Part shown: positions 1-42,753 of the stretch, one piece after another | Layout of the letters: every line of letters begins with the position of its first letter | Position numbering within the stretch: position 1 is the first letter of the stretch | Origin: Paracoccaceae bacterium | GTDB lineage: Bacteria; Pseudomonadota; Alphaproteobacteria; Rhodobacterales; Rhodobacteraceae | Direction: 5' to 3' | Assembly: GCA_020832705.1 (NCBI GenBank) | Contig: JAFIEE010000006.1 | Span: 1 to 42,753, forward strand | Length of the DNA stretch: 42,753 bases | The notes under the pieces: generated by a model | The model's input: only the letters and a program-made list of their open reading frames with translations | Databases searched by the model: none | Told to the model about the DNA's origin: nothing | Translations under genes and position numbers: made by a program

Positions 1-575
1 CCGCGTTGTCTATACCCCGGCTGGTGTCTTATCTTGGGGCGCCGGGGGGGCAAGCGCGCCGGCGGGCGGGCGATGAGCGAAAGATACGGTTTCGGCGCGC
101 CACCAGACCTTCGGGCCTGTGCGTGGGCGCCGACATCAACAAGCAGAATGTCGCCCGCCTGGAGACGGCAGAGCCGGTTTCCATGCCGATACCGGGTCTT
201 CCACAACCGGGCCCTCAGCCAGAGCCAAGGCAAGGACACGGTTGTGCCGGGGCACATCCTTGAACCGTTCACCCTGTCTCTCGGCAGCAATGGTCGGCCA
301 CGCGTGACCGAGGCAATGAAAGCGCCGGGCCTGCCAGTCGGTCGCCGCCGTGCCGGTTGATTGATGTGTGACAACGGCATTGTCGTGAAACGCGACAGGA
401 CGTTCAGGGCAGCCACGGACAGCCGCGGGCAGCTTCAACAGCGCAGCGAGCCTGCTGAGCAGGGACTTCCCGGCAGCCCGTGCGAACCGGAAACGGGCGG
501 GCGCCATCAGATATGTCTGGGGGTGTCTGCTTCCGCTCACCCTGTCTCTGCTTCAGGGGCTGCTGTGCAGCAGAC
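1..575. other. No recognisable gene
   Basis: I read both strands of this stretch and found no frame that resembles a known protein. The longest open frame (540 to 136, minus) has no ribosome binding site and a composition that looks like antisense noise. It may be decayed sequence or the far edge of a gene outside the window. Confidence 0.5.
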
Positions 576-1250
576 TCAGAGCCGCAGGTTGCGCGCCAGT
601 TGAACGGCGTCTTCTGACAGGATCATCACGTGATCGCGCATTTCCGTCGCCGCGGCTTCGGCGCTGCGGGTGGCAAGGGCGGTGGCGATCTTCCGGTGCT
701 CGGACTGGCTGTCCTTGCATCGGCCTGGATGGAAGGTGATGTGGCGCCGATAGGGGGACAGCCTGCGATCAGCAAGGCGCAACTGTTCCACAAGAGCGCT
801 GTTGTTCGATCCGTCCCAGATGGCGCCATGGAACCTGCGATTGACCTCGAAATAGCTTTCTGCAGTGCCGTTGGCGGCTTCGTGTTCGCAAAGCGCGTGC
901 ATGCGGGCGATCTCGGCAAGCTGGGCGTCGCTTGCGCGCGCGCAGCTCAGTCGCGCGGCGAAGGCTTCCAGCTCCGCCACCACCTCGAACAGTTCGACAA
1001 GGTCGGTCATTGTAGGACGTGCCACCGACGCGCCGGCACGCGGCCTGATCGTGACCAGCCCCGACGAGGCCAGCTTGCGAAGCGCCTCGCGGACGGGGGT
1101 CCGAGAGGCAGACAACCGTTCGGCAAGGTCCTCTTCATCCAGCCGGTCGCCGGGCAGAACCCGCCCTTCAACGATGTCGGCTTCGATCCGTGCCTCGATT
1201 CGCTCTGCGAGCGTCGTGCCGGCCATGCTTTCGGGCGCGGTTCGCAACAT
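576..1250 (-). CDS. GntR-family regulator, FCD subfamily
   Basis: A 224-residue transcription factor. An N-terminal winged helix-turn-helix (about residues 12-75, with the subfamily hallmark SRTPVREALRKL) is followed by an all-helical FCD ligand-binding domain. The FCD metal-binding residues appear as NRRFH, SEHRK and the final DH. The frame is open further upstream, but the ATG at 1250 is preceded directly by AGGAAAGG, and translation from there gives the standard family length. It is divergent from the SDR/TctCBA operon at 1390, so it most likely senses the transported organic acid or its derivative and controls that operon. A palindromic site lies between the two genes. The exact ligand cannot be read from sequence. 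Confidence 0.9.
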   Translation of the reverse strand: MLRTAPESMAGTTLAERIEARIEADIVEGRVLPGDRLDEEDLAERLSASRTPVREALRKLASSGLVTIRPRAGASVARPTMTDLVELFEVVAELEAFAARLSCARASDAQLAEIARMHALCEHEAANGTAESYFEVNRRFHGAIWDGSNNSALVEQLRLADRRLSPYRRHITFHPGRCKDSQSEHRKIATALATRSAEAAATEMRDHVMILSEDAVQLARNLRL

Positions 1251-1321
1251 GCACCTTTCCTGATCAGTTTCACTTCGCTTCGACTTTTTTCCATCCAAAT
1301 GCAAACGAAATCGACGCAAGA

Positions 1322-1331
1322 TTGTATACAA
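1322..1331. promoter_or_regulatory. Palindromic operator TTGTATACAA
   Basis: A perfect 10-bp palindrome sits between the divergent GntR regulator and the SDR/TctCBA operon. A second partial site, GATATACAA, follows at 1356-1364. FCD/VanR-type GntR proteins commonly bind GTATAC-centred palindromes, so I infer that the adjacent regulator binds here. Confidence 0.6.
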
Positions 1332-1389
1332 GAGATTAACAAGATGGTATCTGCCGATATACAAAGGCGCAAAGTCGAAAGGCACGAAC

Positions 1390-2172
1390 ATGGACCTCAA
1401 GCTCGCGGGCAAGAAAGTGCTCATCACAGGGGCATCGCAGGGGATAGGGGAAGGGCTGGCGCATGCCTTCGCGCGGGAAGGTGCCAGCTTGCGCCTCACA
1501 GCGCGCCGCAGCGCGTTGCTGGAAGCGCTTGCCGTTACCCTGCGCGAGGAGCACGGGGTCGACGTAAAGACATTCCCGCTCGATCTTGCGGCGTCGGGCG
1601 CTGCAGACCGGCTGGCCGAGCTGGTCGGCGATATCGACATACTTGTCAACAACGCCGGGGTCATCCCGGGTGGCAGCCTGACAGCGATCGACGAGGCCGC
1701 GTGGCGTGCAGGGTGGGAGCTCAAGGTCCTTGGCTACATCAATCTGTGCCGGGCCTATTACGCCAGGATGAAGGCGCGCGGCGGCGGTGTCATCATCAAC
1801 AATATCGGCAACGCCGGCGAAAAGCTGGACGCCGACTACATCGCCGGCAGCACCGGCAATGCCAGCCTGATGGCGTTTACCCGGGCGCTGGGCGGGCCGT
1901 CACTGGACGATGGCATCAGGGTCGTCGGCGTCAATCCCGGACCCGTCGACACGCCGCGGATCTACAAGCTGCTGCGGACCCGCGCGCAGGACTGGTTCGG
2001 CGATGAAAGTCGCTGGGAAGAACTGCGCGACAGATACCCGCTGAAACGCCCTGCCAAGGTGGCAGAGATCACCGACTCCATCGTGTTTCTGGCGTCCGAG
2101 CGCTCTGGTTACACCAGCGGGACAATCCTGACGATCGACGGCGGGATCGCCGCGCGCTCGTCGATCATCTGA
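1390..2172 (+). CDS. SDR-family protein with degenerate catalytic site
   Basis: A 260-residue Rossmann-fold protein of the short-chain dehydrogenase/reductase family. The nucleotide-binding motif GASQGIG (residues 14-20), the NNAG motif (87-90) and the C-terminal SGTILTIDGG region are intact. The catalytic segment is not. Where family members read YSASKAAL, this protein reads GSTGNASL (153-160), so the catalytic Tyr and Lys are Gly153 and Asn157. The usual Ser region reads NNIGNAG. The ORF is otherwise undamaged and is the first gene of an operon, so I infer a conserved atypical SDR, not a pseudogene. An AAAGG stands upstream of the ATG. It may bind a nucleotide or CoA-type ligand or catalyse with other residues. 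The TTT transporter and a racemase/decarboxylase-like gene follow it. Confidence 0.85.
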   Translation: MDLKLAGKKVLITGASQGIGEGLAHAFAREGASLRLTARRSALLEALAVTLREEHGVDVKTFPLDLAASGAADRLAELVGDIDILVNNAGVIPGGSLTAIDEAAWRAGWELKVLGYINLCRAYYARMKARGGGVIINNIGNAGEKLDADYIAGSTGNASLMAFTRALGGPSLDDGIRVVGVNPGPVDTPRIYKLLRTRAQDWFGDESRWEELRDRYPLKRPAKVAEITDSIVFLASERSGYTSGTILTIDGGIAARSSII

Positions 2173-2232
2173 ACAACAGGCCGACCAGAAGCCTGACCCT
2201 GACCGAAGACCTATCACAGAGAGGATAAAGAC

Positions 2233-3192
2233 ATGAGAAGGCTTGGATACATGTTCGGGGCGGCGCTGGCCGTTGCCGCAGGCGGTGCAGCCGCCGACAC
2301 CTTCCCCGACGGTCCGATCACGTGGGTCGTGAACTGGCCTGCCGGGGGCGGGCAGGACACCACCAGCCGACTGGTGGCCACGCGCCTGTCCGATGCGCTC
2401 GGCGTGCCGATCGTGATCGAAAACTACGAAGGCGCAGGCGGACTGGTGGGGATGCGCGCGCTTGCCGCGTCTGATGCCGACGGATACACCATCGGCATGC
2501 TCGGGACATCGAGCATCATCCAGCAATACACCATGGATGAACCTGTCATGATGGACGACCTGACCGTCCTGTCGATGTTCGGCCCCGATCCGGCGGCGCT
2601 GAGCGTGCACGCCGGCACACCATTCGAAACGCTTGAGGATTTCGTCTCCGCCGCGCGCGAGGCGCCGGGATCGGTTCCGAATGGCAATGATCCGCCGGGA
2701 GGCGCGTCCTACATTGCGGCGACGATCCTCGAAAACGAGCTTGATATCGCGCTCAACAAGATCCCTTACGGTGGTTTTGCGCCGACCGTGACCGCGCTGC
2801 TGGGCGGCGAAGTGTCGAGCGCCACCGTCCCGATCCCGCAAGTGATCGAGCATCATGCGTCGGGGGCGGTGCGGATACTCGGTGTGATGTCGGATCAGCG
2901 CCACTTCCTCGCCCCCGAGGTTCCGACCTTTGCCGAGCAGGGGTTTGACGTTGTCGCGGGGGATTTCCGCGCTGTGGTCGGTCCGGCAGGCATCCCCGAA
3001 GATCGCGCGGCGATCCTGTCCGAGGCGCTTGTCAGTGTCCTGTCCTCGGACGCGTTCGTCGAGGCCGCCAATGCGGCAGGCTACATGATCGAACCGTTCG
3101 GCGCGGAAGAGGCGCAGGCGCGAATCCTTGCATTCGATACTGCCGTTTACCCTGTGCTCGAGAGCGCCGGACTTGTCACAAACCCCCGCTGA
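2233..3192 (+). CDS. TTT transporter substrate-binding protein (TctC/Bug family)
   Basis: A 319-residue periplasmic solute receptor. An N-terminal signal peptide (RR, hydrophobic core, cleavage near AAA-D at residues 20-23) precedes a typical Bug fold. It begins with FPDGPITWVVNWPAGGGQD, the loop that contacts the carboxylate ligand, and includes the VIENYEGAGGLVG segment found in the family. The ATG has a good Shine-Dalgarno (GAGGATAAAG). It is followed by overlapping tctB and tctA, forming a complete tripartite tricarboxylate transporter. Family members bind di- and tricarboxylates or aromatic acids; the ligand here is unknown, but the downstream decarboxylase-like gene hints at a malonate- or maleate-type diacid. 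Confidence 0.9.
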   Translation: MRRLGYMFGAALAVAAGGAAADTFPDGPITWVVNWPAGGGQDTTSRLVATRLSDALGVPIVIENYEGAGGLVGMRALAASDADGYTIGMLGTSSIIQQYTMDEPVMMDDLTVLSMFGPDPAALSVHAGTPFETLEDFVSAAREAPGSVPNGNDPPGGASYIAATILENELDIALNKIPYGGFAPTVTALLGGEVSSATVPIPQVIEHHASGAVRILGVMSDQRHFLAPEVPTFAEQGFDVVAGDFRAVVGPAGIPEDRAAILSEALVSVLSSDAFVEAANAAGYMIEPFGAEEAQARILAFDTAVYPVLESAGLVTNPR

Positions 3193-3712
3193 TCCAGAAG
3201 CCCGGCGCGCGGCGTTCGCCGACCTCGCGTCGGGCACGATCTTCGTCGCGCTGGCGGCGGGACTCGCGGTCGCCCACTTTGCCCAGGGCGGCCGCCTGCA
3301 CGCTGATTTCGGCGCCGAGCCCGGGCCGGCATTGTTGCCCCGGATCCTGCTGCTGGTGCTGGGGGTCGCCGGTGCGCTTCTGATCCTGCGCAGCATGATC
3401 GTGCTGCGCCGGAGCCGCGAAGGCTGGCACGCGCTGCGGCGCGAGACTGCACGCTTGCGGGGCAGCGACAAGGACGATCTGGTGCAGGTTCTTCTGGCGC
3501 TGGCTCTGCTTGCCTTGTTTCAGCCGGTTCGCGGGGTGATCGGTGCAGCAGCGGCGCTCTGTCTTCTGGGTGCGGCGCTGGCCATGCTCACGGCAAGGGG
3601 GGAAGCCCGGTCAGGGTTGCGCGCCCGGGCACGCCCGGCGATCGAGGGCGCGCTGATCGCGCTGGTCCTCTTTGCGCTTTTCCGTTTCGTACTTGGTGTC
3701 CCGCTCCGATGA
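3173..3712 (+). CDS. TTT transporter small membrane subunit (TctB family)
   Basis: A small integral membrane protein with about four hydrophobic segments (for example near TIFVALAAGLAVAHF and LLPRILLLVLGVAGALLIL). The order TctC-TctB-TctA is standard for these systems. The start is uncertain: no good ATG exists after the tctC stop. I chose a TTG at 3173 because GAGAG lies 8 bases upstream and it gives a 179-residue protein of normal length. This start lies inside the 3' end of tctC, so the two genes overlap by about 20 bases. The stop overlaps the tctA start (ATGA), indicating translational coupling. Confidence 0.8.
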   Translation: MSQTPADPEARRAAFADLASGTIFVALAAGLAVAHFAQGGRLHADFGAEPGPALLPRILLLVLGVAGALLILRSMIVLRRSREGWHALRRETARLRGSDKDDLVQVLLALALLALFQPVRGVIGAAAALCLLGAALAMLTARGEARSGLRARARPAIEGALIALVLFALFRFVLGVPLR

Positions 3713-5208
3713 CCGATCTGTTGACAGGCCTGGCCACCGCGGCCACCGACCCGACACTGCTGTTGCTGTCGTTCATCGGGGTCATGCTGGGGCTGGTCTT
3801 CGGTGCATTGCCGGGGATCAGTTCGACAATGGCGCTGGCGGTGCTTCTGCCCTTCACCTACGGGATGGAAACGCCTGCCGCGATGATGCTGATGTTGGGG
3901 GTGTTCTTCGCCAGCGTGTATGCGGGATCGGTCTCGGCAATCCTTCTGAGGATCCCCGGCACCCCGGGTGCGATGATCACGCTCATGGATGGCAACGCCA
4001 TGGCGAAGCAGGGCCGGGCAGGCGAGGCCATGGCCTTTGCGCTGGTTGCTTCGCTGTTCGGAGGCGTGATCGGCTGGATCATCATGGTGACGCTGGCGCC
4101 GGTAATCGCGACCTATGCGCTGCGGTTCGGCTCGCCCGAATATGCGGCCGTGGTGTTCTTCGGGCTGGTGCTGGTCGCCTATGCGTCTTCGGGCGACACG
4201 CTTCGGGGTCTGGCGGCGGGCGCCATCGGACTGCTGATCGGTGTTGTCGGGCGCGACCGGATCACCGATGTCCCGCGCTTCACCTTCGGCACTGCGGAAT
4301 TGCAGGCCGGGATCGATTTCATCCCGCTGGTCATCGGCATCTTTGGCATCGCGGAGGTGCTGTCGCTACTGGCACGTCGCCGCGCCGACACTGTCAGCGG
4401 GATTCCGACGCTGGGCCGGCGCAGTTGGCCCGGCTGGCGCGCACTGGTGCCGGAAATCCCCACGGCGCTGCGCAGCTCCACCATCGGCGCGTTCGTGGGG
4501 GCGATTCCGGCGGCAGGGTCGGCGGTCGCTGTTGCACTGGCCTATTCCATCGAAAAGCGCCTGTCGAAACACCCCGGCAGGTTCGGCACCGGAACGCCGA
4601 AAGGGGTTGTCGCACCGGAAGCAGCGAACAATGCCTGCGTTGGTGGCTCGCTCATTCCGATGATGACACTCGGCATTCCCGGCGACAGCATCACTGCCGT
4701 GCTGATCGCGGTGCTGCTGCTGCATGGGCTGCGCCCGGGCCCGGGCCTGTTCGAAAACCAGCCCGAGCTGATCGTGACCATCTACGCCGCAATCTTCATC
4801 GCCATCATTTTCACCGGGTTCCTTGCCGCGACAGTGGGCCTGCCGCTGTTTCGCCGGGTGCTTGCGCTGCCGCAGCGCGTGCTGCTGACCGGCGTGTTGT
4901 TGCTGTGCCTGCTGGGCGCTTTTGCAGTACGCAATTCGATCTTCGACGTGTGGCTGGCGGTGTTCTTTGGCGGCGTCGGTTTTGTGTTCATGCGTCTCGG
5001 GATTCCGGTGCTGCCCCTGGTCTTCGGTGCGATTCTGGGCCCCATCCTTGAAGAGAACCTGCGGCGCACGTTGTTGATCCATCGCGACTGGATGGTGTTC
5101 TTGGAGCGTCCGATTTCGCTCACACTGATCGTGGTATCGTTCCTTGTCCTTCTGGGCCCTCCCCTTGCCACCTTGTTGACGCGCGCAGCGCAGAGGAGGA
5201 AGCGATGA
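3709..5208 (+). CDS. TTT transporter large permease (TctA family)
   Basis: A 499-residue polytopic membrane protein with the TctA layout: two homologous halves, each with a Gly/Pro-rich signature. The first half contains GALPGISSTMALAVLLPFTY (near residue 27), and the second contains APEAANNACVGGSLIPM and GIPGDSITAVL. It is the ion-coupled permease partner of the TctC and TctB proteins just upstream and starts at an ATGA overlap with tctB. Its stop overlaps the next gene (5205), so the racemase-superfamily enzyme downstream is coupled to transport. Confidence 0.93.
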   Translation: MTDLLTGLATAATDPTLLLLSFIGVMLGLVFGALPGISSTMALAVLLPFTYGMETPAAMMLMLGVFFASVYAGSVSAILLRIPGTPGAMITLMDGNAMAKQGRAGEAMAFALVASLFGGVIGWIIMVTLAPVIATYALRFGSPEYAAVVFFGLVLVAYASSGDTLRGLAAGAIGLLIGVVGRDRITDVPRFTFGTAELQAGIDFIPLVIGIFGIAEVLSLLARRRADTVSGIPTLGRRSWPGWRALVPEIPTALRSSTIGAFVGAIPAAGSAVAVALAYSIEKRLSKHPGRFGTGTPKGVVAPEAANNACVGGSLIPMMTLGIPGDSITAVLIAVLLLHGLRPGPGLFENQPELIVTIYAAIFIAIIFTGFLAATVGLPLFRRVLALPQRVLLTGVLLLCLLGAFAVRNSIFDVWLAVFFGGVGFVFMRLGIPVLPLVFGAILGPILEENLRRTLLIHRDWMVFLERPISLTLIVVSFLVLLGPPLATLLTRAAQRRKR

Positions 5209-5876
5209 CCGCTGACCGCCACCGTATCGGGTTGATCGTCCCGTCGTCGAACACGGTGGTCGAAGACGTCTGGACGCGCATTGCCCCGTCCATGCAAGGG
5301 CTGGCCTGCCATTTCGCGCGGATCTCGGTCACGGCGATCCAGCAGGATGCTGCGACCGCGGCGCAATTCGAACGAGAAAAGTTGCTTGCCGCCGCTGACC
5401 TGCTGGCTGAACTGAGGCCCGAGCGGATCGTCTGGGCGGGAACCGCGGCGGCCTGGATCGGCTTCGACCATGATCTCGAGTTGTGCGCGCAGATCACCGC
5501 GCGAACGGGAGTGCCGGCAACGACCTCGCTGCTGGAGGTCAATGCGGCGCTCGCGGCGCGCGGCGCCGCGCGGATCGCGTTGATCACGCCGTATCGCGCC
5601 GAGACGGAAGCCGCGATCATCGCGAATTACGAGGCTTCGGGCGTTTCAGTGGTTGCGCAGCGCAGGTTGGACTTGACGGTGAACACGGATTTTGCCGCCG
5701 TGACGCCCGAGGCGCTCGCCCGGATGGCGGAGGAGGCCTCGGCATCCGAAGCGGATGCAATCCTTATCGTCTGTACGAATCTCAGGGGCGCCGAGGCCAT
5801 GGCGCATCTTTCCGCCGGGACACGGGAAAAGGTCATCGACTCGGTTGCCGCGACCTACCAGTCGCTCCAACGTTGA
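5205..5876 (+). CDS. Asp/Glu racemase superfamily enzyme, arylmalonate decarboxylase/maleate isomerase-like
   Basis: A 223-residue enzyme of the cofactor-free Asp/Glu/hydantoin racemase superfamily. The N-terminal IGLIVPSSNTVVE is typical of the maleate isomerase/arylmalonate decarboxylase branch. Maleate isomerases and racemases use two Cys. Here the first is Gly79 (WAGTAA) while the second is kept as Cys190 (VCTNLRG), and the oxyanion-hole Tyr130 is present (TPYRAE). The Gly/Cys arrangement is that of arylmalonate decarboxylase, which decarboxylates disubstituted malonates. However, the residues after Cys190 (TN) are closer to isomerases, so the reaction is open. It overlaps tctA by ATGA and is last in the operon, suggesting it acts on the imported diacid. 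Confidence 0.8.
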   Translation: MTADRHRIGLIVPSSNTVVEDVWTRIAPSMQGLACHFARISVTAIQQDAATAAQFEREKLLAAADLLAELRPERIVWAGTAAAWIGFDHDLELCAQITARTGVPATTSLLEVNAALAARGAARIALITPYRAETEAAIIANYEASGVSVVAQRRLDLTVNTDFAAVTPEALARMAEEASASEADAILIVCTNLRGAEAMAHLSAGTREKVIDSVAATYQSLQR

Positions 5877-5974
5877 GCAGAAGACCGTCGCGCGGCGCCA
5901 TCAGCGCATTGGCCAAGGGTGCGGCTGTCTCCAATGCGCGGCTTTACCCACTTATTCGCAGCCTTGGCGGCACG

Positions 5975-6011
5975 GACAGGGTGCGCGGGTTCCTGTAGAC
6001 CCGCGCCTGTC
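5975..6011 (+). terminator. Strong hairpin, possible terminator
   Basis: An inverted repeat pairs GCGCGGGT (5983-5990) with ACCCGCGC (5999-6006) around an 8-base loop. The pairing extends outward with GACAG/CTGTC after a 3-base bulge. There is no T tract, so it would be Rho-assisted or an RNA-stabilising 3' end for the operon ending at 5876. The rest of the 5877-6122 gap shows nothing else. Confidence 0.5.
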
Positions 6012-6122
6012 GTTGGCGCGCATGCACCCGCGATCCCGATCATTCATGCCCATGGAGAGGACGTGCCCCGGCCCATACAGGACACATCTGCATGCGAGAC
6101 CTTTACCTTCGGCAATGCCACC

Positions 6123-6626
6123 ATGAAGGGAATGGCCGTGGTTTACTGGCTGATCATGCCGGTGGCCTGCGTTACCGGCCTGATTGTCGCCCTGCTGGCC
6201 ATCGAGGACTGGCGGCTCTTTCTTGTCGCCCTCGGCCTCTGGCTGATCGCCTGGCTGGCGGTGCAGCAGGCGCGGGAGTATCGATCGACGCTCGGGCAGC
6301 AGATGCGGGTGGATGCCGCGGGCATCTCGCTGCCCGAGCTCGACATCCTGCTGCCGTGGGAGAGCATGGAGCGGATCACCCAGCGCCGTGACAGGCGCCG
6401 GAGCGGTGGCTGGCGGTATGTCGAGTTCCATGCCGGCACCGACGACGAGGCGGTGCTGGAGCGTTTCGCCGAATTCAACCGCAACGTGCCCTCCGCCCTG
6501 GGCCCTCTGGCGGTGCGCAGCGCGGGGTTTGTGGTGGACATGCTCAGCGACCCCCGCCGCGATCATCCGCGTCTGATCGGTGCTTTGCGGCGCTTTGCGC
6601 CGCAACTGCTGCCGCCGGAAACCTGA
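6123..6626 (+). CDS. Small membrane protein of unknown function
   Basis: A 167-residue protein with two adjacent N-terminal membrane segments (VVYWLIMPVACVTGLIVALL and WRLFLVALGLWLIAWLAV) followed by a soluble domain of about 110 residues. The soluble part has a DILLPWESMERI stretch that could form a PH-like or DUF-type beta domain. I do not recognise the family. The frame is open upstream, but the ATG at 6123 places the membrane segments at the N terminus; the ATG at 6132 is an equal alternative and neither has a strong ribosome binding site. It stands alone between the region 1 operon and the convergent FAD oxidoreductase. Confidence 0.6.
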   Translation: MKGMAVVYWLIMPVACVTGLIVALLAIEDWRLFLVALGLWLIAWLAVQQAREYRSTLGQQMRVDAAGISLPELDILLPWESMERITQRRDRRRSGGWRYVEFHAGTDDEAVLERFAEFNRNVPSALGPLAVRSAGFVVDMLSDPRRDHPRLIGALRRFAPQLLPPET

Positions 6627-6717
6627 CTCGCGGCAGTTCCCCGGAAGACGATGCAGGAAATCGGCCGCGGTGTCGGCGTAGATCATGTCCCGGCAGGCTG
6701 CGCGCAGAGTATCCCGT

Positions 6718-8301
6718 TCAGCGCAGCGACCAGCGCCAGTCCTTCAGGATTTCGCGCGCCGCGTTATGCCCTGGCACCGCCGAGACTGCGCCGCCCGGAT
6801 GGCTGGACGCGCCGCACTGATACAGCCGCCGCACCGGCGAGCGGTAATCGGCATAGCCCGGCACCGGGCGCATGAAAAACAACTGGTCCAGCGTCAGTTC
6901 CCCATGCTGCGAGTTGCCGCCGGGCATGTTGATATCCGCCTCGATGTCGCGTGGCGTGTAGAGTTTGTGCGCGATGACACTGTCCGAGAATCCCGGCGCG
7001 AAACGATCCATCACCGCAAAGGCGTTGCGCACCAGGTTCGGCCCCTCGCTCTCCCAGTCGGAGTTGCGCAACTCATAGGGCGTGACCCCGCCCTGGATTA
7101 CCACCACATGCTTGCCCGGAGGCGCAAGCGTGTCGTCGAACATGCTGGGTACATTGGGCGACAGGAACGGCTCCTGGCTGTACCAGCCGAACTTGGCATC
7201 ATGAAAGGCGCGTTCCAGAAACTCGGGCGTGGGGCAGATATGGGCGTAAGAGGCGGCTTCCGTTCCGGCCTTTTCCGGGTCGAACCCCTTGTACTGAGGC
7301 GGGCGCTCCACGGCGCACAACAGCTTGAACCCCATCCCGCGCGAGCGGAAGCCTTCGACATCCTCGACGAATTCCTCGGGCAGGTGGGCGCGGTCCACCA
7401 TGTCCAGAAAGGTGCGCCTGACGTTGACGTTGCTGATCACCCGGGAGGCACGGATCACCTCGCCCGAGCGCAGGCGCACACCCATGGCAGCGCCGTCCCG
7501 GACCAGGATTTCATCGACCCATGCATCGCACTGGATCTCCATCCCGTGCGCCTGACCCGAGGCCGCGATCGCATCTGCAATCGCCCCCATTCCGCCACGG
7601 GCGAAGGACATGCCGAGCTGGCCCACCAGATGCGTGACCAGATAGAAGGCGGTGCCCGGCGCATAGGGGCCGGCATTGCCGCCGATGGTCGCCCAGAACA
7701 TGAACTTGGCCTTGACCACATCGGTTTCGAACCAGCGTGAGACATAGTCGTAGGCGCTCATCGAAAGCGCCTGCAGCAGCGTATAGACCTCCTTTTCGGA
7801 ATTCCGCAGCTTCCAGGCCAGCCGCCCCGTGCGCCAGAGCCCCACCGGATCCTTGCGGAACGGGTTGACCGGGGTTTCGAGTTGCAACATGCGCAGGATC
7901 TCGATGGTGCGAGTCAGCCGGGCAAAGAACTTCGGATAATTCTCGGCATCCTTCTTCGAAAACCGCGCGATCTGTTCCTGTGTCTTCTTCGGGTCCTTGG
8001 AGAAGACGATGCAATCGTCATCGGTGGGGTTGACCACATCGGGCTGCGAGATCCAGTCCAGCCCGTAGCGCTTGAGTTCGAGTTCCTCGATCACCTTCGG
8101 ATGAAGGTGGCCCATGATGAAACTGTAGGTCGAGGCGCGGAAACCTGGGGCGAATTCCTCGGTTACCGAGGCACCGCCGATATGCGGCTTCTGTTCCAGC
8201 ACCAGCACCTTCTTGCCCGCCCGCGCCAGATACGCACCGCATGTCAGGCCGTTGTGGCCACCGCCGACGACGATTGCATCGTATTTCCGGTCGTCTGCCA
8301 T
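6718..8301 (-). CDS. FAD-dependent oxidoreductase, phytoene desaturase/PYROXD2-like
   Basis: A 527-residue flavoprotein of the COG1233 phytoene-desaturase-like family. The N-terminal dinucleotide-binding motif is VVGGGHNGLTCGAYLARAG, followed by LVLEQKPHIGGAS for FAD binding. The C terminus carries the matching YQCGASSHPGGAVSAVPGHN segment that contacts the flavin. Overall it resembles the bacterial relatives of human PYROXD2, not a true carotenoid enzyme, and there are no carotenoid genes nearby. It has its own upstream region with the direct-repeat element shared with the aromatic transport and catabolic operons, so I infer co-regulation and a role in oxidising an intermediate of that pathway. 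The substrate is unknown. Confidence 0.85.
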   Translation of the reverse strand: MADDRKYDAIVVGGGHNGLTCGAYLARAGKKVLVLEQKPHIGGASVTEEFAPGFRASTYSFIMGHLHPKVIEELELKRYGLDWISQPDVVNPTDDDCIVFSKDPKKTQEQIARFSKKDAENYPKFFARLTRTIEILRMLQLETPVNPFRKDPVGLWRTGRLAWKLRNSEKEVYTLLQALSMSAYDYVSRWFETDVVKAKFMFWATIGGNAGPYAPGTAFYLVTHLVGQLGMSFARGGMGAIADAIAASGQAHGMEIQCDAWVDEILVRDGAAMGVRLRSGEVIRASRVISNVNVRRTFLDMVDRAHLPEEFVEDVEGFRSRGMGFKLLCAVERPPQYKGFDPEKAGTEAASYAHICPTPEFLERAFHDAKFGWYSQEPFLSPNVPSMFDDTLAPPGKHVVVIQGGVTPYELRNSDWESEGPNLVRNAFAVMDRFAPGFSDSVIAHKLYTPRDIEADINMPGGNSQHGELTLDQLFFMRPVPGYADYRSPVRRLYQCGASSHPGGAVSAVPGHNAAREILKDWRWSLR

Positions 8302-8359
8302 GGTTCCACGTCCTGTCCGTCAAACGCCAAGTGTCCGGCATGCGCCGGAGCACCGATTT

Positions 8360-8382
8360 GCCCACCAATAGCCCACTAGTAA
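8360..8382. promoter_or_regulatory. Direct-repeat operator, copy 1
   Basis: GCCCAC (8360) and GCCCACTAGTA (8371) are repeated with an 11-bp period, 59-81 bases upstream of the FAD oxidoreductase start. The block CAACCGGAA follows 8 bases after the repeat, as it does in copy 3. Same orientation relative to the leftward gene as the other copies. Confidence 0.75.
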
Positions 8383-8429
8383 AAAACTGCAACCGGAATC
8401 GCGATCCCGGACCCTCGGCGGACCACGGG

Positions 8430-9932
8430 TCACAGCTTGCGCTGGACCTCGAAGGCTTCGTTGACAAACCACAGGCCGCGATGGCGCAACAGCACCTTGC
8501 GCGTGGCATCCAGATAATCGGTGCCACTGCGCATGACCGCCTCCACCAGTTGCTCGCGCACCCGGGCGAAATAGACGGCATTGCTCCATGCCCCCTGAAG
8601 CGACAGGTCGGGCTGGTCGGACCCGGTGATCGTGGGCAGGGTGTGCATGTCGAAGCGATAAAGCGACCGCGCATCGGTCAACCCCCGCAGCGAGGCGCCG
8701 CGCATCAGGTCCGGGCGCGCCTTGCGCAGCGCCGAGATGATGTCATGGCGCGAAACCGGCTTCAGCGGCTCGTTCGGCCACACACTCTGGATGATCTCGT
8801 GCGCCGGATCGCTCCCCAGCGATTGCACCACCTTCATCCGTCCCCCGGGCGCCAGGTGGGAAATGATCGGCGCCAGGATGTAATCCACCCGGAATTTCAT
8901 GGTGTGGCTGTGCAGATAGGGGTGGTTGAGGAAAGCATAATCGAACGCCAGCGGTGGGCCGTCGGGGCGCGGCAGCAGGTGCGCGATCGCCTTGCGCTGG
9001 TCAGCACGCATGATGGTGACCACGCTGGGCCGGCTGTAGACCGGGAAATCGTCCGGCCCCTGGCGCACGCACCATTCCGGCGCGATACGCGGGAACAGGT
9101 CAGCCAGTTGCAGCTGATAGTCGTAGCTCACCCGTCCGGTCAGGCCGATTTCGTGCCAGGCGAGATCGCGCGGGCCTTCGGCAGCCGTCTTCTTCAGATG
9201 CACTGCCTCGCGCGTGTAGAGGTTGGTCAGCACGAAGACAAGCTGCGGGTGCTCGATCAGCCGGTCGATCATCCGGCCCATGGTGTTGCGCAGATCCTCC
9301 AGCCCCCAGCCCTTCATCACCACCAGGATCGGCAGTCCGGGGTGGCGCGCATGTATCGCGCGCAGCACCCGCGTCAGGGTCACGCCGTTATCCATCGGGG
9401 AATAGAACAGCCGCAGCCCCGTTTCAGGCGGCGGATCCTGCAACAGATCAGTCACGATCATGTCCGCCTGCACCCAGCTTTCATTGGTGGTGGCGGCAAA
9501 GACATGCGAACGGTGGCGCTGTTCATGGATGGCAAAGCTGCCCGGCGTGCGGATGGAGCTTTCGCGGTTGACCAGTTCCGCCATCGTATAGGCATTCGAC
9601 GTGCTTTTCTTGCGCCGAGGGCGGCCGCGCAATTCGATCTCGCCGCGGTTGACGCGCTCCATGAACTCTTCGATGCGCGCTCGGGTGGTCGGTTCGACAC
9701 GGCTGCCCCGGGCGATCCGGCTGGCAAGCTTGCCGTCATTCACCGCCAGCCGCCCCAGAGTCGACGCAGCGATCCCATGCGTGCGGCAGAAGGCTTCGAT
9801 GACCTCCAGCAGCGCCGCACCGGGCAGGTCCGCAGGCGTCTGATCCGCTTGCGCAGTGGACGCGCGGGCGCGGGCGCTGTTCTCCGGCTCGGGCCTGTCT
9901 TCAGGCATATCCTGGTCGAGCTTCTGGCCCAT
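8430..9932 (-). CDS. Putative regulator: HTH-like N terminus plus methyltransferase-like domain
   Basis: A 500-residue protein. Residues about 30-85 form a small helical domain (FCRTHGIAASTLGRLAVNDG followed by ARIEEFMERV) like the short DNA-binding modules seen in alphaproteobacterial regulators, followed by a basic stretch (RGRPRRKKS). The remaining 390 residues look like a class I methyltransferase-type Rossmann domain: FDYAFLNHPY resembles motif IV, and LAPGGRMKVVQ a later strand. A clear SAM-binding GxGxG loop is missing. The ATG at 9932 has AGGGAGGA 10 bases upstream; an earlier in-frame ATG at 10001 lacks one. It diverges from the LigM-like gene. I infer that it is the local transcription factor for the direct-repeat elements. 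The family is not one I can name. Confidence 0.65.
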   Translation of the reverse strand: MGQKLDQDMPEDRPEPENSARARASTAQADQTPADLPGAALLEVIEAFCRTHGIAASTLGRLAVNDGKLASRIARGSRVEPTTRARIEEFMERVNRGEIELRGRPRRKKSTSNAYTMAELVNRESSIRTPGSFAIHEQRHRSHVFAATTNESWVQADMIVTDLLQDPPPETGLRLFYSPMDNGVTLTRVLRAIHARHPGLPILVVMKGWGLEDLRNTMGRMIDRLIEHPQLVFVLTNLYTREAVHLKKTAAEGPRDLAWHEIGLTGRVSYDYQLQLADLFPRIAPEWCVRQGPDDFPVYSRPSVVTIMRADQRKAIAHLLPRPDGPPLAFDYAFLNHPYLHSHTMKFRVDYILAPIISHLAPGGRMKVVQSLGSDPAHEIIQSVWPNEPLKPVSRHDIISALRKARPDLMRGASLRGLTDARSLYRFDMHTLPTITGSDQPDLSLQGAWSNAVYFARVREQLVEAVMRSGTDYLDATRKVLLRHRGLWFVNEAFEVQRKL

Positions 9933-10062
9933 CGTGTACCGGTCCTCCCTGCGTGCCCAAGTTCTGGGCAGTCGCTTCAAACTGGCGTTGCACCGCTGCA
10001 CTTGTCAACGCAACAGGCACGAAACGCGCGCTGTCATCCCTCGGCATTAGGGGTTGCATTCT

Positions 10063-10084
10063 GCCCATCTTAGGCCCACTAGTA
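10063..10084. promoter_or_regulatory. Direct-repeat operator, copy 2
   Basis: GCCCAT (10063) and GCCCACTAGTA (10074), 11-bp period. It lies in the divergent region between the putative regulator (start 9932) and the LigM-like gene (start 10138), 54-75 bases upstream of the latter. It could serve both, allowing autoregulation. Confidence 0.75.
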
Positions 10085-10137
10085 ACAAGTGCGCGGGATA
10101 CCCCGCCCGATTCCTTTCACACTCAGGGGCCGACGCA

Positions 10138-11502
10138 ATGTCCATCAAGACGCTCGAAGACAAGCTCAACGCCATCGGAAACCCGGTCGAAATGCTGCGC
10201 AACGCACAGACCGGCCCCTATCAGTTTCCCATCAAGGCCGAGTTCACCAACTGGCGCGACGAACAGGAAGCCTGGCGCAACGGTGCGGTGCTGTTCGACC
10301 AGTCCTTTCACATGACCGACCACTACATCGAAGGCCCGGACGTGAAGCGGCTGGTGCAGGATCTGGCCATCAACTCCATGGCCAATTTCCGCAAGGACAT
10401 CGCCAAGCAGGTGGTGTTCTGCAACCATGACGGCTTCATCATCGCCGATGCGATCATGTTCATTCTGGAAGATGACCGGATCAACATCGTCAACAAGCCC
10501 ACCAACCGTGACTGGGTAGAATACAACATCCAGACCGGCGGGTACAATGTAACCTCCACCACTGACGACCGCGCACTGGACAACAGGGGTCGGCGCCGGG
10601 GCTACAGGTTCGAGGTTCAGGGCCCCAATGCAAACGCCATTCTGGAAAAGCTCAACGGCGGCCCACTGGAAGGGTTCAAGTTCTTCGGGATGGGTTATAT
10701 CAGCATCGATGGGGTGCAGGTGCGCGCACTGCGCCACGGCATGGCCGGGGCGGTGGGGCTGGAACTGTTCGGCCCGTTCGACGACTACGACCGTATCCGC
10801 GATGCGATCATGGAGGCCGGCGCCGATCACGGGCTTCTGGCCGCCGGGTCCAAGACCTATTCCACCGTGGCCCATGAAAGCGGCTGGTTCCCCTCGCCCC
10901 TCCCGGCGATCTATTCGGGCGAGAAGATGAAGCCCTTCCGCGAATGGCTCGGCGCCGACAGTTTCATGGCCAATCTGTCTCTGGGCGGCTCGCTGGTGTC
11001 GGACCGGGTCGAAGACTATTACCTGACCCCCTTTGACATCGGCTACAGCCATATCCTGAAGTTCGATCATGACTTCATCGGCCGTGAGGCGCTGGAAGCC
11101 ATGCGCGACCAGCCCCACAAACACAAGGTCACCCTGCGCTGGAACAAGGAAGACGTGGTGCGCGTGTTCGCCTCCATGTTCAGCGAAGGCGACCGCTTCA
11201 AGTTCATGGACATGCCCGCCTCGCATTATGCCACCTGCCCCTATGATCTGGTCAGCAAGGACGGTCGCCCGGTGGGACTGTCGCATTACCCGGTCTATAC
11301 CTCGAACGTGGCGGGCTGGATCTCGCTCGCGCTTCTGGACGAACAGGTTGCCGAGCCCGGCACGCAGGTGTCGCTGACCTGGGGAGAACCCGATGGCGGC
11401 ACCCGCAAGCCCACGGTGGAACGCCATATCCAGACCGAAATCGCCTGCACGGTGGAACCCTGCCCGATCTCGGTCACGGCGCGGGAAAGCTATCGCAAGT
11501 AA
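10138..11502 (+). CDS. LigM-like tetrahydrofolate-dependent aryl O-demethylase (GcvT family)
   Basis: A 454-residue GcvT-fold protein that follows LigM (vanillate/3-O-methylgallate O-demethylase of Sphingobium) along its whole length. Shared stretches include NPVEMLRNAQTG, AVLFDQSFHM, YNIQTGGYNV, ALRHGMAGAVGLE, ESGWFPSPLPAIYSG, FDHDFIGREALEA and a WGEP/GGTRK/SVTARESY C terminus. These enzymes move the methyl group of a methoxyaromatic to tetrahydrofolate, leaving a catechol or gallate. The Tyr in SKTYSTVAHESGW matches the position I recall as the catalytic Tyr of LigM. The frame opens upstream at 10054, but ATG 10138 begins the conserved N terminus. It is divergent from the putative regulator, with a direct-repeat operator between them. 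The natural substrate could be vanillate, 3-O-methylgallate or another methylated compound. Confidence 0.85.
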   Translation: MSIKTLEDKLNAIGNPVEMLRNAQTGPYQFPIKAEFTNWRDEQEAWRNGAVLFDQSFHMTDHYIEGPDVKRLVQDLAINSMANFRKDIAKQVVFCNHDGFIIADAIMFILEDDRINIVNKPTNRDWVEYNIQTGGYNVTSTTDDRALDNRGRRRGYRFEVQGPNANAILEKLNGGPLEGFKFFGMGYISIDGVQVRALRHGMAGAVGLELFGPFDDYDRIRDAIMEAGADHGLLAAGSKTYSTVAHESGWFPSPLPAIYSGEKMKPFREWLGADSFMANLSLGGSLVSDRVEDYYLTPFDIGYSHILKFDHDFIGREALEAMRDQPHKHKVTLRWNKEDVVRVFASMFSEGDRFKFMDMPASHYATCPYDLVSKDGRPVGLSHYPVYTSNVAGWISLALLDEQVAEPGTQVSLTWGEPDGGTRKPTVERHIQTEIACTVEPCPISVTARESYRK

Positions 11503-11734
11503 GGCGCGGCGCGGCGGGCGCCAGCCGTGCCCGTCGCGATGTCCGCCCCGCCCTCCGGGCCATTCGCCGGGATCGGTATTCACAGGTGGCGATTCCAGCC
11601 CGCGCATTCAGGTCGGCGTTGTATCTGCCTGCCGCCTTGCCTGCCGCAGGCACCGGCGCCGGATCATGCTCGACCAAAGCACGCCCGGAGAACTGCCCCG
11701 AATGCCCAAGGCTCGATCCCGCGCAAAACGCTAT

Positions 11735-12032
<298 letters not shown>

Positions 12033-12036
12033 GGGG

Positions 12037-12601
12037 AAGCGATATGCGCGTTCATGCAGGCAACGCAATTCACCTTCCTGCCGATCCCGCTGTTCCTGTT
12101 GATGGGCGAGCTGTACTTTCGCACCGGCCTCCCACAACGGGTGTTCAATGCGGTGGACGTGCCGGTCGTCATCGCCTCGTCCACGTTCTCGCAGCTCCTG
12201 GACTTCTCCGGGGGGTCGGGCGGGCTGGTCAACATGGCCCGCGGGCTTCAGGCCTCGCCGATGGTGGTCATCATTGCCATGTTTGCGGTCGTGCTGGTGA
12301 TGGCATGTTCATGGAACAGGTGTCGATCATGATGCTGACGGTGCCCGTGTTCTTTCCCATCGTCCAGGCGCTGGGAATCGATCCGATCGGGTTTGCCGTG
12401 ATCATGCTGCTGTCGCTGGAATTGGCAGGCGTCACACCGCCCTTCGGGATGAACCTTTTCGTGCTGCTGGGGGTGGCGCCGCAAGGGACCACGCTCAATG
12501 ACGTGACCTTGGCGGCGGCGCCGTTCCTTCTGGCGTCGTTTCTGCTGTTCCTGCTGCTGGCCTTTCCGCAGATCGCACTGGTCCTGCCCGGTTTGATCTG
12601 A
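12037..12601 (+). pseudogene. dctM: TRAP transporter large subunit (DctM), deleted and frameshifted
   Basis: Pieces of a DctM permease in order. An N-terminal segment (FLPIPLFLLMGELYFRTGLP then VFNAVD) is fused directly to a C-terminal segment (IASSTFSQLLDFSGG onward), skipping roughly the middle half of a normal protein of about 430 residues. Near 12300 the frame shifts: the first frame runs into MACSWNR while the next frame continues with MFMEQVSIMMLTVPVFFPIV and reaches a natural C terminus at 12601. The 5' end is replaced by the GGGCAT repeat. With an N-terminal truncation, an internal deletion and a frameshift it cannot make a working transporter. No dctP or dctQ is nearby. Confidence 0.85.
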
Positions 12602-12717
12602 GAACCGGCGGCGCCGTGTCTTGCGCGCCCCGCGACGCCGCAACGGCGCGCCCCTGGCGCACGGGTGGTCGGGCGCGGCGCGGGGGCGCTTTTCGGACCG
12701 GAACCCTGGGTCTGCGC

Positions 12718-12894
12718 TCAGACGGGTTTGCCCGCGACCGCGTAATTGCCGCGCGGCAATTCGTGGATCACCACGCGCACCTGTTCGGGCTTTGCGTCGA
12801 GCACCTCGACAAAGGCATCCGTGATGCGCTCCATCAGCCTGGTTCTGGTTTCCTGCGGGCGACCTTCGAGGATTTCGACAGTGATGATGGCCAT
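12718..12894 (-). CDS. 4-oxalocrotonate tautomerase-like protein with Ala at the catalytic N terminus
   Basis: A 58-residue protein of the 4-OT family. Counting after Met1 removal, the substrate-binding Arg11 (ILEGR) and Arg39 (QVRVVI) are conserved and Phe50 is replaced by Tyr (RGNYAV). The amino-terminal proline that acts as the general base in the family is Ala here: the sequence starts MAIITVE. The start is well supported by AAAGGA 8 bases upstream of the ATG at 12894. Family members interconvert 2-hydroxymuconate-type dienols; without Pro1 the usual mechanism is impaired, so it may do another task or depend on sequence I cannot see. It is the last gene of the leftward catabolic operon, after a short 12-bp repeat array. 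Confidence 0.8.
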   Translation of the reverse strand: MAIITVEILEGRPQETRTRLMERITDAFVEVLDAKPEQVRVVIHELPRGNYAVAGKPV

Positions 12895-12920
12895 GGGGAC
12901 GTTCCTTTCGGTTGGGGTCA

Positions 12921-12956
12921 GTGCCTGTGTCAATGCCTGTGTCCGTGCCTGTGTCA
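12921..12956. repeat. Three 12-bp tandem repeats
   Basis: Units GTGCCTGTGTCA, ATGCCTGTGTCC and GTGCCTGTGTCA stand head to tail between the SDR stop codon and the ribosome binding site of the tautomerase gene. The last unit includes the SDR stop. Each unit differs from the consensus by at most two bases, so the array is recent or selected. Confidence 0.85.
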
Positions 12957-13727
12957 GTGCATCACGCCGCCACCATCGACCACCAGCGTCTGCCCGCTGA
13001 TGAAGGCGCTTTCACCTGACAACAGGAAGGCGACAGGCCCGACGATATCCTCGGGCACGGCCTCGCGGGACAAGGCGCGGGAACGGGTGACAGCGGCGGC
13101 GCGGTCGGTGATGCCGGGGCGCGCGCGCACGCCCTCGGACATGGTCAGTCCCGGGCAGACAATGTTGACCCGCACGCCAAGGGGCCCCAGTTCGCGCGCC
13201 AACGCCTTGCCCATGGCGTGAACCGCACCCTTCGACGCATCGTAATGCAGCATCATCGGATAGCCCGCCAGCACCCGGTTGGTGCCGATCAGTACCACCG
13301 ATCCGGCGCGGCCGGCCAGCGCAGGCGCGGCGGCGCGCACGCTCAACCATGTGCCGCGCACGTTCACACGCATGACCCTGTCCCAAAGGTCCGGGTCGAT
13401 ATCTTCCTGCGCAGTGATCGGCAGCGCGTTGAACAGCGCGGCATTGCAGACGATCCCGTCCAGCCCGCCGAAGGTGTCGGTCGCGGCCGCGACCATCCGC
13501 GCGCAGTCCGTTGGCTCGGCAATATCGGTGCGCACGGCAAGCGCTTGACCGCCGCTTTCGCGGATGGCGCTGGCGGTGGTTTCGGGATCGGCCAGATCGG
13601 CCAGCACGACCGCGGCACCACGGGCGGCAAACCCGGCAGCCATGGCCGCGCCGATCCCCTGTGCAGCGCCGGTGATGAGGATGGTCTTGCCGTGCAGGGT
13701 GGCGGGGGGAGTCGATGCGTCAGTCAT
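12954..13727 (-). CDS. Short-chain dehydrogenase/reductase
   Basis: A 257-residue classical SDR: cofactor motif GAAQGIG near residue 20, NAALFN in place of the usual NNAG, active-site Ser in VVLIGTNRVLAG weakly conserved as Thr/Asn, and intact catalytic YDASKGAVHAMGKALA. The C terminus has SGQTLVVDGGGVMH. The ATG at 13727 overlaps the aldehyde dehydrogenase stop (ATGACTGA), so the two are translationally coupled. It would oxidise a secondary alcohol or reduce a ketone in the CoA/aldehyde pathway encoded upstream. The Ser replacement by GTN is unusual but occurs in some families, so I keep the enzyme call. Confidence 0.85.
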   Translation of the reverse strand: MTDASTPPATLHGKTILITGAAQGIGAAMAAGFAARGAAVVLADLADPETTASAIRESGGQALAVRTDIAEPTDCARMVAAATDTFGGLDGIVCNAALFNALPITAQEDIDPDLWDRVMRVNVRGTWLSVRAAAPALAGRAGSVVLIGTNRVLAGYPMMLHYDASKGAVHAMGKALARELGPLGVRVNIVCPGLTMSEGVRARPGITDRAAAVTRSRALSREAVPEDIVGPVAFLLSGESAFISGQTLVVDGGGVMH

Positions 13728-15159
13728 GGTTGAGGATGATCGCCTTGGCTTCGGTGAAGTTCTCCCAGCTGAAATGCCCGCCCTCGCGCCCCACGCCAGA
13801 GGCATTGAAGCCGCCGAAAGGGGCATTGAGTTCGCGCTGGATCGCGGTGTTGACGCAGACCGTGCCCGCCCGCAACCCGTGGGCCATGCGCATGGCCCTG
13901 CCCTGATCGCGGGTCCAGACATAGGCCGCAAGGCCATAGGCGCTGTCATTGGCCAGCGACAGTGCCTCGGCCTCGTTGGCAAAGCTCATGGCCGCGCCGA
14001 CGGGGCCGAAAAGCTCCTCGCGCCACAGCGCGCTCCCGGTCGTGGCGACGCGGAAAAGAGTGGGCGCGATAAAGGCCCCGGCCTCCAGTCCCGGCGGCAC
14101 CTTCCCGCCGGTCAGGCAGGTATCGCCCGCGTTCGTGGCCGCCGTGCAGTGACGCAAGAGCCCGTCGCGGTGCCCGATGGAAATCATCGGCCCCATCTCC
14201 ACACCCTCCTGCGCGGGATCACCCAGCCGGATGGCGCGGGCGCGGGCGGCGAAGCGGGTCAGGAATTCCTCGGCGATGCTGTCTTCGATCACCAGGCGCG
14301 AGCCTGCGAGGCACGCCTCGCCGTTGTTGGCGAAGAGGCTTGCCAGCGCGCCATCCAGCGCGCGGTCCGGGTCGGCATCGGCAAAGACGATGGTGGCGGA
14401 TTTGCCGCCCAGTTCGGTCACGCAGGGCAGGTGCCGCCGCGCCGCCGCCGCGGCCACCGCCGCGCCGCCTCCGTGCCCGCCGGTAAAGGAAATCATGTCG
14501 ACGCCCGGTGCCTCGGCCAGCGCGGCACCGGTGACCGACCCGCGCCCGTTGACCACATTGAGGACGCCCGGCGGCAAGCCCGCGTCCTCGACCAGATCCA
14601 GAAAGGCGCGCATCAGCCGTGGCACCGCTTCGGACGGCTTCACCACGGCGCTGTTGCCGGCGGCCAGGCAGGGCGCCAGCTTTACCGCCGTCAGCCCGAT
14701 GGGCACGTTCCAGGGCGAAAACAGCGCGCAGGTGCCAATGGGCACGCGGTCCAGCAGCGTGCTGGCCCCGCCCAACTGGCGCCAGAACGCGCCGGTTTCC
14801 AGACTCAGGTAGTCGGCGTAATAGTCGAACCAGTCCGCCGCGCCGGCGATGTGCCGCCGGGCCGAAGACCGGGGCAACCCGGTTTCGGCGATCTGCAGAT
14901 CTGCCAGCACCCCAGCCTCATCGCGCAGCGTGGCCGCAATGCGCCGCAGCACGGCCTGCCGGGCGCGGAACGGCTGGTCGCGCCAGCGGCCATCGGCAAA
15001 GGCATCGGCAGCCGCGGTCACGGCGGCCTGCACCTGAGCGGGCGTGGCCTCTGCCATGGTGGCAAGGGGCGCGCCGGTGGCAGGGTTGACGATTCCCAGC
15101 GTCTTGCCCTGACCGGGCACGTCCTGCCCGGCAATCCTGTGGGGGACTTCCGCGCTCAT
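13720..15159 (-). CDS. NAD(P)-dependent aldehyde dehydrogenase
   Basis: A 479-residue enzyme of the ALDH superfamily. Visible are the SPWNVPIGLTAVKLAPCLAAG cofactor region, the general-base Glu in VTELGGKSA, the nucleophile Cys in FANNGEACLAGSR, and the C-terminal EELFGPV and PFGGFNASGVGREGG motifs. Overall it looks most like the hydroxymuconic/benzaldehyde-type dehydrogenases. In this operon, next to a CoA synthetase and an enoyl-CoA hydratase, a benzaldehyde-type product such as vanillin is a reasonable substrate. This is inference; the family is too broad to fix the substrate. Its start overlaps the acyl-CoA synthetase stop (ATGA). Confidence 0.9.
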   Translation of the reverse strand: MSAEVPHRIAGQDVPGQGKTLGIVNPATGAPLATMAEATPAQVQAAVTAAADAFADGRWRDQPFRARQAVLRRIAATLRDEAGVLADLQIAETGLPRSSARRHIAGAADWFDYYADYLSLETGAFWRQLGGASTLLDRVPIGTCALFSPWNVPIGLTAVKLAPCLAAGNSAVVKPSEAVPRLMRAFLDLVEDAGLPPGVLNVVNGRGSVTGAALAEAPGVDMISFTGGHGGGAAVAAAAARRHLPCVTELGGKSATIVFADADPDRALDGALASLFANNGEACLAGSRLVIEDSIAEEFLTRFAARARAIRLGDPAQEGVEMGPMISIGHRDGLLRHCTAATNAGDTCLTGGKVPPGLEAGAFIAPTLFRVATTGSALWREELFGPVGAAMSFANEAEALSLANDSAYGLAAYVWTRDQGRAMRMAHGLRAGTVCVNTAIQRELNAPFGGFNASGVGREGGHFSWENFTEAKAIILNHD

Positions 15160-17234
15160 TCCGGCACGCCCGGCAACAGATCCACGCCGATCAACCCGCG
15201 CCCTTCGGGAAGAACCATCAGCGGGTTGATCTCGAACGCCGGGACACTGCCGCGCGCGCAGGCATCCGACAGGGCCATCATCGCGTCCAGAAGCGCAGCG
15301 CGGTCGGCGCGGGGCGCCCCTCGGAAGCCATCGAGCAGGTGCGACAGTTTCAGCCGGTCGAGCATGTCCTCGGCGTCCGCGCGGGTGAAGGGCAGCTTGC
15401 GGAACGCCACATCGCCGAAGAGTTCCACGAACACGCCGCCGGTGCCCAGCATCAGCAGCGGGCCGAAAAACGGGTCATGGCGGACGGCCAGCAGGGCCTC
15501 CACCCCGCCCTCGACCATGGGCGAGAGCGTGATGGACCAGCTGCGGTCCGCCGCCCGCGCGGCAAGCTCGGCATGGGCAGCGCGCACGGCGTCACTGCCG
15601 CGCAGGTTCAGCCGCACGCCACCGATATCGCTGCGATGCGCCAGGTCCGCGCCCTGCAGCTTCAGCACCACCGGCCCGCCTGCGGCATCAGCCCGCGCCA
15701 CGGCATCATCGGCATCCGCCACCGGGATAACAGGAGTCAGCGGGATGCCCGCACCCGCCAGCCAGTCGTTCAGTGCGTCGCCCGCCAGCGCGGCCTGGGC
15801 CTCGGACCCCGCCGGGGCGGTGGCGTCATGGGCAAAGACCCGCCCGGCATGGACCAGCTTGCCCACGGCTTCGGTCGCCACCACCGGGTCGTCGAACACC
15901 GCCATGCCCGCCTGCACCAGCGCCTTGCGGTCCTCGGGGAGCGCGTTCATGGCCACGGCCACCAGCTGGTCTGGGTGCGCGGCGGGCATTGCCAGCAGTT
16001 GCGGGACAATCTCCTTGCGGGTGCGCGGGACAAGCGGGATGTGCGAGATATAGCCGAGCATGGTCGGCAGCCCGCGCTCCTGTCCCCAGCGCAGATGCCC
16101 GCCGGTGATGGCCATGTTGCTCATCGAGGGCGCGGACACGTCAATGGGGTTGCGGTCGTTGACGAAGCTGTTGGTCTCCTTCAGCGCGGCCACGGCATCC
16201 CGGTCCCAGTCCGGCAGGTTCAGACCGTGGCGCACGGCGGCATCGGTGATCATCACCGCCCCGCCACCCGAGACACTGATCGCGGCCACATCGCGGCTGG
16301 CGGGCACCTTGCCCGCATTCGCCGCCGCCACCAGGTCAATCAGCTCGTTGATGGTGCGCGCGCGCAGCACGCCGTACTGGCGGAAGAGGTCGTCCACCAC
16401 CCGGTCCTCGACATAGAGCGAGGCGGTGTGTCCTGCGGCGGCCACCCCGCCCTGCGGCGTGGTCCCGACCTTCAGCACAACCACCGGCTTGCGCGCCTGC
16501 CGCGCCTTTTCCAGCGCGCGGGCCAGCTTCACGCCCCGGCTGGCGTCTTCCATGTATACGGCAATGGTGCGGGTGGCCTCGTCATCGGCGAAATAGGCGA
16601 TGGCATCGGCCACGTCGATATCGGCCTGATTGCCGGTGGAAATCCAGTTTGCCAACCCCAGCCCACGGTCGCGCAACTGGGCGAACATCTGGATCCCCAC
16701 GGCACCGGACTGACTGGCCACGCTGACGGTGCCGATCTCGGGCCAGCCCTTGCCGTCATGGTGCTGCGGCGCGGTGGTGAAACTGGCCACAAACCCCGAG
16801 GCGAGGCTGATCACCCCCATGCAGTTCGGCCCGATCATGCGCATCCCCGCACCGCGCGCGATGTCCAGCAGCCGCCGCTGTTCGGCGCGCCCTTCCTCCC
16901 CCGCTTCGGCAAATTGCGCGCCATAGACGATGGCGAGTTTCGCGCCCACGTCCGCCGCCTCGGCCAGCGTGTCGCGGACCAGCGGCGCGGGCACGGCGAT
17001 AACGGCGATATCGGGGGCTTGCGGCAGGTCGCGCAGGCTGCGGAAGGCGGGGACGCCCTGGACCTCGTCGGCCTTGGCGTTGATGGGCCAGAGCGTGCCC
17101 TGATACCCGCGCGTCAGGCAGAAATGCATCGCCCGCCCGCCGAACTTGTTGATATCGGTCGAGGCCCCGACGATCGCGGCACGCTCCGGGAAAAAGGCAT
17201 GCCGCAGCACGCCGGCCTGATCGATGGTTTCCAT
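15156..17234 (-). CDS. ADP-forming acyl-CoA synthetase (acetate-CoA ligase family, FerA-like architecture)
   Basis: A 692-residue single-chain NDP-forming acyl-CoA synthetase. The order is a CoA-binding domain (FFPERAAIVGASTDINKFGG), succinyl-CoA-ligase-like domains with the phospho-relay His in AAGHTASL, then a C-terminal ATP-grasp domain (GGPVVLKLQGADLAHRSDIGG, ending EINPLMV). This is the architecture of FerA, feruloyl-CoA synthetase of Sphingobium, as well as of acetyl- and pimeloyl-CoA synthetases. The frame opens farther upstream, but ATG 17234 has CTGGAGG and begins the family N terminus. It lies between enoyl-CoA hydratase and aldehyde dehydrogenase genes, suggesting activation of a cinnamate-type or other carboxylic acid. 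Substrate is inferred only. Confidence 0.9.
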   Translation of the reverse strand: METIDQAGVLRHAFFPERAAIVGASTDINKFGGRAMHFCLTRGYQGTLWPINAKADEVQGVPAFRSLRDLPQAPDIAVIAVPAPLVRDTLAEAADVGAKLAIVYGAQFAEAGEEGRAEQRRLLDIARGAGMRMIGPNCMGVISLASGFVASFTTAPQHHDGKGWPEIGTVSVASQSGAVGIQMFAQLRDRGLGLANWISTGNQADIDVADAIAYFADDEATRTIAVYMEDASRGVKLARALEKARQARKPVVVLKVGTTPQGGVAAAGHTASLYVEDRVVDDLFRQYGVLRARTINELIDLVAAANAGKVPASRDVAAISVSGGGAVMITDAAVRHGLNLPDWDRDAVAALKETNSFVNDRNPIDVSAPSMSNMAITGGHLRWGQERGLPTMLGYISHIPLVPRTRKEIVPQLLAMPAAHPDQLVAVAMNALPEDRKALVQAGMAVFDDPVVATEAVGKLVHAGRVFAHDATAPAGSEAQAALAGDALNDWLAGAGIPLTPVIPVADADDAVARADAAGGPVVLKLQGADLAHRSDIGGVRLNLRGSDAVRAAHAELAARAADRSWSITLSPMVEGGVEALLAVRHDPFFGPLLMLGTGGVFVELFGDVAFRKLPFTRADAEDMLDRLKLSHLLDGFRGAPRADRAALLDAMMALSDACARGSVPAFEINPLMVLPEGRGLIGVDLLPGVPE

Positions 17235-17278
17235 GGTCACTGCCTCCAGACTGTTGGTGCGGGCGGTCCCGCCCATCC

Positions 17279-18076
17279 TCATCGCCCCCTGAAGGCCGCT
17301 GGTCGCTTTTCGCGGAACGCGGCAAGCCCCTCGGCGCGGTCTTCGGAGAAGAACATCAGCGCCGACAGATCGCCCCCCGTGGCCAGCGCCTCGTCCAGGC
17401 CTTGCGATGGCGCCCGCATCACTGCCTGCTTGGCCGCCATGACTGCCAGCGGGCCGTTTTCCGCAATGACCCCGGCGATTTCCACCGCGCGGGGGCAAGC
17501 GGCGCCAGCGGGTGTAACCTCGGCCACAAGGCCGATGGCATGGGCTTCCTGCGCGCCGATCCGGCGGGCGGTGAACATCATTTCCTTGGCCCGGCGCGCA
17601 CCCACCGCACGGGTCAGCGACCACGCGCCGCCCAGAATGGGGAACAGCGAAAACCGCGCCTCGGTCAGGCCCATGTCGGCGGAGTCCGCGGCCACGATGA
17701 AATCGCACAGGAGCGCGATTTCCAGCCCCCCGCCCAGACAGTGCCCTTCCACAGCGGCGATGACCGGGCGCGGGTAGCGGGCGAGGAACCGAACGAAGTC
17801 ATGCCATTCGGTGGCCACATGGCGGGCACGGTACTTGTCATAGGGGCCCAGGTCGCTGTCGGCGGCGGCCTTCAGATCGCCACCGGCGCAGAAACTCCGC
17901 TCGTCCCCGGTCAGGATCACGGCGGCGATGTCCGGATCATGCAGCACATCAAGCATGGCGGCGCGGGTCTCGGCGAGCATCCGGTCGGTCAATGCGTTGC
18001 GCGCCTGCGGGCGGTCGAAGCGGATGACCAGTGCGGCACCTTCGCGGGCAATCCTTGTTTCGGCGTGGTCTGTCAT
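17279..18076 (-). CDS. Enoyl-CoA hydratase/isomerase family protein
   Basis: A 265-residue crotonase-fold protein. The oxyanion-hole segments are SFCAGGDLK and EGHCLGGGLEIALLCD, and a candidate catalytic Glu is in LTEARFSLFP. The region differs from 4-hydroxycinnamoyl-CoA hydratase-lyase, which has a SEINWGIPPG-type segment, so I do not call it a feruloyl-CoA hydratase-lyase. It would add water to, or isomerise, an unsaturated acyl-CoA made by the synthetase next to it. The ATG at 18076 starts the conserved part; the previous gene ends 4 bases upstream, so it sits inside a tight operon. Confidence 0.88.
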   Translation of the reverse strand: MTDHAETRIAREGAALVIRFDRPQARNALTDRMLAETRAAMLDVLHDPDIAAVILTGDERSFCAGGDLKAAADSDLGPYDKYRARHVATEWHDFVRFLARYPRPVIAAVEGHCLGGGLEIALLCDFIVAADSADMGLTEARFSLFPILGGAWSLTRAVGARRAKEMMFTARRIGAQEAHAIGLVAEVTPAGAACPRAVEIAGVIAENGPLAVMAAKQAVMRAPSQGLDEALATGGDLSALMFFSEDRAEGLAAFREKRPAAFRGR

Positions 18077-18080
18077 GGGA

Positions 18081-18647
18081 TCAGTCCAGCACAACCAGAT
18101 CCAACGCCAGCTTCAGGCTTTCGCCGCTGCCCTGAAGCGTCAGCACCCGCCGCCCGCCATCCCCGGCTGCCATGTTTCGCGCAGAGGCGCCGATCAGCGC
18201 CATGCCATAAGGCAACTTTCCATCGCCGGTCCGACAGGCGGCCAGCATATCCGCCAGCGCGATGCAGGGCAGCGTCTCGCCCCCTTCCATCGCCACGGTC
18301 AGCGCCTCCAGCCCGCCCATGGCGTCCAGTCGCCACGCCTGCCGCGACAGCACCACGTCCACCGCCGCGCGACCTGCATCGCCGGTGGCCAGAAGGTCCG
18401 GGTCAGTCAGCACGCAGGCGGGCACGGCCAGCGTGCCTTCGGAGGCCGCCACAAGCGCCAGCGCCGGATGCAGGGTCACGGCGGCACGCGCCACCTGCAC
18501 CTGTTGGTCCGTCACCAGGCGCCGCGCGGGCACCGCCACAGGCGCCGCATCGCCCAGCGCCACCAGCACCCGCGCCAGCGGCAGGTCCGGGGTGATGACC
18601 ATGCCTTCGGCTCGAACATGGGGTTGATAGATGAATTGCATGGCCAT
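18081..18647 (-). CDS. Protein of unknown function in the catabolic operon
   Basis: A 188-residue soluble protein that I do not recognise. There is no signal peptide or membrane segment. It is rich in Ala, Leu and Val with a likely alpha/beta pattern and no visible catalytic motif. The ATG at 18647 has TGAGGAAC upstream; only 10 bases separate it from the isochorismatase-family stop and 4 bases separate its stop from the enoyl-CoA hydratase start. That tight spacing makes it a genuine operon member, possibly a small accessory or binding protein for the pathway. Confidence 0.75.
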   Translation of the reverse strand: MAMQFIYQPHVRAEGMVITPDLPLARVLVALGDAAPVAVPARRLVTDQQVQVARAAVTLHPALALVAASEGTLAVPACVLTDPDLLATGDAGRAAVDVVLSRQAWRLDAMGGLEALTVAMEGGETLPCIALADMLAACRTGDGKLPYGMALIGASARNMAAGDGGRRVLTLQGSGESLKLALDLVVLD

Positions 18648-18657
18648 GGGGTGTTCC

Positions 18658-19329
18658 TCAATCCAGCATCCTGATGGTATCGTCCGTGCTGCGCACGTCA
18701 CCGAAACTCTGATAGAACGAGGTCAGCCCGGCCAGATGATCCTCGTCATAGCGGGCGGCGTTGGCGTCGATCACCATGACCACCCTGTAATCCAGCATCA
18801 TTGCATCGCGCGCGGTGGATTCCGAGCACATGTTGGTGGCCGTGCCGCAGACGATCAGGTTTTCCACCCCCATCGCCTGCAAACGCGCGTGGAGGTCGCT
18901 GGAGCCTTCGACGAAGGGCGAGAACCGCTTCTTGCTGACAACCGGCTCGCCCTCGCGCACGTCCAGATCCTTGTAAAGCTCATGGCCCCAGGCGCCCCTC
19001 GACAGGCTGTTGCGGTGGTTGGCGCCCTTGGCTTCGGTAAAGAAGTGGTCATGATAGAGCGCCCACTGGCTCGGCGCGCCCTCGGCCTCGGCCACGGTCA
19101 TGATCACCCAGATGACCGGCACGCCCTTCGCGCGGCAGACCTCGGCCAACCGGTTGATGTTGGGGACGATGGATTTGGCGGTATCGACCTCGGCGACATA
19201 GAAGTTCTGCATGTCCACCACCAGCATCGCCGTCCTGGCGGGGTCGAAACTGTCGAACACTTCCAGCCGACCGCGCTTGGCCATGATCCGGTCTATGACG
19301 TATTGCGGGATCTCCACGTTGTGCGGCAT
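18658..19329 (-). CDS. Isochorismatase-family cysteine hydrolase
   Basis: A 223-residue cysteine hydrolase. The catalytic Asp is in AMLVVDMQNFYV (about residue 39), a Lys in VVSKKRFSPF, and the nucleophile Cys in VCGTATNMCSESTARDA, with the non-prolyl cis-peptide region just before it. The family hydrolyses amides such as N-carbamoyl compounds, nicotinamide, biuret and ureidoacrylate, as well as isochorismate. The substrate here is unknown. I chose the ATG at 19329 (GGGAGAGAG upstream) over an adjacent in-frame GTG. It follows the beta-propeller gene in the same leftward operon. Confidence 0.88.
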   Translation of the reverse strand: MPHNVEIPQYVIDRIMAKRGRLEVFDSFDPARTAMLVVDMQNFYVAEVDTAKSIVPNINRLAEVCRAKGVPVIWVIMTVAEAEGAPSQWALYHDHFFTEAKGANHRNSLSRGAWGHELYKDLDVREGEPVVSKKRFSPFVEGSSDLHARLQAMGVENLIVCGTATNMCSESTARDAMMLDYRVVMVIDANAARYDEDHLAGLTSFYQSFGDVRSTDDTIRMLD

Positions 19330-19345
19330 CACTCTCTCCCTTGTT

Positions 19346-20326
19346 TCAGGCAGTCGGCGCCCAGCCGATCATGCGAATTTCGCCCAGTTCGCGGGTCAAC
19401 TTGTCCCAGCTTTCGCCGCCGTCGGTGGTACGAAAGATCTGGCCGAAAATGGTGCAGAAGATGATCAGCTTCGGATCCGCCGGATGCTGGCCGATCCACC
19501 AGATGGTGGAATTGACCCGCGCGGGCAGGTCCACCTCTTCCCAACTCGCGCCAAAGTCGCGGCTGCGCAGCAGCTTGCCGGTCATGCCCGAGGGCTTGTC
19601 GCCCACCGACAGCAGCAGGTAGCCCGGCGCGTCCTGGCGCTGGATCATGCAGCGCATGTAGGGCCAGGGCGATTGCGGCACCGGCACCGGGGTCCAGGTC
19701 ACGCCGTGGTCCGCGCTGCGGTGGAGCCCTTCCTCGGTGGTGATCAGCACCGCCTGTTCCTGCCCGTCGTCACAGAACACCGTGTTGTGGGTATCGATGC
19801 TTTTCAGCCCCACGGGCAAATGTGTCCAGGTCTTGCCGCCGTCCTCGGAGCGATAGGGGCCTGCGATCTCGATCGTTACCCAGACAGCATATGGCGGCCA
19901 GGGCTCAAAGTTGATCGAGGTGACACGCGGAGTGTTGATGAAGTAGCATTCGCTGTCGATACCAAGCGCACACTGGTTCCAGCTTTCCCCGCCATCGAGG
20001 CTTTGCCAGACCTGCGCGGGCCGTGTGCCGGCATAGATCACCTGCGGGTTGCGCGGGTCGATGGCCAGTTGCTGGACGTGGAACCCGTCAAGCGGCGAGG
20101 GAACGTGCTCCCATCGCCCCGCAGCGGCCTCCCAGCGATAGATGCCCACATCGGTTCCGCACCAGAGTTCGGCGGGTCTTTCGGGGTGCGCCACCACAGA
20201 CCATGCGCGCGCCTCATTGTAGAAGCCGCCCTGCTGGGTATGGGGGCGGTTCCAGCTTTCGCCCAGATCATCGCTGAACCACACCGCCTGCATGGTGGCG
20301 GCAAAGGCACGGACGGGATCGGTCAT
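19346..20326 (-). CDS. Asp-box (BNR) beta-propeller protein
   Basis: A 326-residue repeat protein with at least six Asp-box motifs: SDDLGESW, SLDGGESW, SEDGGKTW, SADHGVTW, SRDFGASW and TTDGGESW. These are spaced about 45-60 residues apart, as in sialidase- or Vps10-like propellers. There is no signal peptide, so it is probably cytoplasmic, and sialidase catalytic residues (the Arg triad, FRIP) are not visible. Start at 20326 or 20329 (tandem ATG); AGGAG favours 20326 by spacing. It is the first gene of an eight-gene leftward operon and has its own direct-repeat operator. A binding or lactonase-like role is possible but not supported by a motif. Confidence 0.85.
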   Translation of the reverse strand: MTDPVRAFAATMQAVWFSDDLGESWNRPHTQQGGFYNEARAWSVVAHPERPAELWCGTDVGIYRWEAAAGRWEHVPSPLDGFHVQQLAIDPRNPQVIYAGTRPAQVWQSLDGGESWNQCALGIDSECYFINTPRVTSINFEPWPPYAVWVTIEIAGPYRSEDGGKTWTHLPVGLKSIDTHNTVFCDDGQEQAVLITTEEGLHRSADHGVTWTPVPVPQSPWPYMRCMIQRQDAPGYLLLSVGDKPSGMTGKLLRSRDFGASWEEVDLPARVNSTIWWIGQHPADPKLIIFCTIFGQIFRTTDGGESWDKLTRELGEIRMIGWAPTA

Positions 20327-20388
20327 CATCGGTCTCCTGTTCTTCGGGCGGGGCGCGATTCGGGCATTCTGCCCGCGCTGACCGCTTG

Positions 20389-20410
20389 GCCCACTATTAG
20401 CCCACTAGTA
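20389..20410. promoter_or_regulatory. Direct-repeat operator, copy 3
   Basis: GCCCAC (20389) and GCCCACTAGTA (20400), 11-bp period, 63-84 bases upstream of the beta-propeller gene that heads the long catabolic operon. It is followed 8 bases later by CAACCGGAA, exactly as in copy 1, so the conserved element may extend over about 40 bases here. Confidence 0.8.
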
Positions 20411-20451
20411 TAAGATCACAACCGGAAACTGATCGCGCGTGCTATCCGCCG

Positions 20452-22512
20452 CTAGAAAAAATTGCTGAATTGCGGGCGCTGGAAGCGGATATTCAGGCCC
20501 CAGCCGTAAAGCAGTTCGATGATGGCCCATGACCCGGCTCCCACAAGCAGAGCCGACCACCAGGGAAATTTCCCCCACAAGACCATATACAGGCCCAGCA
20601 TGATCGGGATCGCCACCCTCTGCCCGAACAGATAGATGCCCAGCACGATCAGCCCCACATAACCGATCAGCAGCGCCGCACGCAGCAGCGTTGCCTCGGC
20701 CTCGGTCCGGGCCAGCAGCGCGCGCAACCCGATCCGGCGCAATTCTTCGCGCAACGAGGCGCTGTCGGCCAGAAGTGCGACCAGCACCATCGCCCCCCCC
20801 AGAACCGCGATCATCTGCGGAAACAGCGAATTGACCGTGCGCATGCCCATGACGCCAACAAAACCAAAAAGAAAGATACCCGCCAGCAGCAGGCACAGCG
20901 GGATCGACAGCAGCGGGCTGCGCCCCACCAGATCGCCACCGCCCCCGGCTGCGGTTGCAGGTTCGGGATCGGCCTTGCCCTCGGCGGCGCGAAGTGCCTG
21001 CAGCATCTTCATTTCGCGGTTCAGCTTGAACATGCGCCACTGGCGCCGCGCGGCCAGGATCAGCGTCAGCACAATCAGGATCATGATCACAATCACCGCC
21101 GGGCGCGCCATCCAGCCGAACCCCTGATACGTTCGGTTGGACACCAGCAGCGCGTTCTCCATGATCGGTCCCAGCACCAGCGCGATCACCAGCGGCGGGC
21201 GCGGCCAGCCCGCGACCTTGAACCAGTAGCCGAACACGCCCGCCACAAGCATCACCAGCAGGTCGCCCATGCTGGAGGTGCCAAGCCATGCGCCCATCAG
21301 CACGAACAGCAGCACCACCGGCGCCACGATATGCCCGTCCACAAAGCTGAGCCGCGCGATCTGGCGCGACCACATGATCAGCAGGACCGCCGCCACGATA
21401 TTGGCGATGATCAGCATCCCGATCATCGAAAATGTCAGATCCAGCCGTCCTGTCAGCATGTCCACACCGGGGCGGATACCCTGAATGGTGAGCGCGCCAA
21501 GCAGGATTGCCATGGCGAAATCGCCCGGAATGCCGAAGGCCAGGGTCGGGATCAGGCCGCCACCGCGCTGCGCGTTGTTGGCGGCTTCGGGGGCGATCAC
21601 GCCGCGCACATCACCCTTGCCGAAGTTCTCGTTGTTTTTCTCCGTACTGACCGCATGGCCGTAGGCTGCCCAGTCGGTGATCGACGCGCCCAGCCCCGGC
21701 AACATGCCCAGGTAGACCCCGATGGCCGAGGATCGCAGCGTCAGCCACCAGTTGCGCGCCACATCGAAGATACCGTCGATGATGCCGCGCCCGCCCGCCT
21801 CTTCGGCGCTGACGGACGAGATGTTGCGGTTCTTGGCCGATAGGTCGAGGATTTCGGCGATGGCAAAGAAGCCCAGCACGATCGACACCAGCGGCGGGGC
21901 CTGCAGCAGGTAGGGCTGTTCAAACCAGTAGCGCGGCACCGCATTGAAGCTTGATGCGCCGATCATCGACACCAGCAGCCCCAGACAGGCGACGGCTATC
22001 CCCTTGACCAGGAAAGACCCCGAGAGCGAGCCGACCATGATCAGCCCCAGCGTGGCCAGCGCGAAATACTCCGGCATCCCGAAAGCCAGCACCAGCGGCT
22101 TGGCCAGCGGGATCGACAGCGCCAGCAGGATCGCCCCCACAACGCCGCCCACCGCTGAACAGGTGAAAGCCGCCCCCAGCGCCCGCGCCGCCTGGCCCTT
22201 GCGCGCCATGGCATGCCCGTCGATGATCGTGGCCTGCGAGGCCACAGACCCCGGCACCCCCAACATGACCGAGGTGATGGTATCCGCAGAAACCACAACC
22301 GCATACATGCCAAGCAGAAGCGCAAAGGCGCTGGTGGTGTCCATGCCATAGGTGAAGGGGATCAGGATGATCAGCCCGGTCACGCCGCCAATCCCCGGCA
22401 CAACACCGGCCCAAAGGCCGATGATGATCCCGAGAAACAGGAATCCGATCGCTGGCCACTGGAAGATATTGGAAATCCCCAGGGCAAGCATTTCGAAATA
22501 CTGGGCGTCCAC
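20452..22512 (-). CDS. TTT transporter TctA-TctB fusion permease
   Basis: A 686-residue membrane protein. Residues 1 to about 510 are a full TctA permease (GVVPGIGGVTGLIILIPFTY; APEAANNAQRGGGLIPTLAF with GIPGDFAMAIL). After a polar Gly/Ala linker (TAAGGGGDLVG), residues about 540-686 form a TctB-like unit with four membrane segments (SIPLCLLLAGIFLFGFVG; LFPQMIAVLGG; LLIGYVGLIVLGIYLFGQ). Subunits B and A are normally separate genes in B-A order; here they are one chain in A-B order. The start is a GTG at 22512 with GAGGGAGGA 5 bases upstream. It follows its TctC in the operon after a 322-bp gap. Confidence 0.88.
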   Translation of the reverse strand: MDAQYFEMLALGISNIFQWPAIGFLFLGIIIGLWAGVVPGIGGVTGLIILIPFTYGMDTTSAFALLLGMYAVVVSADTITSVMLGVPGSVASQATIIDGHAMARKGQAARALGAAFTCSAVGGVVGAILLALSIPLAKPLVLAFGMPEYFALATLGLIMVGSLSGSFLVKGIAVACLGLLVSMIGASSFNAVPRYWFEQPYLLQAPPLVSIVLGFFAIAEILDLSAKNRNISSVSAEEAGGRGIIDGIFDVARNWWLTLRSSAIGVYLGMLPGLGASITDWAAYGHAVSTEKNNENFGKGDVRGVIAPEAANNAQRGGGLIPTLAFGIPGDFAMAILLGALTIQGIRPGVDMLTGRLDLTFSMIGMLIIANIVAAVLLIMWSRQIARLSFVDGHIVAPVVLLFVLMGAWLGTSSMGDLLVMLVAGVFGYWFKVAGWPRPPLVIALVLGPIMENALLVSNRTYQGFGWMARPAVIVIMILIVLTLILAARRQWRMFKLNREMKMLQALRAAEGKADPEPATAAGGGGDLVGRSPLLSIPLCLLLAGIFLFGFVGVMGMRTVNSLFPQMIAVLGGAMVLVALLADSASLREELRRIGLRALLARTEAEATLLRAALLIGYVGLIVLGIYLFGQRVAIPIMLGLYMVLWGKFPWWSALLVGAGSWAIIELLYGWGLNIRFQRPQFSNFF

Positions 22513-22701
22513 GCTTCCTCCCTCGCCGCCCGGCATGGTCCGGGCCCTGGCCGGCGTCCGCGGGCTTGACGGCGTGCCGGACCGTGATGCAATGCCTTGT
22601 GACCGGCAAGGCCGCAGGATCGCGCATGTGTGCCAGCCGTGCGATCCGGCGTGTTGCGGGCCCCGTGACCCGGCACGGATGGCGGGGGCGGGACGTGCTG
22701 C

Positions 22702-22739
22702 GGGGGGGGCCGGCGCCGCCCCGCCCGCCCCCCCCCCCC
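22702..22739 (-). other. G8/C12 hairpin between tctC and tctAB
   Basis: A run of eight G (22702-22709) and a run of twelve C (22728-22739) can pair around a GC-only loop. It lies in the 322-bp gap between the substrate-binding protein gene and the fusion permease. Such intercistronic structures often stabilise the upstream mRNA so the binding protein is made in excess. The rest of the gap (22513-22834) holds nothing I recognise. Confidence 0.5.
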
Positions 22740-22834
22740 ACCGCGGGCCGCTGCCCGGCGCCGCGCCACCGCTCATGCGGGGGCCGCAATTCAGGCTGAT
22801 GGTTCGCGCAGCGGCCCGAATAGCGGCCCGGTTG

Positions 22835-23911
22835 TCAGTCCGAGCCTTCCTCGATCATCTGCTGGATGAAGGCGATGAAATCGGCGTGCTCGGTCGGCGA
22901 TACCGCCAGGGTTTCGAGCGCGGCATCAATCACCTCCGGGTCGGACCAGACCGGGCGCGAGCCGAAGCGGGTCTCGAAGGCTTCCAGAAAGCCCTCATGT
23001 TCCTGCAGACCCCACCAGCCGGTGCGCAGCGCCTCGGCGGCCTCGTCGGGCGAGCCCTCGGGCAACCACATCGACAGCGAAACCGCGTTGGCGAGTTGAT
23101 AGAACCATTTGTAGATTTCCCACTCCTCGCTCGATGGGGGCGCGCCGTGGATCTCCTCGTACAGTTCGTCGAAGCGCACGAAGCCCTTTTCCTCGGCCAC
23201 TTCGACCGATAGCGGGTTCATGTCGGCATCGAACTCGGGGTAGTACCAGAGTGGCAGGATCGTCCCCGTGCCGCCCGGCCCCTCGACATCCATGACGTTG
23301 GACACATAGGCGTCGATATTCAGCCCGATCACGTCGATTTCACCACGCTGCATGGCCGGGCGCTGCGCCGCATCGCCCTGGAAGCCGGGCACATAGTGAT
23401 AGTCCACACCCATGATCCGCAGCGCGAGGCGCTGGCGCAGGTCGTTCGAGGCCGCCGGTTGCAGGCCACCAAGGGTCAATCGCCGCTCCATGATCTCGGC
23501 CGGTTCGTCGATCAGCCCGGCGCGGATGAGCATCCCGGTCGAGCTGATTGCGCTGCCGATGGGGATCATCTCGTCATAGCGGAAGCGCACACCTTCGGCC
23601 TGGGTCACCTGGGCGATGGAGAGCCACGGCGCGCAAAGCACGGTCATGCCGTCGTTGTCGGCTTGCTCATAGACATAGTTGTTGGCCAGAATGCCCCCTG
23701 CCCCGGCCATGTTCTGCACGATGATCGTGGGCGCGCCCGGGATGGTTTCGGGCAGGAACTCGGTTACCGTGCGGAAGAACACATCGGTGGCACCTCCCGC
23801 AGCATAGGGAACGATGCAGTTGATCGTCTCGCCCGTGTAGAAATCGGCCTTCGCTGCGGTGGCACTGGCCAGCGCGGCGCTGGCGGCCACAAGGGGTATC
23901 CACTTCTTCAT
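22835..23911 (-). CDS. TTT transporter substrate-binding protein (TctC-like)
   Basis: A 358-residue periplasmic receptor, a little longer than usual (about 320). A signal peptide (KK, ASAALASATAAKA, cleavage before DFY) is followed by INCIVPYAAGGATDVFFR, the family's carboxylate-binding loop, and VQNMAGAGGILANNYVYE. The C-terminal third (WYYPEFDADMNP to the end) is longer and more acidic than in typical Bug proteins, including an EELYEEIHG/SSEEWEIYKW insertion. The frame extends upstream, but ATG 23911 gives the signal peptide. It heads the tctC-tctAB operon and is preceded by a direct-repeat operator, so its ligand is probably the substrate of the catabolic genes. Confidence 0.88.
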   Translation of the reverse strand: MKKWIPLVAASAALASATAAKADFYTGETINCIVPYAAGGATDVFFRTVTEFLPETIPGAPTIIVQNMAGAGGILANNYVYEQADNDGMTVLCAPWLSIAQVTQAEGVRFRYDEMIPIGSAISSTGMLIRAGLIDEPAEIMERRLTLGGLQPAASNDLRQRLALRIMGVDYHYVPGFQGDAAQRPAMQRGEIDVIGLNIDAYVSNVMDVEGPGGTGTILPLWYYPEFDADMNPLSVEVAEEKGFVRFDELYEEIHGAPPSSEEWEIYKWFYQLANAVSLSMWLPEGSPDEAAEALRTGWWGLQEHEGFLEAFETRFGSRPVWSDPEVIDAALETLAVSPTEHADFIAFIQQMIEEGSD

Positions 23912-24016
23912 AGCATCCTCCAAGCTGCAAGGGGTCTGTTGTTCTGGTTCCGGGGCCGTGTGATTTGCTTTTGCAGCCGCGCCAACGGGGCATGAGCGTT
24001 TCGCATGATATCCGAG

Positions 24017-24036
24017 GCCCACTTTCATCCCACTAG
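24017..24036. promoter_or_regulatory. Direct-repeat operator, copy 4
   Basis: GCCCAC (24017) and TCCCACTAG (24028), again with an 11-bp period, 106-125 bases upstream of tctC. This is the least conserved copy: the second half begins with T and is followed by ATGA instead of TA. The remaining 23912-24291 gap contains a short CACG repeat near 24223-24237 and nothing else I can support. Confidence 0.65.
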
Positions 24037-24291
24037 ATGAATGCCCAATCAGACAGAGCGCAGCGGTTTTGTCAACAGGGATGTATCGTTCAACCCGGCC
24101 GATGCCGTCAAAACGCCCCCGGGTAGGCGCTTGTCCATCCGGATACGGCGCCCGGACCGCCGGATCGCAAGGGGCTGGCCACGTATTGCGCCCCTGTGCG
24201 CATCTGCCCTACGCTCGCGCGCGCACGCACGCACGCAGGCCCCCGGGCGCAGATGCCGCAGGAAAATGTCAGTCCATACCAGGAGGCGCAG

Positions 24292-24783
24292 ATGACGCCC
24301 GATCGAATCGAAGCGAAACTGATGGCCCGCGGCTTTTCACTGCCGGAACCGCTGCGGATGCCGGCGTCCAATCGTCGGCCATGGTTTCTGGCCGGGCGGA
24401 TGCTGTATCTTTCGGGCCACGGCTCGGCGCTGCTTGATGATGCCGTGGGGCCGAAGCGGATCGGCAAGGTTCCGACCGAAGTCAGCGTCGCTGACGCGCA
24501 GGCCGTTTCCGAGGCGCTGGCGCTGAAGATGCTGGCGACGATTCGTGCTGCACTGGGGCGGCTGGACCGGGTGACACAGGTGGTCAAGCTTACGGGATTC
24601 GTCAATTCCGCGCCCGATTTCGAGGCCCCGAATACGGTCATCAACGGCGCGTCGGACCTGTTTCATGATCTCTACGGCCCCGAAGCGGGGTGTCACTGCC
24701 GCTCGGCCATCGGGGCAGGCGCGCTGGTGGCGCGCCAGTCGGTCGAGATCGAGGGCATCTTCATGGTCGCCGCCAGAGACTGA
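24292..24783 (+). CDS. RidA/YjgF-family protein
   Basis: A 163-residue member of the RidA (YER057c/UK114) family in its longer subclass. The segments LYLSGHGSALLDD, ALKMLATIRAALGRLDRVTQVVK and the C-terminal CRSAIGAGALVARQSVEIEGIF correspond to the family core; the conserved Arg in CRSAIG is the residue that RidA uses to bind the carboxylate. RidA proteins hydrolyse reactive enamine/imine intermediates, but this subclass has varied roles. ATG 24292 has AGGAGG directly upstream. It runs rightward alone and is convergent with the LysR gene, its stop only 14 bases from that gene's 3' end. Confidence 0.87.
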   Translation: MTPDRIEAKLMARGFSLPEPLRMPASNRRPWFLAGRMLYLSGHGSALLDDAVGPKRIGKVPTEVSVADAQAVSEALALKMLATIRAALGRLDRVTQVVKLTGFVNSAPDFEAPNTVINGASDLFHDLYGPEAGCHCRSAIGAGALVARQSVEIEGIFMVAARD

Positions 24784-24797
24784 CGGCATGCGCGCCG

Positions 24798-25991
24798 CTA
24801 CGCAGGCTGTGTGGCGACCTCATCAGGTATCACCGCCCGCCGCAGCGCGTCCATCAACGCCGCCTGCGCAGCGGTCGGTATCCAGCCGCGGCGTGTGGTC
24901 AGCCCGATGGCGCGCGCGTCGCCGGGCGCGGGATGATCGAGCACCTGCACCAGCCCGCGGATGATTTCGCCCTGCGCCTGCGCCCGCGAGGCGCAGGCCA
25001 GATGCCGCCCGTCGGCCAGCAGTTCGCGCATCAGCAGCACTGACCCGGTTTCGATTACCGCTCCGGGCGGGTCCAACCCCTCATTCGCGAACAAGGCATC
25101 GAACCGCGCCCGCGCCGGGGTCCCGGGGCGCGCGACCAGCCAGGGCCAGGTGCGAAGTGCAGCCACGGTGGCGCCCCCCTCCAGCAGCGGATGCCCGGCC
25201 CCGGCCAGCAGCACCAGGTCGTCGGTAAAGAGCGTTTCCTGGGTTATGTCGTCCACCGGCGGAGGGTCGCGCAGCGCACCGATCAGAAAGTCGATCTCGC
25301 CATGGCGCAGCCCGTGCAGCATGACGTCATAGGTGCCTTCAAGCACCCGCACCGGCAGGCGCGGGTGACTGCGGCGGAACACCGCCAGCGCGCGCGGCAG
25401 CAGAAAGGAACGGGACAGCGGCATGGCGCCGATCACCACCTGCCCCACCTCCTGCCCGCCGAGCGCGGCCATGTCGCTTTCCGCCTGCGCCAGCTCGGCC
25501 AGCGTCAGCCGCGCCGCGCGGGCCAGATCCTGCGCGGCGCGCGCGGGCGCCACCCCCTCGGACGAGCGCGTGAAAAGCGCGCGCCCGGCCTCGTGTTCCA
25601 GCCGGGTGATGGCGCGGTGCACTGTCGGCTGGGCCAAGCCCATGCGCCGCGACGCCATGGCCATATTCTGCGCGGCGCAGACGGCGATCAGCGCATCCAG
25701 TTGCGCGCGCGTTGCCGTGCGCACCAGCCGGGGCGTCAGCGCTGCCAGCGCGCTGTCCAGCCGCGCCATGGCCCGCCCGGCCCGAGTGTGGAGCATCGCG
25801 CCCGCCTCGGTCAGGAACATCGCCCGCGCCCGGCGGGTAAACAGCGCCAGCCCCGCCCGCGCTTCCAGCCCCGCGACCGCCTGCGACACGGCGGGCTGCG
25901 ACAGGCTGCACCGTTCGGCCGCGCAAGTGATCGACCCGGTTTCGGCCACCGTCAGGAACACCCTCAGGTGCCGCAGGTTGGCGGCGATCAC
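24798..25991 (-). CDS. LysR-family regulator with two tandem HTH domains
   Basis: A 397-residue protein, about 95 longer than a normal LysR regulator. Residues 6-65 form a typical LysR winged HTH (LRVFLTVAETGSITCAAERC, LSQPAVSQAVAGLEA). Residues 96-155 form a second related HTH (AQLDALIAVCAAQNMAMASR, LAQPTVHRAITRLEH, GRALFTRSSEG). The substrate-binding domain follows from about 180. The ATG overlaps the stop of the 6PGDH-like gene (ATGA), so it is co-transcribed with it, and it is divergent from galBCD. I infer it controls the gal genes, possibly responding to 4-oxalomesaconate-type intermediates, as GalR does. Confidence 0.9.
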   Translation of the reverse strand: MIAANLRHLRVFLTVAETGSITCAAERCSLSQPAVSQAVAGLEARAGLALFTRRARAMFLTEAGAMLHTRAGRAMARLDSALAALTPRLVRTATRAQLDALIAVCAAQNMAMASRRMGLAQPTVHRAITRLEHEAGRALFTRSSEGVAPARAAQDLARAARLTLAELAQAESDMAALGGQEVGQVVIGAMPLSRSFLLPRALAVFRRSHPRLPVRVLEGTYDVMLHGLRHGEIDFLIGALRDPPPVDDITQETLFTDDLVLLAGAGHPLLEGGATVAALRTWPWLVARPGTPARARFDALFANEGLDPPGAVIETGSVLLMRELLADGRHLACASRAQAQGEIIRGLVQVLDHPAPGDARAIGLTTRRGWIPTAAQAALMDALRRAVIPDEVATQPA

Positions 25992-26878
25992 AGCCGCGCC
26001 AGGGTCAGATCGGACAGCGCGGACAGATCATCCGGCAGCGGGTCCGGCACCGTGCCGCCACCGATCCGCGCCTGCCAGTCGGCGACCGCTTCGGTCAGCC
26101 GCGCCTCGAAGCCCAGAGCCCGCAGGGTGGCGGCGACCTCGTGCATCTCGGCGCTGCGGCGGGTTCCGTGGCGCAGCATCCGTTCCAGGTTGTAGGCCGC
26201 CAGCCGGGGCCAGTCCCATTCGGGGTGCGATGCATCAAGCGATGCGATCACCTCCGCCTCCACCCCCGCGCGGCGGGCGGCGAGAAAGCTCTCGGCACAC
26301 AGCGCCTCGATACCCTTGACGATCACCGAGCGCAGCATCTTGATGCCGGAGGCATCGCCCACGGTGCCGCCCACCGCGCGCGCCTGCATGTCCCAGCCCG
26401 CCAGCACCCCGGCCACAGGCGCGGCCTGCGACCCGGCCAGCAGCAGCGGCGTGCGATGCCCGCGCGGGTACACCGGCGCCATGATCGCCATGTCGAGGTA
26501 TTGCGCGCCGCTGGCCTCGATCACCGAGGCTGCGGCGCGCTTGGTCTGCGGGGCGCAGGAATTCCCGTCCAGCCAGACCGTGCCCGGACCCAGATGCGGC
26601 GCGCATTCCCGCGCCGCCGCCAGCGCCTGATCCGCGGTCACAAGACAGAAGACATGACCCGCCCCGGAAAGTGCCGCCGCCCGGTCCGGCGACAGCGCCA
26701 CGCCCAGCGACCGTGCCGCAGGGGCAAAGCGCTCCGGTGCCGCATCGGCGGCGATGTCGAAGGCGGCGCGCGTGTCGGTGCCCGCGCTGGCCGCGCCCGC
26801 CCATGCACGGGCAAAGGCGCGCGCGGCCTCCCCGAAACCTATGAAGGCGATCCGGTGTTGCTGCACTTGTGATCTCAT
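25988..26878 (-). CDS. NAD(P)-dependent dehydrogenase, 6PGDH-like with DUF1932
   Basis: A 296-residue protein. The N-terminal Rossmann motif is IAFIGFGEAARAFARAW, and the middle WLDGNSCAPQTKRAAASVIE resembles the beta-hydroxyacid dehydrogenase substrate loop. The C-terminal helical part (KMLRSVIVKGIEALCAESFLAA) corresponds to DUF1932. It is related to 3-hydroxyisobutyrate and 6-phosphogluconate dehydrogenases. Genes of this type occur next to protocatechuate 4,5-cleavage and gallate genes, but the reaction is not known to me. ATG 26878 opens the conserved domain. It shares a divergent promoter region with galB and is overlapped by the LysR gene. Confidence 0.82.
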   Translation of the reverse strand: MRSQVQQHRIAFIGFGEAARAFARAWAGAASAGTDTRAAFDIAADAAPERFAPAARSLGVALSPDRAAALSGAGHVFCLVTADQALAAARECAPHLGPGTVWLDGNSCAPQTKRAAASVIEASGAQYLDMAIMAPVYPRGHRTPLLLAGSQAAPVAGVLAGWDMQARAVGGTVGDASGIKMLRSVIVKGIEALCAESFLAARRAGVEAEVIASLDASHPEWDWPRLAAYNLERMLRHGTRRSAEMHEVAATLRALGFEARLTEAVADWQARIGGGTVPDPLPDDLSALSDLTLARL

Positions 26879-26937
26879 CTGCCTGTCCCTTGCGTTTCGC
26901 TCAGGATGCCCCAGCGCCCGAAAGCCGCCAAGCCGAT

Positions 26938-26952
26938 ATAGCCAAAACTTAT
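26938..26952. promoter_or_regulatory. Possible LysR box
   Basis: ATA-N9-TAT, which fits the T-N11-A pattern of LysR regulators, sits in the divergent region between the 6PGDH-like/LysR operon and galB. It lies 74-88 bases upstream of the galB start. The pattern is short and could occur by chance. Confidence 0.35.
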
Positions 26953-27025
26953 GGATGGTGGCGCCCTTCCGAATGGACCTTGCCCCTCTGCCCCGCCTAC
27001 AAGCGGCGCAAAAGGAGAGCGCCTC

Positions 27026-27760
27026 ATGCCCGAGCAGAAAACCGCATTGGTGATTTCGGCCCATGCCGCCGATTTCGTCTGGCGCTGTGGCGGGGCCATC
27101 GCGCTGCATGCCGAACAGGGCTTTGCCGTCACGGTTGTCTGCCTTTCCTTCGGCGAGCGTGGCGAAAGCGCGAAGCTGTGGAAGCAGGACGACATGACGC
27201 TGGAGCGCGTCAAGGAGGTGCGCCGTGCCGAGGCGGAAAGCGCCGCCCGCGCGCTGGGCGTGCATGACCTGATCTGCTTCGACATGGGCGACTACCCGCT
27301 GGAATTCGACCGCGCGTCCAAGGACCGGCTGGTGTCGGTGATGCGCGCGGTGCAGCCCGCCTTCATGCTCAGCCATTCGCGGTTCGACCCCTACAACACC
27401 GACCACATGCTGACCACGCAGGTGGTGATGGAGTGCCGGTCGACCGCGCAGGCCTGGGGCCACAATCCGGGCGAAAGGGTGCTGGGCGCACCGCAGCTCT
27501 ACCTGTTCGAACCGCACCAGACCGAACAGATGGGCTGGAAGCCCGACACCTTTCTGGACATCACCCCGGCCTGGGACCGCAAGCTTGCAGCGATCCAGTG
27601 CATGGAGGGGCAGGAACACCTCTGGCAGTATTACACCAATGTCGCGCAGAATCGCGCCAACCATTTCATGCGCAACTCTGGCGGGCAGTCCGGCGGGCGC
27701 AAGGCACAGTATGCCGAAGGGTTCGAATCGGTCTATCCGCGCACGGTCGATACGCTCTGA
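27026..27760 (+). CDS. galB: 4-oxalomesaconate hydratase (GalB, PIG-L/LmbE family)
   Basis: A 244-residue zinc-dependent enzyme of the PIG-L family, following GalB of Pseudomonas putida closely: [20 protein letters not shown] (metal-binding AHxxD), [30 protein letters not shown] and [13 protein letters not shown]. GalB hydrates 4-oxalomesaconate to 4-carboxy-4-hydroxy-2-oxoadipate in gallate and protocatechuate 4,5-cleavage pathways. ATG 27026 has AAAGGAGAG upstream. It is first in a galB-galC-galD operon, which supports the assignment over a generic deacetylase. Confidence 0.92.
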
Positions 27761-27783
27761 GGGGTGCAGCAAAGGGGCTTCCC

Positions 27784-28455
27784 ATGGGGATCGTTGTTCA
27801 GAACATCGCCCGCGCCGATGCGCAGGTCATCGCCGCGCTGGCCCGCGCGGGCGTTTCGACCGCGCACGAGGCGCAGGGCCGCACCGGCATCATGGGGACG
27901 CATCTGCGCCCGATCTGGGCGGGCGCTCGCATCGCCGGATCGGCGGTCACCATCAGCGTGCCGCCCGGGGACAACTGGATGCTGCATGTGGCGATCGAGC
28001 AATTGCACGCGGGCGATGTGCTGGTGATGGCCCCCACCAGCCCCTGCACAGACGGCTATTTCGGGGACCTGCTGGCCACTTCGGCACGGGCGCGCGGTGC
28101 CATCGGCATGGTCAGCGAAGGCGGCGTGCGCGATGTCGCCGACCTCACCGAGATGCGCTTTCCGGTCTGGGCGCGGGCGATCTCGGGTCAGGGCACGGTA
28201 AAGGAGACGCTGGGTTCGGTGAATGTGCCCATCGTCTGCGGCGGGCAGGTGGTGGCGCCGGGCGATGTGATCGTGGCCGATGACGATGGCATCTGTGTGA
28301 TCCCGCGTGCGCGCGCGGCAGAAGTCGCCGAGGCGGCGGAAAAGCGCATGTCGGCAGAAGCCGCGCGACGCGATCGGCTCGCGGCGGGGGAACTGGGGCT
28401 GGATATCTACGACATGCGCGGTCGGTTGAAGGACAAGGGCATGCGCTGGATCTGA
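27784..28455 (+). CDS. galC: 4-carboxy-4-hydroxy-2-oxoadipate aldolase (GalC/LigK)
   Basis: A 223-residue class II aldolase of the RraA/HMG aldolase fold. Typical segments are [48 protein letters not shown] with [10 protein letters not shown] (the Arg-Asp metal/substrate residues), and [21 protein letters not shown]. It splits 4-carboxy-4-hydroxy-2-oxoadipate into pyruvate and oxaloacetate, the last step of the pathway. AAAGGGG precedes the ATG at 27784. It follows galB by 23 bases. Confidence 0.93.
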
Positions 28456-28471
28456 CCGGGAGGGCGGCACG

Positions 28472-29533
28472 GTGGACAGCGGAATCCCTTGCCTCTGGAT
28501 GCGCGGTGGTACGTCGCGTGCGGTGGTGCTGATGGCCGCCGACTTGCCGCCGGACGCGGAAGCACGCAACGCGCTGCTGCTACGGCTGATGGGCAGCCCC
28601 GACCCGCGCCAGATCGACGGCATCGGCGGCGGCGATCCGCTGTCGTCCAAGGTTGCGATCCTGGCGCCTTCGGACCGCGCGGATGCCGATGTCGACTATC
28701 TTTTCGTGCAGGTATTCCCGGACCGGGCGCAGGTTTCCACCGCACAGGGCTGCGGAAATATCCTTGCCGCCGTCGGCCCGGCGGCGATCGAGCGCGGTCT
28801 TGTTGCGGCACAGGACCCGCAGACCGCGGTGCGCGTGCACATGGTCAACACCGGCGAGCGCGCGCTGCTGCGGGTGCAGAGCCCGGGCGGGAGCGTTACC
28901 TACGACGGCACCGCCGCCATCGACGGGGTGCCGGGCACGGCGGCGCCAGTCGCGATGCTCTTCGACGGGCTGGCCGGGTCCATGTGCGGCGCGCTGCTCC
29001 CGACGGGTCGGGCCTGCGACCGGATCGATGGCATGGACTGCACGCTGATCGACAACGGCATGCCCTGCGTGATCCTGCGCGGATCGGATTTCGGGCTCTC
29101 GGGGCGCGAAACCCCGGCCGAACTGGAGGCAGACGCGGCCCTGCGCGCGCGGATCGAGGCGATTCGGCTGGAGGCCGGACCGATGATGACTCTTGGGGAT
29201 GTCACGCACGCGTCGGTGCCGAAAATGACGCTGGTGTTTCCACCCATGGCGGGCGGGGTGATCGCAACGCGCAGTTTCATCCCGCACCGGGTCCACGCGT
29301 CCATCGGTGTCTTTGCCGCCGTATCGGTGGCCACCGCCTGCCTGCTACCCGAAAGCCCCGCCCACGCCGTGGCCAACCTGCCGCAAGGCACCGATTTCTC
29401 TGTGGAGCACCCCTCCGGCCAGGCCGAGGTGACGGTGGATCAGGCTGCCGACGGGACCATCCGGCGCGCCGGCACCCTTCGCACCGCGCGCAAGCTGATG
29501 GAGGGAACCGTGTTTCCGCGTCCCAGGCTCTGA
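28472..29533 (+). CDS. galD: 4-oxalomesaconate tautomerase (GalD, PrpF family)
   Basis: A 353-residue PrpF-type isomerase: N-terminal IPCLWMRGGTSRAVVLMAAD, then GIGGGDPLSSKVAIL, the catalytic Cys in QGCGNILAAVGP, and a second in IDNGMPCVILRGSDFG. GalD converts the keto and enol forms of 4-oxalomesaconate before GalB acts. The start is GTG at 28472 with GGGAGG upstream. The final residues (PRL) and stop coincide with the beginning of IS481 transposase sequence, so the native C terminus was probably replaced by a few codons from the insertion; the core is complete. Confidence 0.9.
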   Translation: MDSGIPCLWMRGGTSRAVVLMAADLPPDAEARNALLLRLMGSPDPRQIDGIGGGDPLSSKVAILAPSDRADADVDYLFVQVFPDRAQVSTAQGCGNILAAVGPAAIERGLVAAQDPQTAVRVHMVNTGERALLRVQSPGGSVTYDGTAAIDGVPGTAAPVAMLFDGLAGSMCGALLPTGRACDRIDGMDCTLIDNGMPCVILRGSDFGLSGRETPAELEADAALRARIEAIRLEAGPMMTLGDVTHASVPKMTLVFPPMAGGVIATRSFIPHRVHASIGVFAAVSVATACLLPESPAHAVANLPQGTDFSVEHPSGQAEVTVDQAADGTIRRAGTLRTARKLMEGTVFPRPRL

Positions 29534-29651
29534 GGTCCGGATTTTGCAGACATAGTCGTGTGGTGCGAGGCCATTCGGCGACTTGAGTCTACGGGCGAGA
29601 TCATGGGCTGCGATGAAATCTGCAAGGTGCGTGCGGAGTTGTGCGGGGTCG
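29522..29651 (-). mobile_element. IS481-family transposase C-terminal remnant
   Basis: On the minus strand, QLRTHLADFIAAHDLARRL followed by KSPNGLAPHDYVCKIRTSEP matches the C-terminal end of IS481-type integrase-core transposases, which read RRLKTLKGLTPYEYICKxWT-EP. Only about 43 residues remain, and neither the DDE core nor the terminal repeats are present. The fragment reaches into the 3' end of galD. Confidence 0.85.
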
Positions 29652-29664
29652 GGGCGCATTATCC

Positions 29665-30147
29665 TTCCGTCCACTCCCTGACAGGCTGCTGAACCAGTCC
29701 CTGATCCGGAACGCCATTCCTTCATCAGGGTCGGGCAGCGTGTTCGCAACGGCTGCCGGCGGTTCCGGCATATGCGCTGGGGGCCGCTTCACTGCTTCAT
29801 GCGGCCAGCAACCCGGGCAATCTTGCAGGATTGGATTGCTGGCGGTCATCGTCAGGATGAAGCGGAAGCGAACGCGCTCGGCGCCGCGATACATGGTCTG
29901 AACCATGCCGCCGACGGTCCTGGCACAGCCGCATCCCTCCACAATCCGTTTTCGGTGATTGTGGGACCGGCCTCAGCCCGCATGCCGGGTGGTTCGGCCA
30001 TCGATTGCTGACTATCGCGATTTCCGGCCGATGTGCGGCGTCACACAGGCTTGGCGCAGGTCAGAAACGAGCGCGCGCATCACACCCCTGTCAGCCCCAA
30101 GCGTCAGTTTGCCGCCATCGGCCCCCACGGGCTGGCAATAGTCCGGA
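29665..30147 (-). mobile_element. IS5-family transposase remnant, frameshifted
   Basis: Minus-strand pieces follow an IS5-type DDE transposase C-terminal half in order: GGKLTLGADRGVMRALVSDL and RQACVTPHIGRKSR (30147-30012), AIDGRTTRHAG then a stop, HNHRKRIVEGCG, and TVGGMVQTMYRGAERVRFRF ending TMTASNPILQD. Frameshifts and an in-frame stop show it is decayed. Together with the IS481 remnant it separates galBCD from the E1/ABC module. Confidence 0.8.
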
Positions 30148-30185
30148 TCCACACACGAACGGCTTCGCTTTTTGTGGCAAGCACG

Positions 30186-30215
30186 TTGACAGGCGTTCGA
30201 ACGAAAGACTATTGT
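30186..30215 (+). promoter_or_regulatory. Sigma70-type promoter of the E1/ABC operon
   Basis: A perfect -35 TTGACA (30186-30191) is followed after 18 bases by TATTGT (30210-30215) as -10. The -10 lies inside the 24-bp element shared with the VOC promoter region, so a bound repressor would block polymerase. Confidence 0.6.
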
Positions 30216-30232
30216 GGATAAGTGTATCCGAT
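30209..30232. promoter_or_regulatory. 24-bp operator of the E1 module, copy 1
   Basis: The element reads CTATT-G-TGGATA-N4-TAT-C-C-G-AT. It contains an inverted repeat, GGATA-N4-TATCC, and matches 17 of 24 positions of the copy at 37612. It overlaps the -10 region of the E1 alpha promoter. I infer binding by the GntR protein at 34813. Confidence 0.65.
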
Positions 30233-30246
30233 TCGGGCGAACTGCC

Positions 30247-31212
30247 ATGACCGCAAACAAGCACGCACTCATCGATCATTTTCGAATGATGCTCGACATG
30301 CGGCACTTCGAGGAAGCCTGCCTCGAAGGTGTGCCGACGCGCGAGATCCATGGCGAACTCCACACCGGCATCGGTCAGGAGGCGGTGGCGGCCGGCCTCG
30401 CGCCGTGGCTGCGCCGCGAGGACGCGCTCGTGAGTACGCACCGCAACCATCTCCACGCCCTGGCGAAAGGCGTTGATCGCGAGAAACTGCTTGCCGAAAT
30501 CTTCGAGCGCGAGAACGGGCTCTGCGGCGGGCGGGGCGGACACATGCACCCGTTCGACCCCGCGACCCGTTTTTCGGCGACAGGGATCGTCGGGTCTTCG
30601 ATCCCGGTGGCGCTGGGCTTCGCATACGGCTTCAAGATGGAAGGCGTCTCGGATGTCGCAGTGGCCGTGATTGGCGATGGCGCGACCAATACCGGTGCCT
30701 TTCATGAATGCCTCAATATGGCGGCGGCGTGGAATCTGCCGCTGCTCGTCATTGTGGAGAACAACAGCTATGCCATTTCGGTGCGGTTCAGCGATGTGAG
30801 CGCGACGCCAACCATCGCGGAGCGCGCCGCCGCCTACCGCGCCTGGGGACGGTGCGTCGACGGCACCGACGTCGAGGAAGTCTGGAAGGCGTGCGGCGAG
30901 GCATTCGACCACGTGCGGGGCGGTGGCGGCCCGGCGTTGCTTGAGGCTTCCTGTTTTCGGTTTCAGGGGCATTACGAAGGTGATCACGACACGTACCGGA
31001 GCCGAGCAGAGCGCAAGCGCATCCGGGCCGAACACGACCCTCTGACGCTCACCGAGCAGCGACTGCTTGACGCAGGCGCGGCGACACAAGAGGAGCTCAA
31101 GCGGATGCGAGAGGCGTCCAGGTCGGAGACCGCGGCGCTGCTCGCAACCGTGCGCGCGGCGCCGATGCCGGACGCGTCGGGCCTTCACCGCTACAGCTTC
31201 GTTGGAGTCTGA
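30247..31212 (+). CDS. TPP-dependent 2-oxoacid/acetoin dehydrogenase E1, alpha subunit
   Basis: A 321-residue E1 alpha subunit of the pyruvate/acetoin dehydrogenase type. TPP/Mg binding is seen in IGDGATNTGAFHECLNM and ending in VIVENNSYAIS (GDG-N pattern); the LCGGRGGHMHPFD segment and the FRFQGHYEGDHDTYR loop are also typical. With the beta subunit it decarboxylates a 2-oxo acid or cleaves an acetoin-like ketol and passes the acyl group to a lipoyl carrier. The ORF can be extended to a GTG at 30214, but that lies inside the operator and -10 region, so ATG 30247 is the likely start, though its ribosome binding site is weak. The substrate is unknown. Confidence 0.9.
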   Translation: MTANKHALIDHFRMMLDMRHFEEACLEGVPTREIHGELHTGIGQEAVAAGLAPWLRREDALVSTHRNHLHALAKGVDREKLLAEIFERENGLCGGRGGHMHPFDPATRFSATGIVGSSIPVALGFAYGFKMEGVSDVAVAVIGDGATNTGAFHECLNMAAAWNLPLLVIVENNSYAISVRFSDVSATPTIAERAAAYRAWGRCVDGTDVEEVWKACGEAFDHVRGGGGPALLEASCFRFQGHYEGDHDTYRSRAERKRIRAEHDPLTLTEQRLLDAGAATQEELKRMREASRSETAALLATVRAAPMPDASGLHRYSFVGV

Positions 31213-31213
31213 C

Positions 31214-32215
31214 ATGACCGAACCGGTTAGGAACGTGCGGTTCTCCCAGGCGATCGGCGAGGCAATCGCGGGGGAGATGGAAGCCGACGACCGGGTGCTG
31301 CTCCTTGGAGAAGATGTTGGCCGCAGCGGTGGCGTATTCGGCGTGACACGCGGCCTGCAGGAGCGTTTCGGCGAGCAACGGGTGCGGGACACGCCAATTT
31401 CCGAGATGGCCTTTACGGGAATGGGCGTCGGCCTCGCGATGGCCGGCTACCGTCCCATTGTCGAAATCATGTTCGTCGATTTCGTTGGCGTCTGCCTGGA
31501 GCAGGTGATGAACGCCATGTCCAAGATCCCGTACATGTCTGGCGGCAATACCCGGGTGCCGATGGTGCTGAGGACAGCCGGTGGCTGCATCGGGTCTGCG
31601 GCGCAGCACTCGCAGTGCCTTTGGGGCACATTCGCGCACCTGCCGGGGATGATCGTTGTCTGTCCTTCGTCACCCTATGATTACAAGGGGTTGATGGCGG
31701 CGGCCATCCAAAGCGACGACCCGGTCATCTACATCGAGAACAAGCGCCAGCTCAACAAGATGTCGAACACCCATCCGGTCGATGCCGTCGTTCCCGAGGG
31801 GCGATACACCGTGCCGTTCGGCAAGGCAAAGGTGGTTCGGCAAGGCAGTGACCTGACGCTCGTCACGATATCGGCGTCCGTCGGCGATGCGCTCCGGGCG
31901 GCGCGCCTGCTCGAACCTGAGGGGGTCTCGATCGAGGTCATCGACCTGCGCACGCTTGTGCCGCTCGACACCGAAACCGTTGCAGCTTCCGTCGCCAAGA
32001 CTGGGCGGCTTCTGGTCGTGGACGAGGACTTTCATTCCTTCGGAATGAGCGGCGAGGTCGTTGCGCGTGTGGTCGAGGCGCTGGGGCCGCAGGCGCTGCG
32101 ACAGGTCGCACGCCACGCAATGCCCGACATTCCATTACCGGCTGCAAGAACACTCGAAGAAGCAGCGGTCCCGAGCGAAGCATCGATCATCGAGGCTGTT
32201 CGCAAAATGAAGTAG
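31214..32215 (+). CDS. TPP-dependent 2-oxoacid/acetoin dehydrogenase E1, beta subunit
   Basis: A 333-residue E1 beta subunit. The conserved TPP region is LLLGEDVGRSGGVFGVTRGL, with DTPISEMAFTGMGVGLAMAG, MPMVLRT-type RVPMVLRTAGGCIG and AAQHSQCLWG segments, and the transketolase C-terminal domain (IDLRTLVPLDTETVAASV; VVDEDFHSFGMSGEV). It starts 1 base after the E1 alpha stop, so the pair is coupled. Usually E2 and E3 genes follow; here the next genes encode an ABC transporter, and the only acyl-carrier candidate is the free lipoyl domain at 39772. Confidence 0.92.
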   Translation: MTEPVRNVRFSQAIGEAIAGEMEADDRVLLLGEDVGRSGGVFGVTRGLQERFGEQRVRDTPISEMAFTGMGVGLAMAGYRPIVEIMFVDFVGVCLEQVMNAMSKIPYMSGGNTRVPMVLRTAGGCIGSAAQHSQCLWGTFAHLPGMIVVCPSSPYDYKGLMAAAIQSDDPVIYIENKRQLNKMSNTHPVDAVVPEGRYTVPFGKAKVVRQGSDLTLVTISASVGDALRAARLLEPEGVSIEVIDLRTLVPLDTETVAASVAKTGRLLVVDEDFHSFGMSGEVVARVVEALGPQALRQVARHAMPDIPLPAARTLEEAAVPSEASIIEAVRKMK

Positions 32216-32295
32216 CAGCACGGCAGAGGCCCTGCCGAGCGGCGGCAGATGCAATTCCGCGCCAACAAGGCGCGACAACACGGGGAGAAGGAAAA

Positions 32296-33180
32296 ATGTC
32301 GAACAAGATCGAATTCTCGCGCCGCAGGCTGCTCATGGCATCGGGCCTTGCAGCTCTGGGCGCCTACGCGCTGCCGCGCGATGCATTCGCCGCCACCGCC
32401 TCGCTCGAGCGGATTCGCGAGCGCGGCTACCTGCTCTACGGGTTCAATGGTGAGCGCCCGTACAACTACATGGCGGCAGACGGGAGCCTCGTCGGATCGG
32501 AGATCGAGATCGCCCGCGCGGTGGCAAAGGGTATCGGCATCGAGGAAGTTCAGGGCGTGGCAATGAATTTCGACTCGTTCATTCCCGCCATCCTTGCCGG
32601 GCGCATCGATACCTCGCTGCCGATCTTTGTCCGCCCGGCCCGATGCGAGCGGATACAGTTCACGCGTCCGCACCTGATCGAAGGCCAAACGGCAATCGTC
32701 GCTGCAGGCAACCCCAAGAACATTCAGGGCTGGGACGATCTGATCAACCAGGAGGTCAACGTCGGCCTGATCTCGGGCACCGCACCAACCGAGATCGCGC
32801 GCACGGTGGGTGTCCCGGAGCAACGCATCACAAGCTTTCCCGACACCACCACTCTGGCGGCCGGCATGCGCAGCGGCCGCGTTGACGTGATTGTCGAGGC
32901 AACAAATACGATCCGCCTGATCTACGCGGAACTCGGTGGCGACAACTTCATGCGTATCGAGGATTGGCAAAAGCCGACCGGCTACGACCAGGAGATCCAG
33001 TTCTTCGCTGCCTTCCCGTTCAGCCTTCAGGCGACGGAACTTCGCGATGCGTTCGACGCGGAACTGCATCGGCTTGTGGATGACGGCACCGTGGCGGAAA
33101 TCACGAGCGCTTACGGGTTTGGCCCCGAGGACCGCCCGGGGCCGGATGCGCCTTCACTCGAGGAAATCTGTGCCGGCTGA
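32296..33180 (+). CDS. ABC transporter substrate-binding protein, family 3 (EhuB-like)
   Basis: A 294-residue receptor for amino-acid-like solutes. The N terminus, SRRRLLMASGLAALGAYALP, is a twin-arginine-type signal peptide. The mature part starts ASLERIRERGYLLYGFNGE and has the ligand loop (FDSFIPAILAGRIDTSLPIF, RPARCERIQFTRPH) of the polar amino acid family; several segments recall the ectoine receptor EhuB. AGAAGGAAAA precedes the ATG. It is followed by two permease genes but no ATPase. In this module it probably imports the amine or amino acid that the ligase and gamma-glutamyltransferase process. Confidence 0.9.
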   Translation: MSNKIEFSRRRLLMASGLAALGAYALPRDAFAATASLERIRERGYLLYGFNGERPYNYMAADGSLVGSEIEIARAVAKGIGIEEVQGVAMNFDSFIPAILAGRIDTSLPIFVRPARCERIQFTRPHLIEGQTAIVAAGNPKNIQGWDDLINQEVNVGLISGTAPTEIARTVGVPEQRITSFPDTTTLAAGMRSGRVDVIVEATNTIRLIYAELGGDNFMRIEDWQKPTGYDQEIQFFAAFPFSLQATELRDAFDAELHRLVDDGTVAEITSAYGFGPEDRPGPDAPSLEEICAG

Positions 33181-33194
33181 CGAAGGCGCGTGCC

Positions 33195-33854
33195 ATGCGC
33201 GACTCGTTCGACCTGATCGGTATCGTGATGCCGTCGCTCCTTCAGGGGGCGACGGTCACACTGCAGGTGGCGGCTCAGGCCGGTCTGCTCGGGCTCGTTG
33301 TTGCACTCGTCGTCGGGTCCCTCAGGACAACGGAAAACCGGCTGTTGCGTTTCCCGCTGACCGTCTATGTCGAATTCTTTCGGGGCACATCCGCCTTCGT
33401 GCAACTGTACTGGGCATATTTCGCCCTGCCGATGATCGGGGTCCGGCTTGATCCGCTCCAGGCCGGCATTCTGGTTCTGGCGCTGAATGTCGGCGCCTAC
33501 GGCTCGGAGGTGGTCCGTGGCGCGCTGACCGCCATCCCCCGCGGGCAGCTCGAGGCCTGCCGGGCGCTCGGAATTCCGACATGGGTCGCCTACGTGAAGG
33601 TGCTCATTCCTCAGGCGATGCAGCGCGTTGTGCTGCCGATGGGCAATCTTGCAATCGACCTCCTGAAAGGCACGTCCTTGCTGAGCGCAATCGCGGTGAC
33701 CGAACTTGCCTTCGCAGCGCGACAGACGGTGTCCGCCTTCGGCAATCCGATGCTGATCTTCGGGCTGGTGCTGTTGATGTATCTGGTCCTTGCAGCACCG
33801 ATTGCGGCAGGGGCGCGATATCTTAATGACCGCACCAAGCGGTATGTCGCGTGA
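33195..33854 (+). CDS. Amino-acid ABC transporter permease 1
   Basis: A 219-residue HisM/EhuC-type permease with about five membrane segments. The N-terminal signature LLQGATVTLQVAAQAGLLGL, the VEFFRGTSAFVQLYW segment and the EAA loop (EACRALGIPTWVAYVKVLIP) that contacts the ATPase are clear. The presence of an EAA loop shows that it needs an ATP-binding partner, which is not encoded here. It ends 1 base before the second permease begins. Confidence 0.92.
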   Translation: MRDSFDLIGIVMPSLLQGATVTLQVAAQAGLLGLVVALVVGSLRTTENRLLRFPLTVYVEFFRGTSAFVQLYWAYFALPMIGVRLDPLQAGILVLALNVGAYGSEVVRGALTAIPRGQLEACRALGIPTWVAYVKVLIPQAMQRVVLPMGNLAIDLLKGTSLLSAIAVTELAFAARQTVSAFGNPMLIFGLVLLMYLVLAAPIAAGARYLNDRTKRYVA

Positions 33855-33855
33855 A

Positions 33856-34512
33856 ATGGACTTCGATTGGAAATATCTCGTCGAAGTCAGCCCGGAGCTC
33901 ATGTGGGCGACGCTCGTTACCATAAGGCTGGCCGTGCTGAGCTTCCTGCTCGCTCTGGTCGTCGGGCTGGTGATGGCGCTCGCAAGCATGAGTGCGTTCC
34001 GGCCCTTGCGTTACGGCATATGGCTGCTGAGCGAGTCAATCCGCCTCACGCCGTTGCTCGTGCAGCTTTTCTTCGCCTTCTTCGTGCTGCCCGAAGCGGG
34101 CATTCGGCTCAGCGCCGAGCTGACCGGGGTTCTGGTTATCGGCCTGCATTACGGGACTTACACCGCTCAGGTCTATATTGCCGGAATCCAGTCGGTGAAA
34201 CGGGACCAGTGGGAGGCAGCAAGCGCGCTGTCGCTTCCGCGACATGTCACCTGGTTCAAGATCATTCTGCCACAGGCGGTCCGGCCGATGGTCCCGGCAC
34301 TCGGCAACTACCTCATTCAGCTGTTCAAGGAGATGCCCCTCCTTTCCACCATCACCGTGTTCGAGCTGCTCAATACAGCAAACCTGCTGGCAAGCAGATC
34401 GTTCCGATACTTTGAACTCCTGACCTTCGTCGGCCTTGTGTTCTTCGTTCTGAGCTATTCGGCATCGCGGATCGTTCAACGGCTCGAGGTCCGTCAGGAT
34501 CGCCTTGGCTGA
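33856..34512 (+). CDS. Amino-acid ABC transporter permease 2
   Basis: A 218-residue partner permease (EhuD type). It has WATLVTIRLAVLSFLLALVV, ESIRLTPLLVQLFFAFFVLP and the EAA loop EAASALSLPRHVTWFKIILP. I chose ATG 33856 because it follows the previous stop by one base and starts the usual MDFDW-type N terminus; upstream in-frame ATGs at 33826 and 33844 are possible. It is the last gene before a 300-bp gap ahead of the GntR gene. No ATPase follows it. Confidence 0.88.
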   Translation: MDFDWKYLVEVSPELMWATLVTIRLAVLSFLLALVVGLVMALASMSAFRPLRYGIWLLSESIRLTPLLVQLFFAFFVLPEAGIRLSAELTGVLVIGLHYGTYTAQVYIAGIQSVKRDQWEAASALSLPRHVTWFKIILPQAVRPMVPALGNYLIQLFKEMPLLSTITVFELLNTANLLASRSFRYFELLTFVGLVFFVLSYSASRIVQRLEVRQDRLG

Positions 34513-34696
34513 TATGGGCCGGTTTGCCTGAACCGTTCAGGGCCCGCCCGGGGCGCCCGCTGCCGTCCGCCATCGGGCAAGCGCTGTGCCAGGCGTGCGG
34601 GCCTCTCCCCGGCGAAAAGCTGTATCCGCCGCCGCTATTGACCCAAACGGTGAAATCACGGCATGAATGGTCTCCCTCGCAGATCACATCACGGGG

Positions 34697-34726
34697 GTGG
34701 CCATATTTCATGGAATGACTGGCCAC
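34697..34726. promoter_or_regulatory. Inverted repeat upstream of the GntR gene
   Basis: GTGGCCA and TGGCCAC flank 16 bases, 87-116 bases upstream of the GntR start. It could be an operator or a weak hairpin after the ABC operon. The remaining 34513-34812 gap shows no gene; the 24-bp element of this module is not present in recognisable form. Confidence 0.4.
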
Positions 34727-34812
34727 ATGCACGCGGAACCGATGGCCGGGTGCCTTGGGAAGACGCGCACCGCATTGAAGGCGACAGAGAAAGAGCCGGC
34801 CTGGAAAACACC

Positions 34813-35508
34813 ATGACCAATCAAGACGAGTTTCCCGCCACCGCCACAGCTTACGAACAGGCATACCACTTCCTCCGGGAACGCATCCGTGACGGCCGCT
34901 TCGGTGGCGGCGACCGGATCAAGGCAGAGGATATCGCCGTTCAACTCGGCGTCAGCCGGATGCCGGTCCGCGAGGCCATCCGGCAGCTCGACAGCGAGGG
35001 ACTCCTGACCATTCGCCCCAACCGCGGCGCCGTGGTCACGCGCCTGAGCCGTGACGAGGTGCGCGAACTGTTTGAAATGCGCGCCGTACTCGAGGGGCTG
35101 GTCATGCGGCGAGCGGTCGAGCGGTTCGACGAAGACTCCTTCGACGAACTTGAACTCCGCCTTGTCCGTCTGGGTCGCGCGGGAAACGATCCCGATCAGT
35201 GGATCGAACGGCATAGCGACTTCCACGACTACATTTGCCTGCGCAGCGGGAGCCAGCGCCTCTTCGCAGAGGTGCAGCGGCTCAGGACGGCGGTGGAGCC
35301 GTACCTGCGAATGACGCTTGTCACGCCCCTGGCCGGTGGTGCGGTCGCCGAGCACCGGAAGCTGATCGACGCGCTTCGCAGCGGCGATCCCCAAAGCGCC
35401 GAGAACACCATGCGCGACCATGTCCTCAGCACGGCGCACGACATCTGGCACGACTGGGACAGCCGGATCAGACCGCTTCAAAACACCTCAGCCGATCCCA
35501 GTCCGTAA
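34813..35508 (+). CDS. GntR-family regulator, FCD subfamily
   Basis: A 231-residue regulator. The winged HTH (about residues 15-78) contains LGVSRMPVREAIRQLDSEGL and NRGAVVTRLS. The FCD domain has the metal ligands in RHSDFHDYI, AEHRKL and the late RDHV. ATG 34813 begins the protein; the frame is open earlier but the extension is not family-like. It lies in the middle of the E1/gamma-glutamyl module, and is the best candidate for binding the 24-bp element at 30209 and 37612. Its 3' end overlaps the convergent glutamine-synthetase-like gene by 41 bases. Confidence 0.9.
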   Translation: MTNQDEFPATATAYEQAYHFLRERIRDGRFGGGDRIKAEDIAVQLGVSRMPVREAIRQLDSEGLLTIRPNRGAVVTRLSRDEVRELFEMRAVLEGLVMRRAVERFDEDSFDELELRLVRLGRAGNDPDQWIERHSDFHDYICLRSGSQRLFAEVQRLRTAVEPYLRMTLVTPLAGGAVAEHRKLIDALRSGDPQSAENTMRDHVLSTAHDIWHDWDSRIRPLQNTSADPSP

Positions 35509-36781
35509 CCCGCGCCCGCTCGATCTGCAGCTCTTCGCGCGCCAGTCCGAGCAGATGCGCATGGACGTCCTCGCCCAGGGCCTCGCGGGCGATCTCGGAC
35601 CGGGAAAAGGCGTGGACGGACTCTGTCAGGTCTCCTGGAAGCGGCGGCAGGTCCAGAGCACTCGAATCGCCCTCCAGCTCCGGCGGCAGCGCAAGTTCAC
35701 GCTCGACCCCCGCAAGACCGGCTGCAAGCAGGCCCGAGTATACGAAGTAGGGATTCGCATCAGCCCCCGGCAACCGGAACTCCAGTCGGGCACTACGGCC
35801 CGCCCCGGTCAGACGCGCCATGCACGAGCGATTCTCCCAGCCCCACGCAGCGTTCAGCGGCGTGAAGGTCCCCGGGCGAATGCGGCGGTACGAATTGGCA
35901 TAGGGGGCGTGCAACAGCATGAAGTCGCCGCTGAAGGCGAGCAGCCCAGCAAGAAAGGAGGCCGCACGCCCTGTCGGTGTCTGACCTTCGTCAAGCAGGC
36001 AACTGCCGGCGGAATCCTGGAGGCAGATGTGCACGTGTCCGCCCGAACCCGCCTGGTCGTCTGCAATCTTGGCCATGAAGCTCGCCGAGAGGCCGTCGAG
36101 GGCACAGCGCGTCTTGACGATATGCTTGAAGATCGCGTGGCCGTCGCAAGCCCGGAGCGGGTCCGCCGGAGCGACGTTCACCTCCATTTGCCCCACGCCG
36201 CCCTCGCCCTGAATCTGGTCCACCTCAATGCCTGCCTCGTGCAGGTCACCTGCGAGCCGCTCGAGGAAGTCCACAGCAAGCCCCGTCACGAACAGGTCGT
36301 TGTCTCCGTGGCGATGGTGAAAAGGGCGCAGCCGAGTGTAGCCTGCATCGGCGAGTTCGGCATAGGATTGGCCGAAAAGATAGAACTCGAGCTCGGATGC
36401 CATTGTGGCGGCAAGCCCGGCCGCCTCCATCCGCGCGATCTGCTTGCGGACCATGGCGCGCGGCGCCTCCGGGACCGGATCGCCCGCGAGGTTGTACGCA
36501 TCGGCCAGATAATAGTCGGTTGCGGGTTCGCCAGGCACGCGGAAGCGTGTGCTGCGGTCCGCCTTGAGCCGCCCGTTCCGAAACCCTGTATGGATGCCCG
36601 TCACTCTCAGAGACGTGTAGGGTCGGTTCTCCAGCCCGGTAACCAGATGGAAATTCGGCATCGCCATGCCGGGCTCCACCGCCTCTGCGAGGCGCGACGC
36701 AGGCTGGCGCTTGCCGATCAGGCGGCCGCAATTGTCCGGAACGCAGATGGCAATCTGTCGTGCTTGCGTCTCCGCGCTCAT
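35468..36781 (-). CDS. Glutamine-synthetase-like gamma-glutamyl ligase
   Basis: A 437-residue GS-fold ligase (GlnA/PuuA/IpuC superfamily). Seen are NCGRLIGKRQPASRL in the N-terminal beta-grasp, the metal-binding ASELEFYLF, EGGVGQMEVNV, the His in GSGGHVHICL, the Arg loop NSYRRIRPG, and the late ARLEFRLPGADANPYF. Family members of this size without the adenylylation region often attach glutamate to amines. It starts at an ATGA overlap with the SDR gene. Its pairing with a gamma-glutamyltransferase across the divergent promoter suggests a route where an amine is gamma-glutamylated, processed and released. Substrate unknown. Confidence 0.87.
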   Translation of the reverse strand: MSAETQARQIAICVPDNCGRLIGKRQPASRLAEAVEPGMAMPNFHLVTGLENRPYTSLRVTGIHTGFRNGRLKADRSTRFRVPGEPATDYYLADAYNLAGDPVPEAPRAMVRKQIARMEAAGLAATMASELEFYLFGQSYAELADAGYTRLRPFHHRHGDNDLFVTGLAVDFLERLAGDLHEAGIEVDQIQGEGGVGQMEVNVAPADPLRACDGHAIFKHIVKTRCALDGLSASFMAKIADDQAGSGGHVHICLQDSAGSCLLDEGQTPTGRAASFLAGLLAFSGDFMLLHAPYANSYRRIRPGTFTPLNAAWGWENRSCMARLTGAGRSARLEFRLPGADANPYFVYSGLLAAGLAGVERELALPPELEGDSSALDLPPLPGDLTESVHAFSRSEIAREALGEDVHAHLLGLAREELQIERARVTDWDRLRCFEAV

Positions 36782-37530
36782 CGCCACATCTCCCCACCGT
36801 CGAGCACAAGGTTAAGTCCGTTCGCGTAGCTGAGAAGCCCCGAGCAGAGTGCGACAACTGCGCGACCGATTTCCTCGGGCTCGGCGAAGCGGCCGGCGGG
36901 GATGCTGCGCAGATAGTCCGCGTGCACCGTGTCCGGCGACCGCCCTTGGCGCACGGCGATGTCCGCCTGGGCTCTTTCGGCCATTGGCGTTGCCACGTTG
37001 CCCGGAAGGACGGAATTGACACGCACGCCCCGCTCCGCCAACTCCCCCACAAGGGCCTCGCCAAGCCGAAGCACGCCGGCCTTCGACGCGCTGTAGCTGC
37101 TCCACAGAGCACCGGCCTTGAGGCCCGCCTGCGAAGAGACGAATACAAGCGTTCCGCCGCGCGGCAGCCGCCGTGCCGCCTCGCGCGCGACGATGAAGCT
37201 CCCGACGAGGTTCACCTCGAGCACGTTCCGGAATCGCTCGACGCTCGTTTCCTCCACGGTTCCGACCTCGACGATCCCGGCGGCATGGACCACGTCCGTG
37301 AGCGGGCCGCCCTCCTCGGCGCGGTCAAATGCGCGCGCCACCGCGATCTCGTCGGTCACGTCTGCCGCAATCGCGCCATCAACGGCCCGGCGATCAAGGC
37401 CAACGCTGGTTCCGCCGGCCTGCTCGAAGGCGCGCGCGACCGCGCGACCGATACCGCTCGCCGCGCCGGTCACCAACACCCGTCGGCCAGCGACGAGTTT
37501 CGGCATCTCCATGCTGCCGTCAAACTCCAT
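36778..37530 (-). CDS. Short-chain dehydrogenase/reductase
   Basis: A 250-residue classical SDR with an intact active site: GAASGIG cofactor motif, HAAG in place of NNAG, Ser in VFVSSQAG, and YSASKAGVLRLGEAL. The C terminus is YANGLNLVLDGGEMWR. Start ATG 37530 has GAAAGGGAG upstream. It precedes the glutamine-synthetase-like ligase in a two-gene leftward operon and shares the divergent region, with a 24-bp operator, with the VOC gene. I infer oxidation of a hydroxyl group on the gamma-glutamylated or free amine substrate, supplying a ketone or ketol for the E1 enzyme. Confidence 0.9.
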   Translation of the reverse strand: MEFDGSMEMPKLVAGRRVLVTGAASGIGRAVARAFEQAGGTSVGLDRRAVDGAIAADVTDEIAVARAFDRAEEGGPLTDVVHAAGIVEVGTVEETSVERFRNVLEVNLVGSFIVAREAARRLPRGGTLVFVSSQAGLKAGALWSSYSASKAGVLRLGEALVGELAERGVRVNSVLPGNVATPMAERAQADIAVRQGRSPDTVHADYLRSIPAGRFAEPEEIGRAVVALCSGLLSYANGLNLVLDGGEMWR

Positions 37531-37611
37531 GGCTCCCTTTCCAGCTCCGCCGGCACCCCCGAACCCGGGGAAACTTCCTGCGCGCCTCTTTACCTGGCGG
37601 CCCAATGGCTG

Positions 37612-37635
37612 CTATTATGGATACAGATATACAAT
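37612..37635. promoter_or_regulatory. 24-bp operator of the E1 module, copy 2
   Basis: The element reads CTATT-A-TGGATA-N4-TAT-A-C-A-AT, in the divergent region between the SDR/ligase operon and the VOC/gamma-glutamyltransferase/lipoyl operon. It matches copy 1 at 30209 at 17 of 24 positions and contains GATATACAA, also seen near the other GntR operator at 1356. Confidence 0.65.
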
Positions 37636-37681
37636 CCTTGCCGCTCTTCTGCCAAGCCCCTTGTTCGAAAGACTCCGAGGC

Positions 37682-38143
37682 ATGACCATCCGCTGGGACC
37701 ACGCGTCACTCGCCGTTACCGACCTCGACTCGGCAATAGCCTTCTTCTGCAATGGCCTTGGCTTCAAGGTAACGTTCGTCGAACGTGACATGAGCCATCA
37801 GATCGCCTCGGTCCTCGGTGTGCCGGGGGCCACCTGCGACCTCGCCCAGCTCGTCCTGCCCGGTCAGTTTCCGAAGCTGGAGCTTATCGCCTTCCGCGCG
37901 GGCGATGAGCGCGCGCGCCCCCTGCGACCGAGCGCGCCGGGCATGGGCCATGTCGCCCTCCGCGCGACCGATTTCGACCAAAGGCTCCAGCATCTGATAG
38001 AGATCGGCGCCCGGCCCGTCGGACAGGTCACCGACTTCAGTGACGGGCGCTCCGTCTACCTCGCCACATCGTTCGGCGCTTTTCTCGAACTGGAAGAGGA
38101 CCTGTCGGCGCAACCGGATACGCAAGCGGACCTCATGACATGA
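37682..38143 (+). CDS. VOC-family protein (glyoxalase/dioxygenase fold)
   Basis: A 153-residue vicinal-oxygen-chelate protein with two beta-alpha-beta units: N-terminal WDHASLAVTDLDSAIAFFCN (metal His5-like position) and MGHVALRATDFDQRL later, with the final metal Glu candidate in FGAFLELEED. This size matches glyoxalase I, epimerase or resistance-type VOC proteins; methylmalonyl-CoA-epimerase-like or lyase roles are possible. The stop overlaps the gamma-glutamyltransferase start (ATGA). The specific reaction cannot be assigned. Confidence 0.85.
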   Translation: MTIRWDHASLAVTDLDSAIAFFCNGLGFKVTFVERDMSHQIASVLGVPGATCDLAQLVLPGQFPKLELIAFRAGDERARPLRPSAPGMGHVALRATDFDQRLQHLIEIGARPVGQVTDFSDGRSVYLATSFGAFLELEEDLSAQPDTQADLMT

Positions 38144-39723
38144 GCCGGGACTTCGCGCTTCCGGGACGTTCCACCGTTCATGCCTCCGAGGCCATGGCGG
38201 CAACGTCGCATCCTTACGCAACCGCCGCCGCGCTCGACATCCTCCGCCGTGGCGGGACGGCGGTCGATGCGGCGATTTCAGCCAGCGCGGTCCTTGCTGT
38301 CGTCGAACCTGCCGAGACAGGTATAGGCGGAGACTGTTTCGCCCTTATCGCTCCGGAAGGGCGCCTTCCGCCAATCGCCTTCAACGGGTCCGGGCCCGCG
38401 CCCAAAGCTGCGACCCCTGAATGGTTTCTCGACCGGGGATTCACCTCCATTCCTGATGAAAGCCCGCATTCGGTCACAGTGCCCGGCGCGATCGATGCAT
38501 GGTGGCGCCTGCACGAACGCTTCGGTCGCCTTGAATTCCGGGAGCTACTGCGCCCCGCAATCCGGTATGCCGAAGAGGGCTACATCGTTCACGGAAGGGT
38601 CGCCGAAGAGTGGGTTGCCGCACAAGATCGTCTCCTGCACGATCCCGGCGCGCGCGCACTTTTCCTGACAGACGGCTGCCCGCCGCGCGAGGGTCGTCGC
38701 GTTCGCAACGTGCCGCTGGCGCAGAGTCTGTCCCTGATAGCAGATCAGGGACGGGACGCGTTTTACGAAGGTCAACTGGCCGAAACGATCGTGCGCCATC
38801 TCCGTGACCTGGGCGGCCTCCACACGATGGAGGACTTTGCCGCCACCGCTGGCGAGTTTGTCGACCCTGTGGCTTGTGACTTTCATGGGCGCACCGTCTA
38901 TCAGCTCCCGCCGAACTCCCAGGGTCCGGTGGCGCTCTTGCTGCTCCGCCTCCTCGAAAGGTTCGACACACATGCCGACGCCTTCGATGCTCCGGAATTC
39001 ATTCACCTGGTCACCGAGGCCGCGCGCGTTGCCTACGACCAACGCGACGCATATCTCGGCGACGCCGAACGCAGCGGTGCCTTCATGCGCCTGCTGGATG
39101 ACGACGCCATCGAGGCGTTGGTGCAGAAGATCGACCCAGAGCGCGCCGCCGGGCACCGGGCCATCAACTCAGCAGCGTCGAATACTGTCTACCTGAGTGT
39201 CGTTGATCGTGAGCGAACTGCGGTCAGCTTCATCAACTCCATCTTCCACTCGTTCGGCTCGGGTATTTGCGCTCCGGGGACCGGAATCCTTCTGCAGAAT
39301 CGCGGTCACAGCTTTTCGTTGACCCCCGGCCATTCGAATTGCATCGGTTCGCAGAGACGACCGATGCACACGATCATCCCCGGCATGGTCGGCAGGGGCG
39401 ACCGGGCCGAACTCTCTTTCGGAGTCATGGGGGGCGACTACCAGCCGATCGGCCATGCGCACGTTCTTTCTGCAATGCTCAGCTTTGGACACGCCCCCCA
39501 GGCCGCTTGCGACGCGCCCCGGTTCATGCCGGTCGGGGAGCGGCTGGAGGTCGAGACCGGTGTGGGCGCAAAGACCCGGGAGGCGCTGCAACGAATGGGG
39601 CACACAGTCGTGCCCGCACGGTATCCGCTTGGCGGGGCTCAGATCATCGCGATCGACTGGGAAGAGGGGACACTCAGCGGCGGATCGGACGCGCGCAAGG
39701 ACGGGTGCGCGCTCGGTTACTGA
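38140..39723 (+). CDS. Gamma-glutamyltransferase family protein
   Basis: A 527-residue N-terminal-nucleophile hydrolase of the GGT family. The N-terminal part has HPYATAAALDILRRGGTAVD and ETGIGGDCFALI; the autoprocessing Thr is in AASNTVYLSVVDRERTAVSF, as in cytoplasmic GGT relatives. Substrate-binding segments include NSIFHSFGSGI and the FGVMGGDYQPIGHAHV region. No signal peptide is present, so it is likely cytoplasmic and acts on pathway intermediates and not on glutathione outside. It would hydrolyse the gamma-glutamyl group added by the GS-like ligase, like IpuF in isopropylamine degradation. Confidence 0.92.
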   Translation: MSRDFALPGRSTVHASEAMAATSHPYATAAALDILRRGGTAVDAAISASAVLAVVEPAETGIGGDCFALIAPEGRLPPIAFNGSGPAPKAATPEWFLDRGFTSIPDESPHSVTVPGAIDAWWRLHERFGRLEFRELLRPAIRYAEEGYIVHGRVAEEWVAAQDRLLHDPGARALFLTDGCPPREGRRVRNVPLAQSLSLIADQGRDAFYEGQLAETIVRHLRDLGGLHTMEDFAATAGEFVDPVACDFHGRTVYQLPPNSQGPVALLLLRLLERFDTHADAFDAPEFIHLVTEAARVAYDQRDAYLGDAERSGAFMRLLDDDAIEALVQKIDPERAAGHRAINSAASNTVYLSVVDRERTAVSFINSIFHSFGSGICAPGTGILLQNRGHSFSLTPGHSNCIGSQRRPMHTIIPGMVGRGDRAELSFGVMGGDYQPIGHAHVLSAMLSFGHAPQAACDAPRFMPVGERLEVETGVGAKTREALQRMGHTVVPARYPLGGAQIIAIDWEEGTLSGGSDARKDGCALGY

Positions 39724-39771
39724 CGCTGAGCCGATCAAGCTACGCCATGGCACAGTTGCAAGGGTGACTAC

Positions 39772-40014
39772 ATGAAATGGAAGGTGAAGATGCCGCTTCT
39801 CGGGCCGACGACCGAGGAAGGCAAGATTCTGGAATGGCTGATGGAGGTCGGAGATCACGTGGAGGCAGGCGACGTGCTCGCCATCATTGAATCCGACAAG
39901 GCAAGCCTGGAAGTGGAATCGCCCGGCACGGGTGTCCTGCTCGACCGCTATGCAGACACCGGCGAAATGGTGCGCGTCGGGCAGTTCATCGCTCTCGTGG
40001 GCCGACCGTCCTGA
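39772..40014 (+). CDS. Free-standing lipoyl domain protein
   Basis: An 80-residue single lipoyl domain. The lipoyl-lysine is Lys43 in IIESDKASLEVESPGTG, the standard E2 motif, and two Gly turns (VGDHVEAGDVL; DTGEMVRVGQFIALVG) complete the fold. Biotin carriers have AMKM instead. No peripheral-subunit-binding or acyltransferase domain follows. After the stop, a different frame gives a short linker-like EQARAAEQTGRC stretch before sequence turns into unrelated fragments, so a truncated E2 gene is an alternative. CAAGGGTGACT precedes the ATG. It is the only candidate carrier for the E1 alpha/beta pair. Confidence 0.88.
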   Translation: MKWKVKMPLLGPTTEEGKILEWLMEVGDHVEAGDVLAIIESDKASLEVESPGTGVLLDRYADTGEMVRVGQFIALVGRPS

Positions 40015-40107
40015 ACAGGCAAGAGCCGCAGAGCAAACAGGCCGATGTCAGCAAGCCATGTTGCAAACGACGGCGCGGCCCCATTGATCCGTGGTGTTCC
40101 CCGCGCG

Positions 40108-40170
40108 TGGCGCGCCTGCCGCGTGCCCGCGCGGCACAATGACACCTTCGGCCCGGCAAGGCGCACGGGG
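40108..40170 (+). pseudogene. Possible DNA methyltransferase C-terminal remnant
   Basis: The frame reads CRVPARHNDTFGPARRTGAS, which resembles the last part of the downstream methyltransferase (VRLPARRDDTFRRAKREGAR near 41905-41965) at about 12 of 20 positions, and the DNA matches too. It is short, so this could be chance in GC-rich sequence. If real, it is the tail of a lost second copy. Confidence 0.35.
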
Positions 40171-40277
40171 GCCTCGGGGATCGCATCGGGGCGGGTGACG
40201 CCCATGGCGGCGAAGCCCTCGGCCAGGGCCTGTGCATGCAGGGCGGATTTCAGCGCGGCGGGGTCCATGCCCCCCAT
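40155..40277 (-). pseudogene. queG: 5' fragment of queG (epoxyqueuosine reductase)
   Basis: The minus strand encodes MDPAALKSALHAQALAEGF then AAMGVTRPDAIPEAPVRLA, the typical N terminus of QueG, the Fe-S/cobalamin enzyme that reduces epoxyqueuosine in tRNA. Homology stops abruptly after about 40 residues, at 40155, where foreign sequence begins. A whole copy must exist elsewhere if the organism makes queuosine. The break marks a chromosomal junction at the right edge of the E1 module. Confidence 0.75.
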
Positions 40278-40333
40278 CTAGCCCCTGCGCGCCGTTTCGG
40301 AAACCGCCCACTGGCCCTGCCGTCAGGGTTCGG

Positions 40334-40341
40334 TTAACCAT
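40334..40341 (+). promoter_or_regulatory. CtrA-like site TTAACCAT
   Basis: TTAACCAT, the 8-mer form of the alphaproteobacterial CtrA site, lies 36-43 bases upstream of the DNA methyltransferase start and next to the queG fragment. CtrA regulates methylation genes in this class, but a single 8-mer is weak evidence. Confidence 0.35.
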
Positions 40342-40376
40342 TGTGGCGCAGGCTGGCGGGACAAGGCGGGGGCGGC

Positions 40377-41999
40377 ATGGGCAATCACCTCTATTACGGC
40401 GATAACCTGGCGGTGCTGCGCGAGTCCGTGGCGGACGAAAGCGTGGACCTGATCTACCTTGATCCGCCGTTCAATTCGAACGCCAGCTACAACGTGCTGT
40501 TCAGGGGTCCATCCGGGCAGGAGAGTGCCGCGCAGATCGAGGCGTTTGACGACACCTGGCACTGGAATGACAGCGCCGAGGCCGCGTTCGGCGAGGTGCT
40601 GCGCTCGGGCAATGGCGCGGCGGCGGAGATGCTGCGGGCGATGCGGTCGTTTCTGGGCGAGAATGACATGATGGCGTATCTGGCCATGATGGCCGTGCGC
40701 CTGATCGAGTTGCACCGCGTGCTCAAGCCCACCGGAAGCCTGTACCTGCACTGCGACCCCACGGCGAGCCATTACCTGAAGATATTGCTGGATGCGGTGT
40801 TCGGCCCGACCCGGTTTCTGAATGAGGTGGTCTGGAAGCGTACCAGCGCACATTCCAGTGCCAAAAGGTGGGGGCCGGTCCATGACGTGATTCTTTACTA
40901 TGCCAAGTCAGACAAGTTTGACTGGATTGGAACGCATCAACCTTATGATGACACTTACATCGATGCCTTTTTCACGCACACTGATCCGGACGGGCGGCGA
41001 TGGAGGCGCGCCGACCTAACCGGGGCAGGAGTTCGCAACGGTGCATCCGGTAAGGCTTGGAAAGGCATTGATGTTACCGCCAAAGGCAGGCACTGGGCGT
41101 TTCCGGTGGAAAAGCTCGATGAAATGGATGCCGAAGGGAAAATCCATTGGCCAAAAAGGGAGGGCGGCGTTCCGCAACGAAAGCGTTACTTGGACGAGCT
41201 GCCGGGAATGCCTGTCCAAGACGTCATCACTGACATTAAGCCGATCCACAATATCGGCGGCGAACGCCTCGGCTACCCCACCCAGAAACCCGTCGCGCTG
41301 CTGGAACGGATCATCGCCGCCTCGTCCAACCCCGGCGATGTGGTGCTGGACCCGTTCTGCGGCTGCGGCACCACCGTCCACGCCGCCCAGAAACTCGACC
41401 GCAACTGGATCGGCATCGATGTCACCCACCTGGCCATCGGGCTGATCGAAAAGCGCCTGCGCGATGCCTTCGAGGGCGTGGAATTCACCACCCACGGCGT
41501 GCCGCAGGATATCGAGGCCGCGCGCGATCTGGCCAACCGGGGGCGCGCGGACAAGAATTACTATTTCGAGTTTGAAAAATGGGCGCTCTCGCTCATCAAT
41601 GCCCAGCCCGGCAACCTGTCGAAGAAAGGCGCCGACCGGGGCATCGACGGCAATATCTATTTCGGCAAGACCAACCGCGCGATTGTCAGCGTCAAGGCGG
41701 GCGACAACGTGGGCGTTTCCATGATCCGCGACCTGCGCGGCGTGATCGAACGCGAACGCGCCGATATCGGCATCTTCCTGACCCTGACGCCCCCCACCAA
41801 ACCCATGACCACCGAAGCCGCCGCCGCCGGTCAGTTTGACATGGAAGGCTTCCACCCCGTCCCGCGCATCCAGATCGTCAGCATCGAGGACGCGCTGCAA
41901 TTGCGCGACCGCGCCGTGCGGCTTCCGGCGCGACGCGATGACACCTTCCGCCGGGCGAAGCGCGAGGGCGCGCGCGGGCAGGGCAGCCTCGACCTCTGA
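40377..41999 (+). CDS. DNA methyltransferase fused to a restriction endonuclease-like domain
   Basis: A 540-residue protein. Motif IV, LDPPFNSN, is at residue 29, and the SAM-binding motif VLDPFCGCGTT is near residue 325, after ERLGYPTQKPVALLERI; this order is the beta class of N4/N6 methyltransferases. The target recognition region lies between (about residues 158-290) and is clearly more AT-rich than the flanks. The C-terminal residues about 385-480 contain GADRGIDGNIYF and AIVSVKAG, which fit the D...(S)xK core of Mrr-like PD-(D/E)XK nucleases. ATG 40377 has AAGGCGGGGG upstream. It may be a one-protein restriction-modification system, or a methyltransferase with an inactive nuclease domain. 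Confidence 0.85.
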   Translation: MGNHLYYGDNLAVLRESVADESVDLIYLDPPFNSNASYNVLFRGPSGQESAAQIEAFDDTWHWNDSAEAAFGEVLRSGNGAAAEMLRAMRSFLGENDMMAYLAMMAVRLIELHRVLKPTGSLYLHCDPTASHYLKILLDAVFGPTRFLNEVVWKRTSAHSSAKRWGPVHDVILYYAKSDKFDWIGTHQPYDDTYIDAFFTHTDPDGRRWRRADLTGAGVRNGASGKAWKGIDVTAKGRHWAFPVEKLDEMDAEGKIHWPKREGGVPQRKRYLDELPGMPVQDVITDIKPIHNIGGERLGYPTQKPVALLERIIAASSNPGDVVLDPFCGCGTTVHAAQKLDRNWIGIDVTHLAIGLIEKRLRDAFEGVEFTTHGVPQDIEAARDLANRGRADKNYYFEFEKWALSLINAQPGNLSKKGADRGIDGNIYFGKTNRAIVSVKAGDNVGVSMIRDLRGVIERERADIGIFLTLTPPTKPMTTEAAAAGQFDMEGFHPVPRIQIVSIEDALQLRDRAVRLPARRDDTFRRAKREGARGQGSLDL

Positions 42000-42113
42000 C
42001 CCCCCCCCACCCTCGCGCGCCGGGCACTGGCGGGGGCTTGAGCCGGGCGCGCAATCCGGGCATGACCGGCACGGGGCCGCGCACAGGACCGGCGCGCACA
42101 GGAAGGGGACGTC

Positions 42114-42753
42114 ATGAGCACCGAGATTTCGACCGGGATGTATCTGGTGCACCTGCTCCGCGCCCATGGGGTGGATACCGTCTTCGGCATCCCCGGCGTG
42201 CATACGATCGAGCTGTATCGCGGGCTGGCGGGCAGCGGCATCCGCCATGTCACCCCGCGCCACGAACAGGGCGCGGGCTTCATGGCCGACGGCTATGCCC
42301 GCGCCAGCGGGCGGCCCGGCGTGTGCTTCATCATTTCGGGGCCGGGGATGACGAACATCGCCACCGCCATGGGGCAGGCCTACGGCGATTCGGTGCCGAT
42401 GCTGGTGATTTCCACGGTCAATGCGCATGGGCGCATGGGCTCGGGTGCGGGCTGGCTGCACGAGTTGCCGGACCAGCAGGCGCTGGCGGCGGGGGTGGCG
42501 GCCTTCAGCCGGACGGTGCATACGCCCGGCGAACTCCCCGGCGCGCTGGCCGAGGCGTTCGCGGTCTTCGACAGCGCGCGGCCCCGGCCCGTGCATCTGG
42601 AACTGCCCATCGACGTGATGCTGGCCCCGGCGCATGGCCTGCCGGTGCCCGCAACGCCCGCCCGCGGCGCCCGCCCCGCCCCCGCGCCCGAAGCGGTGGC
42701 ACAGGCGGCGGCGATGCTGGGCGGCGCGCGCGCGCCGCTGATCCTGGCCGGGG
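42114..42753 (+). CDS. TPP-dependent decarboxylase, AruI-like (partial)
   Basis: The first 213 residues of a thiamine-pyrophosphate enzyme of the acetolactate-synthase type, cut by the window end. It has TPP-dimer motifs in GVDTVFGIPGVHTIELYRGL (with the catalytic Glu-type region in TPRHEQGAGFMADGYARASG) and FIISGPGMTNIATAMGQAYG. The first part resembles 5-guanidino-2-oxopentanoate decarboxylase (AruI) of the arginine transaminase pathway more than acetolactate synthase. AGGAAGGGG precedes the ATG. The assignment needs the missing C-terminal part. Confidence 0.75.
   Translation, partial: MSTEISTGMYLVHLLRAHGVDTVFGIPGVHTIELYRGLAGSGIRHVTPRHEQGAGFMADGYARASGRPGVCFIISGPGMTNIATAMGQAYGDSVPMLVISTVNAHGRMGSGAGWLHELPDQQALAAGVAAFSRTVHTPGELPGALAEAFAVFDSARPRPVHLELPIDVMLAPAHGLPVPATPARGARPAPAPEAVAQAAAMLGGARAPLILAG

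What the first reader, a model, noticed from the sequence alone, without database searches (positions are those of the whole stretch)
8360..24036. Four-copy direct-repeat operator defining an undescribed aromatic regulon
GCCCAY-N5-KCCCACTAG occurs at 8360, 10063, 20389 and 24017, always with the two halves exactly 11 bp apart (one helical turn) and always on the same strand. Each copy lies upstream of an operon: FAD oxidoreductase; putative regulator and LigM-like demethylase; the eight-gene propeller-to-tautomerase operon; and tctC-tctAB. I saw no further copy of the CCCACTAG core elsewhere in the window. Copies 1 and 3 share an extra CAACCGGAA block at the same distance. A direct repeat with one-turn spacing suggests side-by-side binding of a regulator as a tandem, unlike palindromic GntR/LysR sites.
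Basis: seen in the sequence. Interest (0 to 1): 0.85.

Follow-up and report, generated by a model that had tools for sequence, protein, structure and literature searches.

The report
Tandem operator of a pseudo-methyltransferase regulator
Four nearly identical switch sites in this bacterial DNA, found again beside the same genes in related bacteria, probably bind a new kind of gene switch made from a DNA-binding head and a methyl-transferring enzyme that appears to have lost its own activity.

Summary
CTAGTGGG occurs five times in the 3.64 Mb assembly, four of them at the reported sites; the fifth lacks the second half. Homologous clusters (window plus 20 other loci) carry 53 sites upstream of cluster operons, in the operon's orientation. 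The core is TAGTGGGM-N3-WARTGGGC, an 11-bp direct repeat; five sites in two Rhodospirillales bins use 10 bp.

In 295 family genomes, 5 of 5 with a full-length copy of the 8433-9932 protein (REG) have two or more sites; 1 of 290 others has one, inside a coding frame. REG joins a probably lambda-repressor-like helix-turn-helix to a class I methyltransferase fold whose SAM-binding motifs are lost in 20 of 20 fused rows and intact in 6 of 6 unfused relatives.

In 22 of 22 propeller and isochorismatase promoters the first half lies between -35 and -10 and the second overlaps the -10; the 20 RidA/LigM sites lack that -35. Best reading: a pathway-specific repressor, bound head to tail and released by a pathway ligand held in the dead enzyme pocket. 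Functional analogues are MocR and CarH. Binding, sign and ligand are inferred. An aromatic substrate is plausible but unproven.

The parts
8360..8379 (-). Operator copy 1, upstream of the FAD oxidoreductase gene
   Evidence: exact match; 11-bp direct repeat; 58 nt from the ATG at 8301
10063..10082 (-). Operator copy 2, between REG (minus) and the LigM-like gene (plus)
   Evidence: exact match; same place as the RidA/LigM intergenic site in relatives
20389..20408 (-). Operator copy 3, upstream of the eight-gene propeller operon
   Evidence: exact match; site kept upstream of propeller orthologues
24017..24036 (-). Operator copy 4, between TctC (minus) and the RidA-like gene (plus)
   Evidence: exact match
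8390..8398 (-). TTCCGGTTG block of copy 1; its TTG is at -13, candidate start of a -35 box
   Evidence: sequence
20419..20427 (-). TTCCGGTTG block of copy 3; its TTG is at -13, same role
   Evidence: sequence
8430..9932 (-). REG: 500-aa candidate regulator, HTH plus methyltransferase-like domain
9648..9821 (-). HTH domain of REG (residues 38-95), probably lambda-repressor-like
   Evidence: model pLDDT 88; Foldseek and VIA-align neighbours HipB, ClgR, SinR, C.Esp1396I, weak scores
8433..9539 (-). Methyltransferase-like domain of REG (residues 132-500), SAM motifs degenerate
   Evidence: VIA-align Z 18.0, rmsd 3.6, 266 aligned to 2eg5_E; motif comparison
6718..8301 (-). FAD-dependent oxidoreductase (CrtO-like, below that family's cut-off)
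10138..11502 (+). LigM/DesA-like demethylase, below curated cut-offs; start inferred from relatives
19346..20329 (-). BNR/sortilin-type propeller, first gene of the operon
18658..19332 (-). Isochorismatase-family hydrolase; has its own operator in many relatives
18081..18701 (-). Unassigned protein, approximate start
   Evidence: no Pfam hit; homologue in L068
17279..18094 (-). Enoyl-CoA hydratase/isomerase
15156..17708 (-). ATP-grasp acyl-CoA synthetase (ORF overlong at N-terminus)
13720..15159 (-). Aldehyde dehydrogenase
12954..13697 (-). Short-chain dehydrogenase (part homologous to relatives)
12718..12933 (-). Tautomerase (4-oxalocrotonate type)
22835..23911 (-). TctC-like binding protein
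   Evidence: weak Pfam match
20452..22506 (-). TctA (with a TctB-like tail by eye)
24292..24783 (+). RidA/YjgF-like protein; in relatives usually the first gene of the REG operon

Best explanation
The four sites are operators of one pathway-specific regulon. REG (8433-9932) most likely binds them through its HTH, one protomer on each TAGTGGG half, side by side on one face of the DNA (head to tail). At the propeller and isochorismatase promoters the first half fills the -35/-10 spacer and the second overlaps the -10 box, so bound REG would exclude RNA polymerase. REG therefore most likely represses the operons and usually its own gene. The methyltransferase-like domain has lost its SAM-binding signature, so it probably acts as a pocket for a substrate or intermediate of the pathway that releases REG. 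Shown: motif, conservation, regulon membership, REG architecture, loss of SAM motifs. Inferred: binding, sign, oligomer, ligand.
For: Near absence from the rest of the genome. 50 matches with at most one mismatch against 2 for the reversed pattern in 405,012 bases of 21 loci. The 48 exact sites score 25.4 bits or more on a matrix made from them; reversed sequence reaches at most 12.3. 53 sites upstream of cluster operons. In 295 family genomes, 5 of 5 with full-length REG have sites, 1 of 290 others (Fisher p 3.3e-10). Two genomes whose REG relatives lack the HTH (G032, G054) have no strict site. The window's LysR and GntR proteins and AraC-type HTH have no counterpart in the 20 other loci. 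In 18 of 21 loci a site precedes REG or the RidA-REG gene pair. TTG at -12 or -13 in 11 of 11 propeller sites, 11 of 11 isochorismatase sites, 3 of 3 others and 4 of 5 ten-bp sites, which gives about 16-17 bp to an AWARt box overlapping half 2. 10-bp spacing at orthologous places in L055 and L066. Three tandem halves at L051:16691. SAM motifs lost in 20 of 20 fused and kept in 6 of 6 unfused rows.
Against: No binding or expression data. Presence and absence cannot separate REG from the enzymes: propeller orthologues at 50% identity or more are in the same five genomes. The 20 other loci were fetched by REG homology, so REG is in them by construction, and they reach at most about 10 kb to each side. 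TTG at -12/-13 is found in 0 of 20 RidA/LigM sites and 1 of 4 sites just before REG; fixed orientation is also usual for activators. The first T of the -10 is not conserved. In L014 no site was found upstream of REG. L068, the most distant locus, has one site, and none was found before the propeller genes of L065 and L068. G032 has one hit with one mismatch on a contig other than that of its REG relative. HTH fold matches are weak (no Foldseek E below 0.5; Z at most 6.8).
Confidence: 0.68

Rival explanations
1. REG is an activator that binds the direct repeat and touches RNA polymerase, as PhoB-type regulators do (recalled), and the promoter lies just downstream of the site.
For: The 53 sites share one orientation relative to their gene. 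The RidA/LigM class has no TTG at -12/-13 (0 of 20) and, by eye, AT-rich sequence about 15-20 bases downstream.
Against: In 22 of 22 propeller and isochorismatase sites a TTG sits 16-17 bp upstream of a -10-like box inside the site, where a bound protein would block polymerase.
Confidence: 0.22
2. A different regulator, encoded elsewhere in the genome, reads the motif; REG is an enzyme or accessory protein.
For: REG and the propeller co-occur in the same five genomes, so the motif tracks the whole cluster.
Against: REG has a predicted DNA-binding domain in 20 of 20 rows compared; the window's other regulators tested do not recur; genomes with HTH-less relatives have no strict site.
Confidence: 0.12
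3. The motif is an alternative promoter recognised by a dedicated sigma factor.
For: Fixed orientation and a position close before start codons.
Against: Two equal halves at one helical turn, three tandem halves at L051, 10- or 11-bp spacing and a separate TTG box upstream do not fit a sigma site. No sigma gene is among the cluster genes compared; the genomes were not searched for one.
Confidence: 0.04
4. The sites act in the RNA leader (riboswitch or RNA-binding protein).
For: Upstream of a start codon and in sense orientation.
Against: No Rfam family at gathering score in 6000-26000; the promoter elements place many sites before the transcription start.
Confidence: 0.03

Closest known systems
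MocR subfamily (GntR family; GabR, PdxR, TauR)
   Same: HTH fused to a fold taken from an enzyme (aminotransferase); direct-repeat operators one or several helical turns apart, with slight spacing variation within a regulog (PMC5320631, passages).
   Different: Here the HTH is probably lambda-repressor-like and the enzyme fold is a class I methyltransferase; no Pfam GntR or aminotransferase match.
CarH/CarA photoregulation repressors (MerR-type HTH plus B12 domain)
   Same: CarH: tandem 11-bp direct repeats overlapping -35 or -10, bound by a tetramer built of head-to-tail dimers; three or four repeats (PMC8156234 and PMC9304148, passages).
   Different: Two repeats as a rule, other sequence, other HTH and sensor fold; no B12-binding or MerR match.
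Xre/Cro-CI family repressors (HipB, SinR, ClgR, C.Esp1396I)
   Same: Predicted HTH fold (weak scores).
   Different: These mostly read palindromes (recalled); no Pfam HTH match for REG.
SABATH and histamine methyltransferases
   Same: Fold of residues about 132-500 (VIA-align Z 18.0, rmsd 3.6, 266 aligned to 2eg5_E). The name SABATH is recalled.
   Different: SAM motifs I and II are lost in REG; HTH added.
DNA methyltransferases with an N-terminal HTH that repress their own genes (M.SsoII, M.EcoRII; recalled)
   Same: HTH plus methyltransferase in one regulator.
   Different: Those are active DNA enzymes; REG resembles small-molecule enzymes and looks inactive.

Membership tests
MocR subfamily | N-terminal GntR winged helix | tested here: not met
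   no Pfam GntR match at E up to 10; model is a four-helix HTH near HipB and ClgR
MocR subfamily | C-terminal fold-type I aminotransferase domain | tested here: not met
   methyltransferase fold; no Pfam aminotransferase
MocR subfamily | direct-repeat operator at one or more helical turns | tested here: met
CarH | MerR HTH and cobalamin-binding domain | tested here: not met
   no Pfam MerR or B12-binding match
CarH | tandem 11-bp direct repeats over the promoter | tested here: met
   11-bp repeat; promoter boxes; three halves at L051:16691
Xre/lambda-repressor-like HTH | HTH of this fold | tested here: inconclusive
   top Foldseek rows include HipB, ClgR, SinR but E is above 0.5; Z 5.0-6.8, POU/CUT domains tied
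Class I SAM methyltransferase | Rossmann methyltransferase fold | tested here: met
   Foldseek E 1.9e-6; Z 18.0
Class I SAM methyltransferase | motif I (D-x-G-x-G-x-G) and acidic residue after strand 2 (motifs recalled) | tested here: not met
   [YF]xPMDNG and KG in 20 of 20 fused rows; DxGxGDG and KE in 6 of 6 unfused rows
Class I SAM methyltransferase | methyl transfer | not testable with these tools
   needs an assay
OmpR/PhoB-type regulators | winged helix with receiver domain | tested here: not met
   no Pfam receiver or Trans_reg_C match

The most novel reading that the evidence does not exclude
REG founds a family of one-component transcription factors made by fusing a lambda-repressor-like HTH to a dead small-molecule methyltransferase. 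The emptied SAM/substrate cleft reads a methylated pathway compound beside a methyl-removing LigM-like enzyme, and the protein stacks head to tail on repeats one helical turn apart, as MocR and CarH do from unrelated parts.
Probability: 0.45. Interest if true: 0.75.

Novelty: new variant of a known kind. Interest (0 to 1): 0.6.

Why it matters
It would be another case, beside MocR (aminotransferase) and CarH (B12 domain), of a bacterial regulator that is built from an enzyme-derived fold and reads one-turn direct repeats, this time from a methyltransferase. It names a testable operator, its likely regulator and a regulon for an uncharacterised catabolic cluster shared by Alphaproteobacteria known here mostly from metagenome bins (some sponge-associated, recalled from bin names). 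Finding the ligand would reveal the cluster's substrate.

Tried and rejected
Chance: rejected. General promoter element of the organism: rejected, since exact and one-mismatch copies in the own genome are confined to this cluster. Known RNA element: no Rfam match in 6000-26000 (the rest of the window was not scanned). LysR (24798-25991), GntR (34663-35508) or the AraC remnant (11474-12235) as regulator: no counterpart in the 20 other loci at E 1e-3; four short matches of the AraC frame cover residues 9-67, outside its HTH (79-158), and lie antisense within DctM. Sequence relatives of REG in the PDB: none convincing. Pfam and NCBIfam for REG: nothing of use. The first genome-contig scan with REG alone found no relative; the alignment found 19 loci from 77 stretches. 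An order-wide sample of 390 genomes had 20 with any match: two full-length (G000, G184), four HTH-less, 13 short HTH-type matches and one broken C-terminal match. Separating REG from the cluster by a genome with a propeller orthologue but no REG: none in the 295-genome sample; 97 have some match, but only five at 50% identity or more. The G153 hit lies inside a 959-aa frame and is counted as chance. A looser pattern in L055, L059, L065, L066 and L068 added a degenerate site in L059 before the isochorismatase gene, and showed none before the propeller genes of L065 and L068. Left out: L068 from the motif comparison, because its REG reads in pieces; L052, L064 and L065 from the tree; L081 (stop inside) from the stand-alone HTH set. 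In the tree fused and unfused rows form two groups with 100/100 support, on long branches.

Paper searches (open-licence PMC only) listed no regulator of this make-up: 0 papers; 9 of 9 listed; 12 of 53; 12 of 180. One search listed 5 of 4,218 and does not test the motif. One search (CTAGTGGGC with regulator) listed 10 of 54; in the two bacterial ones that I opened the string is a SpeI primer (PMC12016517, passages) and part of a KstR site table (PMC1995591, passage). 44 papers were not seen, so absence from print is not proven.
Full report
Observation. The core CCCACTAG (CTAGTGGG in the sense of the genes) occurs 4 times in the window against 0.28 expected, and 5 times in the 3.64 Mb assembly (86.76% complete). 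The fifth lacks the second half. Allowing two mismatches to CTAGTGGG-N6-RTGGGC, the genome has four perfect hits, none with one mismatch and 19 with two. A second genome of the same genus (G037), in which REG was not found, has 17 hits, all with two mismatches.

Conservation. The protein at 8433-9932 (REG) has full-length relatives (54-64% identity) in 4 other genomes of 295 sampled in the family. Two more have 30-32% relatives without the N-terminal domain, and one has a short weak match. The strict pattern YTAGTGGGM-N5-RTGGGM is found in 6 of the 295 genomes: the five with full-length REG (2 to 4 copies each) and G153 with one copy inside a 959-aa frame. Fisher p is 3.3e-10, not corrected for relatedness. 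At one mismatch G032, which has only an HTH-less relative, has one hit on another contig. A REG alignment found 19 loci, all metagenome bins, titled Alphaproteobacteria, Rhodospirillales or members of the Paracoccaceae/Rhodobacteraceae. L054, L056 and L062 are the contigs of G142, G201 and G014. L056, L059, L060 and L067 are close to each other, and so are L055, L065 and L066, so the counts are not independent.

Sites. In 21 loci (window, L014, L050-L068; 405,012 bases) the motif with at most one mismatch occurs 50 times, and the reversed pattern twice. A wider exact pattern gives 48 sites with 29 different 20-mers. On a matrix made from them these score 25.4 bits or more; two near-sites have 24.9 and 20.3, the next hit 15.2, and reversed sequence at most 12.3. 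Adding exact sites at 10 bp gives 53. A script placed 49 of 53 within 300 bases upstream of a cluster gene on the same strand. The other four (L051, L054, L063, L064) lie just before REG, whose variable N-terminus defeated the script. By class the 49 are RidA 15, propeller 13, isochorismatase 13, REG 4, and TctC, FAD, ECH and LigM one each. Five were flagged as inside LigM because the query ORF was read from an overlong start. L052 has no site; its contig begins within REG. A further perfect site (G201, contig C38) lies next to a TRAP-type (DctP) binding-protein gene, in reverse orientation to it.

Shape of the site. Of 107 occurrences of TA[AG]TGGG, 41 are followed by A[AG]TGGG at an offset of 11 and 5 at 10; offsets 7, 18 and 22 have one each (offsets 5-30 tested), and no inverted partner CCCA[CT]T was found at 7-39. 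The 10-bp cases are at the propeller and isochorismatase operons of L055 and L066, at places where other loci have 11 bp. So one helical turn is kept rather than the exact count. L051 has three tandem halves before the isochorismatase gene, and L057 a degenerate third before the propeller.

Promoter. TTG stands at -12 or -13 from the site in 11 of 11 propeller sites, 11 of 11 isochorismatase sites, 3 of 3 others (copies 1 and 4 of the window, L050:15930) and 4 of 5 ten-bp sites, but in 1 of 4 sites just before REG and 0 of 20 RidA/LigM sites. Counting TTGA/TTGC only, 21 of 48 are at -13/-12, and the next best position has 6. This leaves about 16-17 bp to a box at motif positions 10-15 with A 89%, T/A, A 81%, G/A, T 97%. 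The A at position 11 has no counterpart before the first half (C 81%), so the repeat alone does not explain it, while a -10 box does. The first T of a -10 is not conserved, and the RidA/LigM class does not fit; both weaken the model.

The regulator. REG has no informative Pfam or NCBIfam match. The full model (7 sequences, mean pLDDT 74.7) was collected and shows an N-terminal four-helix domain, a low-confidence linker beginning in the conserved RGRPRRKK, and a Rossmann domain that matches class I methyltransferases (Foldseek E 1.9e-6; VIA-align Z 18.0, rmsd 3.6, 266 aligned to xanthosine methyltransferase 2eg5_E). The N-terminal domain alone folds well (20 sequences, pLDDT 88). Its nearest solved structures by Foldseek include HipB, ClgR, SinR and controller proteins, all with E above 0.5; by VIA-align the 50 rows shown have Z 5.0-6.8, tied with POU and CUT domains. 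So the fold class is likely but not proven. The same domain stands alone in short frames of other genomes (12 of 12 loci tested by profile, of 13 such matches). In 20 of 20 fused rows motif I reads [YF]xPMDNG and motif II KG. In 6 of 6 unfused rows they read DxGxGDG and KE. Fused and unfused rows separate in a tree (23 rows, long branches).

Who reads the site. In 18 of 21 loci a site precedes REG or the RidA-REG pair (exceptions L014, L052, L068). The window's LysR, GntR and AraC-type HTH have no counterpart in the 20 other loci, which were fetched by REG and reach at most about 10 kb to each side. Presence and absence cannot separate REG from the enzymes.

Function of the regulon. Shared genes: propeller, small unknown protein, isochorismatase-type hydrolase, enoyl-CoA hydratase, acyl-CoA synthetase, aldehyde and short-chain dehydrogenases, CrtO-like FAD enzyme, RidA, LigM-like demethylase, an alpha/beta hydrolase and transporters. 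The aromatic label rests on LigM, whose scores fall below the curated cut-offs. A 4-oxalomesaconate tautomerase above cut-off (492.4 against 440 bits) at 28472-29530 suggests a gallate-type step nearby, but it carries no site.

Comparison. MocR regulators (PMC5320631, passages) and CarH (PMC8156234, PMC9304148, passages) work alike: an HTH plus a cofactor or enzyme-type fold, and direct repeats about one turn (MocR: one or several) apart. REG is a member of neither. No described regulator of this make-up was in the listings, which are partial.

Verdict. A real, conserved operator and regulon (about 0.95). REG as its reader is about 0.8, repression about 0.7 and the sensor role about 0.5; these are my judgements.

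Noticed in passing
window 11474-12601: A (GGGCAT)n hexamer array at 12002-12034 lies where an AraC-type HTH frame (minus) and pieces of a DctM transporter gene (plus) in two frames meet; it looks like a decayed DctM gene next to an AraC remnant.
   Followed up: partly
window 12917-12960: A 12-bp tandem array (3.7 copies) at the junction of the tautomerase and short-chain dehydrogenase genes.
   Followed up: no
window 28472-29530: 4-oxalomesaconate tautomerase (above NCBIfam cut-off) near a PIG-L family gene (26951-27760): a likely gallate-pathway segment outside the regulon.
   Followed up: partly
L018, L019, L071-L074: HTH-less relatives of REG with intact SAM motifs: an unnamed methyltransferase-like family that may be the source of the REG sensor domain.
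   Followed up: partly
L075-L080, L082-L086, L088: Short stand-alone frames (71-174 aa) with the same HTH-like domain in other genomes of the family; function unknown.
   Followed up: partly
REG residues 336-345 (NHPYLHSHTM): A histidine-rich stretch kept with small changes in the 20 fused rows and absent from the 6 unfused ones; possible ligand or metal site.
   Followed up: no
window 2233-5876: A second TctC/TctA set with an arylmalonate decarboxylase-like gene on the plus strand, without the motif.
   Followed up: no
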